Shown here: piece by piece, positions 1-64,000 of the stretch
How the letters are laid out: every line of letters begins with the position of its first letter
Numbering within the stretch: the stretch's first letter is position 1
Origin: Glutamicibacter soli
GTDB lineage: Bacteria > Actinomycetota > Actinomycetes > Actinomycetales > Micrococcaceae
Length of the DNA stretch: 64,000 nt
Assembly: GCF_003309065.1 (NCBI RefSeq)
Contig: NZ_POAF01000005.1
Coordinates: 124,001-188,000, forward strand
Direction of reading: 5' to 3'
Translations under genes and position numbers: made by a program
The notes under the pieces: model-generated
Databases searched by the model: none
The model's input: only the letters and a program-made list of their open reading frames with translations
Told to the model about the DNA's origin: nothing

Positions 1-232
1 CGACTGCGTAGTCCAGGAACAGCAGCGGAATACCGGCGCACAGGATGGCAACCAGGTAAGGGATGAGGAATGCGCCGCCGCCGTTTTCGTAGGCGACGTA
101 GGGGAAACGCCAAATATTTCCTAGACCAACGGCCGAACCGATCGCGGAGAGAATGAAGAGTTTGCGTGACGAGAAAGTCTCACGCTTGTCTGATGCGAGC
201 GGAGCGCCCTGAGTAGATGATTGAGAGCTCAT
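1..232 (-). CDS. Sodium-dependent (NSS/SNF family) amino-acid symporter, N-terminal part
   Basis: Partial gene cut by the left edge: 77 codons from an ATG at 232 reading leftwards. After a short Ser/Thr-rich cytoplasmic tail the protein reads [20 protein letters not shown] followed by FPY, the hallmark first membrane helix of the neurotransmitter:sodium symporter family, whose unwound GxGN segment binds Na+ and substrate. A second helix (residues about 57-75) begins before the edge. Family members import amino acids with Na+; the substrate cannot be told from this fragment. It is divergent from a PucR-type regulator 116 bp away, which may control it. Confidence 0.9.
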
Positions 233-348
233 GTCACTAAGCTAGCGCAAAAATTTCGCAATGTGGTCACTTTTCGGCATCTTTCACTCAAGTTTTTGAG
301 CATTTTGCGCAAATCCTTGCAGCAGCAGACGCACCATAGAATGAACCT
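233..348. promoter_or_regulatory. Divergent promoter region between symporter and PucR-type regulator
   Basis: This AT-rich 116-bp gap holds two related motifs: a GCGCAAAAATTTCGC element at 246-260 and the perfect palindrome TTTGCGCAAA at 304-313. Both combine a GCG/CGC core with A/T runs and may be operators for the adjacent PucR-type regulator (inference). A TAGAAT hexamer at 337-342 ends six bases before the regulator's ATG, the spacing expected for a leaderless transcript; no ribosome-binding sequence is visible there. Confidence 0.45.
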
Positions 349-1752
349 ATGGCAATTAGTTTACGCGGACTGCTGGATCATGACGAGCTTGGTTTAAAGG
401 CTTTGACTGATCCTACACACTCCTTGGAGACCGCGATCACATGGGGCGCGGTGACTGAGCTTCTGGACCCCTCCAAATTCCTCACCGGCCGCGAGATCGT
501 GCTGACCACCGGAGTCCGCCAGAAGTCGGCCGCGGCGCAGATCGATTTCGTTCGCACGCTGGCGGCTAACGATGTGGTGGCGCTGGGGTTCGGTATCGGC
601 TTGGAGCACGAAAGCGTACCGGGTCCGGTACTTGAAACCGCCCGAGAGGTGGGCCTGCCGGTCATCGAGGTGCCCTATAAAACTCCTTTCGCGGCGATTT
701 CGCGCCTGATTGCCGAAGCGCTGAACGCAGACCACGTCAAGCGTGTTGAGAACCTGCTGCGCGCCCACCAGAAGCTGGCCCAGTCCCTGCTGTCTTCGGA
801 TCTGGACCGCATGCTCACCGAGCTGTCCAAGATGCTGAGCACCGACGTCGCCTTGAGCCTGCACGGCGAAGTGATCAGCGGCGACTTCGATCCGGGGCGG
901 GCCTGGCACGAGCTGCCGGTGGCCACCGGGCTGCGCGACCGCTGCACCTTGCACATCGCCGAGCCCTACACCCGTGACCCCATCGTGGAATACGCCCAGT
1001 CGCTGATCGGACTGGAGCTGACCAACAAGTCCCGGCTGCGCGCCTCGCGGCGCCTGGCCAACGGGCAGGTGCTGGCCGACCTTGCCTCCGGAGCGCTGTC
1101 CGGATCGGACGCGGCGGTCCGCCTGGGCGCGCTGGGCCTGGAATCCCAGCGCGAGCACTCGGTGGTGCTGGTGCAGGCCAGCGGCCAAGCCGACAGGCTG
1201 CAGACACTCCCCCTGCCCGCCGACCTCGCCTCGCAGGTCACCGCCATCGTCGAGGACCGGCTAGTGGTCATCGTGGCGTACAAGCAGGTGCAGCTGTCCA
1301 TCGACCGGCTCGACACCTACCTGGCCACCGCAGGCATCCCCGCCAAGGTCGGCTACGGCGGACGCTACTCGAACACCACCGGCATCCGGTGGAGCTATTT
1401 CGAGGCCCTGGAATCGCTGCGCCACGGCGAACGCGTCAATGTCCCCACCAAGCTCTCGCTGACCTCCCTGCTGCTGGCCGCCCGCGACGTGCCCTTGCAG
1501 GACCTGGCCGCCGAGGCGCTGGGCCCCATCCAGGATTTCGATTCCTCCCACGACTCGGGGCTGATGCGCACCCTGCGCGAGTACCTGAACCGCGACGGCT
1601 CCGTGGGAGCGGTGGCCGAATCGATGGGGCTGCACCGCAACACCGTGCGCTACCGCATGCAGCAAATTGCCGAGCTCTCCGGCTACGACCCGAACGTCAC
1701 CAGTGACCGGGTCCAACTATGGATTGCGCTCAGTGCACTTGAGCTGCGCTAG
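349..1752 (+). CDS. PucR-family transcriptional regulator
   Basis: 467-residue cytoplasmic regulator. Residues about 8-125 match a PucR N-terminal sensory domain (with GREIVLTTG); the middle is poorly conserved, and the C-terminus (about 410-460) is the PucR/CdaR-type helix-turn-helix, with SVGAVAESMGLHRNTVRYRM as the DNA-reading part. Family members control purine, amino-acid or sugar-acid catabolism and often act on a divergent transporter or catabolic gene, which fits the symporter gene next door. There is no clear Shine-Dalgarno sequence; the -10-like TAGAAT six bases before the ATG suggests a leaderless message. The effector is unknown. Confidence 0.88.
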   Translation: MAISLRGLLDHDELGLKALTDPTHSLETAITWGAVTELLDPSKFLTGREIVLTTGVRQKSAAAQIDFVRTLAANDVVALGFGIGLEHESVPGPVLETAREVGLPVIEVPYKTPFAAISRLIAEALNADHVKRVENLLRAHQKLAQSLLSSDLDRMLTELSKMLSTDVALSLHGEVISGDFDPGRAWHELPVATGLRDRCTLHIAEPYTRDPIVEYAQSLIGLELTNKSRLRASRRLANGQVLADLASGALSGSDAAVRLGALGLESQREHSVVLVQASGQADRLQTLPLPADLASQVTAIVEDRLVVIVAYKQVQLSIDRLDTYLATAGIPAKVGYGGRYSNTTGIRWSYFEALESLRHGERVNVPTKLSLTSLLLAARDVPLQDLAAEALGPIQDFDSSHDSGLMRTLREYLNRDGSVGAVAESMGLHRNTVRYRMQQIAELSGYDPNVTSDRVQLWIALSALELR

Positions 1753-1771
1753 TTCTGGATAGGATTAACGC

Positions 1772-2206
1772 ATGGCTGACATGTTTCTAGAGAAGTTCCG
1801 TTCACTCGTCCCGAAATACCTTGAGGACCAGTGGAACGAAGCCGATGGCCTGAGCGCCGGGGAATTGGCAGACGGCCTGGCCGAGGCCAAGGTCAAGATC
1901 CCCTTTGTCCTGGAGGAGTTCTACCTCGCCCTGGGCAACAACGACGATTTCATGGAGGCCTACCACTACTTCTTCGATCCCGAAGAGCTGGAAATCGAGG
2001 ACGGCTACCTGTTGTTCCTCGAGGACGAGGAAGAGAAGTTCGTGTGGGGCTTCAAGCAGTCCCAGCTCGAGGTGCCGGATCCGATTGTCTACCGCCGCAA
2101 CAACGCCAAGGGCAACTGGGTCAGCGAGGAGGGCACCTTCAGCGAATTCACCCTGGACATGTTCGCCTGGGTCTTCGAGGAATTAGCTGCCGAGCTGGAG
2201 GACTAG
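1772..2206 (+). CDS. Small acidic SUKH/SMI1-KNR4-like protein
   Basis: 144 residues, very acidic (clusters such as DPEELEIEDG and LEDEEEKF), with no signal peptide or membrane segment. The pattern of a predicted helical start (LPKFL-like region), an alternation of strands around residues 70-110 and a final helix (FAWVFEELAAELED) resembles the SUKH (SMI1/KNR4) fold, but no diagnostic motif settles it. Starts at ATG 1772 after AGGA. Its stop codon overlaps the start of the HIT gene (TAGTG), so the two are translationally coupled and probably form one operon. SUKH proteins include toxin immunity proteins; no toxin is present nearby, so a housekeeping role is equally possible. Confidence 0.7.
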   Translation: MADMFLEKFRSLVPKYLEDQWNEADGLSAGELADGLAEAKVKIPFVLEEFYLALGNNDDFMEAYHYFFDPEELEIEDGYLLFLEDEEEKFVWGFKQSQLEVPDPIVYRRNNAKGNWVSEEGTFSEFTLDMFAWVFEELAAELED

Positions 2207-2718
2207 TGCTCTACCGTTCCCACGAACCGCACGGCTACCAGTGCCCGTTCTGCGAGCTGGTCAACAACCTGCCCTTCAGCGAGGACAACCTGTGCGCCCC
2301 GACGGACATGATCTACCAGACCGACCAGGTCGCGGCGATCATGGCCTGCGACGGTTTCGGGAACTTCGGCGGGCACGTGATGATCATCCCGACCGCCCAT
2401 CTTGAATCCCTGTACGACCTGGATGAGCAGATCGGCGCCGCGATCATGCGCGAGACCCGGCGTATCGCGCTGGCCATGAAGCTGGCGTGGAATCCGGACG
2501 GCACCAGCACCCGCCAGCACAACGAGCCTGCCGGGAACCAGCATGTCTGGCACTACCACCAGCATGTCTTCCCGCGGTACTGGGACGACGAGCTCTACCG
2601 CCAGCTGCGCCACCGGGTTCCTGTCGAGGACCGCGCCGCGAAGGCCGAGCAGCTGCGCGCGGCGCTCTTCAGCGACGAACACCCGCAGCGGCTCTACGAG
2701 TCCGACCTGCGGTGCTGA
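2206..2718 (+). CDS. HIT-family nucleotide hydrolase/transferase
   Basis: 170 residues from a GTG that shares one base with the preceding stop codon. The histidine triad is H116-Y-H118-Q-H120-V-F, the nucleotide-phosphate binding and catalytic motif of HIT proteins; a CPFC pair at residues 13-16 is the common N-terminal metal or structural motif of this branch. HIT enzymes cleave nucleotidyl conjugates such as Ap4A or AMP-lysine; the exact substrate is not deducible. The C-terminal tail after the triad is longer than in Hint-type proteins. The gene ends just before a strong hairpin shared with the convergent polyprenyl synthase gene. Confidence 0.88.
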   Translation: MLYRSHEPHGYQCPFCELVNNLPFSEDNLCAPTDMIYQTDQVAAIMACDGFGNFGGHVMIIPTAHLESLYDLDEQIGAAIMRETRRIALAMKLAWNPDGTSTRQHNEPAGNQHVWHYHQHVFPRYWDDELYRQLRHRVPVEDRAAKAEQLRAALFSDEHPQRLYESDLRC

Positions 2719-2739
2719 AAACCGCGGCTTAAACCAATG

Positions 2740-2775
2740 AAGTCCTGCACTTCCCTTCCGGGAGGTGCAGGACTT
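2740..2775. terminator. Bidirectional terminator between HIT gene and polyprenyl synthase gene
   Basis: A 16-bp stem (AAGTCCTGCACTTCCC pairing with 2760-2775, one G-T pair) closes a TTCC loop. It sits between two convergent stop codons (2718 and 2800). There is no strong T run on either side. Confidence 0.85.
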
Positions 2776-2799
2776 CGTTGCTTGGACGGTTCGCCGGAG

Positions 2800-3897
2800 C
2801 TAGGCTTCGCGGGTCACCACGGCGTCCGCGAAGGAGATCAGCGCGCTCTTCACGGTGCCTTCAGGCAACGGAGCCAGCACCTCGATAGCGTCGTCGGCCC
2901 AGCGGCGAGCCACGCTCCAGGCGTCCTGGACGGAGCGGTGGGCGGCGACGGCTTCCACGGCCTTGGCCAGAGCCTCGTCGCTTGTCAGGTCCGAATCCAC
3001 CAGCTCGACGGCCGCCTGCGCGGCGGCGTCGCCGTTCTCGGCGGCCTGGCGCAGCAGCAGCACCGGCAGGGTCGGCACGCCTTCGCGCAGGTCGGTGCCC
3101 GGGGTCTTGCCCGAGTCGGCTTCCTTGGAGGCGATGTCGATGACGTCGTCCGCGACCTGGAAGGCCACACCGACCTTCTCGCCGTACTCGCGCAGCACTT
3201 CGATGAATTCGGGGATGCCGCCGAAGCGGGCGCCGAAGGCGCCGGAGGTCGCCAGCAGGGAGGCGGTCTTGTCGCTGATCACCTGGATGTGGTGGGCGAT
3301 GGCGTCGTCGCCCTCACGCGGGCCGATGGATTCGTGCAGCTGGCCCAGGCACAGGCGCTCGAAGGTGCGCGACTGCCATAGCACCGCTTCGGGGCCCAGG
3401 TCGGCGCCGAAGACTGAAGCGCGGGCGAAGATCAGGTCTCCGGCCAGGATGGCCACGGAGTTGCCCCAGACCTCATGGGCGGTGGGAGCGCCGCGGCGCA
3501 TCGGCGCGGAGTCCATGACGTCATCGTGGTACAGGGTTGCCAGATGGGTCAGCTCGACCACGGCGGCGGCCTTGATGACCTCGTCGGTCACGCCGCCGCC
3601 CAGCAGGGAAGTCAGCAGCACCAGCAGCGGGCGCACGCGCTTGCCGCCGGCTTCCACCAGGTGTCGGCTTGAGGCATCAATCAACGGGTCGGAGTTGGCC
3701 AGCGCATCGCGCAGCAGCTTCTCCACCTTGGCCATGCCCATGGAGATGGCAGGTCCGAATTCGGGATCCTCGGCGATCAGTGCAAAGCCCGAGGGAAGAT
3801 TGATGGCCGCAGCAAGCACTGCGGTTTCAGGATTCAGCTCAATCGAGTCGGACACCTCGTGTCCGGCTGCGGTCCAGTTGCTCTTGGAATCAGTCAC
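2800..3897 (-). CDS. Long-chain polyprenyl diphosphate synthase
   Basis: 365-residue trans-prenyltransferase that builds the polyprenyl side chain, most likely for menaquinone given menF next to it and menD, menC, menB, menE and menA in the window. Visible motifs: GGKR at 84-87 (isopentenyl diphosphate binding), first Asp-rich motif DDVMD at 125-129, second Asp-rich motif DDVID at 250-254, and the GTDLREG loop behind it. No bulky aromatic pair stands immediately before the first Asp-rich motif other than LY, compatible with a long product (C35-C45). The N-terminus has about 40 non-conserved residues. Divergent from menF. Confidence 0.92.
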   Translation of the reverse strand: MTDSKSNWTAAGHEVSDSIELNPETAVLAAAINLPSGFALIAEDPEFGPAISMGMAKVEKLLRDALANSDPLIDASSRHLVEAGGKRVRPLLVLLTSLLGGGVTDEVIKAAAVVELTHLATLYHDDVMDSAPMRRGAPTAHEVWGNSVAILAGDLIFARASVFGADLGPEAVLWQSRTFERLCLGQLHESIGPREGDDAIAHHIQVISDKTASLLATSGAFGARFGGIPEFIEVLREYGEKVGVAFQVADDVIDIASKEADSGKTPGTDLREGVPTLPVLLLRQAAENGDAAAQAAVELVDSDLTSDEALAKAVEAVAAHRSVQDAWSVARRWADDAIEVLAPLPEGTVKSALISFADAVVTREA

Positions 3898-4202
3898 TGT
3901 TTTACGGCTTACTATCTTTCATCGGCTTGGTCATCGCATTGAACGAGGACTGCTTGCCCGCGCTGGTGGCGCACAAACATCACTTCACTCTATCCGATGC
4001 GTTCCACTGAACGCTCGCAGACCGGCGCTTGCCGCGTTTTATGGCATGGCAATGGGCCGCGAAACTGGTCAACACCGAGTTTACCGGGTCGCGCGCGATG
4101 GCGCGGCGCAACCCGCTGAAAGTCACAGCTGCATCCGGCGTGGTGACAGCGGACACCTCCTCCAGTCGCCGGTGGTCATTGCGCGGTAGGCTTAGCCCTA
4201 TC
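3898..4202. other. Divergent intergenic region, polyprenyl synthase / menF
   Basis: 305 bp with no convincing gene; short frames here have no family resemblance or good ribosome-binding site. It must contain promoters for both neighbours. A TAGGCT hexamer at 4187-4192 lies ten bases before the menF ATG and is the best -10 candidate for menF. In relatives a menaquinone methyltransferase gene (menG) commonly lies in this part of the men region; nothing like it is seen here. Confidence 0.6.
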
Positions 4203-5540
4203 ATGTCTGCAGATTCGTCCGTTCTCGGCGCCAGCGGCCTTCATGCCTCGGCACCAGCGTTAACCAGCATCACCTTCGAGTACGAAGGTGCCTCCGAGCA
4301 TCTCATCTCCGATTCCCTGCGCCACGGCAGCATGGTCTGGACGCGGCGCGGACGCGGGCTGGTGGGATTCGGGACCGCCGCGCGGTTGACTACCCGCGGC
4401 GAACAGCGCTTCGTCGAGGCGCGCACCTGGTTCGCGCAGCTGCTCTCACAGGCGCAGATCACCGACCCGATCAACCGGCCCGGCAGCGGCCTGATCGCGT
4501 TCGGGTCCTTCGCCTTCTCCTTCACCAGCGCCTTCGACTCGCGCTTGGTGATCCCCCAGATCGTGCTGGGGCAGGATGACGAGAAGTCGTGGATCACGGT
4601 GACCGGCAGCGCCGAACAGCTGGCTGGCCTGACTCTCGACTCCGCGCTGGAACGCGCCCGGGCCGCTAAGGACGAAGCGGCACTAGCCCCGACGACCCAG
4701 GGCGAGATCGAATTGACCAGCGGACAGCTGACCGCCGGCGCCTACCTTGACGCGGTGCGCCAGGCGCTGGGCACGTTCAGCGAGTCAGGCATCTCCAAGC
4801 TGGTGCTCGCCCGGGACATCATGGCCCGCAGCACCACACCGATCGACCTGTCCCATGTCGTGACCGCGTTGACCGAACGCTACGGCAACTGCTGGACCTA
4901 CTCGGTGGACGGGTTGGTGGGCGCCACCCCCGAGATGCTGGTGCGTGTCACCAACGGACTGGCCGAGGCCCGCGTGCTGGCCGGCACCCTGGACCGGGCC
5001 ACCGAAGGGGCTGACGCCCCGGACTTTGCCAAGCGCCGGCTCTTCGACGACCCCAAGCAGCGCCACGAGCACCAGCTGGCCATCGATTCGCTGACCGAAG
5101 CGCTGAACCCGATTTCCCACGGCATGAAGTCCCCGGACGAGCCGTTCATCCTGCAGCTGCCCAATGTCTGGCACCTGGCCAGCGACGTGCGCGCCGAACT
5201 GCGCCCGGACGAGCGCGGGGCGCTGCCCTCAGCACTGGACATCGCGGAGATCTTCCACCCGACCGCCGCGGTGTGCGGCACTCCCACGAAGCAGGCCGGA
5301 GCGGTGCTGCGCCAGCTGGAAGGCCTGGACCGCGGACCCTACGCCGGCCCGGTGGGCTGGGTGGACTCGCGCGGCGACGGCGAATTCGGGATCGCGCTGC
5401 GCGGAGGCATTCTGGAGGATGCAAACCACATGCGCCTCTACGCCGGTTGCGGCATCGTTCCAGGCTCGGTGCCCGAAGACGAGCTGGCCGAGTCATGGGC
5501 GAAAATGCGCCCGATGCGCCAGGCGCTGGGCGCCGAGTAG
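4203..5540 (+). CDS. menF: Isochorismate synthase
   Basis: 445 residues; converts chorismate to isochorismate, the first committed step of menaquinone synthesis. The C-terminal half carries the chorismate-binding fold: SKLVLARD (about 195-202), GATPEMLV, LAGT, the region around KQRHEH, and the diagnostic HPTAAVCGTP near residue 355 followed by RGPYAGPVGW and a C-terminal acidic stretch ending in AGCGIVPGS. ATG 4203 is preferred because upstream in-frame codons lack conservation. No strong Shine-Dalgarno sequence is present. Standing alone and not in a siderophore cluster, it is more likely menF than entC. Confidence 0.92.
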   Translation: MSADSSVLGASGLHASAPALTSITFEYEGASEHLISDSLRHGSMVWTRRGRGLVGFGTAARLTTRGEQRFVEARTWFAQLLSQAQITDPINRPGSGLIAFGSFAFSFTSAFDSRLVIPQIVLGQDDEKSWITVTGSAEQLAGLTLDSALERARAAKDEAALAPTTQGEIELTSGQLTAGAYLDAVRQALGTFSESGISKLVLARDIMARSTTPIDLSHVVTALTERYGNCWTYSVDGLVGATPEMLVRVTNGLAEARVLAGTLDRATEGADAPDFAKRRLFDDPKQRHEHQLAIDSLTEALNPISHGMKSPDEPFILQLPNVWHLASDVRAELRPDERGALPSALDIAEIFHPTAAVCGTPTKQAGAVLRQLEGLDRGPYAGPVGWVDSRGDGEFGIALRGGILEDANHMRLYAGCGIVPGSVPEDELAESWAKMRPMRQALGAE

Positions 5541-5619
5541 TGCCCTAGCCGGCTTCCTCGTGCTGGTCAGGTAATGGTCGGATTTCAGCACAAGTTTTAC
5601 TTATGCTCCCCGACACGTG

Positions 5620-5659
5620 TGTGAGGTGAATCTCATCCTCGTTGTAGCGTGGTTATGAT
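5620..5659 (+). promoter_or_regulatory. Promoter with CRP/GlxR-like half-site match before the amino-acid ABC operon
   Basis: TGTGA-GGTGAA-TCTCA at 5620-5635 differs at one position from the TGTGA-N6-TCACA consensus of Crp/GlxR-type regulators. A -10-like TATGAT stands at 5654-5659, so the site would be centred roughly 35-40 bases before the start of transcription. A GCGTACGC palindrome follows at about 5663-5670. Regulation is inferred only. Confidence 0.4.
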
Positions 5660-5710
5660 TGTGCGTACGCAATGATCCACTCGCATTACCCGAAAGTAGG
5701 TTTTGATCCT

Positions 5711-6508
5711 ATGCGTCTGACCAAAAAACGTTTTGCCACCACCCTGGCAGCAACTTCCGTGGCACTTCTGGCCCTGACCGCCTGCGGCTCCGATAGCGGT
5801 TCGGCCGAGCCTTCGGCAGACGCCGCAGGTGGGCCGACCTTCCTCAACGCAGGCAAGCTCACCGTTTGCTCCGACATCCCCTACGAGCCATTCGAGTTCG
5901 TCAAGGGCGGCAAGAACGTCGGCTTCGACATGGACATCGCCGCGGAAATCGCCAAGGATGCCAAGGTTGAGCTGAACGTCATCGACGCAAGCTTCGACTC
6001 CATCGAATCCGGCCTGTTCAAGTCCCAGTGCGACATTGCCATTTCCTCGCTGTCCATCACCGATGCGCGCGCCAAGAAGATGAACTTCTCGACCCCGTAC
6101 ATGGATGACGACCTGGTGCTGATTTCCAAGGACGGTTCGGGCATCACCGATCTGGCCACGGCCAAGGACAAGAAGGTGGGTGTGCAGCAGGCCACCACCG
6201 GCGAGAAGTACGCCAAGGAACAGGGCCTGAGCAACATCGTGGGCTACGAGGACGCGGGCTTGCAGACCCAGGCCCTGCTGGCCGGCCAGGTTGACGCGCT
6301 GCTGGGCAACCAGTCGGTGCTCGGCTACGCGATCAAGGACAAGCCGGGCTACGCGGTGGTCGCCGACTTCAAGACCGGCGAGCAGCTGGGCGTCGGAGTG
6401 CCGCTGGAGCAGGCCGCCACCCTCGAGTTGGTCAACGGCACCCTGAAGCGCCTGACCGATTCGGGTGAAATGGAAGAGCTGACCGTGAAGTGGTTCGGCG
6501 AGAAGTAA
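5711..6508 (+). CDS. Polar amino-acid ABC transporter, substrate-binding lipoprotein
   Basis: 265 residues. The signal peptide has basic MRLTKKR, a hydrophobic core and lipobox LTAC with Cys25 as the lipidation site. The mature part is a family-3 solute-binding protein: KLTVCSDIPYEPFEF, GFDMDIAAEIAKDA, and the DAxF...SGL / DIAISSLSIT block. Members bind glutamine, glutamate, arginine, histidine or cystine; which one is not clear. First gene of a three-gene operon with a permease and an ATPase. A hairpin after it probably keeps its message level above that of the other two. Confidence 0.93.
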   Translation: MRLTKKRFATTLAATSVALLALTACGSDSGSAEPSADAAGGPTFLNAGKLTVCSDIPYEPFEFVKGGKNVGFDMDIAAEIAKDAKVELNVIDASFDSIESGLFKSQCDIAISSLSITDARAKKMNFSTPYMDDDLVLISKDGSGITDLATAKDKKVGVQQATTGEKYAKEQGLSNIVGYEDAGLQTQALLAGQVDALLGNQSVLGYAIKDKPGYAVVADFKTGEQLGVGVPLEQAATLELVNGTLKRLTDSGEMEELTVKWFGEK

Positions 6509-6535
6509 GTCCTCGTCGCTAACGGACTATTTAGA

Positions 6536-6584
6536 CGCGGGGGCCGAGCGACGCCCTGATCCGGGCGCCGCGGCGGCCCCCGCG
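6536..6584 (+). terminator. Intraoperonic hairpin after the binding-protein gene
   Basis: CGCGGGGGCC at 6536-6545 pairs exactly with 6575-6584, with further G/C pairing inside the loop, followed by ACCTTT. It lies 28 bp past the binding-protein stop and 21 bp before the permease start. It is likely a partial terminator or RNA stabiliser that raises binding protein over membrane components. Confidence 0.7.
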
Positions 6585-6604
6585 ACCTTTATGAGAGGTA
6601 CACC

Positions 6605-7396
6605 ATGGCAATGACCACGAGTCAGCGCGCCCGCCTGAGCAAAACCATCCAGATCATCCTGTTTGTTGCGATCATCGCCGCAGTGGTCTTGTCCCTGGAC
6701 TGGGAAAAGACCCGCTATGCCTTCTTCTCCTTCGAGAAGCTAGGCCCGATGTTCCCGGACATGATCATTGTCGGCTTGAAGAACACCATCTTCTACACCG
6801 TTATTTCCTTCGCCTTCGGCCTGGTTGTCGGCCTGCTGCTGGCGTTGATGAAAATGGCGTCCTTCGCCCCGTACCGCTGGTTCGCCACCGCTTTTGTTGA
6901 ATTCTTCCGCGGCATCCCCGCCATCCTGGTGCTGTTGGCCTTCGGCTTCGGCCTCCCCCAGGCCTTCGGCACCACCTGGCCGCAGCCGGTGAACATCATG
7001 CTGGCATTGGGTCTGGTATCTTCGGCCTACATCGCCGAGACACTGCGCGCGGGCCTGCAGGCAGTGCCCAAGGGGCAGACCGAAGCGGCACGTTCGCTGG
7101 GCATGCCTGCCTGGCGCGCCATGGTCACCATCGTGATCCCGCAGGCGTTCAAGATCGTCCTGCCTCCGATGACCAACGAAATCATCCTGCTGACCAAGGA
7201 CTCCTCGCTGGCCTTCATCCTGGGCGCGTCGATGGCCCAGTACGAAATGACTAAATTCGGCCGCGATGGCATCCAGTCGCTGGACGCCGGCATCACCCCG
7301 CTGGTCGCCGCCGGCCTGTTCTACCTGGTCATCACGATCCCGTTGAGCCTGGTAGCCCGGAAGTTTGAATCCCGCTCGGCTCGGACCAAGCGCTAG
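6605..7396 (+). CDS. Polar amino-acid ABC transporter permease
   Basis: 263-residue inner-membrane subunit of the His/Glu/Gln/Arg type. It has an N-terminal helix (about 14-31) and four or five further membrane spans; the binding-protein-dependent EAA motif starts at E160 (EAARSLGMPAWRA...IVIPQA) and contacts the ATPase. A single permease gene implies a homodimer. Start ATG 6605 follows GAGAGGTACACC. It lies 12 bp before the ATPase gene, in the same operon as the binding protein. Confidence 0.93.
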   Translation: MAMTTSQRARLSKTIQIILFVAIIAAVVLSLDWEKTRYAFFSFEKLGPMFPDMIIVGLKNTIFYTVISFAFGLVVGLLLALMKMASFAPYRWFATAFVEFFRGIPAILVLLAFGFGLPQAFGTTWPQPVNIMLALGLVSSAYIAETLRAGLQAVPKGQTEAARSLGMPAWRAMVTIVIPQAFKIVLPPMTNEIILLTKDSSLAFILGASMAQYEMTKFGRDGIQSLDAGITPLVAAGLFYLVITIPLSLVARKFESRSARTKR

Positions 7397-7408
7397 AAAG
7401 GACCGACA

Positions 7409-8191
7409 ATGACCACGACCAACAACTCGATGGCAGAACGCGCCGCCGGCGTGGAGATCTCGGACCTGCGCAAGTCCTACGGCAGCAACGAGGTGCTCAA
7501 GGGCATCAGCCTGGACGTCAGGCCCGGCGAGGTAGTCTGCCTGATCGGCCCTTCGGGCTCGGGCAAGTCCACCCTGCTGCGCTGCGTGAACCTGCTGGAG
7601 AAGCCGAACGGCGGCACCATCCACGTGGGCGGCTTCGAGGCCACCGACCCCGAGGTCAACCTGGACAAGATGCGCCAGAACGTCGGCATGGTGTTCCAGC
7701 AGTTCAACCTGTTCCCGCACCTGACCGTGCTGGAGAACTGCACCGTCGCCCAGATCAAGGTGCTCAAGCGCGACAAGGCCAAGGCGCACGCCACCGCGAA
7801 GCTGAACCTGGAACGTGTGGGTCTGGGCGACTTCGGCGGACGCTATCCGGACGAGCTCTCCGGCGGCCAGCAGCAGCGCGTGGCGATCGCCCGCGCGCTG
7901 TCCATGGAACCGACCCTGATGCTCTTCGACGAGCCGACCAGTGCGCTGGACCCGGAGACCGTGGGCGAAGTGCTGGCCATCATGAAGAAGCTGGCCCGCG
8001 AGGGCATGACCATGCTGGTGGTGACCCACGAGATGGCCTTCGCCAAAGAGGTCGCCGACCGCGTGGTTTTCATGGACGGCGGCGTCGTGGTGGAGGAGGG
8101 CGTTGCGGCCGAGGTCATCGGCAATCCGCAGCAGCCGCGAACGCAGGACTTCCTGCGCCGCGTGCTCGACCCTACCCACGTGGATATCTAG
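7409..8191 (+). CDS. Polar amino-acid ABC transporter ATP-binding protein
   Basis: 260 residues, GlnQ/HisP type. Walker [10 protein letters not shown] at 47-55, Q-loop in [10 protein letters not shown] (95-104), ABC signature LSGGQQQR at 150-157, Walker B MLFDEP at 171-176, H-loop in VVTHE. Ribosome-binding site AAAGGA lies 6 bp before ATG 7409. Last gene of the operon, followed by a long hairpin. About 15 non-conserved residues precede the ABC domain. Confidence 0.94.
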
Positions 8192-8215
8192 TCCTCCCCC
8201 GGAGATAGGAATCGC

Positions 8216-8268
8216 CGAAGCCCCGGCAGGCATCCTGGCCATCAGCCAGTTCGCCTGCCGGGGCTTCG
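8216..8268. terminator. Bidirectional terminator between ABC operon and menD
   Basis: A perfect 16-bp stem, CGAAGCCCCGGCAGGC (8216-8231) with its complement at 8253-8268, encloses a 21-base loop. It lies between convergent stops at 8191 and 8297. Confidence 0.85.
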
Positions 8269-8296
8269 CCGCGTCTGGGGCGGTTCCGAGTCCGGA

Positions 8297-10009
8297 TCAG
8301 GCCGCAGGCCAGGGCAGTTCGCCCAGGCGCTTATTCAGTTCCAGATGGTGCGCGCGCAGTGCCTGGCGGCTCGCCGGGATCTCGATCAGCCGCAAGTCCC
8401 CGGGGGTGCCGCTAGACAGCAGCGAGCCGAGTTCTGCGCGGGTGAGCACCCGGTGGTAGCTCCAGCCGTAGCCTTCGGCGAGCGCCCTCAGGTCCATCTG
8501 CTGGGGCGTGGCGAACAGCCGCTCCACGCTATTGCCGTAGCGCCGGGATTCGTCCACCTGGCCGTGCTCCAGTGTGGAGAAAATCGCTCCTCCCCCGTCG
8601 TTGTAGACGACAACGTCCACCGTGGGCTTCTGCTCGCCCAGGGTCCAGAGCATCGAGCTTGCGTCATGGGCGAAGGTAATGTCCCCCATGACTGCCACGG
8701 TGTGCTGCCCGCTGCCCGCCGCCAGGCCCAGGGCCGTGGAGATGGTCCCGTCGATGCCGGCCAATCCGCGGTTCGCATGGCAGGTGCTGGCCCCCGGAAC
8801 GCTCGGATCCGCAGCCAGGTCGAAGTCGCGCACGATGTTCGAGGACCCCAGCAGCAGCTGCGGAATGCGGGCGTTCCAGATTTCCTCCGCCACTGCGGCC
8901 CCGTCCAGGGTTTCGGGTTCCTGCAGTGCTGCGCGGATCGGCTGGGCCTGCGCATCCAGTTGTTGCCAGCCCTCCAGCCAGCCCCGGGGTGCGGTGCCGG
9001 CGAAGTCGACGAGCTGCTGGGGATCTGCCACGGGTGTTTCGCGCCGGCGCCCGGCCTCGTACCAGGGGGCAGGAGCCGGTTCCCAGATCACCGAGTCGAT
9101 GTGCGCTGCGGCGAGCAGCCGGCCGACCGGGCGGCTGAGCGTGGGACGCCCGAACAGCACCACGCGTTCGATGCGCTCAAGACCTACCGCGATCAGCGGG
9201 CGGTAGTGGCGGATGGCGTGGGCGGAGAAGCGCGCGTTGGAGGACGGCTCGGCGAAGAGCGGCAGCCCCAGGTGCTGGGCGAAAGCCTGCGCCTCGGGAC
9301 CCGCAGCGTGTCCGGCGACAACCACTGTGCGCCGCACGGCGGCGTCGGTGGGCTGCGGCCAGGCGGTTCCGGACAGTTGGGTTCCTGGGCTTGCCCAGTC
9401 CCCCGGCTCAATGCCGGTCCAGGCTTGGGTCTCCACTCGGGAGTCGTCTTCAGGCGTCAGCGGGTCGCGGAATTGCAGGTTCAGCTGCACCGGGCCGGCC
9501 GGTGCCTGCGCATTGCCGCGCAGAGCGGCCAGGGCCGCATCCAGCGCAGTTGCAGGGCTGTTCCCGGCGGGGACGTTCAGCGCCGCACGAACGTGCTCGC
9601 CGAACAACGTTTTCTGCCGGGTGCTCTGGCTGGCGCCGGTTCCGTGCAGCTCGTCCGGCCGGTCGGCCGAGAGCACCAGCAGCGGCGTGCCGGTGTGGTT
9701 GGCTTCCATGACGGCGGGCAGCATCTGGCCGATGGCCGAGCCGCTGGTGGCGGCGATGGCAGTGGGCGCGCCGGTGGCCTGGGTTAGTCCCAGCGCCATG
9801 AAAGAAGCCGAGCGTTCGTCGATGCGCACATGCACCCGAAGCTTCCCTGCGGCTTCGGCTTCGGCCGCGGCGTAGGCCAGCGGGGCGCTGCGGGAACCGG
9901 GAGAAATCACCAGGTCTCTGATTCCTGCGGCAATCAGTGCCGAGAGCACCTCGCGGGCCGTGGTGATGGCACGCTGTCCATCCTGCTGCGCACTCACGCG
10001 TTCAGTCAC
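8297..10009 (-). CDS. menD: 2-succinyl-5-enolpyruvyl-6-hydroxy-3-cyclohexene-1-carboxylate synthase
   Basis: 570-residue thiamine-diphosphate enzyme that joins isochorismate and 2-oxoglutarate, the second menaquinone step. N-terminal ISPGSRSAPLAYA and the catalytic-glutamate region RIDERSASFMALG (about residues 62-74) are typical of MenD, as are the C-terminal MGDITFAHD and VVYNDGGGAIFS (ThDP/Mg2+ motif GD...NDGGG). The first GTG at 10009 is nearly on top of AGAGG; the second in-frame GTG at 9997 has better spacing to AGAGGT and may be the true start. menC lies 2.4 kb away with phoX between them. Confidence 0.93.
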   Translation of the reverse strand: MTERVSAQQDGQRAITTAREVLSALIAAGIRDLVISPGSRSAPLAYAAAEAEAAGKLRVHVRIDERSASFMALGLTQATGAPTAIAATSGSAIGQMLPAVMEANHTGTPLLVLSADRPDELHGTGASQSTRQKTLFGEHVRAALNVPAGNSPATALDAALAALRGNAQAPAGPVQLNLQFRDPLTPEDDSRVETQAWTGIEPGDWASPGTQLSGTAWPQPTDAAVRRTVVVAGHAAGPEAQAFAQHLGLPLFAEPSSNARFSAHAIRHYRPLIAVGLERIERVVLFGRPTLSRPVGRLLAAAHIDSVIWEPAPAPWYEAGRRRETPVADPQQLVDFAGTAPRGWLEGWQQLDAQAQPIRAALQEPETLDGAAVAEEIWNARIPQLLLGSSNIVRDFDLAADPSVPGASTCHANRGLAGIDGTISTALGLAAGSGQHTVAVMGDITFAHDASSMLWTLGEQKPTVDVVVYNDGGGAIFSTLEHGQVDESRRYGNSVERLFATPQQMDLRALAEGYGWSYHRVLTRAELGSLLSSGTPGDLRLIEIPASRQALRAHHLELNKRLGELPWPAA

Positions 10010-10093
10010 CTCTAGTCTTGGCCGGAAAACACCCTTCCAAGTCTATCGAGTCGCCGGTTGCCCGGTACCCGGAGTTCATCCCGGGACGCGGAC

Positions 10094-10124
10094 AGCGGCG
10101 GGAAGCCTGTCGCTTCCCGCCGCT
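10094..10124 (-). terminator. Terminator after phoX
   Basis: AGCGGCGGGAAGC (10094-10106) pairs perfectly with 10112-10124 around a five-base loop, 23 bp beyond the phoX stop codon. There is no T run. Confidence 0.7.
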
Positions 10125-10146
10125 TCCTGCCTGTCACCGGAAATGG

Positions 10147-12270
10147 CTAGTGCTTGCCGTGCCCATTGCCGTGGCCATGCCCGTGACCGTTTCCGTTGTT
10201 GCCCTGGCGCTCGGTGAAGACTTGGACCACGCTGGGCCGCGGGCCGTAGAACTGGCCCTTCTTCACCTTGCCCGGAGCGGCTACGAAATCGGGGAACAGC
10301 GACGCCGGCTGGGCGAAGCTGCCGCCCTCGCCCGGATGCTGCACCGCAACGAACACCGAACCGTCCTTGTCATGGATCACCGGGCCGCAGGTCTCGGCCC
10401 CGGTGGGCACCGCGAGGAACTGCTCCACGCGGCCCCGGTCCTTGCCGGTCAACGTCACCTTGTGCAGCGCGTCGGAGTAGCCGATGGTGCCCGGGGCGCC
10501 GTCGGTGGAGATCCATAGGTTGCCCGCCGAGTCGAAGGCCAGGTTGTCCGGGCAGGAAATCGGGGAGACCTTCTGCGCCGGATAGCCGGAGAAGTAGGTG
10601 GAGGAGTTGACCTTCGGGTCGCCCGCCACCAGCAGGATGTTCCAGGTGAACTTGGTGGCCGTCGCGTCGTTGCCAGCTTCGGTCAGCTCCAGGACGTGCC
10701 CGTCGCGGTTTGCCACGCGCGGGTTCTGCTCGGTGGCGCCTTCCTTGCCTGCCTTGCCGCGGTCGGAGTTGTTGGTCAGCGCCACGTACAGCTTGCCGGA
10801 GACCGGGCTCGGCTCCACGTCTTCGGGGCGGTCCATCTTGGTGGCGCCGATCTTGTCGGCGGCCAGACGGGTATACACCAGCACTTCTTCCACGCTCATG
10901 CCGTCCACCATCGACTTGCCGCCGCGCACCAGCGGAAGCCAGGTGCCGGTGCCGTCGAAGGCGCCGTCCGAGGGCAGCGCCCCGCTGCCGTCGATTTCAG
11001 CGGCCGGCGAGTTGCCGGCGAACTTCGCGACATACAGGTCGCCATCCGACAGCAGGGTCATGTTGTGGCGGCGGTCGTTCTTGCGGTAGGTCCCCGAGGA
11101 GACGAACTTGTAGATGTATTCGAAGCGCGAGTCGTCGCCCGAGTAGGCGACGGCCTTGCCGTTCTTGGCGATGCGCACATTCGCGCCCTCGTGCTTGAAG
11201 CGGCCCAGATTGGTGTGCTTGACCGGGATCGACTTCGGATTCTGCGGATCGATCTCGACAACCCAGCCGAAGCGGTTCGCCTCGTTCTCGAATCCTTCAT
11301 GGTGCAGGCCGAAGCGCGGGTCGGTGTCTTCCCAGCCGCGTTCGGTGGCCTTGGCCGCGATTCCGTAGCGGGCTTCCTCGGCAGTTCCGCGGCCGCGGAA
11401 GTACTGGTCGATGTTCTCCTCGCCGGAGAGCACGGTGCCCCACGGAGTGGTGCCGCCGGCGCAGTTGTTCAAGGTGCCCAGGATCTTGGTGCCCGTGCGG
11501 TCCGCTGCGGTCTTGAGCAGGTCGCTGCCCGCAGCCGGCCCGTCCACGGTGAACTCAGTCTGCATGGTGATGCGGCGGTTGCGTTCGCCGCCTTGGACGT
11601 AGGTCCACTTCTTGTCGTTCTTCTTGCGAGAGACCTCGACAACGCTGAAGCCGTGGGCGTTCATGGCGATGCGGCGGGCTTCGTCCTTGTTCGCCTCGAA
11701 CCAGTCGGCGTCGAACATCATGTCTTCGTTGGTGTATTCGTGGTTGGCGACCAGCACGCCGGTGCGGCCGGAGTACTTGTCCACGATGATGTCCAGGTAG
11801 TCGCAGTTGTATCCGAACTGCTCGGCCTGCTTGCGTGCGGTCTGATTCTGCGCGTCGAATTCCGGCGAGCGCTTGAACAGCGGGTCGCCCCAGCGGATGA
11901 TGCTGTGCCAGTCGTAGCCTTCGGGCACGGTCATGGTGTCCACCGAGCGCGAGACCGGGTCGATGGCCTGGAAACCGAGCTTCCCGCCGTGGGAGCCGTG
12001 CTTGCCGGCGACGGCCACTTCAGCAGCGGATGCCGGCGGGGCGCCGAACAGCTGCGGGCCGACGACCAGTGCGGAGGCACCGATGGCACCGAGCCCAAGC
12101 ATCTGGCGGCGGGAGAGCGCGGAGTCGGCGATGTCGCGGAAGTACGCGTTGGATGAGTTGTTGCAGTCCGGCTTGACGCAGGCATCCCCGCATTTGAAGT
12201 GGCAGGTCGCTGCGGAACGTCCGCCGCGGGTATGGCCAAGCATCGGCAGCAGGGTACGGGTGGGATTCAT
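10147..12270 (-). CDS. phoX: PhoX-type alkaline phosphatase / DUF839 protein, Tat-exported
   Basis: 707 residues. The N-terminus has a Cys-rich leader, then a twin-arginine signal around residue 53 (SRRQMLGLG followed by a hydrophobic segment and ASA cleavage site), so it is exported folded. The body matches the PhoX/DUF839 family, including SGEENIDQYFRG, the KHEGANVRIAKNGKAVAYSGDD region and a long beta-propeller-like C-terminal part (PEDVEPSPVSGKLYVALTNN). PhoX enzymes release phosphate from organic esters using Ca2+/Fe. The last 18 residues form an unusual Gly/Asn/His tail (GHGHGHGNGHGKH). Some DUF839 members have other functions. Start ATG 12270 has GAGGAAG ten bases upstream. Confidence 0.88.
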   Translation of the reverse strand: MNPTRTLLPMLGHTRGGRSAATCHFKCGDACVKPDCNNSSNAYFRDIADSALSRRQMLGLGAIGASALVVGPQLFGAPPASAAEVAVAGKHGSHGGKLGFQAIDPVSRSVDTMTVPEGYDWHSIIRWGDPLFKRSPEFDAQNQTARKQAEQFGYNCDYLDIIVDKYSGRTGVLVANHEYTNEDMMFDADWFEANKDEARRIAMNAHGFSVVEVSRKKNDKKWTYVQGGERNRRITMQTEFTVDGPAAGSDLLKTAADRTGTKILGTLNNCAGGTTPWGTVLSGEENIDQYFRGRGTAEEARYGIAAKATERGWEDTDPRFGLHHEGFENEANRFGWVVEIDPQNPKSIPVKHTNLGRFKHEGANVRIAKNGKAVAYSGDDSRFEYIYKFVSSGTYRKNDRRHNMTLLSDGDLYVAKFAGNSPAAEIDGSGALPSDGAFDGTGTWLPLVRGGKSMVDGMSVEEVLVYTRLAADKIGATKMDRPEDVEPSPVSGKLYVALTNNSDRGKAGKEGATEQNPRVANRDGHVLELTEAGNDATATKFTWNILLVAGDPKVNSSTYFSGYPAQKVSPISCPDNLAFDSAGNLWISTDGAPGTIGYSDALHKVTLTGKDRGRVEQFLAVPTGAETCGPVIHDKDGSVFVAVQHPGEGGSFAQPASLFPDFVAAPGKVKKGQFYGPRPSVVQVFTERQGNNGNGHGHGHGNGHGKH

Positions 12271-12393
12271 TGATCCGTCACTTCCTCGGTGTGGCTCGCT
12301 CGTCAGGGGGTGAAGCGATTCGAGGTTTTCATCCCGAAGTGGTCAAAAGCCGTACTGGAGGTTAACACGAGGATAATTCTGGGTGCGGCTCCC

Positions 12394-13389
12394 CTAGTTC
12401 TCCAACAGCTGCGCGTAGCAGTCGCGCACCCGCAGGTGCCACCAGGCCTCTCGTTCCTGTCCCGGATGCAGCTTGGCCAGCTTGTGCGGCTGCGGCTTCA
12501 CGCGGCGCACCGGCAGGTACCCGGCGGTAGCCAGCAGCGGCTCGTCGGTCACGTCGTCCGCGAAAAGGGTTCCGGTGGACAGCCCGCAGGCATAGGGAAG
12601 CTCGGGCAGGGCGCTGGCCAGCGCGGCGGCCTGAGCCAGGCCCACAGAGGTGTCCAGGGCGCTGGAGACCACGACATCGAGTTCGGCCTGCGCAGCGATG
12701 TCGAGCACGGTCTGGATGCCTCCCAGCGGCTGAGCCTTGATGATCATCAGGTCGGCGGCCCCGAGCCGGGAGACTTCCAGCGGATCGGTGTGCTTGCGCA
12801 CTGCTTCGTCCGCGGCGATCTTCAGGTCGATCCGCGCGGAACGCAGTCGCGCGCGGACCTCGGCCAGTCCGGTGATGCCGGGCACCGGCTGTTCCGCGTA
12901 TTGCAGATCGAAGTCGCTGAGCCGGGTCAGCGCTGCCACCGCGGTGGGGATGTCCCATCCCATGTTCGCGTCCACGCGCAGCGCGGCCTGCGGGTACAAG
13001 CGCCGGGTTTCGGCCACCCGGGCAAGGTCCTCATCTACGCTCTGCCCCTGCTCGGCCACCTTGATCTTGATGGTGTGCGGCGCATCGTAGCGTTCAAGCA
13101 CGCGGCCGACTTCGCCGACCGGAACGGCCGGGAGCGTGGCATTAACCGGGATGCTGGTGCGCAGCGGCTGCGGGAAGGGCTGGTAGGCGGCTTCGATGGC
13201 GGCGGCCAGCCAGCGGGATGCTTCCTGCGGACCGTATTCCAAGAAGGCGGAGAATTCTCCCCAGCCCGCCGGTCCTTCGATCAGCAGCGCTTCGCGCTGG
13301 GTCACCCCGCGGAATTTCACCTGCATGGGCAGCTGGACTACGTGGCTGTGGGCGAGGATTTCTTCCAGGGCAGGCAGGGGAAAGTTCAT
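12394..13389 (-). CDS. menC: o-Succinylbenzoate synthase
   Basis: 331-residue enolase-superfamily enzyme of menaquinone synthesis that dehydrates SHCHC to o-succinylbenzoate. The catalytic KIK pair is K108/K110; metal ligands are D140 (RVDANMGWD), E166 (YAEQP) and D194 (AADEA), and K218 (MIIKAQPLGG) is the second base. It is short, as is usual for the actinobacterial branch. The start ATG 13389 lacks a Shine-Dalgarno sequence; a TAGGCT hexamer six bases upstream (13396-13401, minus strand) suggests a leaderless message. In many actinobacteria menC neighbours menB; here menB is 34 kb away. Confidence 0.93.
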   Translation of the reverse strand: MNFPLPALEEILAHSHVVQLPMQVKFRGVTQREALLIEGPAGWGEFSAFLEYGPQEASRWLAAAIEAAYQPFPQPLRTSIPVNATLPAVPVGEVGRVLERYDAPHTIKIKVAEQGQSVDEDLARVAETRRLYPQAALRVDANMGWDIPTAVAALTRLSDFDLQYAEQPVPGITGLAEVRARLRSARIDLKIAADEAVRKHTDPLEVSRLGAADLMIIKAQPLGGIQTVLDIAAQAELDVVVSSALDTSVGLAQAAALASALPELPYACGLSTGTLFADDVTDEPLLATAGYLPVRRVKPQPHKLAKLHPGQEREAWWHLRVRDCYAQLLEN

Positions 13390-13469
13390 AGTCCCAGCCT
13401 AGCCATGGTGGCGATAGTTACATGCCCAAAGCGTGCCTTGAAGCACGTGAGTTATGACAGGCTAGAGAT

Positions 13470-14324
13470 ATGAGCCGCCATTCCGCCACCCTGAAGCCGC
13501 GCCACGTGCAGTGGTGGTCCGGCGGGTTGCTGTTGCTGGCGTTGTTCATTGTCGAGTACGTCTTTTTTGTCCAGATGCGCGCCGGCCAGTGGGCCGACCA
13601 GGTGGGCTTCACCGTGTGGTCCCAGTGGTGGCCGTCCACCAATTCGGGCAACCCGGTCCGCCAGTTCCTCGATTTCCTGCCGTTGATCTGCGGAGCCATT
13701 GCCACGGTGTTCCTGCTCTACCGCGTCATCCGCGACCGCAGATTCCTGCGGGCGGTGATTGCGGTTGCTGCTGCAGGTGCCGCCATGGCCACCACGCAGA
13801 TCCTCAAGCACCTGATCCTGATCCGCCCAGATTTCAACTTCGGCACCTCGGGAAATTCATTCCCTTCGGGACACACCACGGCCGCCGCCGCGGCGATGGG
13901 ACTGATGTACCTGGTCTCGCCGCCGACGCTGCGGCCTGTGGTTCAGCTGGTCGCGTGGGTTTTCGCCACGGCGGCCGGAGTGGCCACGTTGGTGTGCGGC
14001 TGGCACCGTCCCAGCGATATCGCCGCCGGTTTCCTGGTCGCAGCGTTCTGGATGGTCCTTGCCAGCGCGGTGCTGCAGCGCATCCAGCCGTTGAGCGGCG
14101 AGGTCAGCAAGACCAGCTGGTCGCGAAGCCTGGGCGTCCTAAGCCTGGTCGTCTGGGTGCTGGTGCTGCTGCTGTCCTATCTGCTCCCCCACCCGCACAT
14201 CCAGAAGGTCCCGCAGGAGCTGCTGCTGGCCTATGCGGTACTGGGCATCGTGCATGTGGTGGCTGCGTCCCTGATCTCGGGGCTGGCGCTGCGCTCCGTT
14301 GTCATCGGCCCGGCCCGCATCTGA
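13470..14324 (+). CDS. PAP2-family membrane phosphatase
   Basis: 284 residues with about six membrane spans. The PAP2 signature is present in three parts: KHLILIRP (about 112-119), PSGHTTAA (about 132-139) and GWHRPSDIAAG (about 178-188), where the conserved His and Asp lie. Family members dephosphorylate lipid phosphates such as undecaprenyl diphosphate or phosphatidate. C-terminal helices beyond the catalytic domain are unassigned. Divergent from menC; its stop is only 16 bp from that of the convergent DUF1648 protein. Confidence 0.9.
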   Translation: MSRHSATLKPRHVQWWSGGLLLLALFIVEYVFFVQMRAGQWADQVGFTVWSQWWPSTNSGNPVRQFLDFLPLICGAIATVFLLYRVIRDRRFLRAVIAVAAAGAAMATTQILKHLILIRPDFNFGTSGNSFPSGHTTAAAAAMGLMYLVSPPTLRPVVQLVAWVFATAAGVATLVCGWHRPSDIAAGFLVAAFWMVLASAVLQRIQPLSGEVSKTSWSRSLGVLSLVVWVLVLLLSYLLPHPHIQKVPQELLLAYAVLGIVHVVAASLISGLALRSVVIGPARI

Positions 14325-14340
14325 TCCGCCGCAGTACCGG

Positions 14341-15462
14341 CTAGCGACCCTGGGCGATCAGGGCGTTCAGCTGGGCGGCGGCCTGTTCGGAACGAGGGAT
14401 GGTGACCGCGAAGCGGCGTTTGTCCTTCAATTCAACGGCCAGCCCTTCATGGCGGCGCAGCACCACGGCGGATCCGCCGGGGAAGAAGCGCCATCCCCAG
14501 CCGCCCCATTCCATGGGCTGGATCTCCTCGGCGAGGACCGATTCCATGTCCTTGACATCGATGGTGCGCAACGGGAACCCCAGAAGGGCGCTGGACACGC
14601 GTAGCCTTCCGCCGGCCACCGTCACGCGGATCCTCGCCAGCCCGAGGACCAGCGGGGTGAGCAGGACGATGAAGGCGATTCCCATGATGAAGCTGACGAT
14701 GTCTCCACCTTCAGTGGTGCTCATGAAGATCATGAAGATACCCATGCCCGCCATGAAAAGTCCTAGCAGCCACAACCACCGGGGGGCGTTCATTGTCTCG
14801 CTGAATTCATCACCTGGTGCGATTTCAGCCGCCGGCGGGGCCTTCACTGTGGCTGCCTGCCGCTTCTCCTGTACCTTAGCCAAGCGGTCACGGCGCTTGT
14901 TCTGGCGATTGAGCTGGTACTGCTGGAATACCCCGCAGATCCAAACAGGAACAAGGCTGACCAAGGTCGCTGCGATGCTGGCGAAGATCCAGGGTCCCGC
15001 TACGGCTTGGGTCGGATCACCGGCGAACGCCGTAGGCACAGAGCTGGAAACATAGACCCCTGCGGTGGTCCAAGCCATCAGGCTTCCCACAAAAAGAAGC
15101 CCGAGCAGCACCAGTGGCTTGCGGGTCAGGTACAACGATGCCCATGCGACCAAGCCTCCGAGGATCGCGAAGGTCATGGAGGCGGTGAAGAACACCGCGC
15201 TGTCGGCGAATCCGTCCGGCCGGGCGCTGTCGGACCAGTGGGTCGCTGTGATGCTGGGCAGCGACGTCCCCAGCAGCGTCCGGGTCAGCGCGATCACCGC
15301 AATGGGCAGGAAAAGCAGGATGATCAGTGGTGTACGGCTTCTGATCGCAACGCGTTCGCTGGAAATGATCTGCCCCTTTCGGCTTCGGCGCTCCGCCCCG
15401 TTCTCGGGCCGGTCGCCGGATAAGTCATCTTCAAGTCTAGGAAATGCGCCTTGACTTGCCAA
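14341..15462 (-). CDS. DUF1648-containing membrane protein
   Basis: 373 residues with six predicted membrane helices: four in the N-terminal half (about 44-64, 88-113, 116-138, 155-176) and two (about 229-247, 255-275) before a soluble C-terminal part with a PH-like appearance (RIRVTVAGGRLRVSSALLG...WGGWGWRF). Between helices 1 and 2, LPSITATHWSDSARPDGFAD matches the DUF1648 pattern of LPxxxxTHWxxxGxPDG. The function of such proteins is unknown. The first start is a TTG at 15462 with weak ribosome binding, so the exact N-terminus is doubtful. A basic linker (NRQNKRRDRLAKVQEKR) separates the two halves. Confidence 0.78.
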   Translation of the reverse strand: MASQGAFPRLEDDLSGDRPENGAERRSRKGQIISSERVAIRSRTPLIILLFLPIAVIALTRTLLGTSLPSITATHWSDSARPDGFADSAVFFTASMTFAILGGLVAWASLYLTRKPLVLLGLLFVGSLMAWTTAGVYVSSSVPTAFAGDPTQAVAGPWIFASIAATLVSLVPVWICGVFQQYQLNRQNKRRDRLAKVQEKRQAATVKAPPAAEIAPGDEFSETMNAPRWLWLLGLFMAGMGIFMIFMSTTEGGDIVSFIMGIAFIVLLTPLVLGLARIRVTVAGGRLRVSSALLGFPLRTIDVKDMESVLAEEIQPMEWGGWGWRFFPGGSAVVLRRHEGLAVELKDKRRFAVTIPRSEQAAAQLNALIAQGR

Positions 15463-15502
15463 TTAATCCCCCGGGCTGCAGCCGCCCAAAGGGTACGGAA
15501 AA

Positions 15503-15541
15503 GGCCCCGCCACCCGGGAAAACTTCCCGGGTTGCGGGGCC
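15503..15541 (-). terminator. Terminator of the branched-chain dehydrogenase operon
   Basis: An 18-bp stem with one mismatch (GGCCCCGCCACCCGGGAA at 15503-15520 with 15524-15541) and an AAC loop lies 14 bp past the E2 stop codon. On the minus strand it is followed by TTTTCC. Confidence 0.88.
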
Positions 15542-15554
15542 TGATTCCTGCCGT

Positions 15555-16976
15555 CTACAGGGTAGACAGGGCCTTCTTCGGATCGGTCATCGCATCGGCG
15601 ACGTAGCGCAGGAATCCTGCAGCGGTGCCGCCATCGCAGACACGGTGGTCGAAGCTCAGGGTCAGTTCGCAGATGGAACGGACCTTGATCTTGCCGTTGA
15701 CAACCCATGGCTTCTCAACGATCCGGCCCAGGCCGAGGATGGCAGCTTCCGGGTAGTTGATGATCGCCGCGGAGCCGTCCACGTTGAACACCCCGTAGTT
15801 GTTGATGGTGAAGGTGCTGCCGGACAGGTCGGAGACCCCGGCCTTGCCTTCGCGGGCCACGCCGGCCAGTCGGGCGAACTCGGCCGACAGCTCGTTGGCG
15901 TTCAGCTTGTGGGCGTCGCGCACGTTCGGGACCACCAGACCGCGGTCGGTCTGGGCCGCGAAGCCCAGGTTGACCCCATCGAAGATGGTGTGGCGCAGCG
16001 AGCCGTCGTCCTCCACGTCGATGCGGCTGTTCAGCTCAGGGAAGCGCTGCAGGCCGGCCACGGCGAAGCGGGAGATCAGCGCCATGATGCTTGGCGCCTG
16101 GCCCTCGGATTCCTTGATCTTTCCGCGCAGCTTCAGCAGCTTGGTGACATCCACGTCCACCCACACTGTCGCTTCCGGGATTTCCCGGCGCGAGGTGCTC
16201 ATGGCGGCGGCAATGGTCTTGCGCACGCCGGAGAGCACCTGGCTGGAAGCGACCGGCAGGCCGGTGCGCTTGTCTGCGCCTGCGGCAGCGCCCTCGGACG
16301 GCTTCTGCGGTGCCGGCGCGGCGGCCGGAGCGGGAGCTGCCGCCGGGGCTGCCGGGACAGCGGCCGCTGCGTCTGGCTGGCCCTGGCTGATCAGCGCCTC
16401 CACGTCGGCACGCAGGACCAGGCCCTCGGGGCCGGTGCCGCGCACTGCGTGGATGTCGATGGAGTTTTCGCGGGCCAGCTTGCGCACCAGCGGGTTGATG
16501 ACGCGCACGGCCTGCGTGGAGGTCTCGCTGGACGCGGCCGCGGTGGTGCTGCCTGCGCGCGGGCGGCGACGGCGGCTGGTGCTCGGCTTGGAGGCGCCGG
16601 TGCCGTAGCCGATCAGCACGTTGCCGCTGGCTTCGTCCTCTTCGGCCTCCTCCGGCACCTGGGTTCCGGCCATTTCCTCTTCGCGGTAGGACAGCGCGCC
16701 CTCGGCGGCAGGGGCTGCGGCTTCCGGCTCGACGCCTCCGGTGTTCACGGAGATGAACGGTTCGTCCACCAGCATCATCTGCCCGGCATCGCCGTGCAGG
16801 GTCGAGACCACGCCTTCGAACGGGCACGGGATCTCCACCAGCGACTTGGCGGTCTCCACCTCGGCGATGGGCTGATCGACGATGACCGAGTCGCCCTCGG
16901 CGATCATCCAGCGCACCAGTTCAGCCTCGGTCAGGCCTTCGCCCAGATCGGGCAGCAGGAACGTCTTAATGCTCAA
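15555..16976 (-). CDS. bkdC: 2-Oxoacid dehydrogenase E2 (dihydrolipoamide acyltransferase), branched-chain type
   Basis: 473 residues with three modules: a lipoyl domain with the lipoylated Lys44 in ETAKS; a peripheral E1/E3-binding domain (about 150-190, VRKLARENSIDIHAVRGTGPEG) flanked by Ala/Pro-rich linkers; and the catalytic domain ending in HRVCDG (about 444-449) with the active-site His and Asp. The start is a TTG at 16976, one base after the E1beta stop, because GGGAGG stands six bases before it; upstream in-frame codons lie inside E1beta. It makes acyl-CoA from branched-chain (or pyruvate-type) acyl groups. The assignment to branched-chain acids rests on the AsnC-type regulator beside the operon. 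No E3 gene is present here. Confidence 0.9.
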   Translation of the reverse strand: MSIKTFLLPDLGEGLTEAELVRWMIAEGDSVIVDQPIAEVETAKSLVEIPCPFEGVVSTLHGDAGQMMLVDEPFISVNTGGVEPEAAAPAAEGALSYREEEMAGTQVPEEAEEDEASGNVLIGYGTGASKPSTSRRRRPRAGSTTAAASSETSTQAVRVINPLVRKLARENSIDIHAVRGTGPEGLVLRADVEALISQGQPDAAAAVPAAPAAAPAPAAAPAPQKPSEGAAAGADKRTGLPVASSQVLSGVRKTIAAAMSTSRREIPEATVWVDVDVTKLLKLRGKIKESEGQAPSIMALISRFAVAGLQRFPELNSRIDVEDDGSLRHTIFDGVNLGFAAQTDRGLVVPNVRDAHKLNANELSAEFARLAGVAREGKAGVSDLSGSTFTINNYGVFNVDGSAAIINYPEAAILGLGRIVEKPWVVNGKIKVRSICELTLSFDHRVCDGGTAAGFLRYVADAMTDPKKALSTL

Positions 16977-16977
16977 T

Positions 16978-18060
16978 TTAGGCCTCCCACTGGAGCTGGT
17001 CGACCGTATCAAGGATGCGCTCGACGCTTGGCAGGTTGTACTTTTCCAGCGTTGGCGCCGGGAACGGGATGTCGAAGCCGGTCACGCGCAGCACCGGAGC
17101 CGCCAGCGAGTGGAAGCAACGCTCCTGCACGCGGGCAACGATCTCGCTGGCCACGGAGGCGAAGCCTTGGGCTTCGGCCACCACGATGGCGCGGCCGGTC
17201 TTGCGCACCGAGGCTGCCACCGATTCGTCGTCGAACGGAACGATGGTGCGGATGTCGATGACTTCCAGGCTGATACCCTCCTCCGCTGCGACCTTGGCGG
17301 CCTGCATGCAGGTGGAGACGCTCGGGCCGTAGGTGATCAGCGTGGCATCGGAGCCGGCGCGCGCAATACGCGCCTTGCCCTCGGTTTCCGCGGCCTTGCC
17401 GGCCTCGTACTGGGCGGCCAGCTCTTCGAGGTTGACCTGCTCCTTGGACCAGTACAGCTTCTTCGGCTCAAAGAAGACCACCGGGTCCTCGGAGTCGATG
17501 GCCTCGCGCAGCATCAGGTAGGCGTCGGCCACGGTGGCCGGGGTGAAGACCTTCAGGCCCGGGGTGTGGGCGTAATAGGCCTCGGAGGAATCGCAGTGGT
17601 GCTCGACGCCGCCCACGCCGCCGGCGTAGGGGATGCGGATGACCATCGGCAGCGGCAGGCGGCCCTGGGTGCGGTTGCGCATCTTGGCCACGTGCGAGGC
17701 GATCTGCTCGAAGGCAGGGTACGCGAACGCGTCGAACTGCATCTCGATGACCGGGCGCATGCCGTTCATTGCCATGCCCACGGCCATGCCCACGATGCCG
17801 GACTCGGCCAGCGGGGTGTCGAAGCAGCGTTCGTTGCCAAAGCGGGCGGTCAGCCCGTCGGTGATGCGGAAAACGCCGCCAAGCGTTCCCACGTCCTCGC
17901 CGAAGATGACCACGGACTGCTCTGCGGTCAGGGCATCGGCCAGCGCCGTGTTCAGCGCCTTGCCGAAGGTGACCGGCTGGTTCTCGGTGGCGGCCTTGGC
18001 CGCTGCACGGGCGGTAGCGTCGGAGACGTTCGGGTTCACCCGCGAAGTGGTGGTAGTCAT
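16978..18060 (-). CDS. bkdB: 2-Oxoacid dehydrogenase E1 component, beta subunit
   Basis: 360 residues from ATG 18060 (GAGGAGG eight bases upstream; E1alpha stop one base before). The transketolase-like fold is shown by FGEDVGTLGGVFRITDGL (about 50-67), DTPLAESGIVG, and the region PYAGGVGGVEHHCDSSEAY; the C-terminal domain has RAIVVAEAQGFASVASEI. Together with E1alpha it decarboxylates a 2-oxoacid with thiamine diphosphate and acylates the E2 lipoate. Middle gene of a tightly packed three-gene operon. Confidence 0.92.
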   Translation of the reverse strand: MTTTTSRVNPNVSDATARAAAKAATENQPVTFGKALNTALADALTAEQSVVIFGEDVGTLGGVFRITDGLTARFGNERCFDTPLAESGIVGMAVGMAMNGMRPVIEMQFDAFAYPAFEQIASHVAKMRNRTQGRLPLPMVIRIPYAGGVGGVEHHCDSSEAYYAHTPGLKVFTPATVADAYLMLREAIDSEDPVVFFEPKKLYWSKEQVNLEELAAQYEAGKAAETEGKARIARAGSDATLITYGPSVSTCMQAAKVAAEEGISLEVIDIRTIVPFDDESVAASVRKTGRAIVVAEAQGFASVASEIVARVQERCFHSLAAPVLRVTGFDIPFPAPTLEKYNLPSVERILDTVDQLQWEA

Positions 18061-18061
18061 G

Positions 18062-19225
18062 CTAGGCCTCCTCACGGGCTAGTTCGTCGGCGAGCATTGC
18101 CTGCTGCTCGGCCATCTGTGGGGTCTTGGAAGAGTAGACGTGCTCGAACAGCTCGCGCGGATCGGTGTCCGCGTCCTGGTTCATGCCGTCGCGCAGGGTC
18201 TTGGCCACTGCCTCGGCCTTCTCGGTGATCTCCGCGGTGGCCTGCTCGGTTAGCAGCCCGGCATCGTCCAGGTAGGACTGGATGCGGATGACCGGATCCT
18301 TGGCCTTCCACTCGGCGACCTCGGCGTCCTCGCGGTAGCGCTTGTCGTCGTCCGCGTTGGTGTGGGCCTGCATGCGGTAGGTGTGGGCCTCGACCAGCAG
18401 CGGGCCGTTGCCCTCGCGGGCCAAGCGCACGGCGCGGGTCATGACTGCCATCAGCGCCATCAGGTCGTTGCCGTCCACGCGTTCGCCGGCCATGCCGTAG
18501 CCCACGGCCTTGTGGGCCAGGGACGGGGCGGCGGACTGCTGGGAGAACGGCACGGAGATCGCGTACTTGTTGTTCTGCACGAAGAAGATCACCGGCAGGT
18601 TGAACACCGCGGCGAAGTTCAGCGCTTCGTGGAAGTCGCCTTCACTGGTGGCGCCGTCGCCGCACATGGCGACCACAACGGTGTCCTCCCCGCGCAGCTT
18701 GGCCGCGTGGGCGACGCCCACCGCGTGCAGCAGCTGGGTGGTCAGCGGGGTGGCCATCGGCGCGCAGTTGTAGGCCTTCGGATCGTACCCGCAGTGCCAT
18801 TCACCGCGGAAGCTGGTCATGACTTCCATCGGGGCGACGCCCTTGGTCAGCACGGCCACGGTGTCGCGGTAGGTCGGGAACAGCCAGTCGCCTTCTTCGA
18901 GGCACAGCGCGGCGGCGACCTGGCAGGCTTCCTGGCCGTGGCTCGACGGGTAGACGGCCATGCGGCCCTGGCGCACCAGGGCGGAGTTCTGGTCGTTGAC
19001 GCGGCGTCCGGTCACCAGGGCGGAGTAGGCCTCCATGAGACGAGCGGGGCTCGGCAACGGGTACTCATGGCCCGGTTCGGTGCCCTGCTTGTCCTGTGGA
19101 CGGAGGGTTCCATCCGGGTCCAGAAGGTTGATCATGTGCCGTGCTGGCAGCATGTAGTCTTCCGGGGTGATACCGAATTTGTCGCTGACTTCAGTCATGC
19201 GACCCGCGTGTGCATCGGTGCTCAT
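18062..19225 (-). CDS. bkdA: 2-Oxoacid dehydrogenase E1 component, alpha subunit
   Basis: 387 residues from ATG 19225, preceded by GGTGGGAG. The thiamine-diphosphate motif GDGATSEGDFHEALNFAA (about 188-205) ending in FFVQNN is clear, as are YPSSHGQEACQVAAA near residue 110 and YRMQAHTNADDDKRYR, the phosphorylation-loop-like segment. The family converts deaminated valine, leucine and isoleucine to acyl-CoA, feeding branched fatty-acid synthesis or catabolism; a pyruvate dehydrogenase role cannot be excluded from sequence alone. First gene of the operon, divergent from an Lrp/AsnC regulator. Confidence 0.92.
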   Translation of the reverse strand: MSTDAHAGRMTEVSDKFGITPEDYMLPARHMINLLDPDGTLRPQDKQGTEPGHEYPLPSPARLMEAYSALVTGRRVNDQNSALVRQGRMAVYPSSHGQEACQVAAALCLEEGDWLFPTYRDTVAVLTKGVAPMEVMTSFRGEWHCGYDPKAYNCAPMATPLTTQLLHAVGVAHAAKLRGEDTVVVAMCGDGATSEGDFHEALNFAAVFNLPVIFFVQNNKYAISVPFSQQSAAPSLAHKAVGYGMAGERVDGNDLMALMAVMTRAVRLAREGNGPLLVEAHTYRMQAHTNADDDKRYREDAEVAEWKAKDPVIRIQSYLDDAGLLTEQATAEITEKAEAVAKTLRDGMNQDADTDPRELFEHVYSSKTPQMAEQQAMLADELAREEA

Positions 19226-19451
19226 GTTCTCCCACCTTTCGTAGTGCTGCGAAGGTCCCCCGTCACGCATACCTGTGACTGGCTTCACCCAAACATCATT
19301 TGCAACTAATTATGCGTATCAGTGGCAATCTGTATCCACTCCCGGCGCTAATCATGGAAAGTTGAGCATGGGATGCGTATACTTGTAGACGATTCGTATC
19401 AAGAAAATGGGTTTGGCGATGACTCGTCCGACCCGCTCGCAAGGAGTACTA
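19226..19451. promoter_or_regulatory. Divergent bkd / Lrp-type regulator control region with repeated ATGCGTAT motif
   Basis: AT-rich 226-bp region. ATGCGTAT occurs exactly at 19312-19319 and 19373-19380, a variant ATTCGTAT at 19392-19399, and an inverted variant (ACGCATAC) at 19265-19272. Exact copies are 61 bp apart. Repeated, helically spaced sites are typical of Lrp/AsnC binding, so these are candidate operators of the adjacent regulator for both itself and the bkd operon (inference). Confidence 0.5.
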
Positions 19452-19904
19452 ATGACCGCTGACGCGGAACTGAAACTGGATGATGTCGACCGCGCGATCT
19501 TGGCCGAACTCACCAGCGACGGCCGGCAGTCGGTCACCACGGTCGCACAGAAGGTCCATGTCTCCCGGGCCCATGCGTACTCGCGAATCGCCAAGCTCCA
19601 GGATGCAGGGGTGATCACCCGTTACACGGTGGTCATCGACCCTGTGAAAACCGGCCTGAAAGCCAGTGCCTACGTGACATTGAAGCTGCGCCAGCACTCC
19701 TGGCGGGAACTGCGCGACCATCTGGCCTCGATCCCGGAGGTGCACCATATCGGGTTGGTTGGCGGAAACTTCGACGTGATCCTGCTGGTGCGCGCTAAGG
19801 ACAATCTGGACCTGCGCCGGGTGGTTTTCGAGGAGCTGCAATCGCTGCCCACCGTGCTGGATACCCAGACGCTGCTGATTTTTGAAGACACCGATACCCG
19901 TTAA
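19452..19904 (+). CDS. bkdR: Lrp/AsnC-family transcriptional regulator
   Basis: 150 residues from ATG 19452 with AAGGAG seven bases upstream. The N-terminal helix-turn-helix (DRAILAELTSDGRQSVTTVA, then VHVSRAHAYSRIAKLQDAGVI) and C-terminal RAM ligand-binding domain (HHIGLVGGNFDVILLV) are complete. Lrp-type regulators beside branched-chain dehydrogenase genes usually respond to branched-chain amino acids and control that operon; the symbol reflects this position, not proof. Followed by a symmetric hairpin. Confidence 0.9.
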   Translation: MTADAELKLDDVDRAILAELTSDGRQSVTTVAQKVHVSRAHAYSRIAKLQDAGVITRYTVVIDPVKTGLKASAYVTLKLRQHSWRELRDHLASIPEVHHIGLVGGNFDVILLVRAKDNLDLRRVVFEELQSLPTVLDTQTLLIFEDTDTR

Positions 19905-19923
19905 ACGGGCAAGCCCGCCCGAA

Positions 19924-19964
19924 GACAAAACGTCCGCCGGATCAGATCCAGCGGACGTTTTGTC
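19924..19964 (+). terminator. Terminator after the Lrp-type regulator gene
   Basis: GACAAAACGTCCGC (19924-19937) pairs perfectly with 19951-19964, with a small inner GGATC/GATCC stem. On the plus strand the right arm contains TTTTGTC. Confidence 0.85.
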
Positions 19965-20364
19965 GTTGCTCCGAAAATTCTCGCACGGCAGGCCGCTTCT
20001 CATTCAACATCCAAAGTCGCAGCCGTCCCCTGGCCAATACTTGCTATGCCGAACTGGAACAACAGCGTATTGAGGGGCCCAAGACGAGCACCGACCCATG
20101 GAAGAACGCAAAGCTGTCGACTGGTCCCCGCACGAGATCGATAGCATCGCTGTGCGGATTCCGTTGACCGGTCATGAAGTCTGTTGTTGTCATGCACAGT
20201 ACATGCGCGGTCCAGCTGGGAAAACTGTGAAACAGGGTGCTTGGTTCTACGCAAGTTCAACCTGCGCGTCGGCAATTTCGTTGCCGGCTTGGCGGCGTTG
20301 GCCTGCAAGAAAAAACTTTACGGACGGCAGCCTCGGCGGCCCAGCCTGAAAGTCTATTGATGCA
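19965..20364. other. Gene-poor gap before paaG
   Basis: 400 bp with no supportable gene. Open frames on both strands (roughly 20000-20308 minus, 20098-20349 plus) give low-complexity Arg/Ser/Cys-rich products without family features or good ribosome-binding sites. Base composition is lower in GC and shows less codon periodicity than its surroundings. No tRNA-like fold or repeat was found. Confidence 0.5.
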
Positions 20365-20401
20365 CCAAGCGCCCGCCAGAATCAATCTGGCGGGCGCTTG
20401 G
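20365..20401 (-). terminator. Terminator of the paaABCDE-paaG operon
   Basis: A perfect 16-bp stem, CCAAGCGCCCGCCAGA (20365-20380) with 20386-20401, and an ATCAA loop, 10 bp past the paaG stop codon. Confidence 0.88.
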
Positions 20402-20411
20402 CTTCAAGTAC

Positions 20412-21197
20412 TTACTTCTTGCCAGTGAACACCGGCGGGCGCTTCTCCTGGAAGGACTTGAAGCCCTCCGCGTAGTCCACGGTGTCGCACAGTGCCGCCT
20501 GCGCGCGGTTCTCGGTGCGCATGGAGTTCCACAGGCCCACACGCTGGTCGCGGATTTCCGCCACCAGCTGCTTGGACGCGACGAACGCCTGGGTAGCGCC
20601 CTGGGCGACCTTGGCGATGATCTCCTCGCCGCGCTCGGCGAGTTCCTCGGCCGGGAAGGCGCGGGAGAACAGGCCCGAACGCACGGCTTCGGCACCGGAA
20701 ATCAGCTCTGCGGTGTAGATCATGTCAAGAGTGCGGTGGGCACCCAGGCGCTCGGTGAACAGCCAGTGTCCCCCGGAGTCCAGGGTCGCGCCCAGGTTGG
20801 CGAACGGCGAACCGATCTTCGCGTTTTCCGCCACGTACACCACGTCGGTGGCGACTGCCAGGCCAAGTCCAACACCCAGGCAGGCACCCTGCACCAGGGC
20901 GAAGGTCGGAGCCGGGAAGCTGGACATCTTCTCCAGCAGCGGCTGCACCTTGCCTTCGAGGTAGCCGATGACGTCGTCATCTGCCGGGTTGACCCCGGAG
21001 ATGTCGCGTCCTGCGCAGAAGCCGCGGCCTTCGCCGGTCAGCACCAGGGCGCGGACTTCTCCGGTTTCCACGGCCGCCGCGGCCTTGTCATAGGCCTCGG
21101 ACAATTCGGCAAGTGCCGCCTCGTCCAGTGAGTTCATCTTCTTCGGCGCATTCAGCACCACGCGGGCGATGGAGTCGGCAATCGTCAGTTCGATCAT
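20412..21197 (-). CDS. paaG: Enoyl-CoA hydratase/isomerase, probable 1,2-epoxyphenylacetyl-CoA isomerase
   Basis: 261-residue crotonase-fold protein. The CoA/oxyanion-hole segments are GRGFCAGRDISG (about 58-69) and QGACLGVGLGLAVATDV (about 104-120). The position corresponding to the second hydratase glutamate is replaced in the stretch SPFANLGATLDSGGHW, where an Asp is available, as in PaaG-type isomerases. As last gene of the paaABCDE operon it most likely turns the ring epoxide into the seven-membered oxepin-CoA. A second crotonase gene (43645-44439) near paaH is the better candidate for PaaF. Confidence 0.85.
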   Translation of the reverse strand: MIELTIADSIARVVLNAPKKMNSLDEAALAELSEAYDKAAAAVETGEVRALVLTGEGRGFCAGRDISGVNPADDDVIGYLEGKVQPLLEKMSSFPAPTFALVQGACLGVGLGLAVATDVVYVAENAKIGSPFANLGATLDSGGHWLFTERLGAHRTLDMIYTAELISGAEAVRSGLFSRAFPAEELAERGEEIIAKVAQGATQAFVASKQLVAEIRDQRVGLWNSMRTENRAQAALCDTVDYAEGFKSFQEKRPPVFTGKK

Positions 21198-21212
21198 GAA
21201 GTCATCCCGTTT

Positions 21213-22373
21213 CTAGGCGTCAAAGTCGACGCTAAGCTTTTCGGTGGTCGGGTGCGACTGGCACGTCAGCACGTAGCCGGCCTCGACCTCGTCAGGCTCC
21301 AGCGCGTAGTTCTCCGCCATGGTGACGGTGCCGCTGGTGACCTTGGCGCGGCAGGTGCCGCACACGCCGCCGGCGCAGGCGAACGGAACGTCCGGGCGGA
21401 CGCGCAGCGCCGCGTTCAGCACGGTCTCGTTGGCGCGTACCGGCGACTTGACCTCGCCCTGCAGGCCGTCGAGGGTGAAGCTGATCTCGTAGCTGTCCTC
21501 GTCTTCTTCGACGTTGACCGGGCGGCCGATATGGCCCTGGGGCTTGGTCGGCTCGCCGGTGGAGAACAGCTCGAAGCGGACCTTCTCGGCCGGGATCTCC
21601 ATGCCGGTCAGCTGGTCGCGGACCAGCTGCACCAGCTCGAACGGTCCGCACAGGAACCATTCGTCGACGCTCGGCGCCTGAACCACGGTCTCAAGCAGCG
21701 TGGACAGCTTGTCCGCGTCGATGCGCCCGGAGAGCAGCGGGGAGATGCGCTGTTCGCGGCTGAGCACGTGGTGCAGGGCCAGTCGGGACGGGTAGCGGTC
21801 CTTCAGGTCCGCCAACTCCTCCAGGAACATCACGTCCATGGCTGCCTTGTTCGCGTAGATCAGGTCGAAGCGGGTGTTCTCGTTCGCGGCCAGGATGGTG
21901 CGGGCGATGGCGAGCACCGGGGTGATGCCCGAGCCTGCGGCCACCGCGACGAAGCGGTCCTGGTCAGCGGTGTCGATCTTGGACGGATCATTGATCTCGG
22001 TCAGGCGGTGCTTGGAGATGAACGCGCCGGCAGGGCTCATCACGTCCATCTGGTCGCCTGCGGCCAGGTTTTCGTTGGCCCAGGTGGAGAACAAGCCGCC
22101 CAGGTCGCGCTTGATGGCGACCTTGATCTCGCTGCCAGTGGGCTCGGCGCAGATCGAGTAGGAACGGCGCAGCTCGTGCAGCTCGCCTTCCGCGTTCGGG
22201 ATCTCCTTGCGCAGCGCCACGTACTGGCCCGCCACGTAGTCGTATTCCTCGCTCAGTTCCTCGGGAATCGCGAAGGTGACCTCGATGGAGTCCTTGGTCA
22301 GGCGGCGGACGTTGGAGACGGTCAGCCGGTGGAAGGAGGCACGGCGACGAGTTGGTGTGGTTTGGTCGGTCAT
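21213..22373 (-). CDS. paaE: Phenylacetyl-CoA epoxidase reductase subunit
   Basis: 386 residues. The N-terminal part is a ferredoxin-NADP+ reductase module: FAD motif RRSYSICAEP (about 66-75) and nucleotide motif AVAAGSGITPVLAIA (about 145-159). The C-terminal 90 residues are a plant-type 2Fe-2S ferredoxin with the CxxxxCxxC...C ligands in CAGGVCGTCRAK and LTCQSH. It passes electrons from NADPH to the di-iron site of PaaA. ATG 22373 overlaps the paaD stop (ATGA); the ATG is preceded by GGTGCTCTC rather than a strong Shine-Dalgarno sequence, so coupling is likely. Confidence 0.94.
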   Translation of the reverse strand: MTDQTTPTRRRASFHRLTVSNVRRLTKDSIEVTFAIPEELSEEYDYVAGQYVALRKEIPNAEGELHELRRSYSICAEPTGSEIKVAIKRDLGGLFSTWANENLAAGDQMDVMSPAGAFISKHRLTEINDPSKIDTADQDRFVAVAAGSGITPVLAIARTILAANENTRFDLIYANKAAMDVMFLEELADLKDRYPSRLALHHVLSREQRISPLLSGRIDADKLSTLLETVVQAPSVDEWFLCGPFELVQLVRDQLTGMEIPAEKVRFELFSTGEPTKPQGHIGRPVNVEEDEDSYEISFTLDGLQGEVKSPVRANETVLNAALRVRPDVPFACAGGVCGTCRAKVTSGTVTMAENYALEPDEVEAGYVLTCQSHPTTEKLSVDFDA

Positions 22374-22867
22374 GAGAGCACCTTGAAGTAGTCGAAGGGT
22401 TCCAGGCAGTCTTTGCAGGTGTAGAGCGCCTTGCAGGAAGTTGAGCCGAAGCGCGCCAGCTCGCGGGTGTTCAGCGAATGGCAGCGCGGGCACTTGACGC
22501 TCATGCCGAGCGTCACGCGTCCGGCATGGCCCCGCCCGGTGGGCGGGGCGATGCCGTAGGCTTCCAGCTTGGCCTTGCCGCTCTCGGTCATCCAGTCGGT
22601 CGACCAGGCGGGGGTGAGCACCAAACGGATGTCGACCTGTTCATGGCCTGCCTCCTGGAAGACCCTGTGCAGGTCCTCGGTGATGACGTCCATGGCCGGG
22701 CAGCCCGAATAGGTCGGGGTGATGACCACGTGGACCGCGCCGTCCTCGTCCTGCTGGACTTCACGCAGGATGCCGAGGTCGGCGATGGTCAGCACGGGAA
22801 TCTCCGGATCCGTGACCTTCGAGGCGATGGCGAACAGATCTTCGGTGTTGGCGATCAGGTTGCTCAA
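22370..22867 (-). CDS. paaD: PaaD, Fe-S assembly-type protein of phenylacetyl-CoA epoxidase
   Basis: 165 residues with an N-terminal MIP18/DUF59 domain (DPEIPVLTIADLGILREV, then TPTYSGCPAMDVI) and a C-terminal four-cysteine metal site (CPRCHS...CKALYTCKDCLEP). PaaD is needed for epoxidase activity and is thought to help mature the PaaE Fe-S cluster. The start is TTG at 22867, with GGGGGAG six bases upstream. The linker between the two domains contains PPTGRGHAGRV. Confidence 0.92.
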   Translation of the reverse strand: MSNLIANTEDLFAIASKVTDPEIPVLTIADLGILREVQQDEDGAVHVVITPTYSGCPAMDVITEDLHRVFQEAGHEQVDIRLVLTPAWSTDWMTESGKAKLEAYGIAPPTGRGHAGRVTLGMSVKCPRCHSLNTRELARFGSTSCKALYTCKDCLEPFDYFKVLS

Positions 22868-22907
22868 GACTGCTCCCCCTTAGCGGGCGAAAGGGTTGGT
22901 GTGGTGG

Positions 22908-23768
22908 CTACCAGCTTGCACCGGGGTGCTTGCGGGCAAGGACTTGCATTTCAGCCAGGATGAATCCGAGGTGCTCGGAGTGCTCTCCGCCGCGGCCGTT
23001 GGCCATGGCCTGGCCAGTCTTCGGGATTTCCAGGCCGGAATCTGCCAGGACGGCGTTGATTTCCTTGTCCCAGGCTTCGCGCAGCGAGGACGGAAGCACT
23101 GCAATGCCGTCCAGCTTGCGGTGCAGCTCCAGGTCCTGGAACATCTCGTCGACGTATGGCCAGAGGATTTCCAGCGCGTGGCGCATCTTGGCAGCCGATT
23201 CCTCGGTGCCAAGGCCCAGGCGGATGGTCCACTGGATGGCGTGGTCGCGGTGGTAGTCGACTTCCTTGACTGCCTTGGCGCAGATCGCGGCCAGGGTCTC
23301 GTCGGCGGATTCGGTCAGCTTGGAGTACAGCAGGTGCTGGAAAACCGAGACGATCAGCTGGCGGATGATGGTCACGCCGAAGTGGCCGTTGGGCTGCTCG
23401 ACGATCCACAGCGAGGTGAAGTCGTCTTCTTCGCGCCAGTAGGCCAGGTCGTCTTCGGTCTTGTCCCAGGCCAGGCCGGCGTAGGTCAGGAACGAACGGG
23501 CGTGTCCGAGCACGTCAAGGGCGATGTTGCCCAGGGCGATGTCCTCTTCCAGCTCAGGTGCGCGGGAGATCCAGTGCGACAGGCGCTGGGCCAGGATCAG
23601 TGCGTCGTCGCCCAGGGTCAGTGCGTAGCGTGCAACGTCTTCGCTCGGCTTGGCACCGCCCACGGCGATGTCTTCCGGACGCAGCGCGTTGCCCGGGGTG
23701 ACGCGGGTGGCCGAGGCCAGCGCGTCGCCGAAGCTGTCGAGCTCGGCATCGAGTTCGTCGTGGTTCAC
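22908..23768 (-). CDS. paaC: Phenylacetyl-CoA epoxidase structural subunit
   Basis: 286-residue ferritin-like helical protein that pairs with PaaA and holds it in the active state. It keeps the four-helix layout (LEEDIALGNIALDVLGHAR, about 71-89; EVDYHRDHAIQW, about 168-179) but lacks a full set of di-iron ligands, as is usual for PaaC. GTG 23768 overlaps the paaB stop as GTGA. A 40-bp gap separates it from paaD. Confidence 0.93.
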   Translation of the reverse strand: MNHDELDAELDSFGDALASATRVTPGNALRPEDIAVGGAKPSEDVARYALTLGDDALILAQRLSHWISRAPELEEDIALGNIALDVLGHARSFLTYAGLAWDKTEDDLAYWREEDDFTSLWIVEQPNGHFGVTIIRQLIVSVFQHLLYSKLTESADETLAAICAKAVKEVDYHRDHAIQWTIRLGLGTEESAAKMRHALEILWPYVDEMFQDLELHRKLDGIAVLPSSLREAWDKEINAVLADSGLEIPKTGQAMANGRGGEHSEHLGFILAEMQVLARKHPGASW

Positions 23769-24055
23769 AGGTGCTTCACTCCCTCGCTGGCCTTGTAATA
23801 GGTCGCGTGGCGGTAGTCCTTGCCCTGCGGGGATTCGAAGAAAGCGTCCTTCTCATCCGGATCGGAGCTGATGATGTCCTCGGACTTCACAACCCACAGG
23901 GACACGCCTTCATTGCGGCGGGTGTACAGGTCGCGGGCGTTGCGCACTGCCATCTGGGCATCCGGAGCGTGCAGCGAACCTGCGTGGACGTGCGAGAGTC
24001 CACGGGAGGAACGAACGAATACTTCCCACAGGGGCCAATTGTTCTGTTGGCTCAT
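23765..24055 (-). CDS. paaB: Phenylacetyl-CoA epoxidase subunit PaaB
   Basis: 96 residues from ATG 24055, one base after the paaA stop codon. The sequence NWPLWEVFVRSSRGLSHVHA followed by DAQMAVRNARDLYTRR is diagnostic. PaaB bridges two PaaAC heterodimers and is essential for the multicomponent oxygenase, though not catalytic. A longer in-frame extension would run into paaA and is not conserved. Confidence 0.94.
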   Translation of the reverse strand: MSQQNNWPLWEVFVRSSRGLSHVHAGSLHAPDAQMAVRNARDLYTRRNEGVSLWVVKSEDIISSDPDEKDAFFESPQGKDYRHATYYKASEGVKHL

Positions 24056-24056
24056 G

Positions 24057-25043
24057 TTAGGCAACCTCACTTTGTACTTGCTTGGCGGCGTATGCTGCGG
24101 CGGCTTCGCGAACCCAGGCACCCTCGCGGTGGGCTTCGCGGCGGCGCTCCATGCGCTGCGCGTTGACTGGGCCGTTGCCCTTGATTACTGCCATGAACTC
24201 ATCCCAGTTCAGATCCTTGTGGATCCACTGCTTGGTCTCTTCGTCGTACCGCAGTTCGGGATCCGGCAGGGTCAGTCCGAGGACCTTGACCTGCTCGGCG
24301 ATCATGCCGACGAAACGCTGGCGCAGTTCGTCATTGGAGAAACGCTTGATGTTCCAGGCCATGGACTGCTTGGAGTTCGGGGACTGCTCGTCCGGTGGGC
24401 CGAACATCATCAGCGCAGGCTCGTAGAAGCGGTTGACGGCATCCTGGGCCATCTTCTTCTGAGCTTCGCTGCCGCGGGACAGCGAGAGCAGGATCTCGAA
24501 GCCCTGGCGCTGGTGGAAGGACTCTTCCTTGCAGACGCGGACCATGGCGCGGCCGTACGGGCCATAGGATGCGCGGCACAGCGGCACCTGGTTGGCGATG
24601 GCCGCACCGTCCACGAGCCAGCCGATGGCGCCCATGTCGGCCCAGGAACGTGCCGGGTAGTTGAAGATCGAGGAGTACTTGGCGCGTCCGGTCAGCAGCT
24701 GGTCGTTCAGCTCGTCGCGGTCGGTGCCGAGGGTTTCGGCGGCGGAGTACAGGTACAGTCCGTGCCCTGCCTCGTCCTGGACCTTGGCCATGAGGATCGA
24801 CTTGCGCTTCAGCGACGGCGCGCGGGTGATCCAGTTGGCCTCAGGCTGCATGCCGATGATCTCGGAGTGCGCGTGCTGGGAAACCTGGCGAGTCAAGGTC
24901 TTGCGGTAGGCATCCGGCATCCAGTCGCGTGGCTCAATACGCGAATCCTTGCCGATCAGGGCGTCAAAACGCGCCTGCGACTGCTCTTCTTCGTAGCTTG
25001 GGACGGCACTCAGTCCCGGCTCCTGCGGTGTGGTCGGGGCCAT
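24057..25043 (-). CDS. paaA: Phenylacetyl-CoA 1,2-epoxidase catalytic subunit
   Basis: 328 residues. This di-iron subunit inserts one oxygen atom into the ring of phenylacetyl-CoA. Carboxylate/His ligands are visible as the [11 protein letters not shown] stretch (DExxH) and [11 protein letters not shown] (ExxH), with another Glu in the [11 protein letters not shown] helix. First gene of paaABCDE-paaG; ATG 25043 is preceded by GAGGTGAACCC. A TetR-type operator lies in the spacer of its promoter, 27-50 bp upstream of the start codon. Confidence 0.95.
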
Positions 25044-25067
25044 GGGTTCACCTCACTGAAAACTATT

Positions 25068-25097
25068 TACATACTGACCGTTCGTTCAGTATGTCAG
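25068..25097 (-). promoter_or_regulatory. paaA promoter with PaaR-type operator
   Basis: Read on the minus strand: -35 CTGACA (25097-25092), an 18-base spacer, -10 TATGTA (25073-25068). A near-perfect inverted repeat spans 25070-25093: arms CATACTGA and TCAGTATG around CCGTTCGT. The plus-strand core ACTGACCGTTCGTTCAGT (25073-25090) recurs in variant form before paaI, paaZ and paaJ. A TetR repressor sitting here would directly block RNA polymerase. Confidence 0.72.
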
Positions 25098-25226
25098 AGT
25101 GGGTTCGGTCACGTCAACATCACCACCGAAACCGGCATCGCGCAAGCACCCCAGGCCAGCCAATCGTCCGCTTAAATGCCCCGACACCCGAAAGATGCCC
25201 TTTCGGGTGCCGGGCTTGACTATCTC

Positions 25227-25673
25227 CTAGGCGTTCGACATCGACACGACCGGGGCCTTCCGGCCGAAGACCAGACGGTCCACCGAGTAGGAGCCCGGGC
25301 CGGCCAAGGCCAGAGCCGCGGCAGCGGCAGCCAAGATGGCCACCAGCTCATATCCTCCGTTGTCGACAAAAATGCCGGCAGGAAGGTGGACCAGGAACAG
25401 CGCACCGAGCATATCCAGAGCCAGCAGCCCCGCGGCGACACGGGTCACCACCCCGAGGACCAACGCGATGCCGCCGGCGAGTTCAAGGGTGGCCACGGCG
25501 GAAGCCACTATCGAGGCCAGCGGGACGCCCATTTGCTCGAACGAGGCGGTAGCCCCATCGAGGGTGTACTGGAAAAACTTCTGCCAGCCATGGGCGGCCA
25601 GGATGATGCCGAGCACAACGCGCAGCACCAGCAGGGCGGCGGAGGTCATCGGCGGGTTGTTTCGGGTGGTCAT
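25227..25673 (-). CDS. DoxX-family membrane protein
   Basis: 148 residues, four predicted membrane helices, with HGWQKFFQYTLDG and the pattern GGIALVLGVVTRVAAGLLALDM typical of DoxX/DoxD proteins. ATG 25673 is chosen over an upstream ATG because GGAG precedes it by seven bases. The physiological role of this family is poorly defined; some members work with thiol and oxidative-stress systems. Expressed alone; the neighbouring paa and ABC blocks have their own controls. Confidence 0.85.
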   Translation of the reverse strand: MTTRNNPPMTSAALLVLRVVLGIILAAHGWQKFFQYTLDGATASFEQMGVPLASIVASAVATLELAGGIALVLGVVTRVAAGLLALDMLGALFLVHLPAGIFVDNGGYELVAILAAAAAALALAGPGSYSVDRLVFGRKAPVVSMSNA

Positions 25674-25806
25674 GTCAATCTCCATCGGCGGATCTTCGGG
25701 GATGAGCGGCTTCGCAACAACTCGGGATCAACCCTATGCTTAAAACTTGAAGCTTCAATGATAATTTTCTATGTCGTTCCTGTGGATTGACCCGCACATG
25801 GCAAAA

Positions 25807-25847
25807 CCGCCCGGAAATGAACAATTTTTTTGTTCATTTCCGGGCGG
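25807..25847 (-). terminator. Terminator of the amino-acid ABC pair
   Basis: A perfect 18-bp stem, CCGCCCGGAAATGAACAA (25807-25824) with 25830-25847, and a loop of five T. It stands 40 bp past the ATPase stop codon. Confidence 0.88.
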
Positions 25848-25886
25848 CCTGCGGAATAAAGCGTCGCGACTACGGACGCTGCGTCG

Positions 25887-26642
25887 CTACAGCACCTTGG
25901 ACAGGAAATCCTGGGTGCGGGCCTGCTGCGGGTTGCCGAAGAGGTCCTCCGGCTTGCCCTGCTCGCAGACCACGCCGTCGGCCATGAAGACCACGCGGTC
26001 GGCGACCTCACGGGCGAAGCCCATCTCGTGGGTCACCAGCACCATGGTCATGCCCGAGTCGGCCAGCTCCTTGATCACCTGGAGCACCTCCCCGACCATT
26101 TCAGGGTCCAGCGCGCTGGTGGCCTCGTCGAAAAGCATGATGCCCGGGGACATGGCCAGCGCGCGGGCGATGGCCACTCGCTGCTTCTGGCCGCCGGAGA
26201 GCGAAGCCGGGCGGGCATCTGCCTTCTCCTTCAGCCCCACGCGCTCCAGCAGCTCCAGCGCCTTGGCGCGGGCCTCGGTGCGGTTCATCTTCTTCAGCTC
26301 CACCGGGGCCAGCATGATGTTCTCGGCCACCGACATGTGCGGGAAGAGGTTGAAGTGCTGGAAAACCATACCCACGTGGCGGCGAACCTCGTTGATGTCC
26401 ACCTTCGGGTCGGTCACGTCGAAGCCGTCGACAACCACCGTGCCGGAGGTGATGTCCTCCAGCTTGTTCAGGCAGCGCAGCAGCGTGGACTTGCCCGAGC
26501 CCGACGGGCCGATCACGCACAACACCTCGCCCTCGCGGATCTCCAGGTCGATGCCCTGGAGCACGTTGTTGGATCCGAAGGACTTGTGCAGGTCGGTGAC
26601 CTGGATCTTTACCTGCGAGTTCATCTCGCTTGCGGTGCTCAC
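25887..26642 (-). CDS. Amino-acid ABC transporter ATP-binding protein (GlnQ type)
   Basis: 251 residues from a GTG at 26642 that overlaps the upstream stop codon (GTGA). Walker A is GPSGSGKST (about 43-51), the Q-loop [10 protein letters not shown], signature LSGGQKQR (about 146-153), Walker B MLFDEA (about 167-172) with Ala where Pro is usual, and H-loop VTHE. It energises the fused binding-protein/permease encoded upstream in the same two-gene operon. The substrate is probably glutamine or another polar amino acid. Confidence 0.92.
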
Positions 26643-28105
26643 TTGTTGAACCTCTTATCGGCATAGTTGGCCAGCTTGGTCAGGGCCATGATGGCGACGA
26701 AGTAGATGACGCCCACGATCAGCAGGGTCTCGGTGACGCGGAAGTTCGCCGCGTAGATCTGCTGACCCTGGTAGAGCAGTTCGGCGAAGCCGATGGCCAG
26801 CAGCAGCGAGGAGTCCTTCAGGCTGATGATCAGCTGGTTGATCAGCGACGGGGTCATCATCTTGAAGGCCTGCGGGATCACGACCTTCTGCATGGACTTG
26901 CCGTAGCCCAGGCCCAGCGAGCGGGCGGCTTCCAGCTGTCCCGGATCCACCGACTGGATGCCGCCGCGCACGATCTCGGCCACGTAGGCGCCGGCGTTCA
27001 GCGACAGGGTGAGGATGCCGGCGGTCCAGACGCTGATGTCCCATCCGGTCAGCTGCGGCAGGCCGAAGTAGAACATGAACGCCCACAGCAGCAGGGGGGT
27101 GCCGCGGAAGATGTTCACGAAGGTGGTGGCGATGCCGCGCAGCACGATGTTGCCGGAGATCTTGAAGAAGCCGAAGATCAGGCCCAGCGCCATGGCGATC
27201 GCGAAGGAGATGGCGGTGACGCCCAGCGTATTGCCCAGACCGGTCATCAGCGCGGGGAACGACTTGACCGCCAGGTCGAAGAAGTTGCCAGGAGTGCTGG
27301 CGGTGGGGTCGGCCAGGTACTTGTCCAGGATCTTCTGGTATTCGCCGTTGGCCTTCAGCTCGGCCAGGCCGTCGTTGAAGGCGGCCAGCAGCGCGGTGTT
27401 CTCGCCCTTGTTCACGGCGAAGCCGTAGGAGCCGCCGGGCACCTTGTCGGTGACGGTCTTCAGGCCGTTGCCCTGCGCGATGCCGTAGGCCAGCACCGGG
27501 TAGTCGTCGAAGACGGCGACGGCGGAGCCGGCCTTGACCGACTCGTACATGGTGGCCGACTGGTCAAGGGACTTGACGGTGAAGCCGTACTGCTCGGCAA
27601 TCGACTTCGCGTAGGTCTCGCCTTCGGAACCGGTCTTGGCGACAACGGTCTTGCCCTTGAGGTCCTCGTAGCCCTTGATGGCCTCGTCGTCCTTGGCCAC
27701 CGCCATCTGCACGCCGGACTCGAAGTACGGCTCGGAGAAGTCGTAGATCTGCTTGCGTTCGTCGGTGATCGACATGCCGGCGATGACGCCGTCGACCTGG
27801 TTGGCGGACAGCGCGGCCAGCGCCGCGCTGAAGCCCAGCGAGCGGACTTCGACCTGGAAGCCCTCGTCCTCGGCGATGGCATGGAGGATGTCCATGTCGA
27901 TGCCCGTCAGCTCGCCGTTCTGGCGGAACTCGAACGGGGCGAAGGTGGTGTCGGTGCCGATGACGTAGGTCTGGCCTTCGACGCTGTCGGCGCCCTGGGC
28001 CATGGACGCCGGGGCTCCGACCACCAGCGCCATCAGACCGATGGCCACGCCGGCGATCCACCGGGCAAGGCGACCTGTCCGGGTCGGTGTGTGTTTATTT
28101 TTCAC
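26639..28105 (-). CDS. Amino-acid ABC transporter: fused substrate-binding protein and permease
   Basis: 488 residues in one chain: a signal peptide (residues 1-36, cut after SMA), a family-3 solute-binding domain (about 45-265; [50 protein letters not shown]), then a permease domain (about 285-485) with five spans and the EAA loop [22 protein letters not shown]. The start is GTG 28105. This fusion tethers the binding domain to the membrane and removes the need for a lipoprotein; fused GlnHP proteins are known in Firmicutes and some actinobacteria. The separate binding-protein/permease operon at 5.7-8.2 kb shows the unfused arrangement. Confidence 0.9.
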
Positions 28106-28308
28106 TTATCTCAATCGCTTTCTCATGCTGTAGGGGCGAGTAACCCATGGGGCAGATTGATTCACTCTGCTTGCTAGCCTATGGCCAATGCGCGCATGTC
28201 GAAACCTTTTCCGCCCAACCGAGCGCGTCAGCGCACGAGGTCCTGAAGGCTGTCCGCGCTGAGCTTAGCGGCCTGCCAAACAGCGGACCGGTGGGATTGA
28301 ATAGGTAT

Positions 28309-30468
28309 ATGAATCCAGAACCGCTTACCGCCAGCGCGCCGATCGCCGCGAAGAATCCAGTCACCCGCACCTTCCACGGGGACACCTTCACCGATGACTA
28401 CGAATGGATGCGCGAGAAGACCAGCGAGCAGGTCCTGGACCACCTGAAGGCTGAAAACGCCTACACCGACGCGGTCACTGCCGACCAGGAGCCGCTGCGC
28501 CAGGCCATCTTCGACGAGATCAAGGCCCGCACCGTGGAGACCGACCTGTCGGTGCCCACCCGGCGCCGGGGCTGGTGGTACTTCACCCGCTCGGTCGAGG
28601 GCAAGCCCTACACCATCCAGTGCCGCGTCGCAGCGGAGCAGACCGGGGACCCGCGAGCCGACTGGACCCCGCCGGTCATCGACCCGGAAACCGCGCTGGA
28701 GGCCGAGCAGGTGCTGCTCGACGGCAACCAGCTGGCCGAGGGACAGAGCTTCTTCGCACTGGGCGGCATGGCCCTGAACGAGGAAAGCAACCTGCTGGCC
28801 TACTGCATCGACACCGCAGGCGACGAGCGCTTCACCCTCTACGTCAAGGACCTGGCCACCGGCCAGCTGCTGCCCGACGTCATCGAGGGCGTGTTCTACG
28901 GGTTGGCGTTCTCCCCCGATTCTTCGACGGTCTTCTACGTCGTGGTGGACGAGACCTGGCGCCCGCACCAGATCAAGGCCCACGTGCTGGGCACCGATCC
29001 CGCCACGGACACCGTCCTCTACCAGGAAGACGACCCGGGCATGTGGCTGGGCTTCGATTTGAGCACCGATCGGACCAAGCTGCTGATCTCCAGCGGCAAC
29101 TCCGAATACTCGGAGACCAGCGTGCTGGATCTAACTGATCCGGCGGCCCAGGTGCGGCTGCTGGTGCCGCGCTCGCTGCGCCTGCTGCACGGGGTGGACC
29201 TGCTGCCCGGGACCGACGGCGCGGCAGTCATCACCCACGATTTCCAGGCGCCGAACAACATGGTGTCGCTGGCCGGACTCGACCAGCTCGGCGAGCAGAC
29301 CGAGCCCGCGCAGTGGCGCACGGTCATCGAGCACCAGCAGACCGTGAAGATCGAGGGCACCGTGCTGACCGGCACGCACCTGGTGCTCTCGGTGCGCCGC
29401 GACACCTGCGAGCGCGTCCAGCTCATCGCCCTGGACGGGCTGGGCACCGCCGCGCAGCAGGCGGCCCTGGAGCCGGCCTTCGAGGACGAGCTGTTCACCG
29501 CCTCCCCGACCTTCGCCTCGCTGGAAGCTCCGCTGATCCGCATCGGCTACACCGCGGACTTCACCCCCGCCCGCGTGTACGACCTGTGGCTCGAGGACCA
29601 GTCGCTGGTGCTGCGCAAGCAGACCCCGGTGAACAACTACGACGCCGCGGACTACCTGTCCACCCGCGAATGGGCCGTGGCGGCCGACGGCACGCGCATC
29701 CCGCTGACCATCATGCGCCGCGCGGACCTGGACACCTCGGTGCCCAACCCGGTGCTCATCTACGGCTACGGCTCCTACGAGGCGTCCATGGATCCGGGCT
29801 TCGGCATCCCGCGGCTGAGCGTGCTGGACCGCGGGGTCGTGTTCGTCATCGCCCATGTGCGCGGCGGCGGCGAGCTGGGCCGCGACTGGTACCTGCAGGG
29901 CAAGAAGCTGCACAAGAAGAACACCTTCACCGATTTCATCGACGCCACCAAGTACCTGCTGGACTCCGGGTGGGCCGACCCGCAGCGCCTGGTGGCGCTG
30001 GGCGGTTCGGCCGGCGGCCTGCTGATGGGCGCCATCGCGAACATGGCCCCGCAGCTGTACACCGCGATCGTGGCGCAGGTGCCGTTCGTGGACGCGCTGA
30101 CCTCGATCCTGGATCCCGAGCTGCCGCTGTCCGCGCTGGAATGGGAGGAATGGGGCAACCCGATCGAGGACAAGGAAGTCTACGACTACATGAAGTCCTA
30201 CTCCCCCTACGAGAACGTCACCGCGCAGTCCTACCCGAAGATCGCGGCGGTCACCTCGCTGAACGACACGCGTGTGCTCTACGTGGAGCCGGCCAAGTGG
30301 GTGGCCAAGCTGCGCGAGCTGAACACCGGAGAGCAGCCGATCGTGCTGAAGACCGAGATGGAAGGCGGCCACGGCGGCGCCTCGGGCCGCTACGAGTCGT
30401 GGAAGTCCCGCGCCTGGGACTACGCATTCATCTTGGACGCGCTGGGCTGCCGCGAGATCGTGAAGTAG
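28309..30468 (+). CDS. ptrB: Oligopeptidase B (S9A serine peptidase)
   Basis: 719 residues. N-terminal beta-propeller followed by the alpha/beta-hydrolase domain with YGYGSYEASMDPGF, RGGGELGRDWYLQGK, and the nucleophile Ser567 in LGGSAGGLLMG; Asp653 (SLNDTRV) and His688 (EGGHGGASGRY) complete the triad. These enzymes cleave small peptides after Arg/Lys in the cytoplasm. ATG 28309 starts the conserved region; upstream codons in frame read unlike the family. Next gene 24 bp downstream. Confidence 0.93.
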   Translation: MNPEPLTASAPIAAKNPVTRTFHGDTFTDDYEWMREKTSEQVLDHLKAENAYTDAVTADQEPLRQAIFDEIKARTVETDLSVPTRRRGWWYFTRSVEGKPYTIQCRVAAEQTGDPRADWTPPVIDPETALEAEQVLLDGNQLAEGQSFFALGGMALNEESNLLAYCIDTAGDERFTLYVKDLATGQLLPDVIEGVFYGLAFSPDSSTVFYVVVDETWRPHQIKAHVLGTDPATDTVLYQEDDPGMWLGFDLSTDRTKLLISSGNSEYSETSVLDLTDPAAQVRLLVPRSLRLLHGVDLLPGTDGAAVITHDFQAPNNMVSLAGLDQLGEQTEPAQWRTVIEHQQTVKIEGTVLTGTHLVLSVRRDTCERVQLIALDGLGTAAQQAALEPAFEDELFTASPTFASLEAPLIRIGYTADFTPARVYDLWLEDQSLVLRKQTPVNNYDAADYLSTREWAVAADGTRIPLTIMRRADLDTSVPNPVLIYGYGSYEASMDPGFGIPRLSVLDRGVVFVIAHVRGGGELGRDWYLQGKKLHKKNTFTDFIDATKYLLDSGWADPQRLVALGGSAGGLLMGAIANMAPQLYTAIVAQVPFVDALTSILDPELPLSALEWEEWGNPIEDKEVYDYMKSYSPYENVTAQSYPKIAAVTSLNDTRVLYVEPAKWVAKLRELNTGEQPIVLKTEMEGGHGGASGRYESWKSRAWDYAFILDALGCREIVK

Positions 30469-30492
30469 ACACCTACCACCGGAAAGACTGCC

Positions 30493-31506
30493 ATGCGCCA
30501 CATCCAGATCTCCGAGTACCGCCAGGATCCCGCCGTGCGCGAGCTGCTGGCGCTGGCCGCCGACCCGGTGGACGAGCCGGCCCTGCAGGAACTGATCGAT
30601 GACTGCCTGCAGCTGCAGGTCCTGGCAGCCTTCGGCGCGGACGGCGGCCCGGTGGCGCTGGCAGCCTACCGGCTGGGCGACGAATACAGCCTGTGCATCG
30701 AGTACCTCGCCGTGCTCGGGACGCACCAGCGCCGGGGCCTGGCCTCGGCACTGGTGAGCCGGCTGCAGGAACTGCACGGCCGCTGCATCTGGGCCACCAC
30801 CGACGCGGATGCGGTGGACTTCTACCGCGCGCTGGGCTTCCTCATCAGCGACAGCGCTGCGGATCCACGCTGGCCTGCGGCGCGCAGGCACCTGTGCACG
30901 CTGCCCTACGCTCCGCTGCTCGGCCTCCAGCCGACCTCGGACCCGGGCTACGAGGATGTCGATGGCGCACCCTCGCGCGGACTCATCGAGCTGGCCCCGG
31001 CGGATCCGCGCTGGCCTGGGGACTTCGAGAAGATCCGCGCGGCGCTGTCCGCAGCGCTGGGGTCCAGCGCCCTGGCCATCGAGCACACCGGCTCCACCTC
31101 GGTGCCGGGATTGCCGGCCAAGCCGCTGATCGACGTGGCCCTGCTGGTTCCCGATGCCGATGATGAAGGGCGGTACGTCCCGCAGCTGCGCGCGGCGGGC
31201 ATGGTCTTCTGGCACCGGGAACCTGGCTGGTACAAGCACCGCATGTTCAAGCCCGGGGCCGGCACCGGGCTGGCGGCCGGCAACATCCATGTCTTCAGTC
31301 CCGGCAGCCCGGAGTTCCTGCGTATGGTCCTCTTCCGCGACCACCTGCGCGGCCACCGCGCGGACCGCGAGGCCTACGCCGCGGCCAAACGCGAGGCGGC
31401 CAGCCAGCTGGCGGCGACGCACGGGGCACAGGGGCTGGTGATGGACTACAACCGGATCAAGGAGCCTTTCATCCTTGACCTCCACCGACGGATTTTCGGC
31501 AGCTAA
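30493..31506 (+). CDS. GNAT acetyltransferase fused to GrpB/UPF0157 domain
   Basis: 337 residues. Residues about 1-140 are a GNAT N-acetyltransferase (IEYLAVLGTHQRRGLASALVS is the acetyl-CoA loop, then DAVDFYRALGF). Residues about 160-335 are a GrpB/UPF0157 domain of the nucleotidyltransferase superfamily, with IEHTGSTSVPGLPAKPLIDV and GNIHVFSPGSPEFLRMVLFRDHLR. GrpB domains are linked to pantetheine/dephospho-CoA-like or glutamate-rich-protein contexts but remain poorly defined; the fused pair might modify and nucleotidylate the same substrate. The gene lies 24 bp after ptrB and may share its transcript. Confidence 0.85.
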   Translation: MRHIQISEYRQDPAVRELLALAADPVDEPALQELIDDCLQLQVLAAFGADGGPVALAAYRLGDEYSLCIEYLAVLGTHQRRGLASALVSRLQELHGRCIWATTDADAVDFYRALGFLISDSAADPRWPAARRHLCTLPYAPLLGLQPTSDPGYEDVDGAPSRGLIELAPADPRWPGDFEKIRAALSAALGSSALAIEHTGSTSVPGLPAKPLIDVALLVPDADDEGRYVPQLRAAGMVFWHREPGWYKHRMFKPGAGTGLAAGNIHVFSPGSPEFLRMVLFRDHLRGHRADREAYAAAKREAASQLAATHGAQGLVMDYNRIKEPFILDLHRRIFGS

Positions 31507-31579
31507 GACTTTTCCCCGCGATAGCCAGCCATTCGCAGACGATTCACCACCAGAACTTGACTTGCCTCACATTTTGTTA

Positions 31580-31601
31580 TTACCTAATGATCGTTCGGTA
31601 A
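31580..31601 (+). promoter_or_regulatory. PaaR-type operator before paaI-paaK-paaR
   Basis: Inverted repeat with TTACC and GGTAA as outer arms; the core ACCTAATGATCGTTCGGT (31582-31599) deviates from perfect symmetry at two pairs. It covers a likely -10 (TAATGAT, 31585-31591) with TTGCCT 17 bp upstream. It resembles the site before paaA and lies 22 bp upstream of the paaI start codon. Confidence 0.65.
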
Positions 31602-31622
31602 ATAATTCGGCGAAGGAAGTCC

Positions 31623-32069
31623 ATGAGCGAAACACAGGTCGAGAAACCTCTTCCGCACGCAATTCTCGAGAATGACTATGCCACGCAGTGGATGGGCATC
31701 GAGGTTGTCGAGGTCTCCGACGGCAAGGCCGTCATCACCATGGAGCTGAAACGGGAGATGCTCAACGGCTTCGGCATCGCCCACGGCGGAATGATCTTCG
31801 CCCTTGCCGATACCGCTTTCGCACTGAGCTGCAACCCTCCCGAGGGGTCGGAGGACACGATCACAGTCGCTTCCGGAGTGGACATCAATTTCCTCAAGCC
31901 GGGCATCCCCGGACGCTTGTTGACCGCATCAGCACGCCGGGTCTCCCAGCAGGGCCGCAGCGGACTCTACGACATCACCGTCACCCAGCCGGGCCGCGAC
32001 GGAGCCACCGAAACGGTGGCCGAGTTCCGCGGGCGCTCACGAACCGTCCCAAAGCCCAAGAGCCGCTAG
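31623..32069 (+). CDS. paaI: Hydroxyphenylacetyl-CoA thioesterase, hotdog fold
   Basis: 148 residues. The hotdog thioesterase helix carries HGGMIFALADTAFALSCN (about 54-71), matching PaaI; the C-terminal strands include VDINFLKPGIPGRLLTASA and SGLYDITVT. PaaI hydrolyses dead-end CoA esters made when phenylacetate degradation stalls, freeing CoA. ATG 31623 is preceded by GAAGGAAG. First of three paa genes (paaI, paaK, paaR) reading in the same direction with short gaps. Confidence 0.92.
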   Translation: MSETQVEKPLPHAILENDYATQWMGIEVVEVSDGKAVITMELKREMLNGFGIAHGGMIFALADTAFALSCNPPEGSEDTITVASGVDINFLKPGIPGRLLTASARRVSQQGRSGLYDITVTQPGRDGATETVAEFRGRSRTVPKPKSR

Positions 32070-32102
32070 ACCTTTCCGCCACCACCACACGAAAGTACGA
32101 GC

Positions 32103-33422
32103 ATGTCACAGAATATCGATCGCGACAGCCTGCCGAATCCGCTGGATGCAGAAGAGACCATGAGCCGTGATCAGATCGAATCGATCCAGCTCACCCGCCT
32201 GAAGGAAACCCTGCACCTGGCCTACGACAAGGTGCCGTACTACAAGGAAAAGTACGACGCAGCCGGTGTGCACCCGAACGACCTGAAGGAACTGGATGAT
32301 CTGAAGATCTTCCCGTTCACCGAGAAGGAAGACCTGCGCAAGACCTACCCGTTCGGCATGTTCGCCGTGCCGCAGCACGAGGTCGCCCGCATCCACGCTT
32401 CCTCGGGCACCACAGGCCGCGCCACCGTGGTCGGCTACACCCAGCAGGACCTGGACGACTGGGCCAAGCTCGGTGCCCGCTGCCTGCGCCTGTCCGGCGT
32501 CAAGCCGGGCTGGAAGGTGCATAACGCCTACGGCTACGGCCTGTTCACCGGTGGCATGGGCGCCCACGCCGCGGCCGAGCGCCTGGGCACCACCGTGATC
32601 CCGATGTCCGGCGGCCAAACCGAGAAGCAGATCACCTTGATCAAGGACTTCGCCCCGGATGCCATCCTGTGCACCCCGACCTACCTGCTGACCATTGGCG
32701 ACGCCATGCAGCGCCAGGGCCTCGACCCGCGCGACACCTCGCTGAAGGTCGCCGTGCTCGGCGCCGAGCCGTGGACCGAGGAAATGCGCCACGAGCTGGA
32801 AGAGATGTTCGGCATCGACGCCTGCGACATCTACGGCCTGTCCGAGGTCATGGGCCCAGGCGTGGCCGGCGAATCACGCGAGCGCAAGGACGGCAGCCAC
32901 ATCTGGGAGGACCATTTCCGCCCGGAGATCCTGGACGCCTACGACCCGACGAAGGTGCTGCCGGACGGCGAGCACGGCGAGCTGGTCTTCACCTCGCTGA
33001 CCAAGCAGGCGCTGCCGATCATCCGCTACCGCACCCACGACCTGACCCGTCTGATGCCGGGCACCGCGCGTCCGGGCCACCGCCGCATGGGCCGCATCAC
33101 CGGCCGCAGCGACGACATGATCATCCTGCGCGGCGTGAACCTGTTCCCGAGCCAGATCGAGGAACTGATCTTGAAGGTGCCGGCCCTCTCCGCGCATTTC
33201 CAGCTCGTGCTCACCCGTCCTGACCGCATGGACCAGCTGGCCGTCAAGGTCGAGCGCCGTTCGGATGCCTCGGCCGAGGACGCGGCCGACGCCGCCAAGA
33301 CCCTGGCCAAGCTGATCAAGATCCATGTGGGTTCCTCCTGCGCCATCGACGTGGTGGATCCGGAGACTCTTGAACGCTCCATGGGCAAGCTCAAGCGCAT
33401 TTACGACCTGCGCAACAGCTAG
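32103..33422 (+). CDS. paaK: Phenylacetate-CoA ligase
   Basis: 439 residues. Adenylate-forming enzyme that activates phenylacetate in the first catabolic step. The P-loop HASSGTTGRATVVGYT (about 97-112), the YGYGLFTGGMG substrate segment, YGLSEVMGPGVAGE and the C-terminal GRSDDMIILRGVNLFPSQIEE hinge are all typical of PaaK; the catalytic Lys lies in the final MGKLKRI. Follows paaI by 33 bp. Confidence 0.95.
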   Translation: MSQNIDRDSLPNPLDAEETMSRDQIESIQLTRLKETLHLAYDKVPYYKEKYDAAGVHPNDLKELDDLKIFPFTEKEDLRKTYPFGMFAVPQHEVARIHASSGTTGRATVVGYTQQDLDDWAKLGARCLRLSGVKPGWKVHNAYGYGLFTGGMGAHAAAERLGTTVIPMSGGQTEKQITLIKDFAPDAILCTPTYLLTIGDAMQRQGLDPRDTSLKVAVLGAEPWTEEMRHELEEMFGIDACDIYGLSEVMGPGVAGESRERKDGSHIWEDHFRPEILDAYDPTKVLPDGEHGELVFTSLTKQALPIIRYRTHDLTRLMPGTARPGHRRMGRITGRSDDMIILRGVNLFPSQIEELILKVPALSAHFQLVLTRPDRMDQLAVKVERRSDASAEDAADAAKTLAKLIKIHVGSSCAIDVVDPETLERSMGKLKRIYDLRNS

Positions 33423-33454
33423 CCGTCACGGAGACGTGAAATAATCGAGGAATT

Positions 33455-34084
33455 ATGCAGACAACCCCAGCAGTGACCCCACCGGTCAAACGCGGCCGTC
33501 CCGGTTACGACCAGGAAACCGTGCTCCAGACCGCCGTCGAGGCGTTCAACGAGTACGGCTACGATGCAACCTCGATGGGCAAGCTCGCCGACCGGCTGGG
33601 CATCAGCAAGTCGGCGATCTACCACCACGTCCCCTCCAAGGAGGATCTGCTGCGCCTGGCGCTGGACGAGGCGCTGATCCCGCTGGAATCCATGATCGAG
33701 CAGGTGCACGGGCATGAGGGAAACGCCGACGAGCGCCTGGAATTCTTCCTGCGCTCCACGGTGCGCATCCTGATCGCCAAGCGTTCCTACGTGACCTTGC
33801 TGCTGCGCCTGCGCGGGAACACGGAGCTTGAGCGCGCCGCGCTGCAGCGCCGACGCCAGATGGACCGCGAACTCTCGCAGTTGGTGACCTTGGCGCAGCG
33901 CGAGGGTCAGCTGCGCGAGGACCTGGAGCCTCGCGCCACCGCCCGCCTGCTGTTCGGCATGATCAACTCGGTGGTGGATTGGTACCGCCTGGACGGCGTG
34001 ATTGATGCGGTGACCTTGGAGAACCAGGCGATTTCGCTGCTGTTCAATGGCCTGCATGCGCTGCCCGAGGACCAGACCTCCTGA
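33455..34084 (+). CDS. paaR: TetR-family repressor, probable PaaR of phenylacetate catabolism
   Basis: 209 residues. The N-terminal DNA-binding domain (helix-turn-helix LADRLGISKSAIYHHVPSKE, about 43-62) is followed by an all-helical effector domain with no further recognisable motif. It follows paaK by 32 bp, and copies of a TetR-like inverted repeat occur before paaA, paaI, paaZ and paaJ, so it is the obvious regulator. In related systems the inducer is phenylacetyl-CoA; this is inferred from the family. Start ATG 33455 has GAGGAAT just upstream. Ends before a clear terminator. Confidence 0.85.
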   Translation: MQTTPAVTPPVKRGRPGYDQETVLQTAVEAFNEYGYDATSMGKLADRLGISKSAIYHHVPSKEDLLRLALDEALIPLESMIEQVHGHEGNADERLEFFLRSTVRILIAKRSYVTLLLRLRGNTELERAALQRRRQMDRELSQLVTLAQREGQLREDLEPRATARLLFGMINSVVDWYRLDGVIDAVTLENQAISLLFNGLHALPEDQTS

Positions 34085-34098
34085 ACCCCGGCGCTATC

Positions 34099-34132
34099 GG
34101 CCCCGGTTCGCCCTGCGGGGCGGGCCGGGGCC
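34099..34132 (+). terminator. Terminator after paaR
   Basis: GGCCCCGG (34099-34106) pairs with CCGGGGCC (34125-34132); an inner GCCC/GGGC stem extends it. It is followed by TTT, giving a classical factor-independent terminator. Confidence 0.85.
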
Positions 34133-34274
34133 TTTGCCGTGCATCGAGGTGCACCGGGTTCCTGCGGACCGGACTGGCTGCCGCGCTTGTGTTCCTCACA
34201 GGATTCACAGCTAGCATCGTAGGGGTGCGTTTTGCTCCCGCGCAGCCGTATACAACTCAACACAAAGAAGCATC

Positions 34275-35000
34275 GTGGAATCAATTATTGATAGTCTCTT
34301 CCAGCTGTCCTTGAGCACCAGCTCTGGCGTGCAGATCCTGCTGTTCGCGATCAGCGCCCTGTTCGTGGTCATCGCCGCGTTGCTGCTGGCGCACCGCAAC
34401 GACCTGGGCTGGTGGGCCCTGATCATGGCGGTATTCTCCGGACCGATCATCAGCGCCATGAAGTACGACCTGTACGCGCTGTTCTACGGCGTCCCGCTGC
34501 TTCTGCTGGCGATCTTCGGACTGTGGCGCTTCTCCCGATTCGAGCTCAAGGGCAAGTTCATCCGCATGGTGACCCGCACCCAGCTCACCGTGACCTCGGT
34601 GGTCGGCCTGCTGGCCGGCATCATCCTGCTGGTGGCCCTGCACTTCAACGTCTTCCTGTTCAACGGCAGCTACCTGAGCGCCACCCCGGAAGTCTGGGCC
34701 ATGTACGTTTCCGACGCGGTGATCTTCGCGTCCTTCGTGCTAATCGCCCGCGGCGTGCGCAGTGGCTGGCTGCTGCTGGCCGCCGGCGCGATCTCCTATG
34801 TCGTGGTGTATTTCCTGGTCAGCCCGATGCTGGGCATGTTGGGCCTGTACGTGTTCACCGCCCTGGCGGCACTGTACGGCTGGTATCAGTGGCGCGCGCT
34901 GCCCGCGGCCTCGCAGCCGGAACCGACCCAGGAAGAGATCGCCCTGGAAGCAGCCGCCAAGGCCGCCTTGGACAAGCTGAACTCCGCAGACGACAAGTAA
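34275..35000 (+). CDS. PnuC-like membrane transporter of nicotinamide-ribose type
   Basis: 241 residues, six to seven membrane helices, from GTG 34275 with weak AAGAAG upstream. Two halves repeat a Trp-rich ending: GLWRFSRF after helix 3 and ALYGWYQWRAL after the last helix; ALYGWYQW closely resembles the conserved end of PnuC nicotinamide riboside transporters. The middle is less conserved, so substrate assignment is uncertain. A charged C-terminal tail (EPTQEEIALEAAAKAALDKL) is predicted to be helical and cytoplasmic. It stands alone between two strong terminators and is probably unrelated to paa. Confidence 0.65.
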   Translation: MESIIDSLFQLSLSTSSGVQILLFAISALFVVIAALLLAHRNDLGWWALIMAVFSGPIISAMKYDLYALFYGVPLLLLAIFGLWRFSRFELKGKFIRMVTRTQLTVTSVVGLLAGIILLVALHFNVFLFNGSYLSATPEVWAMYVSDAVIFASFVLIARGVRSGWLLLAAGAISYVVVYFLVSPMLGMLGLYVFTALAALYGWYQWRALPAASQPEPTQEEIALEAAAKAALDKLNSADDK

Positions 35001-35015
35001 ATACTTCCCGGAACA

Positions 35016-35061
35016 ACACCACGCCGGCCTTCGAGAATTCTCGAAGGCCGGCGTGGTGTTT
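35016..35061. terminator. Perfectly symmetric terminator between the PnuC-like gene and paaZ
   Basis: 46 bases form an exact inverted repeat with no spacer (23 bp per arm, centre GAATTC). It lies 15 bp past the PnuC-like stop and 24 bp past the paaZ stop, so it can end both transcripts. Confidence 0.9.
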
Positions 35062-35084
35062 ATGGCGCTACCGCGGAGCGGGGC

Positions 35085-37208
35085 TCAGCCCTGCCAGTTG
35101 GCGTAGGTGGAATCGGTCTTCTCCACCAGGGTCAGCACGTCGTAGGTGGCCACGATCTCGTCGTTCTGGTTGTGCAGCACGGCGTCCCAGGCGACCTCTC
35201 CGTACTCGTCGGTCACGCGTGGGGTGATCTTCTTGGCGGTCAGGGTCACGCGGATCGAGTCCCCGGCACCGACCGGGGTGATGAAGCGCAGGCTCTCCAA
35301 GCCGTAGTTGGCCAGCACGGGTCCCGGAGCGGGCTCCACGAACAGCCCCGCGGCCCAGGAGACCAGCAGGTAGCCGTGGGCCACGATGCCCGGGAAGAAC
35401 GGGTTGGCTTCGGCGGCCTTCGCGTCGGTGTGCGCGTAGAAGGTATCGCCGGTTTCATTCGCGAACGCGGTGATTTCCTCGAGGCTCACCTCGCGCAGGT
35501 CCGAAACGAAGCCGTCGCCGATCTTCAGCTCGGCCAGCGACTTGCGGAACGGGTGCACGTTCGAGGCCTGACCGCCGAACTTCTCGCAGCCGGCCAGCGA
35601 CTGGGCCGCGCCGGTGTGCCACACGCCGGTCAGGGCAGTGAGCATGTTCGGGGAGCCCTGCACCGCGGTGCGCTGCATGTGGTGCTTGACCGAACGCACG
35701 CCGCCCAGTTCCTCGCCGCCGCCGGCGCGGCCCGGGCCGCCGTGGACCAGGTGCGGCACCGGCGAGCCGTGGCCCGTGGTGCTGCGCGCGGTTTCGCGGT
35801 TCAGGATGTGCACGCGGCCGTGGTGGCCTGCAATGCCCAGCGAGAGCTGGCGCATGGCTTCGGCGTCATTGGTGCAGACGGTGGCGACCAGCGAGCCGGC
35901 GCCCAGCGCGGCCAGGGCCACAGCCTCGTCCACGGTGTCGTAGCCGACCACGGAGCTGACCGGGCCGAAGGCTTCGCGGGAGTGCAGGATCGGGTTGCGG
36001 GCGTCCTCCCAGCGCAGCACCATCGGGGCCATGAAGGCGCCCTGCTCGGCCACTGCGTCGGTGTCCGGGGCCACGCGGACCTTTGGCGCGTCCAGCGCGC
36101 CGTAGGCCAGCTCGCCGCCGGCGGCCAGCATATCCTCGACCGCGGCGCGCACGTCGCGCAGCTGGTCAAGGGAGGCCAGCGCGCCCATGGTCACGCCTTC
36201 GACGCGCGGGTCGCCGACGACCACGCGCTCGTCGATGCGCTTGCCGATGGCTGCGATGACCGCGTCCACCTGGCCGGCCGGAACGATGTTGCGGCGGATG
36301 GCGGTGCACTTCTGGCCAGCCTTGGTAGTCATCTCGTTGACGACGACCTTGATGAAGGCATCGAACTCCGGGGTGCCTTCCACTGCGTCAGGGCCAAGGA
36401 TGGCGGCGTTCAGCGAGTCGGTCTCGGCGCTGAAGCGCACGCCGCCGTCGACGACGTTCGGATGGGCCTTCAGCTTGCTGGCGGTGGCCGCCGAGCCGGT
36501 GAACGCGAACATGTCGCGGTAGTCCAGGTGGTCCATCAGGTCGCGGGCCGAGCCGGAGAGCAGCTGCAGCGAGCCGTCCGGCAGCAGGCCGGAGTCGAGC
36601 ATCAGGCGCACCACCGCTTCGGTCAGGTAGCCGGTCGGGGTGGCGGGCTTGACGATGGTCGGCACGCCGGCGATGAAGGCCGGGGCGAACTTCTCCAGCA
36701 TGCCCCAGACCGGGAAGTTGAAGGCGTTGACCTGGACCACGACACCGGTCAGCGCGGTGTAGATGTGGGTTCCCAGGAACGAGCCGTCCTTGCTCAGCGG
36801 CTCGGTCGGGCCGTCGAGGATGACGTTGGAGTTGGGCAGTTCGCGGCGGCCCTTGCCGGAGAAGGTGAACAGCACGCCGATGCCGCCGTCGATGTCCACC
36901 ATGGAATCGATCTTGGTGGCGCCGGTCTTGTAGGAGATCTCGTAGAGCTCCTTGCGGTGCTCGTTGAGGTGCAGGGCCAGCTCCTTGAGCTTCAGCGCAC
37001 GCTCATGCAGCGAGAGCTTGGCCAGTTCGCGCTGGCCGGTGGTGCGGCCGTAGGCTACGGCGCCGGCCACATCGAGGCGGTCCTTGGTGACGGTGGCGAG
37101 CAGTTCGCCGGTGTTGGCATCAAGTACTTCGGTGCCTCCCTCGGCTGCTGGGGTCTGCCATTGACCGGCAATGAAACTTGGGACTACACCAATCTGGGCT
37201 GTCGTCAT
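35085..37208 (-). CDS. paaZ: Bifunctional oxepin-CoA hydrolase / 3-oxo-5,6-dehydrosuberyl-CoA semialdehyde dehydrogenase
   Basis: 707 residues in two domains. The aldehyde dehydrogenase domain (1 to about 520) has catalytic Glu262 (FSAETDS) and Cys301 (GQKCTAIRRN), with cofactor strand IVKPATPTGY. The C-terminal domain (about 540-700) is an R-specific hydratase/MaoC-type fold (HTDAKAAEANPFFPGIVAHG), which opens the oxepin ring. The released aldehyde is oxidised by the same polypeptide before it can cyclise. ATG 37208 with AAGGAA ten bases before it. A PaaR-type operator lies directly upstream, shared with the divergent thioesterase gene. Confidence 0.95.
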   Translation of the reverse strand: MTTAQIGVVPSFIAGQWQTPAAEGGTEVLDANTGELLATVTKDRLDVAGAVAYGRTTGQRELAKLSLHERALKLKELALHLNEHRKELYEISYKTGATKIDSMVDIDGGIGVLFTFSGKGRRELPNSNVILDGPTEPLSKDGSFLGTHIYTALTGVVVQVNAFNFPVWGMLEKFAPAFIAGVPTIVKPATPTGYLTEAVVRLMLDSGLLPDGSLQLLSGSARDLMDHLDYRDMFAFTGSAATASKLKAHPNVVDGGVRFSAETDSLNAAILGPDAVEGTPEFDAFIKVVVNEMTTKAGQKCTAIRRNIVPAGQVDAVIAAIGKRIDERVVVGDPRVEGVTMGALASLDQLRDVRAAVEDMLAAGGELAYGALDAPKVRVAPDTDAVAEQGAFMAPMVLRWEDARNPILHSREAFGPVSSVVGYDTVDEAVALAALGAGSLVATVCTNDAEAMRQLSLGIAGHHGRVHILNRETARSTTGHGSPVPHLVHGGPGRAGGGEELGGVRSVKHHMQRTAVQGSPNMLTALTGVWHTGAAQSLAGCEKFGGQASNVHPFRKSLAELKIGDGFVSDLREVSLEEITAFANETGDTFYAHTDAKAAEANPFFPGIVAHGYLLVSWAAGLFVEPAPGPVLANYGLESLRFITPVGAGDSIRVTLTAKKITPRVTDEYGEVAWDAVLHNQNDEIVATYDVLTLVEKTDSTYANWQG

Positions 37209-37222
37209 CGACGCAATTCCTT

Positions 37223-37240
37223 CCTGAACGGTCGGTCAGT
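37223..37240. promoter_or_regulatory. PaaR-type operator in the paaZ / thioesterase divergent promoter
   Basis: On the minus strand ACTGACCGACCGTTCAGG; the core CTGA...TCAG (37224-37239) is symmetric at six of eight pairs. It lies 15 bp upstream of the paaZ ATG and 60 bp before the thioesterase ATG at 37300, so it may control both. Confidence 0.65.
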
Positions 37241-37299
37241 ATTAGTGTTAACCATAACAGCAATGACGTGATCGACGACACCCGTAAAGGACCGTGAAA

Positions 37300-37728
37300 A
37301 TGACCGACGTACAGCACCAGGCCCAGAACCTCGAACCGTGGACGATTGAGCTGGGCGAATTGGACCGCAAGATGGGTGTGCGCATCATCGAGGAGTCCGT
37401 GGACAAGGTGGTGGCCACCATGCCGGTGGAAGGCAACACCCAGTCCTTCGGGCTGCTGCACGGCGGCGCCTCGCTGGCAGTAGGTGAAGCGGTGGGCTCC
37501 TGGGCCGCCGTGAAATTCGCCTCGACCTTCGGCAAGGTCGTGGTGGGAGTCGACGTCAACGCGACGCACCACCGCTCGGCCACCGAAGGGCTGGTCACCA
37601 TCACGGCCACGCCGATCAAGCTGGGCCGGCGCATGACCAGCCACGAAGTGCTCATCACCGACGAGCAGCAGCGCCGCATCTGCACCCTGCGCATCACCAA
37701 CCTGGTGGTGGATAAGCCCAAGCACTAG
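37300..37728 (+). CDS. Second PaaI-like hotdog thioesterase
   Basis: 142 residues; the thioesterase helix LLHGGASLAVGEAVGSWAAV (about 50-69) and VGVDVNATHHRSATEGLVTITATPI identify the hotdog PaaI/YdiI-type fold. ATG 37300 is preferred over an in-frame GTG two codons earlier because AAAGGA would be too close to the latter. The divergent arrangement with paaZ and the shared operator point to a role in phenylacetate catabolism, but YdiI-type enzymes (DHNA-CoA thioesterase of menaquinone synthesis) also look like this, and no menI/menH is seen elsewhere in the window. Confidence 0.85.
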   Translation: MTDVQHQAQNLEPWTIELGELDRKMGVRIIEESVDKVVATMPVEGNTQSFGLLHGGASLAVGEAVGSWAAVKFASTFGKVVVGVDVNATHHRSATEGLVTITATPIKLGRRMTSHEVLITDEQQRRICTLRITNLVVDKPKH

Positions 37729-37800
37729 GCTCCTGCGCTCGGTTTACGCCGAGACAAGGAAAGAACGGCTGGCTGCTCCGGGAAACGGAATCCCACGAAC

Positions 37801-37829
37801 AAGCGGGCTCGCCATCGGCGGGCCCGCTT
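37801..37829 (+). terminator. Terminator after the second thioesterase gene
   Basis: AAGCGGGCTCGCC (37801-37813) pairs with GGCGGGCCCGCTT (37817-37829) through 13 pairs including one G-T, loop ATC, followed by T and CAG. Confidence 0.82.
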
Positions 37830-37957
37830 TCAGATGAAATCCGCGTGGAGTCCCAACACCTCAAGTTTTCCGAAGAGCAACAAGATCACCTAGGAATGGC
37901 GCGGAATATTTCCGCGGAGACTCTGGATTTCATCCCTTCTGCAAACCGCGGTGGAAA

Positions 37958-38164
37958 CTACCCATCCACAACTCGGCCGAGGTGCTCGGGCAAGCGAATT
38001 TGGGAAAGCTCAATGACTGACTCGGACGTCTTGCGACCCAATCGGCGATCAAGCGCAACCTTAAGCTTGGCTGCTTCGATTTCCTCGCCCAGCACCCTGA
38101 AGACTTCTTCGGCGTTATTGGGGTCGTAAGTCCGCGCCCTAGGTGCGGTTGCCGGCTCCGACAT
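37958..38164 (-). CDS. Small hypothetical protein, downstream partner of a membrane protein
   Basis: 68 residues, not recognised. It starts at ATG 38164 with a strong AAAGGAG six bases upstream, which is the main support for it being real. The sequence is soluble, with a predicted helix YDPNNAEEVFRVLGEEIEAAKL then basic VALDRRLGRKTSES and a hydrophobic-alternating end. It follows the membrane-protein gene (38177-38746) by 12 bp, so the two are co-transcribed. Base composition is lower in GC than the paa genes around it. Confidence 0.7.
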   Translation of the reverse strand: MSEPATAPRARTYDPNNAEEVFRVLGEEIEAAKLKVALDRRLGRKTSESVIELSQIRLPEHLGRVVDG

Positions 38165-38176
38165 GTTTTTCTCCTT

Positions 38177-38746
38177 TCACTCTTGGTCCCCATTGTCCCG
38201 CTCGGTTGATTTCTGGTCTACAGTTTCTTCCGACGCGGGATCCCCACCCCCGAGAAAACCAAACCTATTGGCATCCTGCAAAAGTAGCTGAATCTTGGAT
38301 TCAACCAAACCCGTGTTGCCACCCTTCCAAACGGCATCAAGCAATATCTTGTCTGAATCGCTGGTAAGGGGACTGTCTACAAGTTGCTCCAGTACTTCCT
38401 TCCCGAACTTTTTCATCGAAGGGTCCCGAGATGTGCTGGCTTCCAGCGCCCATTGGGTTCGCCGCCACCATTCGGAGCGGGACTCATTGGCATTGGACGA
38501 GGCGAGAACTTTTCGTTGATGCGCAAGATTCAGCAAAGCAAGCACCGCAACTACGGCCGCAGCAAGGAATGCGGCCCACGGAGCCAAGGCTTGCACGACA
38601 GTCCAGAAATTCGGCCCACCCGGTTCAAGTGCTTCCAAAGCGTCCACGCCTCTGTCAGCGATATCTCTCCAGAATGCCTCGTCGTCTTGGCCCAGAGACA
38701 CGACCAGATCATCACCGCCGCGCGGGATTGAGTCACCAATGCCCAT
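38177..38746 (-). CDS. Hypothetical single-pass membrane protein
   Basis: 189 residues, not recognised. The N-terminal 45 residues are acidic, residues about 47-72 form one membrane helix (VVQALAPWAAFLAAAVVAVL), and the remaining 115 residues are cytoplasmic or exported, charged and predicted helical (EWWRRTQWALEASTS), ending in a low-complexity acidic tail. ATG 38746 has AAGGAG eight bases upstream. Together with the 68-residue gene it makes a two-gene unit of lower GC than its neighbours, which may be an acquired pair; the function is unknown. Confidence 0.7.
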   Translation of the reverse strand: MGIGDSIPRGGDDLVVSLGQDDEAFWRDIADRGVDALEALEPGGPNFWTVVQALAPWAAFLAAAVVAVLALLNLAHQRKVLASSNANESRSEWWRRTQWALEASTSRDPSMKKFGKEVLEQLVDSPLTSDSDKILLDAVWKGGNTGLVESKIQLLLQDANRFGFLGGGDPASEETVDQKSTERDNGDQE

Positions 38747-38849
38747 TTCCCGTGCTCCTTTTCTTTACGATCATCCGCCGGTCAGCGAAGCTGATGGATC
38801 GAAATAGTGCCATTGATCGTGCTGGATCAAGGCCATGGGTGCCACGTTC

Positions 38850-39218
38850 CTATGCGGAGGCCCAAACTCCCAGCTCGTTTCCGGAAGGATCTGTGAAATG
38901 CAGCCGGCGGCCTCCGGGGAACGGATAGGCAGGCTGGTCGATCCAGCCTCCGGCGGCCTCGATGGCGCGCGCCGTGGCGTCCAGGTTTTCGGAATACAGC
39001 AGCACGAAGGGCCCGCCGACGGGCCGCGGCTTGTCGGCCAACAGCAGTCCCCCGGACTCCTCCGCAGTAGCTTCCGGCATGAGGATGCCGGCGTATTGGT
39101 CGCCGTAGTCGACGAACTTCCAGCCGAAGGCGGCCGCGTAGAAGTCCTTGGCCGCCTGCAGGTCGGTGACGGTCAGTTCAACATAGTTCAAGGCATGATG
39201 CCGCAGCTTTCCATCCAT
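38850..39218 (-). CDS. VOC-superfamily (glyoxalase/bleomycin-resistance-like) protein
   Basis: 122 residues: two beta-alpha-beta-beta-beta modules. The first begins LNYVELTVTDLQAAKDFYAA with a metal-type residue in HALNYVE; the second begins PFVLLYSENLDATARAIEAAGG and ends in FTDPSGNELGVW. Proteins of this group bind small molecules or act as lyases/dioxygenases; the substrate is unknown. TAGGCT lies six bases before ATG 39218 without a Shine-Dalgarno sequence, so a leaderless transcript is possible. Confidence 0.88.
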   Translation of the reverse strand: MDGKLRHHALNYVELTVTDLQAAKDFYAAAFGWKFVDYGDQYAGILMPEATAEESGGLLLADKPRPVGGPFVLLYSENLDATARAIEAAGGWIDQPAYPFPGGRRLHFTDPSGNELGVWASA

Positions 39219-39249
39219 GCCCCGAGCCTACAGTTCGATTGCGGCTCTG

Positions 39250-39978
39250 TCATGGGTTTTCGCGACGTGCCAGCTGTCGCAATGCAGCCAAGCTGCTTTC
39301 GCCCACGCCCTGCCCGCGCAAGTAGTCCTCGGCATAGCCGAGCCAGTCGAGGAACTTCTCCAGTTCGGCGGCGCGGCCGCGGATGATCGAGTCCAGCTCG
39401 CCGTCCGCCTGGTGGGACTCATAGGGGTGCTTGCGCGGCGAGACCCGATGCCATTCGTTGATGCCGCGCACCGCCGCTTCGTCGTGGGCCAGGATCTCGT
39501 CGCGCCGCCCGGCCAAATCCAGCAGCAGCGTTGCCACAAGTCCGGAGCGGTCCCGTCCGGCGGAACAGTGGATCACCGCGCCGCTGCGCGTTGCGGCCAG
39601 GTTCTCGAAGACCGAGGCCAGATGCCCGCCGAATTCCTCGCAGACCAGCCGGAACATTCCGGTGTGGTTCATGTACGGCACCGCGATCGCCTCGAAGCGC
39701 TTGTTGCCCGGGGATTCCAGCGGGAGGTTGAACAGCTCGATGCCCTGCATGCTCAACTCATCCACCACCGGGTCGTGCTCGCGGCGGCTGATCTCCCCCG
39801 GGTTGCGCAGGTCGATCACCCGGTCGATGCCGTCCGCCTGCAGCTGCCGCCAGCCTTGGGCGGTGAGCCATTCGTGGCGGCCCATGCGGTAGAAGACTCC
39901 GCAGATGTGGCGGGCATTGATCGCGCCGTCCCAGTGGACGTCCATCGACTGCTTGCGGTACTCGGGGGCGTGGCTCAT
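39250..39978 (-). CDS. Tyrosine/lipid phosphatase, Y_phosphatase3 type
   Basis: 242 residues from ATG 39978. The CX5R active site is HCSAGRDRSG with nucleophile Cys138 and Arg144; Asp57 in RVIDLRNP is in the position typical of the acid-base region of these enzymes. Family members dephosphorylate phosphotyrosine or phosphoinositides. An upstream in-frame ATG at 39996 exists, and neither start has a strong Shine-Dalgarno sequence. It faces a RIO kinase gene across 137 bp containing a perfect palindrome, so the two may be controlled together. Confidence 0.88.
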   Translation of the reverse strand: MSHAPEYRKQSMDVHWDGAINARHICGVFYRMGRHEWLTAQGWRQLQADGIDRVIDLRNPGEISRREHDPVVDELSMQGIELFNLPLESPGNKRFEAIAVPYMNHTGMFRLVCEEFGGHLASVFENLAATRSGAVIHCSAGRDRSGLVATLLLDLAGRRDEILAHDEAAVRGINEWHRVSPRKHPYESHQADGELDSIIRGRAAELEKFLDWLGYAEDYLRGQGVGESSLAALRQLARRENP

Positions 39979-39985
39979 GAGTCCA

Positions 39986-40040
39986 TTGCAACACATTCGC
40001 CATCTGCTGTAGGGTATTAGTCATTGGCAAATGCCAATGA
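39986..40040 (+). promoter_or_regulatory. RIO-kinase promoter with perfect palindromic operator
   Basis: TTGCAA (39986-39991), an 18-base spacer and TAGGGT (40010-40015) form a plausible sigma-70-like promoter. Immediately downstream, TCATTGGCAAATGCCAATGA (40021-40040) is a perfect 9-bp inverted repeat around AA, placed at the expected transcription start. This is the layout of a repressor operator; the regulator is unknown. Confidence 0.6.
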
Positions 40041-40062
40041 GTCTATCTAAGGAGGGGTACCG

Positions 40063-40158
40063 ATGAATGTCCGTGACCTTGCTATGCCATCTCCCCTTCT
40101 CACCAAGGACTCATTGTGTCTCATTACCCCGGCGGCAACACCGCCTTTTCTCCCCTAG
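40063..40158 (+). CDS. Possible 31-codon leader peptide overlapping the RIO kinase start
   Basis: ATG 40063 has an excellent AAGGAGGGG nine bases upstream, better than that of the kinase gene, and opens a 31-codon frame ending at TAG 40156-40158, past the kinase GTG at 40116 in another frame. The peptide (MNVRDLAMPSPLLTKDSLCL and eleven more residues) has no known features. It could be a translational regulator of the kinase gene or a chance frame; an ATG at 40067 in a third frame shares the same ribosome-binding site. Confidence 0.28.
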   Translation: MNVRDLAMPSPLLTKDSLCLITPAATPPFLP

Positions 40159-41021
40159 CGCGCAACGGCTACGACGAGGCCGACACCCAGCTGAAAACCC
40201 GCCGCGGCCAGCCGACCTGGGACGAAACCACCCAGGACGATCTAATCGAGGGCCAGCGCTACTCCACCTGGCCATCCATCGAAAAGGGCTGTCGCGGACC
40301 GCAGCCCTACCCCTCGTGGCTCATCGAGGACGCCGCGGCCTTGGATACCGAGCTCGGAATCCTCAAGACCGGCAAGGAAGGCGATGTCTTCCTCGTGGAG
40401 CGGGCCACCGAAACACGCAGCACGCTGCTGGCGGCCAAACGCTACCGCGGCCGGGAGCACCTGCAGTTCAGCCGTTCGCAGGCCTACAGCGAGGGCCGCT
40501 CCGCCCGGCGCTCGCGCGATAACCGCGCGGTGAAAAACAACTCCAGCTATGGCCGCGAGGTGGCGGCCCTGCAGTGGGCGAGCGCCGAGTGGTCCTATCT
40601 GCGGCGCTGCCACGAAGCGGGGATCCCGGTCCCCTATCCCGTGCAGATCGACGGCACTGAAATCCTCATGGAATTCATTGCGGACCCGGAGATCCCCCGG
40701 GCCGCCGCGCCCCGGCTGCAGCAGATCTCCCGCAACGATCCTCGGCTTCCGGCCCTCTGGGACCAGCTGGCCGACGCCATGGAGAAGTTCGCCGCGCTGG
40801 GCATCGCGCACGGCGACCTGTCGGCCTACAACCTGCTGGTTGCGGGCGCCCGGCTGGTGGTCATCGATGTGCCGCAATGCGTGGATCTGGCCGGCAACGT
40901 GCAGGGCCTGGATTACCTGCACCGCGACTGCGTCAACATGTGCGACTGGTTTACCGCCAAGGGCCTGCCGCGCGACGCCGAGGCGCTGTTCACCTCGCTG
41001 CTGGCCAGCATGTTCGCTTAG
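40116..41021 (+). CDS. RIO-type serine protein kinase
   Basis: 301 residues from GTG 40116 with AAGGA seven bases upstream. It has the RIO1-like kinase fold: LGILKTGKEGDVFLVE (nucleotide loop, about 80-95), ATP-contacting Lys108 (LLAAKRYRG), catalytic Asp234 in IAHGDLSAYNLLV with Asn239, and metal Asp251 in VVIDVPQCVD. RIO kinases in archaea and eukaryotes act in ribosome assembly; the substrate of the bacterial ones is not established. The N-terminal 70 residues are unlike the family. Faces a CX5R phosphatase gene. Confidence 0.9.
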   Translation: MSHYPGGNTAFSPLARNGYDEADTQLKTRRGQPTWDETTQDDLIEGQRYSTWPSIEKGCRGPQPYPSWLIEDAAALDTELGILKTGKEGDVFLVERATETRSTLLAAKRYRGREHLQFSRSQAYSEGRSARRSRDNRAVKNNSSYGREVAALQWASAEWSYLRRCHEAGIPVPYPVQIDGTEILMEFIADPEIPRAAAPRLQQISRNDPRLPALWDQLADAMEKFAALGIAHGDLSAYNLLVAGARLVVIDVPQCVDLAGNVQGLDYLHRDCVNMCDWFTAKGLPRDAEALFTSLLASMFA

Positions 41022-41035
41022 CCCCAGACGGACGG

Positions 41036-41073
41036 CAGCCCGCTGACCCGGGATCCTCCGGGTCGGCGGGCTG
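41036..41073. terminator. Bidirectional terminator between RIO kinase and acetate channel genes
   Basis: CAGCCCGCTGACCCGG (41036-41051) pairs with 41058-41073 through 16 pairs with one G-T, loop of six. The stops are at 41021 (plus) and 41103 (minus). Confidence 0.85.
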
Positions 41074-41102
41074 TCGTCGTTTGCGGTCTGCTCAGCTGCG
41101 GG

Positions 41103-41717
41103 CTACTTGGCCCACATCGGCAGCACCTCGCGCTTCCAAGTGGCGTTGGTGACGACGGCGCAGGAACCGTACGCGGCCAGTGCCGCGGTGACCAGGCCCA
41201 GCCAGCCGCCGAGCTCGTGGATCAGCTGGTTGCCGGTGAACGCGCCGATGGTCAGCGCGACGAAGGCGGTGCACAGCACGGTGAACACGGTAACCAGGAC
41301 CCCATTGGTTTTCAGCGAGGCGATGGTCATGTAGATGGTGAAGAGAGTCCAGCCCAGCAGGTAGACGCCCATGCCGACGGATCCCACGGCGGCGGCGATT
41401 TCAGGGTTGCTCTCGATCCACCAGAAGCCCATCCAGAACATTCCGTAGGAGGTGAAGGCGGTGGCCCCGAAGACGTTGCCCTTGAAGAATTCAATGACGC
41501 CGGCAATGATCTGTGCAATGCCGCCGTAGAAGAACGCCAGCGCCAGGACCGCGAAACCGGCCTCGGGAATCAGCCCGGCATTGGCCAGGCTCAGCACGAA
41601 GGTGGTCATGGCGAAGGCGCCCAGGCCGAGGGCCGCCGGATCGGCAATAGCGGTCTTGGCGGCTGGCTGTTCGCGCAGCGGCAACTCCAGGTCCGGGCGG
41701 GTCAGGGTTGCAGTCAT
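41103..41717 (-). CDS. satP: Acetate/succinate uptake protein, GPR1/FUN34/YaaH family
   Basis: 204 residues with six membrane helices. The N-terminal DPAALGLGAFAMTTFVLSLA replaces the canonical NPAP-LGL motif of the family; FYGGIAQIIAGVIEFFKGN and SYGMFWMGFWWIE are diagnostic. It takes up acetate (and succinate in SatP) through a hexameric channel. ATG 41717 has GGAG eight bases before it. Divergent from a RamA-like regulator of acetate genes, with two CRP-type sites in between. Confidence 0.9.
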   Translation of the reverse strand: MTATLTRPDLELPLREQPAAKTAIADPAALGLGAFAMTTFVLSLANAGLIPEAGFAVLALAFFYGGIAQIIAGVIEFFKGNVFGATAFTSYGMFWMGFWWIESNPEIAAAVGSVGMGVYLLGWTLFTIYMTIASLKTNGVLVTVFTVLCTAFVALTIGAFTGNQLIHELGGWLGLVTAALAAYGSCAVVTNATWKREVLPMWAK

Positions 41718-41841
41718 GGGGCACACTCCGATGTGTAGTTGTACGGAATAATCGTCGGGCGGTGACCTGCGTCACCAACTCTCCTGCAGGTATCCTAGGG
41801 AGGCAGTGAGACGCGTCACTACCATCTAAAGGAGGTAGCAG
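41718..41841. promoter_or_regulatory. Divergent satP/RamA-like control region with two CRP/GlxR-type palindromes
   Basis: Two similar 16-bp palindromes, GGTGACCTGCGTCACC (41761-41776) and AGTGAGACGCGTCACT (41805-41820), share GTGA-N6-TCAC, the core of Crp/GlxR sites, and are 44 bp apart (about four helical turns). The downstream one ends just before AAAGGAGG of the regulator gene. Known acetate regulons of Corynebacterium place GlxR and RamA at such genes; here this is inference. Confidence 0.6.
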
Positions 41842-42699
41842 TTGACCACCGATTCCTTGCCCCAGGTGGCCCTGCTGGAGCGTACTCTGAACACCCTGGC
41901 CGCCCGCACCGGCTTCCCCGTGGCCTTCGGCGGCTTCGCGGAATCCGGCGGCACGGTGCTGACAAGTTTCGCCGGCACCCGCACCGGCGCGTTGCGCGGA
42001 TTGGTGATCCAGCCCGGACAGGGGCTGGGCGGGCTTGCCCTGGCCCGCCGGGAGCTGACGGCCACCGGGGCTTACCAACAGTCCCCCGACATCATCCACA
42101 GCTACGACCGGGAGATCGGCGTGGAAGGGATCATCACCCTGCTGGCGATCCCCGTGGTGGTCGACAACCAGGTGCGCGCATTGATCTACGCCGGGCTGCG
42201 CGACCGTTCCCAGCTCACGGATGAAACGCTGGCCGCCGCGGCCGGCGAGGCGCGGCGCCTGGCCTGGGAACTGTCGGTCCACGAGGAGACCGAACGTCGT
42301 CTGGCGGTGCTGTCCGCCTCGGAGGCCCACGCCACCCACGCCTCGGATCTGGCGTTGAGCCAGGAGGACCTGACAGTGCTGTACACCGAGCTGCGCGACA
42401 TCGCCCGGCTGATCGAGGATCCGGAATTGGCGCAGCGATTGAGCACCGCGGGATCCATGCTGCGCGCCGGGCAGCCGCGCGAGGTCGCCGGTTCACGCGG
42501 CGCGGGCCCGCTGTCGCCCCGGGAGCTGGATGTCCTCACCCACTTGGCGCTGGGCAAGCGCAACGCGCTGATCGGTGCGCACCTTGACCTGGCCGAGAGC
42601 ACGGTCAAGAGCTATATCGCCTCGGCGATGCGCAAGCTGGAGGCAGCCAACCGCTTCGATTTGGTGCTGCGGGCCCGAAGCCGCGGCCTGATTCCCTGA
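41842..42699 (+). CDS. GAF-LuxR regulator resembling RamA of acetate metabolism
   Basis: 285 residues from a TTG at 41842, six bases after AAAGGAGG. An N-terminal GAF-like sensory domain (about 15-150; GLVIQPGQGLGG, IITLLAIPVVVDNQVRALIY) is followed by a linker and a C-terminal LuxR helix-turn-helix (LSPRELDVLTHLALGKRNAL...ESTVKSYIASAMRKL, about 223-270). RamA-type proteins have this order and activate acetate uptake and activation genes. The divergent satP gene supports that role. Confidence 0.85.
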   Translation: MTTDSLPQVALLERTLNTLAARTGFPVAFGGFAESGGTVLTSFAGTRTGALRGLVIQPGQGLGGLALARRELTATGAYQQSPDIIHSYDREIGVEGIITLLAIPVVVDNQVRALIYAGLRDRSQLTDETLAAAAGEARRLAWELSVHEETERRLAVLSASEAHATHASDLALSQEDLTVLYTELRDIARLIEDPELAQRLSTAGSMLRAGQPREVAGSRGAGPLSPRELDVLTHLALGKRNALIGAHLDLAESTVKSYIASAMRKLEAANRFDLVLRARSRGLIP

Positions 42700-42719
42700 A
42701 ACGCGCGCCGGATATGCGA

Positions 42720-42743
42720 AAAGGGCCGCTTGCGCAGCCCTTT
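42720..42743. terminator. Hairpin between the LuxR-type gene and paaH
   Basis: AAAGGGC (42720-42726) pairs with GCCCTTT (42737-42743), with an inner CGC/GCG stem. The stops are at 42699 (plus) and 42770 (minus). Confidence 0.65.
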
Positions 42744-42769
42744 CCATCGGTTGTCGTGCTCTTGGGTTC

Positions 42770-43642
42770 CTACCAGGTGTAGAAGCCCTGTCCGGTCTTG
42801 CGGCCCAGCTTGCCCTCGGCCACCAGGTCCTTGAGGATCTGCGGCGGAGCGAAGCGGTCGCCAAGGGTTTCGTGAAGGTATTCGGCAATGCCCAGGCGCA
42901 CATCCAAGCCCACGATGTCGGTGGTCTTCAGCGGGCCAGTCGGGTGCTTGTAACCCAGCACCATCGCGTTGTCGATGTCCTCGGCGCTGGCCACGCCCTC
43001 TTCGACCATGCGCATGGCTTCCAGCGCGATGGCCACGCCCAGGCGGGAGGAGGCGAAGCCCGGGGCGTCGTTGACCACCACTGCGGTCTTGCCCAGCGCG
43101 GAGACCCAGCCGCGCGAGGCGTCAACCAGCTGCGGGTTGGTCTGCTTGCCGATGACGACCTCGATCAGCGTGGACGCCGGGACCGGGTTGAAGAAGTGCA
43201 GGCCCAGGAAGTTCTGCGGGCGCGCCAGTTTCTCGGCCATGCCGGACACGGACAGCGAGGAGGTGTTGGAGGCCAGCACGGCGTCCTGGGACAGCTCGGC
43301 TTCCACCGCCTGCAGCGAGAAGATCTTCAGGTCCCAGATTTCCGGGACGGCTTCGATGACCAGCTGTGCCGAGGCGAAGTCGGCGTAGTTGGTGCTCACG
43401 GCGAAGCGCGCCAGCAGCTGCTCGCGGGTTTCGCTGACCGCGCCGCGGGCGATGGATTTGTCCACGGACTCCACCACGCGCTCGTAGGCGCCCTTGGCGG
43501 ATTCCTCGTCGCGCTCAACCACGGTCACGGCGCTGCCGCTGACCAAAAAGCCGTGGGCGATGCCGGCGCCCATGCGCCCGCCGCCGAGCACGCCCATGGT
43601 GGCAGGCAGGGCGCCGTCGATAAAGTTTGTCGCTTCACTCAT
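42770..43642 (-). CDS. paaH: 3-Hydroxyacyl-CoA dehydrogenase (3-hydroxyadipyl-CoA dehydrogenase)
   Basis: 290 residues from ATG 43642. The NAD-binding fold has GVLGGGRMGAGIAH (17-30) and the acidic end VVERDEE; catalytic HFFNPV follows the conserved region LGLHFFNPVPASTLIEVV. The last part, KHPTGPLKTTDIVGLDV, is typical of the C-terminal dimer domain. Oxidises (S)-3-hydroxyadipyl-CoA in the phenylacetate route; hydroxybutyryl-CoA is an alternative substrate. Last of three genes paaJ-paaF-paaH on this strand. A longer in-frame extension overlaps paaF and is not real. Confidence 0.93.
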   Translation of the reverse strand: MSEATNFIDGALPATMGVLGGGRMGAGIAHGFLVSGSAVTVVERDEESAKGAYERVVESVDKSIARGAVSETREQLLARFAVSTNYADFASAQLVIEAVPEIWDLKIFSLQAVEAELSQDAVLASNTSSLSVSGMAEKLARPQNFLGLHFFNPVPASTLIEVVIGKQTNPQLVDASRGWVSALGKTAVVVNDAPGFASSRLGVAIALEAMRMVEEGVASAEDIDNAMVLGYKHPTGPLKTTDIVGLDVRLGIAEYLHETLGDRFAPPQILKDLVAEGKLGRKTGQGFYTW

Positions 43643-43644
43643 GC

Positions 43645-44439
43645 TTACTTCTTCTTTCGGTCTAGGAATGCCTGCATGCGGTCGAACTTGGCCTGGGACT
43701 CGAAGAGCATGCCCTGGGCCAGGTTGTCGATGATCGGGTGCACCTCGCGCGGGGTGTGGAAGACCGACTTGCTGATGCGCACTGCCAGCGGGTCCTGCGC
43801 GGCGATGCGGTCGGCCAACGCGTCGGCGGCGGCGTCCAGCTCGGCGGCCGGGTGCAGCTCGGTGATCAGCTGGACTTCCAGGCACTGCGCTCCGGTGAGC
43901 ACCTTGCCGGCCAGCAGGATCTCCTTGGCCAGCGGCTCGCCGACCAGTTCCTTCAGGCGCCAGGTCGCGCCGGCGGCGGCCATGATGCCCAAGTTGGTTT
44001 CAGGGTTGCCCATGCGCAGATCCTCGGTGCCGATGCGGAAGTCTGCCGCGTAGGCCAGTTCCGCGCCGCCGCCCAGAGCGAAGCCGTCAAGCGCGGCCAC
44101 CACGGGCATCGGCAGCTTGGCGATGCGGTCGAAGATGCCGGAGTTGATGCCTGCCAGCGCGTCGTCGCGGCGGCGCTCGCGCAGCTGCGCGATGTCGGCG
44201 CCGGAGGCGAAGATGCCCTTGGAGCCGCGCGGTTTTTCCTCGGTCGGCGCGGTGCCGGGGGTGCCGGCCAGGATCATGATCTTCGGGGTGCGCTCAAGGT
44301 AGGCGCAGACCGCGTGCAGTTCGTCGACCATGACCTGGTCGATCGCGTTGCGGACCTCGGGGCGGTGCAGGCGCACCCACACGCGGTCATCGGTCTCGGT
44401 GATCTGCAAGGTGGTGAAGTCTTCGGGAGTCAGGCTCAT
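43645..44439 (-). CDS. paaF: 2,3-Dehydroadipyl-CoA hydratase (enoyl-CoA hydratase)
   Basis: 264-residue crotonase-fold enzyme. The oxyanion-hole segments are GIFASGADIAQL (about 76-87) and DGFALGGGAELAYAADF (about 117-133); the hydratase acid region reads GNPETNLGIMAAAGATWRL, with Glu present. It hydrates dehydroadipyl-CoA between PaaZ and PaaH. The insertion APTEEKPRGSKG before the first CoA loop is longer than usual. Lies 4 bp after the thiolase gene and 2 bp before paaH. Confidence 0.88.
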   Translation of the reverse strand: MSLTPEDFTTLQITETDDRVWVRLHRPEVRNAIDQVMVDELHAVCAYLERTPKIMILAGTPGTAPTEEKPRGSKGIFASGADIAQLRERRRDDALAGINSGIFDRIAKLPMPVVAALDGFALGGGAELAYAADFRIGTEDLRMGNPETNLGIMAAAGATWRLKELVGEPLAKEILLAGKVLTGAQCLEVQLITELHPAAELDAAADALADRIAAQDPLAVRISKSVFHTPREVHPIIDNLAQGMLFESQAKFDRMQAFLDRKKK

Positions 44440-44443
44440 GGAG

Positions 44444-45667
44444 TTAGACGCCCTCCACCAGCAGGGCGGTGCCCTGGCCGACTCCCACGCACATGGTGGC
44501 CACGCCGAGCTTGCGCTCGGCTCCGGCCAGTTCGCGCTCCATGCGGCCCAGCAGGGTGATCACGATGCGCGAGCCAGAGGAGCCCAGCGGGTGGCCCAGG
44601 GCGATGGCGCCGCCGTCGCGGTTCACGATGGACGGGTCCACGCCCAGCTCGTTCATGCTGGCCAGCGACTGGCTGGCGAAGGCCTCGTTGATCTCCATGG
44701 CGCCGATGTCCGAGATGGACAGGCCCGCGCGGGAAAGCACCTTGTTGGTGGCCGGGACCGGGCCCATGCCCATGATCTCCTGTGCCAGGCCGGCGGCCTG
44801 GCCGTCGACGATGCGGGCGCGCGGGGTCAGCCCGTACTTCTGGATGGCACGCTCGGAAACCACCAGGATGGCCGAAGCGCCGTCGTTCAGGGTCGAGGCG
44901 TTGCCGGCGGTGACCACCGAGCCGCCCTTGACGACCGGGCGCAGACCGGCCAGCACCTCGGCGGTGGTGCCCGGGCGCGGGCCCTCGTCGGTGTCGACGA
45001 TCGTGTCGCTCTTGCGGCCCTTGACGGTCACCGGGACGATCTCGTCCTTGAAGCGTCCGGCCTCGATGGCGGCGATGGACTTGGCGTGCGATTCCACCGC
45101 GAACTGGTCGGCGTCCTCGCGGGAGATGTTGTAGACGCGGGCGACTTCCTCGGCCGTCTCCGGCATGGAGTAGGTGGCCTTGCCGTCGCGGGAAAGCTCC
45201 CCGGACAGGAAGGCGGGGTTGGTGAAGCGCCAGCCGATGGAGGTGTCGAAGGTGGCGCCCGGCTTGGCGAAGGCCTTGGCAGGCTTCTCCATGACCCATG
45301 GGGCGCGGGACATGGATTCCACGCCGCCGGCTACCACGATGTCCGCGGCGCCGGACTTGACCATGTGGCTTGCCATGGTGATGGCGCTCATGCCAGAGGC
45401 GCATAGGCGGTTCACGGTGATGCCCGGAACCGTGTTCGGCAGGCCGGCCAGCAGCCATGCCATGCGGGCCACGTTGCGGTTTTCTTCGCCGGCGCCGTTG
45501 GCGTTGCCGAAGATGACTTCGTCAACCAGCTCCGGATCGATGCCTGCGTCGTCGATGACGCGGCGGATCGTCAACGCCGCCAGGTCGTCCGGACGCACGC
45601 TGCTCAGCGCTCCGCCGTACCGTCCAACTGGGGTACGTGCTCCGCCTACGAGAAATGCCTCGGCCAT
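44444..45667 (-). CDS. paaJ: Thiolase, probable 3-oxoadipyl-CoA/3-oxo-5,6-dehydrosuberyl-CoA thiolase
   Basis: 407 residues from ATG 45667 with AAGGAG five bases upstream. The nucleophile is Cys89 in NRLCASGMSAI; His and the second Cys are in GGAIALGHPLGSSG and MCVGVGQG near the C-terminus. Length and motifs fit degradative thiolases; the order with paaF and paaH and the paa-type operator upstream favour PaaJ, although acetyl-CoA acetyltransferases look alike. First gene of the paaJ-paaF-paaH operon. Confidence 0.9.
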   Translation of the reverse strand: MAEAFLVGGARTPVGRYGGALSSVRPDDLAALTIRRVIDDAGIDPELVDEVIFGNANGAGEENRNVARMAWLLAGLPNTVPGITVNRLCASGMSAITMASHMVKSGAADIVVAGGVESMSRAPWVMEKPAKAFAKPGATFDTSIGWRFTNPAFLSGELSRDGKATYSMPETAEEVARVYNISREDADQFAVESHAKSIAAIEAGRFKDEIVPVTVKGRKSDTIVDTDEGPRPGTTAEVLAGLRPVVKGGSVVTAGNASTLNDGASAILVVSERAIQKYGLTPRARIVDGQAAGLAQEIMGMGPVPATNKVLSRAGLSISDIGAMEINEAFASQSLASMNELGVDPSIVNRDGGAIALGHPLGSSGSRIVITLLGRMERELAGAERKLGVATMCVGVGQGTALLVEGV

Positions 45668-45713
45668 GATTGCTCCTTGCGACAAAAAGTAGTGATGCTC
45701 AGCACTCTAACTT

Positions 45714-45731
45714 ACCGACCATTCGTTCAAT
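45714..45731 (-). promoter_or_regulatory. PaaR-type operator before paaJ
   Basis: Plus-strand core ACCGACCATTCGTTCAAT matches the paaA site at 15 of 18 positions. On the minus strand a TTGAAC hexamer inside it is a candidate -35. The site lies 47 bp upstream of the paaJ ATG and 274 bp before the divergent MHS transporter start. Confidence 0.62.
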
Positions 45732-46004
45732 AATACAAGCTCGGCTCGACACAAACTCTACGTGAAACCCCCGGCTGTTTAGGAGCTCCGTCTGTTGATC
45801 ACGTGATACCCGATCGAATATGTCCGTGGGGAGTTCCAATGAATTCCATATCAAACGTTGAATTTCGGTTGATGACGGCGTAGCCTCGGTCACTTGACCG
45901 ACTCCGGGCCTGCCCGGATCGTGGACCGTAACCGGGACGGCAAAGTTTTCCATTGCCAGCCCGGGCATCCGGTCGACGGAAAGCTGAGACGCATCGGAGC
46001 AGTT
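45732..46004. other. Divergent intergenic region, paaJ / MHS transporter
   Basis: With the operator this gap is 337 bp. It holds a perfect 7-bp inverted repeat TCGGTCACTTGACCGA (45886-45901) about 105 bp before the transporter's GTG, a candidate operator for that gene. Nothing else supportable is seen; the in-frame codons just upstream of 46005 have no family similarity. Confidence 0.45.
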
Positions 46005-47435
46005 GTGCAACCGGAAAACAGCCAACCACAAGACAATTCGAATACCGCCTCCTTCTCCCCGGACCTGACCCAGGACATCGGCCCGGACATGTCCACCGTG
46101 GAAGGCCGGCAGGAAGTCCGCAAGGCCACCGCCGCCTCGGCCATGGGCAACATGACCGAATGGTTCGACTACGGCGTCTACGCGGTCGCCGTCACTTATA
46201 TCACCGCCCATTTCTTCCCCACCGAGGGCGGCACCGTGATGGCGCTGGCCACCTTCGCCCTGTCCTTCCTGGTTCGCCCCTTGGGCGGATTCGTCTGGGG
46301 CCCGCTGGGCGACAAGCTCGGACGCAAGAAGATCCTGGCCCTGACGATCCTCATGATGTCCGGCGCGACATTCCTGATCGGCGTGCTGCCGACCTATCAA
46401 ATGGTCGGCGTGCTGGCCCCGGTGCTGCTGGTGCTGCTGCGCATGATCCAGGGCTTCTCCACCGGCGGCGAATACGGCGGCGCGGCGACCTTCATGGCCG
46501 AATACGCCCCTGACCGCAAACGCGGATTCTTCGGCTCCTTCCTTGAATTCGGCACCCTGGGCGGTTTCGCGCTGGGTACCGCGGTCATGCTGTTCCTGCA
46601 GCTGGGCCTTGGCGAGGAAGCCATGATGGCCTACGGCTGGCGCATCCCGTTCTTCCTGGCGCTTCCCATGGGCCTGATCGGCCTGTACCTGCGAAGCAAG
46701 CTGGAGGACACCCCGGTCTTCCAGGAGCTGGAGGAATCCGGCGAAAACCAGCAGGGCGGCTCGCTGAAGGAACTGCTCACCACCTACTGGCGCCCCATCC
46801 TGACCATGGGCGGACTGGTCATCGCGCTGAACGTCGTGAACTACACGTTGCTCAGCTACATGCCGACCTACCTGGAAACCCAGCTGGGCCTGGATTCCAC
46901 CGCTTCGCTGGCGACCATCCTGATCGGCGAGGTGGCCATGATGGCGGTCATCCCCTTCGCCGGATCGCTCTCTGACAAGATCGGGCGAAAACCCATGTGG
47001 TACACCTCGGTGATCGGATTGTTCGTCCTGGCGCTGCCGATGTTCTGGCTCATGGGCCAGTCCTTCGCCTGGGCCATCGTGGGCTTCGCGGTGCTGGGCC
47101 TGCTCTACATCCCGCAGCTGGCCACCATCACCGCGACGTTCCCGGCGATGTTCCCCTCGCATGTGCGCTTCGCCGGCTTCGCCATCACCTACAACGTGGC
47201 CACCGCGATCTTCGGCGGCACCGCGGCCATGGTCAACGAGGCGGCCATCAACTCCACCGGCTTCCTGCTGTTCCCCGCCGTGTACATGATGGCCTCCTGC
47301 GTGATCGGCGTGATCGCCGTCAAGTTCATGCCGGAGACCGCCGGCGCCTCGCTGCGTGGCACCGAGATCCCTGATGCCCACGACACCGGCATCCTGGCCA
47401 CGGTCCCTCCGGCGGGCGACAGCCCGCGTTCCTAG
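46005..47435 (+). CDS. MFS transporter, metabolite:H+ symporter (ProP-like)
   Basis: 476 residues with 12 membrane helices. MHS-family marks: GNMTEWFDYGVYA before helix 1, the loop 2-3 motif GDKLGRKKILA, RMIQGFSTGGEYGGAATFMAEYAP, and SDKIGRKP in the second half. Substrates in this family include proline, betaine, 2-oxoglutarate and shikimate-type acids. GTG 46005 with GGAG five bases upstream is one start; ATG 46089 is another. The long C-terminal coiled region of E. coli ProP is missing. Its position beside paaJ allows a role in aromatic-acid uptake, but ProP-like osmolyte uptake is as likely. Confidence 0.88.
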   Translation: MQPENSQPQDNSNTASFSPDLTQDIGPDMSTVEGRQEVRKATAASAMGNMTEWFDYGVYAVAVTYITAHFFPTEGGTVMALATFALSFLVRPLGGFVWGPLGDKLGRKKILALTILMMSGATFLIGVLPTYQMVGVLAPVLLVLLRMIQGFSTGGEYGGAATFMAEYAPDRKRGFFGSFLEFGTLGGFALGTAVMLFLQLGLGEEAMMAYGWRIPFFLALPMGLIGLYLRSKLEDTPVFQELEESGENQQGGSLKELLTTYWRPILTMGGLVIALNVVNYTLLSYMPTYLETQLGLDSTASLATILIGEVAMMAVIPFAGSLSDKIGRKPMWYTSVIGLFVLALPMFWLMGQSFAWAIVGFAVLGLLYIPQLATITATFPAMFPSHVRFAGFAITYNVATAIFGGTAAMVNEAAINSTGFLLFPAVYMMASCVIGVIAVKFMPETAGASLRGTEIPDAHDTGILATVPPAGDSPRS

Positions 47436-47457
47436 CGCCTGAGCCAATGTCCCGGCC

Positions 47458-47497
47458 ACGGCGGCGGTGCTTCCCATTGGGGAAGCGCCGCCGCCGT
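47458..47497 (+). terminator. Terminator after the MHS transporter gene
   Basis: ACGGCGGCGGTGCTTCCC (47458-47475) pairs with 47480-47497 through 18 pairs with one G-T, loop ATTG; T-rich TGTTTG follows. Confidence 0.88.
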
Positions 47498-47578
47498 TGT
47501 TTGCGCCGAACGGGCAACAAAGCCGGCCCGGCGGCCGAAGTGCTGAAGAACGCGCGGCAAACGGCTAGCATTTACAGG

Positions 47579-48541
47579 GTGAGTAGCCAGAATAATTCCG
47601 CATTGCCCCGCAAGGTTTCCGATATCTTCGACCCGACCCGGTGGCGGGTCATCGAGGGATTCGACTTCACCGACATCACCTACCACCGCCAGGTCGAGCG
47701 CGACGCCTCCGGTGCGATCCTGCGCGACCTGCCCACCGTGCGCATCGCCTTCGACCGGCCCGAGGTGCGCAACGCGTTCCGCCCGCATACCGTGGACGAG
47801 CTCTACCGCGCCATGGACCACGCGCGCATGACCGGTGACGTGGCCACCGTGCTGCTCACCGGCAACGGCCCCTCCCCCAAGGACGGCGGCCACGCCTTCT
47901 GCTCGGGCGGCGACCAGCGCATCCGCGGGCGCGACGGCTACCGCTACGCCGAGGGCGAGACCCGCGAGACCATCGACCCGGCCCGCGCCGGCCGCCTGCA
48001 CATCCTGGAGGTGCAGCGCCTGATGCGCACCATGCCAAAGGTCGTGGTGTGCGTGGTCAACGGCTGGGCCGCCGGCGGAGGGCACTCGCTGCACGTGGTC
48101 TCCGATCTGACCATCGCCTCCAAGCAGCACGGCAAGTTCAAGCAGACCGACGCGACCGTGGGCTCCTTCGACGCCGGCTACGGCTCGGCGCTGCTGGCCC
48201 GCCAGGTCGGGCAGAAGACCGCCCGCGAAATCTTCTTCCTGGCCCGCGAATACTCGGCCGACGACATGGTGCGCATGGGCGCTGTCAACGAGTCGGTGGA
48301 GCATGAGCGCCTCGAGGAAGTGGCCCTGGAATACGCGGCGGACATCGCCGCCCAGTCCCCGCAGGCCATCCGCATGCTCAAGTTCGCCTTCAACCTGGCC
48401 GACGACGGCCTGGCCGGCCAGCAGGTCTTCGCCGGCGAGGCCACCCGCATGGCCTACATGACCGACGAAGCGGTGGAGGGGCGCGACGCGTTCCTGGGCA
48501 AGCGCGACCCTGACTGGTCCAACTACCCGTACTACTTCTAG
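47579..48541 (+). CDS. menB: 1,4-Dihydroxy-2-naphthoyl-CoA synthase
   Basis: 320-residue crotonase-fold enzyme that cyclises o-succinylbenzoyl-CoA. Diagnostic segments are SGGDQRIRGRDGY (about 103-115) in the first CoA/oxyanion loop, VNGWAAGGGHSLHVVSDLTIAS, and TDATVGSFDAGYGSALLARQVGQKTAREIFFLAR, with the MenB catalytic Asp in the last. No Shine-Dalgarno sequence precedes GTG 47579; a TAGCAT hexamer lies seven bases before it (47566-47571), suggesting a leaderless transcript. Starts the menB-menE-menA block. Confidence 0.95.
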   Translation: MSSQNNSALPRKVSDIFDPTRWRVIEGFDFTDITYHRQVERDASGAILRDLPTVRIAFDRPEVRNAFRPHTVDELYRAMDHARMTGDVATVLLTGNGPSPKDGGHAFCSGGDQRIRGRDGYRYAEGETRETIDPARAGRLHILEVQRLMRTMPKVVVCVVNGWAAGGGHSLHVVSDLTIASKQHGKFKQTDATVGSFDAGYGSALLARQVGQKTAREIFFLAREYSADDMVRMGAVNESVEHERLEEVALEYAADIAAQSPQAIRMLKFAFNLADDGLAGQQVFAGEATRMAYMTDEAVEGRDAFLGKRDPDWSNYPYYF

Positions 48542-48594
48542 CAGCGCACCGCACCACCACCGATCCACCCATCGACCCGAGCTAGGAGACGGCT

Positions 48595-49722
48595 TTGGAC
48601 GCACCCCATCTGGCACTGTTGGAGGCGCTGGCCGCCGCCGTGAACGAGGACGGCCCGGCCGTGGAGGTCGTGGCGGATCCCGGCGCCCCGGAGGGCTGGG
48701 TCCTGAACCGGCTGGATCGCTCCGAGCTCGCGGGCTTCGAGGAGCCGATGGTGGTGGTGCGCACCTCCGGGTCCACCGGGCGCGCCAAGCGCACGGTGCT
48801 CAGCGTCTCGGCGATGGCCTCCAGCGCGCAGGCCACCGCCGAGTTCCTGGGCTTCGAGGGCCAATGGCTGCTGGCCCTGCCGGTGCACTACGTCGCCGGG
48901 CTCAGCGTGCTCACCCGCTCGCTGTTCGCCGGCACCAAGCCGGTTCTCATGAAGCAGAACGGCAGCTTCTCCGCCGAGGAGTTCACCGCGGCGGCCGAGC
49001 AGATGGTGGACACCCGCCGGCTGACCTCGCTGGTCCCCACCCAGCTGGCCCGGCTGCTGGACCACCCCAGCGAGCGGACCGCCGCCGCGCTCAAGCGCTT
49101 CGACGCGATCCTGCTGGGCGGGGCGCGCGCCAGCAAGGACCTGCTGGCCAGCGCCCGGCACCACGGGCTGAAGATCTTCCAGACCTACGGCTCGGCGGAG
49201 ACCTCCGGCGGCCTAGTCTACAACGGCACCGCCCTGCCCGGGGTGAAGCTGCGCGAGCAGGACGGGCGCATCCTGGTTTCCGGCCCCATGCTGGCCGACG
49301 GCTACGCCAACGACCCGCAGGCCACCGCCGAGCACTTCGTGGAGCACGACGGGCAGCGCTGGTACCTGACCGACGACCTGGGCAGCGTGGACGGCTCCCG
49401 GCTGCGCATCGCCGGACGCATCGACGACGTGATCAACACCGGAGGCGTGAAACTCTCCGCGGCGAAGATCGAGGGACTGCTGGAGGAGTTCTTCACCCAG
49501 GCGCTCGTGGTAGCAGTTCCGGACGCGCAGTGGGGTCAGGCCGTGGGGCTTGCCTACTCCGGGCCCACCCGGACCGAGGACGCCTTCGAAGCGGTGCGCC
49601 GCACCCTGGGCAAGGAAGCGGTGCCGAAATACGTGCTGCACTACCCGCAGGGGCTGCCGTTGCTGGCCAACGGCAAGTTCGACCGCCGGCTGGTCGTGAC
49701 CCGGCTGGCCGAGGCCCGCTAG
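48595..49722 (+). CDS. menE: o-Succinylbenzoate-CoA ligase
   Basis: 375 residues from TTG 48595, six bases after AGGAG. A short AMP-forming ligase: P-loop MVVVRTSGSTGRAKRTVLS (about 49-67), YGSAETSGGLVYNG (about 200), the DDLG motif with later GRIDDVINTGGVKLSAAKIE hinge and catalytic Lys in LANGKFDRR. Makes o-succinylbenzoyl-CoA for MenB. The N-terminal domain is reduced compared with E. coli MenE, as usual in actinobacteria. Confidence 0.93.
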   Translation: MDAPHLALLEALAAAVNEDGPAVEVVADPGAPEGWVLNRLDRSELAGFEEPMVVVRTSGSTGRAKRTVLSVSAMASSAQATAEFLGFEGQWLLALPVHYVAGLSVLTRSLFAGTKPVLMKQNGSFSAEEFTAAAEQMVDTRRLTSLVPTQLARLLDHPSERTAAALKRFDAILLGGARASKDLLASARHHGLKIFQTYGSAETSGGLVYNGTALPGVKLREQDGRILVSGPMLADGYANDPQATAEHFVEHDGQRWYLTDDLGSVDGSRLRIAGRIDDVINTGGVKLSAAKIEGLLEEFFTQALVVAVPDAQWGQAVGLAYSGPTRTEDAFEAVRRTLGKEAVPKYVLHYPQGLPLLANGKFDRRLVVTRLAEAR

Positions 49723-49800
49723 CCGCCCGATTCGCCTTGCCCGCCGATTCGCGGGAAACTAGAGGGTACGGATTTTTGTGTTCGCCCGAAAGGACTGAAA

Positions 49801-50688
49801 GTGGCCACACTTTCCCAATGGGTTGCCGGCGCGCGCCTGCGCACCCTTCCCATCGTCATTGCCCCGGTCGTCATCGGAACCGCCGCAGCAGTGGGCGAAA
49901 CCGGTCTCTTCCACTGGTTCCGCTTCCTTTTGGCGCTGTGCGTCGGGCTGCTGCTGCAGATCGGCGTGAACTATTCCAACGACTACTCGGACGGCATCCG
50001 CGGCACGGACGACGAGCGCGTCGGGCCGCTGCGCCTGACCGGCTCGAAGCTGACCGATCCGAAGAACGTGCGCAACGCCGCGTTCGCCTGCTTCGGCCTG
50101 GCCGCCGTGCTGGGCCTGGTCCTGGTGATCCTCTCCCAAGCCTGGCCGCTGCTGCTGATCGGCGTGGCGGCGATCTTCGCTGCCTGGGGCTACACCGGCG
50201 GCAAGAACCCCTACGGCTACCGCGGCTGGGGCGATGTCTACGTGTTCATCTTCTTCGGCCTGGTGGCCACCTTGGGCACCACCTTCACCCAGAGCGGAAC
50301 GTTGACCCTGACGGCGCTGCTCGGCGCGGTGGGCACCGGCCTGATCGGCTGCGCGCTGCTGATGGCCAACAACGTGCGCGACATCCCCACGGACACCGAG
50401 GTCGGCAAGATCACCCTCGCCGTGCGCCTGGGCGAGCACAACGCCCGGCTGAGCTACGTGCTGATGCTCGCCGTGGCGATCCTGCTGCCGCTGCTGGTCA
50501 CCGGAACCTTCCCGTGGATGTGGCTGATCCTGGTCACGTTCCTGCCGGCGGTGGCCCCGAGCCTGACCATGCTGCGCCAGGCCGAGCTGTCCAAGCTGGT
50601 CATCGTGCTCAAGCAGACCGGCATCGTGAACATGGTCTATGCGGTGCTCTTCGCCGGCGCCATCCTGGTCCCCATGTGGCTGCGCTGA
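49801..50688 (+). CDS. menA: 1,4-Dihydroxy-2-naphthoate polyprenyltransferase
   Basis: 295 residues, eight or nine membrane helices, from GTG 49801 (AAAGGA six bases before). The UbiA-type Asp/Asn motif is NYSNDYSDGIRGTDDER (about 59-75) and the second is DIPTDTEVGK (about 197-206), both binding prenyl diphosphate through Mg2+. Attaches the polyprenyl chain to DHNA, giving demethylmenaquinone. Ends in a symmetric terminator; the DUF4229 gene is convergent. Confidence 0.95.
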   Translation: MATLSQWVAGARLRTLPIVIAPVVIGTAAAVGETGLFHWFRFLLALCVGLLLQIGVNYSNDYSDGIRGTDDERVGPLRLTGSKLTDPKNVRNAAFACFGLAAVLGLVLVILSQAWPLLLIGVAAIFAAWGYTGGKNPYGYRGWGDVYVFIFFGLVATLGTTFTQSGTLTLTALLGAVGTGLIGCALLMANNVRDIPTDTEVGKITLAVRLGEHNARLSYVLMLAVAILLPLLVTGTFPWMWLILVTFLPAVAPSLTMLRQAELSKLVIVLKQTGIVNMVYAVLFAGAILVPMWLR

Positions 50689-50707
50689 GCCCGGCACACC
50701 ACGCTTA

Positions 50708-50757
50708 AAACCCAACGCCCCATCCGCCAGCATGCTGGCGGATGGGGCGTTGGGTTT
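50708..50757. terminator. Perfectly symmetric terminator between menA and the DUF4229 gene
   Basis: 50 bases form an exact inverted repeat without spacer (25 bp per arm, centre GCATGC). Both convergent stop codons (50688 and 50778) lie within 21 bp. AAA/TTT at the ends gives T tracts in both directions. Confidence 0.92.
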
Positions 50758-50777
50758 CCCGGCGGTCAGGTACCGGG

Positions 50778-51068
50778 TTACGCGCTGGGATCCTGCGGGC
50801 GGCGCTGGGATTCGTCGTAGGAATCCTCGGCGGCCTCGTCCGCCAGCTGCTTTTCGGACTTGCTGGCGGTCGTCTTGTTGAACGCCTTGCCCACGTCCTG
50901 GTTCGCACGCAGGCGCAGGTCGTTGAAGAACAGGTAGGACACCGCGAAGGCGATGGCCAGGCCCACGAGGCCCGCCACAAATATCGGCCATTTCAGGCCC
51001 CACCAGAGGCCAAGGAAAACGACCAGGAAAATTCCCAGTCGAAGCACGGTATATTTCAGAAGCTGCAT
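50778..51068 (-). CDS. DUF4229 membrane protein
   Basis: 96 residues with two membrane helices (about 8-24 and 28-47) and a charged C-terminal tail with EKQLADEAAEDSYDESQRRP. The pattern LLKYTVLRLGIFLVVFLGL...FNDLRLRANQDVGKAF is that of actinobacterial DUF4229 proteins, usually encoded beside menA. The function is unknown; the constant neighbourhood hints at membrane redox or menaquinone biology. Confidence 0.88.
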   Translation of the reverse strand: MQLLKYTVLRLGIFLVVFLGLWWGLKWPIFVAGLVGLAIAFAVSYLFFNDLRLRANQDVGKAFNKTTASKSEKQLADEAAEDSYDESQRRPQDPSA

Positions 51069-51146
51069 AGCTTAAAGTCTACCGATGAACCTGTGAAGAG
51101 AGTTTGCCGATGAACCAGCGGGGAAAAAAGTCACTAGACTGGAGTC

Positions 51147-51572
51147 ATGGTCCGCTTCATTATTTTCGCCGCATTGATTTCGGTAGCGCTGATGATCTAC
51201 ACGGTCATCGAATGCGCTCGGTCCGAGGCACATCAGGTGCGCTCGCTGCCCAAGCCTGCCTGGTTTGCAGTGATCGTCTTCCTTCCGCTGATCGGAGCCG
51301 CTTTGTGGTTCACCCTGGGCCGCCCGCTGAGTGCCGAGACGAGCACCGCCCAAACCTCGCGGGCCCCGGACGATGACGAGGACTTCCTGCGCCAGCTGGA
51401 GGTGTGGCGCCGCCAGCAGCAGCGTGATGCCGAGCTGACCGCACGTGAGGAAGAACTCAAGCGCCGCGAGGCAGATCAGCAGAAGAACCAGTCCACGGAG
51501 CGTCCTTCCAAGGAAACCAAGGACCACAAGAACAAGTCCGACGGAAACGGCACCGCCGCTCCCGAAAGCTAG
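51147..51572 (+). CDS. PLDc_N-domain membrane protein
   Basis: 141 residues: two N-terminal membrane helices (about 4-22 and 36-53) with the PLDc_N pattern LPKPAWFAVIVFLPLIGAALWFTLGRP, then a coiled-coil-like soluble part (FLRQLEVWRRQQQRDAELTAREEELKRRE) and a disordered end. PLDc_N occurs in cardiolipin synthases and in small proteins of unknown function like this. TAGACT stands six bases before ATG 51147; GGAG lies between, so both leaderless and leadered initiation are possible. Confidence 0.85.
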   Translation: MVRFIIFAALISVALMIYTVIECARSEAHQVRSLPKPAWFAVIVFLPLIGAALWFTLGRPLSAETSTAQTSRAPDDDEDFLRQLEVWRRQQQRDAELTAREEELKRREADQQKNQSTERPSKETKDHKNKSDGNGTAAPES

Positions 51573-51612
51573 CGGAAAACGCTGCACAACCTGCAGCCGA
51601 CAGCCCTTCAAC

Positions 51613-51638
51613 CCTCGCCAGATCACAGCTGGCGGGGG
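51613..51638 (+). terminator. Terminator after the PLDc_N gene
   Basis: CCCTCGCCAG (51613-51622) pairs with CTGGCGGGGG (51629-51638) with one G-T, followed by TCTTGTTTTG. Confidence 0.82.
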
Positions 51639-51870
51639 TCTTGTTTTGCCTTGGCCAGGGCGGGCCGGACAATGCGCTCCGCACCTCGTGCTCAAAGCTT
51701 CAATGGGCCACGGAGGGAAAGCCTTCGTTCCGGTTCGCGCCAGCGGGCATGCGGCAGTTGGATTGCTGGCGCTCCCGCGGATCCGCAGACAGCGTCCTGA
51801 AGCTTCCAGAGGCACTGTCCAACGCATGTCAGGCCCTGGGAAGCCGTGGAAGCCCCGTCAAGGCGCACAA
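51639..51870. other. Gene-poor gap between two terminators
   Basis: 232 bp (362 bp between stop codons) lying between the PLDc_N terminator and the ccs-operon terminator. No gene, repeat or structured RNA is supported; the frames that cross it are extensions of the antisense of ccsB. Confidence 0.5.
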
Positions 51871-51918
51871 AACAGGGATCCGGCGGCCCACCAGTTGGCG
51901 GGCCGCCGGATCCCTGTT
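51871..51918 (-). terminator. Terminator of the cytochrome c maturation operon
   Basis: AACAGGGATCCGGCGGCC (51871-51888) pairs exactly with 51901-51918 around a 12-base loop, 17 bp past the ccsB stop codon. Confidence 0.88.
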
Positions 51919-51934
51919 GACGCCTTTGCGCTGT

Positions 51935-52996
51935 TTAGACGCCAGCGTAGGAGTGCAGGCCGTTGAAGAAGATGTTCACGATGGTGAAGTTGAAGACCAC
52001 GCACAGGAAGCCGATGATCGACAGCCATGCAGAGCGCGGGCCGGTCCAGCCGCCGGTGGCGCGGGCGTGCAGGTAGCCTGCGTAGACAACCCAGATCACG
52101 AACGACCAGACTTCTTTCGGGTCCCAGCCCCAGTAGCGGCCCCAGGCGGCTTCAGCCCAGATCGCGCCGGCGATCACGGTGAAGGTCCACATGGCGAAGC
52201 CGATGGTGTTCAGGCGGTAGGCGAAGTTCTCCAGCGCGCCGGCGCCCGGCACCACGCGCATGAACGGCATCTTGTCCGGCTGGCCGTCGGCAATGCGCTT
52301 CATGCGGGAGTGCTGCATCAGCTGCAGGACGTTCATGGCGAAGCTGATGGCGAACAGGGCCGAGGCGAAGACCGCGATGGACACGTGGATGACGATCCAC
52401 GGCGACTGCAGGGCAGGCACCAAGTGGCCGACCGGGGTCGGGAAGCCGATGGTGGCGCCGCAGAGCATCAGGGTCACCAAACCTGAGATGAACGCACCCA
52501 TGAAACGCAGGTCCTTGAAGAACAGCGCGACGAGGTACACCACGGAAACCACCAGCGCGCCGGTGGACATGAACTCGTACATGTTGCCCCACGGCACGCG
52601 GTTCGCGGCGAACGCGCGGGCGAAGACGGCGAAGCCGTGCAGCGCGACGGCCAGGCACATCAGGACCACGGCGATGCGTGCCATCTTGCGGTTCGACGAG
52701 AGCTTGGTGTACTCCATCTTGTCGGTCACGATGTGCTCTCCGACGTTGTCCGCGCGGACCTCCTGGCCACGGCGGCCGCGGGCCGGACGGGTCACCGCGC
52801 CGGCGGAGACCAGGAGCTTCTCGTCTTCCTTCAGCGCCGCGGCGTCCATCTCGCTGATGGACTTGTTGGTCTTGGCCAGGTCCAGCGCGAAGAAGATGAA
52901 GACGACCATGTAGACCATGGCTGCCAGCAGCATGAACAGCTGGCTGTAAACGCCCAGCGTTTCATTGATTGGCTCAAGTGCAGCGTTGCTACCCAT
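51935..52996 (-). CDS. ccsB: Cytochrome c biogenesis protein CcsB (ResC)
   Basis: 353 residues, eight membrane helices. The WWD haem-handling motif is WGRYWGWDPKEVWSF (about 279-293); conserved His residues lie in WIVIHVSIAVFAS (about 202-214) and near the C-terminus (VYAGYLHARATGG). With ResB it delivers haem to apocytochrome c on the outer face (System II). A charged loop of about 50 residues (60-110) sits between helices 1 and 2. The start overlaps the resB end by 8 bp. Last gene of the operon. Confidence 0.94.
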   Translation of the reverse strand: MGSNAALEPINETLGVYSQLFMLLAAMVYMVVFIFFALDLAKTNKSISEMDAAALKEDEKLLVSAGAVTRPARGRRGQEVRADNVGEHIVTDKMEYTKLSSNRKMARIAVVLMCLAVALHGFAVFARAFAANRVPWGNMYEFMSTGALVVSVVYLVALFFKDLRFMGAFISGLVTLMLCGATIGFPTPVGHLVPALQSPWIVIHVSIAVFASALFAISFAMNVLQLMQHSRMKRIADGQPDKMPFMRVVPGAGALENFAYRLNTIGFAMWTFTVIAGAIWAEAAWGRYWGWDPKEVWSFVIWVVYAGYLHARATGGWTGPRSAWLSIIGFLCVVFNFTIVNIFFNGLHSYAGV

Positions 52997-54617
52997 TTAC
53001 GGCTCCTAGGTCCTGTTCCTGGCTTGCCAGCGGCCAAGCCTTGTCAAAGATTTTCTGCAATTCATCGGATTCACGTTCAAGCCTCGGATCCTCGCCACGG
53101 GCCAAGAGCGCGTATTCGATACTACGCCTGCCGTCCTCGTTGCGGAGCTTCACCCAGACGCGGCGGCGCGGAGTGAACATCGAGATGATCAAGCCCAGCA
53201 GCGCCAAGCCGGAGAAGATCGCGATCGGCATCTTGCCCGGATCGTAGTTCACGTCCAGGGCAATATAGCGCTTGAGGTCGTCGAAGGTGATGCTGCCCAT
53301 GTTGTTGGGCAGCTCGTAGGTGTCTCCCGCACCGAGCACGATGCCGCCGGCATCGAGATTTCGGTTGTTCAGCTCCGTCATCTTTTCGGTGTCCAGCACG
53401 TACACGTTCTGCGGCTCGCCCGAGTCAAGTCCCAGGTCGCCGTAGTAGGAGTTCAGCTGGAGCTGCGGGTTGATGGCGTTCGGGTCTCCGGAGAATGCCA
53501 CGTTGTCCTCGCCGACCAGGGCGGTCGGCAGCAGGAAGCCCTGGAAGCCCAGCTGCTCGGGCTTGGCGTCGGGGACCTTGATGACCATCAGCGAGGTGTA
53601 TACGGAGTCCTGAGGGACGGCTACCAGCGGGCCCGAGTAGGACACGTTGCCGTCGCCGTCGCGCACGGTGACCACCGGCGCATAGCCGTTGCCCACGAGA
53701 TAGACGTCCGCGCCGTCGATGCGCAGCGGGTGGTTGACCTTCAGCTCCTGCTTGACCGGTTCGGCGTCGGGATTCTCGCGGACTTGGACATGCGCGGTGA
53801 AGTCCAGCGGCTGGCCGAAGTAGTCCTTCGAATCGCGGTCGAAGATGATGTCGAACTTGTCCAGCTTCACCGAGTAGCCTTGGAGGTCGTCGGCGGAGAA
53901 ATTGCTGCCGGGGCTGAAGGAGTCGTAGGAGACCAGCGAGTTCACGAAGGTCTCGCCTTCGACAACCACGCGCTGGCCTCCGTAGCCGTAGGCCTGGCCG
54001 AGGCCGGCGGACGCGAGGATGCCCAGCAGCGAGATGTGGAAGAGCAGGTTGCCGATCTCACGGGTGTAGCCGCGTTCGGCGGCGACCGAGCGGCCGGTCG
54101 CGTCTTCACGGCGTTCCACGCGGTAGCCGCGCTTCTTCAGGATCTTGTAGGCGTCGTCGATCAGCTCGTCGTCGGTAGGCGTATCCGGCTGGCCCTCCAT
54201 GACGTCCATGGAATGGTACTGCGGCAGCCGCTGCAGCCGGGCAGGGGTGCGCGGAGGCGGGGTGCGCAGGGCCTTGGCATGCTTCTTGATGCGCGGGGTG
54301 ATGCAGCCGACCAGCGAGATGAACAGCAAGATGTAGATGGCGGAGAACCAGGCCGAGGAGTACACCTCGAACATCTGGAAGCGGTCAAGCCACGGGCCGG
54401 CCACCGGGTGCTGGTCCAGGTACTGTGCGACGAGTTCGGGGTTGACCGAACGCTGGGGGAAAATCGATCCCGGCACGGCGGCGACCGCCAGCATCAGCAA
54501 CAGGAACAGCGCCGTCGGCATCGACGTCAGCTGCGTCCAAATCCACCGCAGGGATCCGACAAGGCCAAGGGCCGGGGCGTCGCCCCGGTTCTTCGCCTTC
54601 TGCTTGTTCTTCGCCAT
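52989..54617 (-). CDS. resB: Cytochrome c biogenesis protein ResB
   Basis: 542 residues: three membrane helices near the N-terminus (about 32-52, 88-106, 185-200), a large extracytoplasmic domain, and a fourth helix (MPIAIFSGLALLGLIISMFT, about 465-484). LLMLAVAAVPGSIFPQRSVNPE and LLFHISLLGILASAGLGQAYGYGG are typical of ResB. Partner of CcsB in System II haem delivery. The ATG at 54617 overlaps the ccdA stop by one base (TAATG). Confidence 0.93.
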   Translation of the reverse strand: MAKNKQKAKNRGDAPALGLVGSLRWIWTQLTSMPTALFLLLMLAVAAVPGSIFPQRSVNPELVAQYLDQHPVAGPWLDRFQMFEVYSSAWFSAIYILLFISLVGCITPRIKKHAKALRTPPPRTPARLQRLPQYHSMDVMEGQPDTPTDDELIDDAYKILKKRGYRVERREDATGRSVAAERGYTREIGNLLFHISLLGILASAGLGQAYGYGGQRVVVEGETFVNSLVSYDSFSPGSNFSADDLQGYSVKLDKFDIIFDRDSKDYFGQPLDFTAHVQVRENPDAEPVKQELKVNHPLRIDGADVYLVGNGYAPVVTVRDGDGNVSYSGPLVAVPQDSVYTSLMVIKVPDAKPEQLGFQGFLLPTALVGEDNVAFSGDPNAINPQLQLNSYYGDLGLDSGEPQNVYVLDTEKMTELNNRNLDAGGIVLGAGDTYELPNNMGSITFDDLKRYIALDVNYDPGKMPIAIFSGLALLGLIISMFTPRRRVWVKLRNEDGRRSIEYALLARGEDPRLERESDELQKIFDKAWPLASQEQDLGAVNG

Positions 54618-55372
54618 TAGATTGGCAACCTCACTTCATTGGCAAACCAGTTTTGCAGTTCAGTTACCCAGGTGCCCCACAGGCCGGTAACCATGACAAG
54701 ACCCAATAGAATCAGGAGTCCACCGCCCAGCCGCATGATCAGCAGCTGGTGGCGGCGGAAGAAGTTCAACGCCTGCATGCCGCGCTGCAGACCCAGCGCG
54801 ATCAGGATGAACGGCAGCCCCAGGCCCAGGCAGTAGAACGCGGTCAGCAGCGTTCCGCGCCCGACGTTCGCATCCACGCCGGTGGACATGATCAGCACGG
54901 CGCTCAAGGTCGGGCCGATGCACGGAGCCCAGCCCAACCCGAAGGTCAGGCCCAGCACCGGTGCGCCCCACAGGCCTGCCGGCGGCTTCCGATGGATCTT
55001 GCGGTCGCGTTGCATGAAGGAGAATCCGCCCATGAACACGACGCCCATGAACATCACCACCAGACCCAGGACCTGGGTGACCCAGCCGCCGTTGAAGCGA
55101 AGCCATGCGGTCGCTTGGCTGAACAGCACTCCCACGGCAATGAACACCACCGAGAAGCCCAAGACGAACAGCAGCACGCCTGCCAGCACACGTCCGCGGC
55201 GGTGGTCCTTTAGATCGGCGCCGGTCAGTCCGGTGACATAGCCCAGGTACCCGGGCACCAGCGGAAGCACGCAGGGCGAAAGGAAGGAGACCAGTCCGGC
55301 CAGCAGCGCTACCGGCGCAGCCAGCAGCAGCGAACCGTCCAGAACGATGTCCGCGAATGGATTAGAGGTCAA
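54617..55372 (-). CDS. ccdA: Thiol-disulfide transporter CcdA
   Basis: 251 residues, six membrane helices. The two redox cysteines are in LSPCVLPLVPGYLGY (about 32-46) and GWAPCIGPTLSAVL (about 150-163). It passes electrons from cytoplasmic thioredoxin to the extracellular ResA to keep apocytochrome c haem-binding cysteines reduced. Located between resA and resB in the cytochrome c operon. Confidence 0.94.
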   Translation of the reverse strand: MTSNPFADIVLDGSLLLAAPVALLAGLVSFLSPCVLPLVPGYLGYVTGLTGADLKDHRRGRVLAGVLLFVLGFSVVFIAVGVLFSQATAWLRFNGGWVTQVLGLVVMFMGVVFMGGFSFMQRDRKIHRKPPAGLWGAPVLGLTFGLGWAPCIGPTLSAVLIMSTGVDANVGRGTLLTAFYCLGLGLPFILIALGLQRGMQALNFFRRHQLLIMRLGGGLLILLGLVMVTGLWGTWVTELQNWFANEVRLPI

Positions 55373-55380
55373 TGCTCAGC

Positions 55381-56004
55381 TCACAACTCTTCGGTCAGAG
55401 CGGTGCCGATCAGCGATTTCAGGGTGCTCGGCTCGACGGCCCCGATGACGCGGGCACGGACCCGGCCCTTGCGGTCCAGGATCAGCGTGGACGGGACGGC
55501 CTGCAATGGGACGTATTTGGTCATGGCCAGCTGGATGTCGCCGCTGGTGTCCTGGACTGATTCGTACGGGATCTCGAAGGTGCGTTCGAAAGCCTTGGCA
55601 GCTTCCGCTTCGTCTCGGACGTTGACGCCGAGGAAATTGACCTTGCCCTTGAATTCCTCGGCCAGTTCCTTTAGGTGAGGTGCTTCGATACGGCATGGTG
55701 CGCACGCGGCGTACCAGAAGTTCAAGACCACCGGCTGGCCCTGCCAGTCAGCGGTAGCCACCGCAGTTCCCTGATAGGTCTTGGCTTCGATTTTGACTGG
55801 ATCCGTGCGCAGGTCAGGGGTGTATTCCTGCACTGCCCCGTCGCCTGCGATGTAGTTCTTGCCGTCGCCGCTGTTGGCCTGAGCGGTGAGATTATCCTCC
55901 TTGGCCGAACACGCCGCCAACGGCACCACAGCCGCCGCCACCATCAACGTACGCAACATGGTGCGCCGAGACAGCGGACGAGAATTCTGCACGGGATCAA
56001 TCAT
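55381..56004 (-). CDS. resA: Thioredoxin-like lipoprotein ResA/TlpA
   Basis: 207 residues. The signal peptide has both a twin-arginine SRRTMLR and the lipobox LAAC with Cys32, so it is a lipoprotein anchored outside, possibly Tat-exported. The thioredoxin active site is CAPC (Cys101, Cys104) in NFWYAACAPCRIEAPHL; the conserved cis-Pro is in VPSTLILD. It reduces the disulfide of apocytochrome c and is recharged by CcdA. Nine bp separate its stop from the ccdA start. Confidence 0.92.
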   Translation of the reverse strand: MIDPVQNSRPLSRRTMLRTLMVAAAVVPLAACSAKEDNLTAQANSGDGKNYIAGDGAVQEYTPDLRTDPVKIEAKTYQGTAVATADWQGQPVVLNFWYAACAPCRIEAPHLKELAEEFKGKVNFLGVNVRDEAEAAKAFERTFEIPYESVQDTSGDIQLAMTKYVPLQAVPSTLILDRKGRVRARVIGAVEPSTLKSLIGTALTEEL

Positions 56005-56010
56005 TTTGCT

Positions 56011-56673
56011 TCAGGCTCCAGGGATGTTTGCCGCGCCCGCAAGAAGCTCGGGGCTCGGTTCGGTGTAACGCACGGAGAGAATGTCATCTCCATCGAATTC
56101 AAAGCTGGTAATTGAGGTCAACGTGCACTCGCGCTTGCGCGGATCGTGCCACAGCGGCTTGCCTTCGGCGGCGCGCCGGGTGACCCAGATGGGAAGCTGG
56201 TGGCTGACAATCACGATTTCGACACCGTCGCCGTGCTCTTCGAGCGCGGCCTTGCGGTGGAATTCCATGGCCTCGCGCATGCGGGCGACCTGCTCAACGT
56301 AGGGTTCGCCCCAGGACGGCTTGAGGGGGTTGACCAGCAGCGGCCAGTAGCGAGGGCTCTTCAGATGCTGCGCGACCTTGGACAGTCCCTGCAGTTGGTT
56401 GTCTGCCTCGATGACCCGGTCATCGGTGAGAATCGGCAGCTCCAGCGCCTGCGCCGTGGGGGCTGCGGTCTGCTGGGCCCGGACTAGTGGCGAGGCGACG
56501 ATCCGGACGATGTTTCCACCGGAGGCCTGGTGCTTGGCGAAGTAGTCGCCGGCCCCATCGGCCATCTTGAATCCCAGCTCTGACAGGCCGAAACCGGGGA
56601 TTCGTCCATAAAGAACGCGATCCGGGTTGAAAACTTCCCCGTGGCGCAGCAAATGAACAGTCGAGATTGGCAT
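56011..56673 (-). CDS. Histidine phosphatase (phosphoglycerate-mutase-like)
   Basis: 220 residues. RHG motif with catalytic His11 in HLLRHGEVFNPDRVLYGR; the second conserved part VASPLVRAQQTA and the later VSHQLPIWV with the second His complete the site. The family includes phosphoglycerate mutases, fructose-bisphosphatases and cell-wall-sugar phosphatases; the specific substrate is unknown. First gene of the cytochrome c operon, a linkage often seen in actinobacteria, probably without functional relation. Confidence 0.9.
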   Translation of the reverse strand: MPISTVHLLRHGEVFNPDRVLYGRIPGFGLSELGFKMADGAGDYFAKHQASGGNIVRIVASPLVRAQQTAAPTAQALELPILTDDRVIEADNQLQGLSKVAQHLKSPRYWPLLVNPLKPSWGEPYVEQVARMREAMEFHRKAALEEHGDGVEIVIVSHQLPIWVTRRAAEGKPLWHDPRKRECTLTSITSFEFDGDDILSVRYTEPSPELLAGAANIPGA

Positions 56674-56890
56674 GTTTCCAGTGTCTCAAAGAATCAACCT
56701 AAAAGATGAATAATGTGCTCACCGTCAACGATTCACAGGGCTTGCATGGGAATCGCAAATGGAAAACCATCCTTTCGGATGGGGTGTATCACAAAGCTCG
56801 GCGACTAGTCTTGGGAGTACGAGAATGCACACGGAATCAGGCATGTGGAACCTTCGTGATTTCCTGCCGGTTCAACCTTTGAGGACACAG

Positions 56891-57664
56891 ATGAGCAACT
56901 ACGATCCGAACCAGCCGGGCCAGCCCTACGACCCCAATTCCGGGTCCAACGCTTCGAACCCGAATCCCTATGGACAAAACCCCGACGGCCAGAACCAGCC
57001 AGGCGGGAATCCCTATGGCCAGAACCCGTACGGGCAGCCGCAATCCCCTGCGCCGTCGTTCGACCCCTACGGCCAGCAACAGGGAGGCTACACGCCGGTC
57101 CAGCCTCCGGCGCAGCGTCCCAAGACCCTGCAGTGGGCCTTCTTGCTGATCCTGCTCTCGGGAATCGTCAATGCCATTGCCACCTGGTTCATGTTCAATT
57201 CGAACATGTTCGCCAACATGATCACCTCGCAGTGGTCGCTGTTACAGGAGCAGATGCAGAACGACCTGCAGGCGAATCCGCAGTTGGCCGATGACCCGTT
57301 CCTCGAGCAGATGCTCAGCAGCCCCGAAGCATTCATGGCCGAGTTCAACTCCGTGATGTCCGGCTTCATGATCACCTCCGCTGTCATCAGCATTGCCCTG
57401 TACTTCCTGGTGGGCTTCTTCGTGGGCCGCGGCGTGAGCGCCATGCGCATCATCGCCACCGTGCTGGCAGTGCTTTCGCTGCTGGGACTGTCGATGTCCA
57501 TTGCCACGGTGTCCATGTTCGGTGATGCCCAGGCAGGCATGCTGAACGCGCTGATCGTGCTGGCAGTCGGTCTCGGCGTAGCCGGCGTGGTCTTCTCCTG
57601 GTTGCGTCCATCCTCGGAATACATCGTTGCCCGACGCATGTCGCGTCGGGCCGGCTACCGCTAA
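56891..57664 (+). CDS. Membrane protein with Pro/Asn/Gln/Gly-rich N-terminal tail
   Basis: 257 residues from ATG 56891 (AGGA seven bases before). The first 75 residues are low-complexity, with YGQNP- and GQPYDPN-like repeats, a disordered tail common to many actinobacterial envelope proteins. Four membrane helices follow (about 80-100, 156-178, 183-206, 213-232). Function unknown; the pattern resembles DUF4064-type or Pro-rich TM proteins rather than an enzyme. An upstream in-frame ATG at 56759 lacks support. Confidence 0.8.
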   Translation: MSNYDPNQPGQPYDPNSGSNASNPNPYGQNPDGQNQPGGNPYGQNPYGQPQSPAPSFDPYGQQQGGYTPVQPPAQRPKTLQWAFLLILLSGIVNAIATWFMFNSNMFANMITSQWSLLQEQMQNDLQANPQLADDPFLEQMLSSPEAFMAEFNSVMSGFMITSAVISIALYFLVGFFVGRGVSAMRIIATVLAVLSLLGLSMSIATVSMFGDAQAGMLNALIVLAVGLGVAGVVFSWLRPSSEYIVARRMSRRAGYR

Positions 57665-57680
57665 AAGCGGCAGCGCAGAC

Positions 57681-57728
57681 AACGCAGAGGCGGCCTGAAC
57701 CCGGAAGGGTTCAGGCCGCCTCTGCGTT
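57681..57728. terminator. Bidirectional terminator between the membrane protein and rex
   Basis: A perfect 22-bp stem (57681-57702 with 57707-57728) is closed by a GGAA tetraloop. The stops are at 57664 and 57743. Confidence 0.92.
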
Positions 57729-57742
57729 TGCTCAAAAAATTG

Positions 57743-58378
57743 TTATGGCTGAACGGCCAGATACGCCAAGATCTGAAGCTCGGTGGACAGGTCCACCCGG
57801 CGCAAGTTCATGCCGCGCGGAACAACCAGTGGTTTGGGCGCAAAGGACAGCACGGAATTCACGCCCAGCTCCCCCAGCTCATAGATCAGGTCCTGGGCTG
57901 CATCGCCGGGGACCGCCAGCACCGCGATATTGATCTCTTCGCGGCGCACCACCTCGGCCAGGTCGCTGCGCGACTCGACATGCAGGTTCCCGACGTCCGT
58001 GCCCACCAGGTCGGGCGAGACGTCGAGGATAGCCCTGACCTTGAAGCCGCGGGTGGTGAAGCCTGCATAGCCGCTGAGCGCTCGGCCCAGGTTGCCGGCG
58101 CCGAGGATCAGCACGCGCCAGTCCCGGTTCAGACCCAGCGTGTTGTTGATGTGCTCCGAGAGCTCACGTACGACATAGCCCACGCCGCGGGTGCCGTAGG
58201 AACCCAACCACGACAGGTCCTTGCGCAGGATCGCTGGATTCACGCCGGCTTCCTTGGCCAGCACCCCGGAGCTGGTGCGTTCCATTCCCCGTGATTCAAG
58301 GGCATTCAGCGCCCGCAGGTACTGGGTCAGGCGTGCAACCGTGGCTTCAGGAAGCACCTTTGCTTCAAGCTCGGACAT
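57743..58378 (-). CDS. rex: Redox-sensing transcriptional repressor Rex
   Basis: 211 residues from ATG 58378 with GGGGGGA seven bases upstream. The N-terminal winged helix (SSGVLAKEAGVNPAILRKDLS) reads DNA; the Rossmann domain with VLILGAGNLGRAL (about 88-100) binds NAD(H). Rex senses the NADH/NAD+ ratio and represses respiratory genes such as cyd and nuo. Follows the glutaredoxin-like gene by 60 bp. No Rex operator was recognised in the window. Confidence 0.94.
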   Translation of the reverse strand: MSELEAKVLPEATVARLTQYLRALNALESRGMERTSSGVLAKEAGVNPAILRKDLSWLGSYGTRGVGYVVRELSEHINNTLGLNRDWRVLILGAGNLGRALSGYAGFTTRGFKVRAILDVSPDLVGTDVGNLHVESRSDLAEVVRREEINIAVLAVPGDAAQDLIYELGELGVNSVLSFAPKPLVVPRGMNLRRVDLSTELQILAYLAVQP

Positions 58379-58438
58379 GCCGTGTCCCCCCATCGGTTTG
58401 ATTCCCCAAGGCACGCTGGTAGCGCGCGGTCGTGTTCA

Positions 58439-58675
58439 TTAGCTGCTGAGCAGACGTTCAAGCCGGACCGGGTCGATGGTCCAGAAATCCCTGACCTGCC
58501 CATCGATCATCAGCACCGGGACTTCTTCATGATGTCGCTCGAGCAGCTTCGGGTCGCCGTCGATGTCCAGCTCGGTGAACTGCATCCCCAGTCGGTTGGT
58601 GACCTCGCTGACGGTCGCCCGTGCGGCCTCGCAAAGGTGGCATCCTTGGCGTACCAGCAACTGAATTTCATGCAT
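58439..58675 (-). CDS. Glutaredoxin-like protein (DUF836 type)
   Basis: 78 residues from ATG 58675 with AAGGAG eight bases upstream. A CHLC pair (residues about 12-15, RQGCHLCEAA) is in the thioredoxin-fold active-site position; EVPVLMIDG has the cis-Pro. The family often precedes rex and haem genes in actinobacteria. It is likely to act in thiol redox transfer, but the partner is unknown. Confidence 0.88.
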   Translation of the reverse strand: MHEIQLLVRQGCHLCEAARATVSEVTNRLGMQFTELDIDGDPKLLERHHEEVPVLMIDGQVRDFWTIDPVRLERLLSS

Positions 58676-58746
58676 TGTCTTCACTCCTTCATATTCTCAT
58701 GAGCCCCGACGGGTCTTAAACTTCGCAATGAAATAAACTGGAGCAA

Positions 58747-59553
58747 ATGCCTTCCATCGATTCAGCCCCCGCGCCCGAGCCCGAGCAGCGTCCCGAAATC
58801 GTCGCCGCATTTTTCGACGTCGACAACACCCTGGTTCGCGGCGCCTCGCTCTATCTCTTGGCCCGCAAATTGCATGAACACCGGTTCTTCCGCATGCGCG
58901 AGATCCTGTGGTTCGCGCTCAAGCAGCTGCGCTTCGCGGCCCGCGGCGAGCACCTGGGTGATATCCACCAGATCCGCGACCGCGCCCTGCTCATGGCGAA
59001 GGGCATCAAGGTTTCCGAAATCGAGGAGATCGGCAACGAGATCTTCGACGAGTACATCGAGCCCAAGCTGTGGCGCGGAACCGTGGCCATCGCCCACCAG
59101 CATCTGACGGTGGGCCGCGAAGTCTGGCTCGTCACGGCCACTCCCCTTGAAGTGGCCAACGTCATCTCCGACCGGTTGAAGCTGTCCGGCGCGCTGGGCA
59201 CCGTGGTGGAGAGCGTGGACGGGGTCTATACCGGAGCGCTGGCAAGCCCCATTCTCCACGCCGCGGAGAAGGCGCAGGCAGTCCGCGCCCTGGCCAAGGA
59301 ACGCGGGATCAAGCTGTCCAAGTCCTGGGCCTACTCGGACTCCTACAACGACGTCCCGCTGCTCGAAGCGGTGGGGCATCCGGTCTGCATCAATCCAGAT
59401 GCCCGGCTGCGCGCCTATGCCAAGCGCCGCGGCTGGCAGGTCTACGACTTCCGCACAGGACAGCGCGCCGCCAAGTTCAGCCTGAAAGCCGCTGGCGTCA
59501 TCGGATTCATCTGGGCCGCCAAGCGGTCTCTCAAGGACCGCAGCGGCCGCTAG
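58747..59553 (+). CDS. HAD-IB-family phosphatase (SerB-like)
   Basis: 268 residues. The HAD nucleophile motif is FFDVDNTLVRGAS (about 18-30); motif II is VTATP with later Lys in the GIKLSKSWAYSDSYND stretch; DSxxD closes the active site. IB-type members dephosphorylate phosphoserine or lysophospholipids, here unspecified. The basic C-terminus (FSLKAAGVIGFIWAAKRSLK) resembles a membrane-associating helix. TAAACT lies seven bases before the ATG, with GGAG in between. Confidence 0.9.
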   Translation: MPSIDSAPAPEPEQRPEIVAAFFDVDNTLVRGASLYLLARKLHEHRFFRMREILWFALKQLRFAARGEHLGDIHQIRDRALLMAKGIKVSEIEEIGNEIFDEYIEPKLWRGTVAIAHQHLTVGREVWLVTATPLEVANVISDRLKLSGALGTVVESVDGVYTGALASPILHAAEKAQAVRALAKERGIKLSKSWAYSDSYNDVPLLEAVGHPVCINPDARLRAYAKRRGWQVYDFRTGQRAAKFSLKAAGVIGFIWAAKRSLKDRSGR

Positions 59554-59585
59554 CAGGGCCCCTGCGGCTTTCTGCGGGTAAAGCA

Positions 59586-59625
59586 ATCGCCACCGTCCAG
59601 GACAGAATCCTGATGCGGTGGCGAT
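59586..59625. terminator. Bidirectional terminator between HAD phosphatase and bS22 genes
   Basis: ATCGCCACCG (59586-59595) pairs with 59616-59625, extended by an inner CAGGA/TCCTG stem. The stops are at 59553 (plus) and 59658 (minus). Confidence 0.8.
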
Positions 59626-59657
59626 GAATGCCAAGCGGCAAGCTGCTCGAAGTAAAT

Positions 59658-59756
59658 TTACTTCTTATTGCGACGCTGGTGGCGGGTCTTACGAAGCAAT
59701 TTGCGGTGCTTCTTCTTCGACATACGCTTGCGGCGCTTCTTGATAACAGAGCCCAT
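59658..59756 (-). CDS. Ribosomal mini-protein bS22 / AURKAIP1-COX24 domain
   Basis: 32 residues, extremely basic: [20 protein letters not shown] followed by [12 protein letters not shown]. The [21 protein letters not shown] pattern is the AURKAIP1/COX24 domain, described in actinobacteria as small-subunit protein bS22 near the decoding site. ATG 59756 has GAGGA six bases upstream. It follows the HTH gene by 139 bp on the same strand; this adjacency is common in actinobacteria. Confidence 0.9.
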
Positions 59757-59895
59757 ATTGGTTCCTCACAAACTAATTAAAATGCGCCAACCTCGATGCT
59801 CCCCCTGCGCCGAAGCACACGGCAAGGTTGACCGGACGTTAAACGTTCCTTAATAGATTACCCGCTTTTCGGCCATGCTCTGACCACCGCTTGGC

Positions 59896-60120
59896 TTATC
59901 GACCGAGGGAACCCGTGCCGCGTTGCGGATCGATTGCCGCAGACTGCAGATAGGTTTCTACGGCGTTTTCCGGAACGCGATAGGAGCGACCAAACTGAAC
60001 CGCAGGCAGATCGCCCGCATGGATCAGACGATAAACCGTCATTTTGGAAACGCGCATCATGTCGGCCACCTCGGCCACCGTCATGAAACGGGCTCCTGCA
60101 AAATTCTGTTTATCCTGCAT
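59896..60120 (-). CDS. Excisionase/MerR-type helix-turn-helix DNA-binding protein
   Basis: 74 residues from ATG 60120, with AGGAG ten bases before it. The whole protein is an excisionase-type domain: FMTVAEVADMMRVSKMTVYR, then LIHAGDLPAVQFGRSYRVPE. It is the chromosomal, single-domain protein that neighbours the bS22 gene across actinobacteria, not a phage excisionase; no integrase is present. Target genes are unknown. Confidence 0.88.
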   Translation of the reverse strand: MQDKQNFAGARFMTVAEVADMMRVSKMTVYRLIHAGDLPAVQFGRSYRVPENAVETYLQSAAIDPQRGTGSLGR

Positions 60121-60385
60121 GCGGGATATTCTCCTGACGCTGATCTCTTTGTTCGTCGCGTGACTAGCACACGTGAACTTACACGACTTTGGATCAACAC
60201 CGGCGATCGGATTCACGTTTGCTTTGTACCAGTCTAGTCGCACTTTCATAACTTTCGCATCACGAAACACACACGTGTCACGGACAATCCGACTTTTTAC
60301 CGGGCAACGACAGCAGCCCAGTGTATCTGAAGTGTTTTCCACTTCACATACTCTGGGCTACAGGTACTCCGGCTGCTACTAGGCG

Positions 60386-61840
<1,455 letters not shown>

Positions 61841-61842
61841 TC

Positions 61843-61873
61843 ACGTTACAAAACAGGAATGTCCGCGTAACGT
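61843..61873. promoter_or_regulatory. GlnR-like box upstream of gdhA
   Basis: ACGTTAC (61843-61849) and GTAACGT (61867-61873) are inverted copies with 17 bp between. On the plus strand, GTTAC, GGAAT and GTAAC start at 61845, 61856 and 61867, i.e. at 11-bp steps, like the a-b-a order of GlnR boxes (GTNAC-N6-GNAAC). It is 114-144 bp upstream of the gdhA start codon. GlnR control is inferred. Confidence 0.5.
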
Positions 61874-61923
61874 AAATTTTTGGCCATTTTGTCGACCCAG
61901 CGCGCGATCCACTGGTCAAATGT

Positions 61924-62367
61924 CTACCGGCGGCGCCCGAAACGCGGTAGCTTGTCGAAAAATTCCTGGGCTCGGCCCGTGACTTGTTCAAGCCCGCGGC
62001 CTACACTTCGACCCAAATGCTGCGCAGCGGGCGCGGTGCCGGCGAGGTCGTCCTGGACCTCGTTGCGCGCCACCTCTTCCAGCTGCGCCGGGGAATCCGG
62101 AACCGGCAGGATATCGGCGCACCAGCCAAGCAGCACCTCGACCGCTTCGGTATCGATGCTGTAGATGCGCCGCTGCCCGGCCGCCGTCATGCTGACCAGG
62201 TTGGCCTCGCGCAGCACCTTCAGGTGCTTGGAAACCGTCGGCTGGGAAATTTCCAGCTCGGTTACCAGCGAACCCACTGCCTTGGGTTCGGATTTCAATG
62301 CTTCAATGATCCTGCGCCGCGTCGGCTCAGCCAACGCAGAAAAAACTTCGTCTATAGCCACAGACAT
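61924..62367 (-). CDS. ArsR-family transcriptional regulator
   Basis: 147 residues. The winged helix-turn-helix is complete: RRRIIEALKSEPKAVGSLVT, then ELEISQPTVSKHLKVLREAN. No CXC-type metal site is visible in the DNA-binding helices, so it is probably not a metal sensor. The C-terminal extension (residues 95-147) is longer than in simple ArsR proteins and basic at the end (FFDKLPRFGRRR). Two GGCATATG copies upstream may be its operator. Confidence 0.88.
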   Translation of the reverse strand: MSVAIDEVFSALAEPTRRRIIEALKSEPKAVGSLVTELEISQPTVSKHLKVLREANLVSMTAAGQRRIYSIDTEAVEVLLGWCADILPVPDSPAQLEEVARNEVQDDLAGTAPAAQHLGRSVGRGLEQVTGRAQEFFDKLPRFGRRR

Positions 62368-62376
62368 AACCCTAGC

Positions 62377-62408
62377 GGCATATGACCGATCTGCAACGTA
62401 GGCATATG
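62377..62408. promoter_or_regulatory. Direct repeat GGCATATG before the ArsR-family gene
   Basis: GGCATATG occurs at 62377-62384 and 62401-62408, 24 bp apart, each around a CATATG palindrome, starting 10 bp upstream of the ArsR start codon. Likely autoregulatory operators (inference). Confidence 0.4.
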
Positions 62409-62478
62409 TCTGCGAATGGCAACAGCCTTGCAGGATTTGCCGCGTCCCGCCCCGCAGCGCTGGATGAAACGCCGGCCG

Positions 62479-63681
62479 CTAATCGAACCAGGGGTCCAGC
62501 CCGAACAGCGGGAACACTTCCTTGCGGGTGGCGATGATGGAGCGATCCACCGGGTCAGCCGGGTCGTAGCCCACTTCCCAGTTGCGCCACCACAGCTGGG
62601 CGTCGTCTCCCATGAGATAAGGCATCGCCCGGCCGTAGGTTTCCAGCACGTAGCGGCGGAATTTCTCCGGAACGTAGGTGCGCAGCGGAACCGGCTTGCC
62701 GGCTACGATTGCCGTCAGGTGCGTCCAGGTGCGCGGCACGACGGCGGTGACGTTGTAGCCGCCCCCACCGGTCGCCAACCAGCGGCCTTCGCACAGTTCG
62801 TCGGCAAGCTGGGAGATGTCCATGGCCACCTGGCGCTGGGCATCCACCGAAAGCTTCAGGTTGGTCATGTCGTCATCGCGGTGCGCGTCGCATCCGTGCT
62901 GGGAGACGATCACCTCCGGCTTGAAGGCGCGCACCAGCTGCGGAACGACCGCATGGAAGGCGCGCATCCACCCGGCATCCGAGGTCATGGCCGGCACCGC
63001 GATGTTCACGGCACTGCCCTCGGCCTTGGGCCCGCCGATCTCGTTGGCGAAGCCGGTGCCCGGGAACAGGCTCAGGCCCGATTCGTGGATGGAGATGGTC
63101 AACACGCGCTCGTCGTCCCAGAAGATCGATTCGGTGCCGTCGCCGTGATGCGCATCCACGTCGATGTACACCACGCGCTGCGCCCCGCGCTCGAGCATAC
63201 GGTGGATGGCTGCGGCGGCATCGTTGTAGATGCAGAAGCCGCTGGCCTTGCTGCGCGCGGCGTGGTGCATGCCGCCGGCGAAGTTGACGGCGCGCACGGT
63301 GGTTTCGTCCATGATCGCGTCTGCCGCGATGACCGAGCCGCCCACGATGCGGGCCGCAGCCTCGTGCATCCCGGCGAATACCGGATCGTCCTCGGTGCCC
63401 AGCCCGAAATCCTCGGCGACAATGCTCGGATCAAGGCTGACCTTGCGTACCTGGTCGATAAATGACTGGTCATGCACCGTGGCGATCACGGAGTCTTCCG
63501 CCACCGCCGGGGGCTCGATGCTGATATTCGGCGCACCCAGGACATTGAGCTGTTCGCTGAGCCGATAGGTCAGTTCCAGTCGGGCCGGATGCATCGGGTG
63601 CCAGTCGCTAAATTTGTACTGCAGGTACTTCTCGTCCCACATCACCATCGTTGGTCGTGGGGCATGCTGGGGCTCTAACAC
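62479..63681 (-). CDS. acuC: AcuC-type histone-deacetylase-family protein
   Basis: 400 residues from GTG 63681. Zn2+/active-site motifs of the arginase-deacetylase fold: GGMHHAARSKASGFCIYND (His-His dyad, about 137-155), YIDVDAHHGDGTESIFWD (Asp and His ligands) and, later, Asp in VSQHGCDAHRDD with GGGGYN. AcuC deacetylates proteins such as acetyl-CoA synthetase in Bacillus, linking it to acetate/acetoin use; satP and the RamA-like gene 21 kb away are in the same metabolic area. Divergent from the potassium transporter gene. Confidence 0.92.
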   Translation of the reverse strand: MLEPQHAPRPTMVMWDEKYLQYKFSDWHPMHPARLELTYRLSEQLNVLGAPNISIEPPAVAEDSVIATVHDQSFIDQVRKVSLDPSIVAEDFGLGTEDDPVFAGMHEAAARIVGGSVIAADAIMDETTVRAVNFAGGMHHAARSKASGFCIYNDAAAAIHRMLERGAQRVVYIDVDAHHGDGTESIFWDDERVLTISIHESGLSLFPGTGFANEIGGPKAEGSAVNIAVPAMTSDAGWMRAFHAVVPQLVRAFKPEVIVSQHGCDAHRDDDMTNLKLSVDAQRQVAMDISQLADELCEGRWLATGGGGYNVTAVVPRTWTHLTAIVAGKPVPLRTYVPEKFRRYVLETYGRAMPYLMGDDAQLWWRNWEVGYDPADPVDRSIIATRKEVFPLFGLDPWFD

Positions 63682-63850
63682 AATTTCAGGCTACCTGATC
63701 GTGATGCAACTCATGCATTTGTGGCGTCCTGATTGCTCCGGAGCCTGAGGACATGGCCGTTGGACGGGCGAAGTCGCCGTCAACCGCGTAAATTACATGG
63801 AGTAGGGTTTCCAGACATTGATCTCCTAGGGAAAGACCGAGCCTATTCCA
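63682..63850. other. Divergent intergenic region, acuC / potassium transporter
   Basis: 169 bp. TAGGGT at about 63804 is the best -10 candidate for the transporter; AGGGAAAG at 63829-63836 is a weak ribosome-binding site. No clear inverted repeat was seen. Confidence 0.4.
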
Positions 63851-64000
63851 ATGAGCAGCTTGAGCGGTCCGGGCGCCGGAAGGCAGCCCGGCGAATCGCG
63901 CGGCGAGGCGCGCCGCAGGTGGCTGGCGTTGCGCACGTTGATCGCCAACTTCACCATCCGCTCTCCCGCCCGTCTGGCCTTAAGCTCCTTCCTGATCGTC
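63851..64000 (+). CDS. TrkH/KtrB-type potassium transporter, N-terminal fragment
   Basis: Fifty codons from ATG 63851 to the right edge. A cytoplasmic basic tail (RGEARRRWLALRTLIANFTI) is followed by RSPARLALSSFLIV, which is the start of the first membrane helix in actinobacterial Trk/Ktr potassium transporters. The K+ filter lies beyond the window, so the identification rests on this start alone. Confidence 0.7.
   Translation, partial: MSSLSGPGAGRQPGESRGEARRRWLALRTLIANFTIRSPARLALSSFLIV

What the first reader, a model, noticed from the sequence alone, without database searches (positions are those of the whole stretch)
25070..45731. One TetR-type operator joins four dispersed phenylacetate blocks into a regulon
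The sites before paaA (25073-25090), paaI (31582-31599), paaZ (minus strand, 37223-37240) and paaJ (45714-45731) align to ACYGACCNNNCGTTCRGT. Each lies 15-50 bp upstream of a start codon; at paaA the core fills the spacer between -35 CTGACA and -10 TATGTA. The only TetR gene in the window (33455-34084) follows paaK. Family knowledge: PaaR-type TetR repressors respond to phenylacetyl-CoA.
Basis: partly seen in the sequence, partly recalled or inferred. Interest (0 to 1): 0.7.

Follow-up and report, generated by a model that had tools for sequence, protein, structure and literature searches.

The report
PaaR operators of phenylacetate genes
A soil-type bacterium probably switches its scattered phenylacetate-breakdown genes with one short DNA signal and one repressor; the pattern is real and widely kept in related bacteria, but it is a further case of a known regulator, with one extra likely target (a transporter gene) elsewhere in the genome.

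Summary
Four 22-bp palindromic sites lie 5' of paaA, paaI-paaK-TetR, paaZ and paaJ at the stated places. With a 22-bp pattern the genome shows one further good copy, on another contig, 28 bp before an MFS transporter gene: five operators, not four. The paaZ and paaJ sites also sit between divergent genes (a 4HBT thioesterase, an MFS transporter).

Comparative evidence ties sites to the TetR gene. The motif comes out unaided upstream of paaA, paaZ, paaI and paaJ in relatives. A matrix trained without paaI recovers the paaI site; internal paa genes lack it. Over 120 genomes TetR and PaaA agree in all but 2; the operator (up to 1 mismatch) is in 104 of the 112 with PaaA and none of the 8 without. 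Sites accompany the TetR in 20 of 20 hand-picked loci outside the family. The motif is of the published PaaR class. Binding, repression and phenylacetyl-CoA sensing remain inferred.

Unexpected: the paaI operator is a fixed off-consensus variant, TTACCTAATGANC[A/G]TTCGGTAA, set 17-18 bp behind a TTGAC box. New member of a known kind; moderate-to-low interest.

The parts
25071..25092 (.). PaaR-type operator before paaABCDE (minus strand), ATACTGACCGTTCGTTCAGTAT, in the spacer of -35 CTGACA / -10 TATGTA
   Evidence: 35.4 bits; site found in 50 of 50 distinct paaA upstream regions, home one included, and 30 of 30 in a second, overlapping set
20412..25043 (-). paaA (24057-25043), paaB (ORF 23765-24121), paaC (22908-23768), paaD (22370-22867), paaE (21213-22493) and an enoyl-CoA hydratase gene (20412-21197); some starts uncertain
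   Evidence: NCBIfam TIGR02156, 02157, 02158, 02159, 02160 over cut-off; ECH_1
31580..31601 (.). Variant operator TTACCTAATGATCGTTCGGTAA before paaI-paaK-paaR, 17 bp behind TTGACT (31557-31562)
   Evidence: 22.0 bits with a matrix not trained on paaI; TTACCTMATGA present in 73 of 80 named loci; TTGAC at spacing 17-18 in 70 of 73 distinct blocks; home spacing checked
31623..32069 (+). paaI, hydroxyphenylacetyl-CoA thioesterase family
   Evidence: TIGR02286 121.8 bits, cut-off 118.9
32103..33422 (+). paaK, phenylacetate-CoA ligase
   Evidence: TIGR02155 629.4 bits, just under cut-off 646.3
33455..34084 (+). TetR-family regulator, PaaR orthologue of this family
   Evidence: TetR_N and TetR_C_24; 112 of 120 family genomes
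35085..37208 (-). paaZ bifunctional ring-opening enzyme
   Evidence: TIGR02278 1014.5 bits, cut-off 562.8
37221..37242 (.). Operator between divergent paaZ (minus) and 4HBT thioesterase (plus)
   Evidence: 30.8 bits; over 8 bits in 45 of 47 and 55 of 60 paaZ upstream regions
37300..37728 (+). 4HBT thioesterase gene divergent from paaZ, probably in the regulon
   Evidence: PF03061; site upstream in 16 of 17 and 36 of 38 regions
42770..45685 (-). paaJ-like thiolase (44444-45667 or 45685), paaF-like hydratase (43645-44439), paaH-like 3-hydroxyacyl-CoA dehydrogenase (ORF 42770-43885, start uncertain)
   Evidence: best models 3-oxoadipyl-CoA thiolase, PaaF and hydroxyacyl-CoA dehydrogenase, each under its equivalog or subfamily cut-off
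45712..45733 (.). Operator between divergent paaJ (minus) and an MFS transporter gene (plus)
   Evidence: 26.9 bits; over 8 bits in 11 of 12 and 19 of 19 paaJ upstream regions
45894..47435 (+). MFS transporter gene divergent from paaJ; possibly controlled by the same site (about 161 bp away)
   Evidence: MFS_1 / Sugar_tr; ProP-type models under cut-off; 7 of 7 upstream regions keep the site

Best explanation
The TetR protein 33455-34084 is PaaR. As a dimer it binds a 22-bp palindrome that overlaps the promoters of paaABCDE, paaI-paaK-paaR, paaZ and paaJFH in the window, and of an MFS transporter gene elsewhere in the genome, and keeps them off (shown here: sites, conservation, co-occurrence; inferred: binding and repression). 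When phenylacetate enters and basal PaaK makes phenylacetyl-CoA, that thioester binds PaaR and frees the promoters (taken from published PaaR proteins, not tested here). Because paaR lies behind paaI-paaK and an operator, the system is probably self-repressing. The paaZ and paaJ sites probably also control the divergent thioesterase and transporter genes.
For: Unaided dyad counts upstream of orthologues: ACCG-N2-CGTT at 46 of 50 paaA, ACTGACCG at 33 of 47 paaZ, TACC-N2-ATGA at 43 of 48 paaI, TTAC-N8-CGTT at 11 of 12 paaJ, each 0.0 in shuffles. Matrix trained on paaA/Z/J over 8 bits at the held-out paaI 48 of 48 (38 of 48 above 5 bits when limited to the nearest 80 bp), paaA 50 of 50, paaZ 45 of 47, paaJ 11 of 12; controls paaB 0 of 47, paaC 0 of 43, paaE 0 of 13, ECH 0 of 17, paaF 0 of 13, paaH 0 of 10, paaK 4 of 65, paaR 2 of 63. 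Second, overlapping set: paaA 30/30, paaZ 55/60, paaI 74/74, paaJ 19/19; paaB, C, E, F, H, K, ECH and pnuC-like 0 of 225 together; paaR 13/80. Over 120 family genomes TetR and PaaA each in 112, both lacking in 7, discordant in 2 (Fisher p 1e-9); operator at up to 1 mismatch in 104 genomes, in none of the 8 without PaaA; reversed pattern 0 in all 120. Transporter operator in 28 of the 30 best-scoring orthologues. Published PaaR operators ACCGACCGGTCGGTT (Burkholderia) and CNAACGNNCGTTNG (Thermus) (passages).
Against: No binding or expression data. Recognition of these sites by this TetR rests on association; another TetR outside the window could bind the same class. The paaI site departs at a position that is G in all 106 half-sites of the distinct paaA, paaZ and paaJ sites. 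Eight genomes with PaaA have no operator at up to 1 mismatch. PaaZ upstream lacks the site in 2 of 47 and 5 of 60. Short 18-bp patterns do not beat controls genome-wide. The best solved relative is an uncharacterised protein, SCO3833. Sequences of the characterised PaaR proteins were not fetched, so orthology to them was not tested.
Confidence: 0.92

Rival explanations
1. The TetR next to paaK controls only its own operon through the variant paaI site, and the other sites (paaA, paaZ, paaJ, transporter) belong to a different TetR regulator encoded elsewhere.
For: The paaI operator differs from the paaA, paaZ and paaJ sites at a position that is G in all their 106 half-sites, and scores lowest as a class (leave-one-out median 19.8 bits against 22.3-27.7).
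Against: Its right half is consensus in the home genus, it is recovered by a matrix that never saw it, and outside the family the same TetR goes with consensus-type sites before paa genes. TetR, PaaA and consensus-type operator are missing together in 7 of the 8 PaaA-less genomes.
Confidence: 0.05
2. The sites are a generic TetR-like or chance palindrome without role in phenylacetate control.
For: With 18-bp patterns at 2 mismatches the genome scan does not beat its controls.
Against:: placement before the first gene of each unit, zero or near zero at internal genes, zero in genomes lacking PaaA, reversed 22-bp pattern absent from all 120 genomes.
Confidence: 0.01
3. PaaR acts as an activator or mixed regulator, not a simple repressor.
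For: At paaI the operator starts where the -10 box should lie rather than in the spacer, and no test here fixes the sign of control.
Against: Operators overlap likely promoters or lie just before the start; published PaaR proteins repress (passages).
Confidence: 0.04

Closest known systems
PaaR of Burkholderia cenocepacia (BCAL0210)
   Same: TetR repressor of dispersed paa units; inverted repeat ACCGACCGGTCGGTT between -35 and -10; in its matrix scan the paa repeats score highest, other hits over 17 are judged false positives, and the repeat before the regulator's own transcript scores lower, 12.0 (passages and section 8 of PMC2770484; operator letters from PMC9493321 passages)
   Different: There the regulator sits in a separate transcript after paaABCDE; here it ends the paaI-paaK operon, the operator is extended by WWA flanks, and an MFS transporter is a likely target
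PaaR of Thermus thermophilus (TTHA0973)
   Same: Operator CNAACGNNCGTTNG with the AACG-NN-CGTT core; controls operons with paaI and the ligase and with paaABCD; phenylacetyl-CoA is the ligand (passages of PMC9493321 and PMC6651687)
   Different: Two main operons; flanks differ
PaaR of Corynebacterium glutamicum and Streptomyces pristinaespiralis
   Same: Actinobacterial TetR repressors of paa; S. pristinaespiralis putative site AACGA-N4-TCGGT (passages of PMC10933834). The C. glutamicum motif ACTNACCGNNCGNNCGGTNAGT is recalled, not seen (no hit)
   Different: Gene order; the Streptomyces paper is not held and the Corynebacterium one was not looked up
PaaR annotation in Arthrobacter and other actinomycetes
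   Same: A 2026 survey says PaaR predominates in the actinomycete group that includes Arthrobacter (passages of PMC13186573)
   Different: The words 'operator' and 'binding site' do not occur in its main text

Membership tests
PaaR (TetR-type phenylacetate repressor) | TetR fold: TetR_N helix-turn-helix plus ligand domain | tested here: met
   PF00440 56.0 bits, PF17932 71.9 bits
PaaR (TetR-type phenylacetate repressor) | Encoded with the phenylacetate pathway and lost with it | tested here: met
   Behind paaK in the window; TetR and PaaA 111 together, 7 both absent, 2 discordant of 120
PaaR (TetR-type phenylacetate repressor) | Palindromic operator of the ACCGAACG-NN-CGTTCGGT class before paa units | tested here: met
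   class compared with published sites by eye
PaaR (TetR-type phenylacetate repressor) | Operator also before its own transcription unit | tested here: met
   31580-31601, variant form; that paaI, paaK and paaR are one transcript is inferred from spacing
PaaR (TetR-type phenylacetate repressor) | Represses paa genes | not testable with these tools
   no expression data
PaaR (TetR-type phenylacetate repressor) | Released by phenylacetyl-CoA | not testable with these tools
   no ligand data
PaaR (TetR-type phenylacetate repressor) | Sequence orthology to a characterised PaaR (Thermus, Burkholderia, Corynebacterium) | not tested
   those sequences were not fetched; no molecule named PaaR is among the PDB hits shown (60 of 137, 33)
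PaaX (GntR-type phenylacetate repressor) | PaaX gene beside the paa units | not tested
   no PaaX model was among the matches of the ORFs scanned, but not every ORF was scanned

The most novel reading that the evidence does not exclude
The paaI-paaK-paaR operator is not a decayed copy but a separately selected, promoter-fused variant (left half TTACCTAATG, 17-18 bp behind TTGAC) that gives the unit that makes the inducer its own leakiness, while paaABCDE and paaZ carry near-consensus sites: a graded operator scheme, fixed across much of the family, in which supply genes (ligase, perhaps the transporter) switch at lower phenylacetyl-CoA than ring-opening genes.
Probability: 0.3. Interest if true: 0.5.

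Novelty: new member of a known kind. Interest (0 to 1): 0.32.

Why it matters
It gives a well-supported operator matrix and target list for a catabolic regulon across the Micrococcaceae, adds a transporter on another contig, a thioesterase and a second transporter as likely members, points to SCO3833 (structure 2IAI) as a likely Streptomyces PaaR, and offers an operator variant whose function can be tested in a reporter.

Tried and rejected
Candidates not kept because their scores lie within the random range (up to 15.6): C18:157632 (7.4 bits), C25:18062 (11.5 bits), L023 (10.1 and 8.5 bits); C11:622020 has 3 mismatches and was not scored. A strict ranking of operator strength was considered: leave-one-class-out medians are paaA 27.7, paaZ 25.2, paaJ 24.0, transporter 22.3, paaI 19.8, but in the home genome paaI (24.7) is level with paaZ (24.8), and a matrix score is not an affinity. 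Conservation of the paaA -35 box is poor beyond the nearest relatives. In one search several paaI hits lie more than 80 bp away and are probably the divergent paaA operator; restricting to the last 80 bp leaves 38 of 48 above 5 bits. The sets share some genomes, and both were drawn from best-scoring loci, not from all 112 genomes. The paaR upstream hits (2 of 63; 13 of 80) were not followed. Papers: only passages, one section (PMC2770484, section 8) and search listings were seen; the RegPrecise listing was not read further.
Full report
WHAT IS THERE. The window is part of a 3.84-Mb genome (contig C21:124001-188000) of a Micrococcaceae, most likely Glutamicibacter: the genome G023, placed by the tool in the same genus, has 94% PaaR identity on a contig of 172984 bases, which matches in length and identity the Glutamicibacter protophormiae record. 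The paa genes are in four units. Minus strand: paaABCDE plus a hydratase (25043 down to 20412), paaZ (37208-35085), and a thiolase/hydratase/dehydrogenase set called paaJ, F, H here (45685-42770). Plus strand: paaI, paaK and the TetR gene (31623-34084). PaaABCDE, PaaI and PaaZ pass the curated cut-offs; PaaK (629.4 against 646.3 bits) and the J, F, H names fall below theirs and rest partly on context.

CHECK OF THE OBSERVATION. All four sites exist. In the window the pattern with up to 3 mismatches gives 14 strand matches against 5.92 expected (largest shuffle 12). In the whole genome at 2 mismatches it gives 28 against 36 for the reversed control, and the related pattern ACYGAMCGNNCGKTCRGT gives 26 against 44, so an 18-bp consensus cannot define the regulon. 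The 22-bp palindrome WWACYGAMCGWWCGKTCRGTWW can: with up to 3 mismatches the genome has 7 places, the control 1; the five with 0 to 2 mismatches are the four reported sites and C4:31622-31643. Matrix scores are 35.4 (paaA), 30.8 (paaZ), 26.9 (paaJ), 22.5 (C4) and 22.0 (paaI); a genome's worth of Markov-random sequence has 15.6 at most.

A FIFTH TARGET. The C4 site TAACTGTCCGAACGGTCGGTAA ends 28 bp before the ATG of a 456-residue MFS transporter. Relatives of this protein at E <= 1e-100 are found in 106 of 120 family genomes, and 28 of the 30 best-scoring ones, which were fetched, have a site over 17 bits in the 200 bp upstream (misses L226 and L231). From the coordinates, picked by hand and the gaps computed, the best match lies within 20 kb of paaA, paaZ or paaK in 26 of the 106. 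This makes it a good candidate for a phenylacetate importer, by association only.

PHYLOGENETIC TEST. Upstream regions were taken from loci that encode relatives of the window proteins (199 loci; duplicates removed, home sequences included). Counting all 4+4 dyads without any prior motif, top words are ACCG-N2-CGTT at paaA (46 of 50), ACTGACCG at paaZ (33 of 47), TACC-N2-ATGA at paaI (43 of 48) and TTAC-N8-CGTT at paaJ (11 of 12), each 0.0 in shuffles. A matrix refined on paaA, paaZ and paaJ exceeds 8 bits at paaA 50/50, paaZ 45/47, paaJ 11/12, and at the held-out paaI 48/48, of which some are probably the neighbouring divergent paaA operator (38 of 48 when limited to 80 bp and 5 bits). The thioesterase opposite paaZ has it in 16/17 and the transporter opposite paaJ in 7/7. 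Other genes: paaB 0/47, paaC 0/43, paaE 0/13, hydratase 0/17, paaF 0/13, paaH 0/10; paaR 2/63; paaK 4/65, those four being loci L130-L133 with a site 24-39 bp before paaK itself. A second set, the best 80 named loci, overlapping the first in part, gives paaA 30/30, paaZ 55/60, paaI 74/74, paaJ 19/19, thioesterase 36/38, transporter opposite paaJ 1/1; paaB, C, E, F, H, K, hydratase and pnuC-like genes 0 of 31, 31, 13, 32, 19, 73, 15 and 11; paaR 13/80.

CO-OCCURRENCE. Of 120 family genomes the TetR is in 112 and PaaA in 112; 111 have both, 7 neither, G054 has only the TetR and G067 (82% complete) only PaaA (Fisher p 1e-9). The 22-bp operator at up to one mismatch is in 104 of 120 genomes, in none of the 8 without PaaA, and missing at this stringency in 8 genomes that have PaaA (G019, G044, G047, G071, G090, G091, G103, G116); the reversed pattern is in none of the 120 (p 1.5e-8). 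Genomes are related, so these p values overstate independence. More widely, 59 of 197 genomes drawn from the class have the protein at E <= 1e-25, 57 of them outside the family. I fetched the surroundings of 20 of those 57, chosen by hand: all 20 hold a site over 15 bits, two of them (15.7 and 15.8) no better than the random maximum; in 16 the best one lies within 120 bp of the estimated start of a paa gene or of the TetR gene itself, and in the other 4 (large genomes, family f22) it lies about 1.5 kb before the TetR gene, ahead of a dehydrogenase gene, with paaABC within the 20 kb in 3 of the 4.

THE REGULATOR. TetR_N and TetR_C_24 domains. No second TetR was found in the window by a family profile over all six-frame ORFs; the nearest other hit is a Put_DNA-bind_N/CoA_binding protein. 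In 24 aligned relatives down to 48% identity the stretch KSAIYHHV is invariant, in keeping with the shared operator. The nearest solved structure is SCO3833, 2IAI, E 1.6e-65 with the family profile. No paper of the held library mentions SCO3833. Together with the f22 loci this suggests, but does not show, that 2IAI is a PaaR.

HOW IT PROBABLY WORKS. At paaA the operator fills the 18-bp spacer between CTGACA and TATGTA; the same can be read at paaJ (TTGTAT-18-TAAGTT, by eye). Binding there would block RNA polymerase. At paaI the operator starts 17-18 bp behind TTGAC in 70 of 73 distinct blocks, so it covers the expected -10 position instead. Published PaaR proteins are repressors released by phenylacetyl-CoA (passages); I carry that over by family knowledge. 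Since paaK makes the inducer and sits in a unit with an operator, some basal expression is needed for induction.

THE ODD OPERATOR. The paaI site is TTACCTAATGAACATTCGGTAA in 49 and TTACCTAATGATCGTTCGGTAA in 15 of 74 loci. The sixth base of the half-site is G in all 106 half-sites of the 53 distinct paaA, paaZ and paaJ sites, T in 2 of 42 of the transporter sites, and T in 8 of 26 half-sites of the 13 distinct paaI sites, on their left side; outside the family A occurs there at some paa sites (L356, L357). The paaI site is the most palindromic class (median 9 of 11 pairs) with the lowest matrix score. A lower-scoring repeat before the regulator's own transcript is also reported for Burkholderia cenocepacia (12.0, while the paa repeats top a list cut at 17.0; section 8 of PMC2770484). 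Whether this is a weaker operator, a -10 box fused to a half-site, or both, cannot be decided from sequence.

KNOWN OR NEW. PaaR regulons, their operator class, ligand and the spacer position are published. For this genus no paper on its phenylacetate regulation stood out in the listing of one search (Glutamicibacter, phenylacet, regulator: 14 papers, 10 listed, titles and abstract starts only); a search for PaaR with Arthrobacter gave 7 papers, of which only the 2026 survey looked relevant. I therefore call it a new member of a known kind. The details I did not see in print are the fifth operator before a transporter, the divergent thioesterase and transporter, and the fixed paaI variant; no search was made for these details as such.

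Noticed in passing
G000 contig C4:31622-33039 (L182:3623-5043): A fifth operator 28 bp before an MFS transporter gene outside the window; the best matches to that protein lie within 20 kb of paa genes in 26 of 106 family genomes.
   Followed up: yes
window 31557-31571 (and relatives): TTGA-N6-TCACA overlaps the -35 region of paaI in the window and in 18 of 73 distinct upstream blocks; it resembles a CRP/GlxR-type site (motif recalled), perhaps catabolite control.
   Followed up: no
L316 (WNZI01000012.1): A record titled Vibrio cholerae strain 35D carries an Arthrobacter-type PaaR locus (59% identity); the record is probably mislabelled or contaminated.
   Followed up: no
L352-L355: In large-genome relatives the TetR orthologue follows a 3-hydroxyacyl-CoA dehydrogenase gene with the operator ahead of it, near paaABC in 3 of 4; SCO3833 (2IAI) may be this protein.
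   Followed up: partly
L072, L077, L078, L130-L133 (genus g20): In one genus paaK has its own site (GTACCGAATGTTCGGTAAGTAA type) and three of its four genomes carry two TetR matches: possible regulator duplication.
   Followed up: no
window 34275-35000: A NMN_transporter (PnuC-like) gene follows paaR after a gap; no operator over 8 bits in 0 of 11 upstream regions, that is none of 11.
   Followed up: partly
window 349-1752, 57743-58414 and 61924-62367: Other regulators in the window: PucR-type, Put_DNA-bind_N/CoA_binding (Rex-like) and ArsR-type; not linked to the paa genes here.
   Followed up: no
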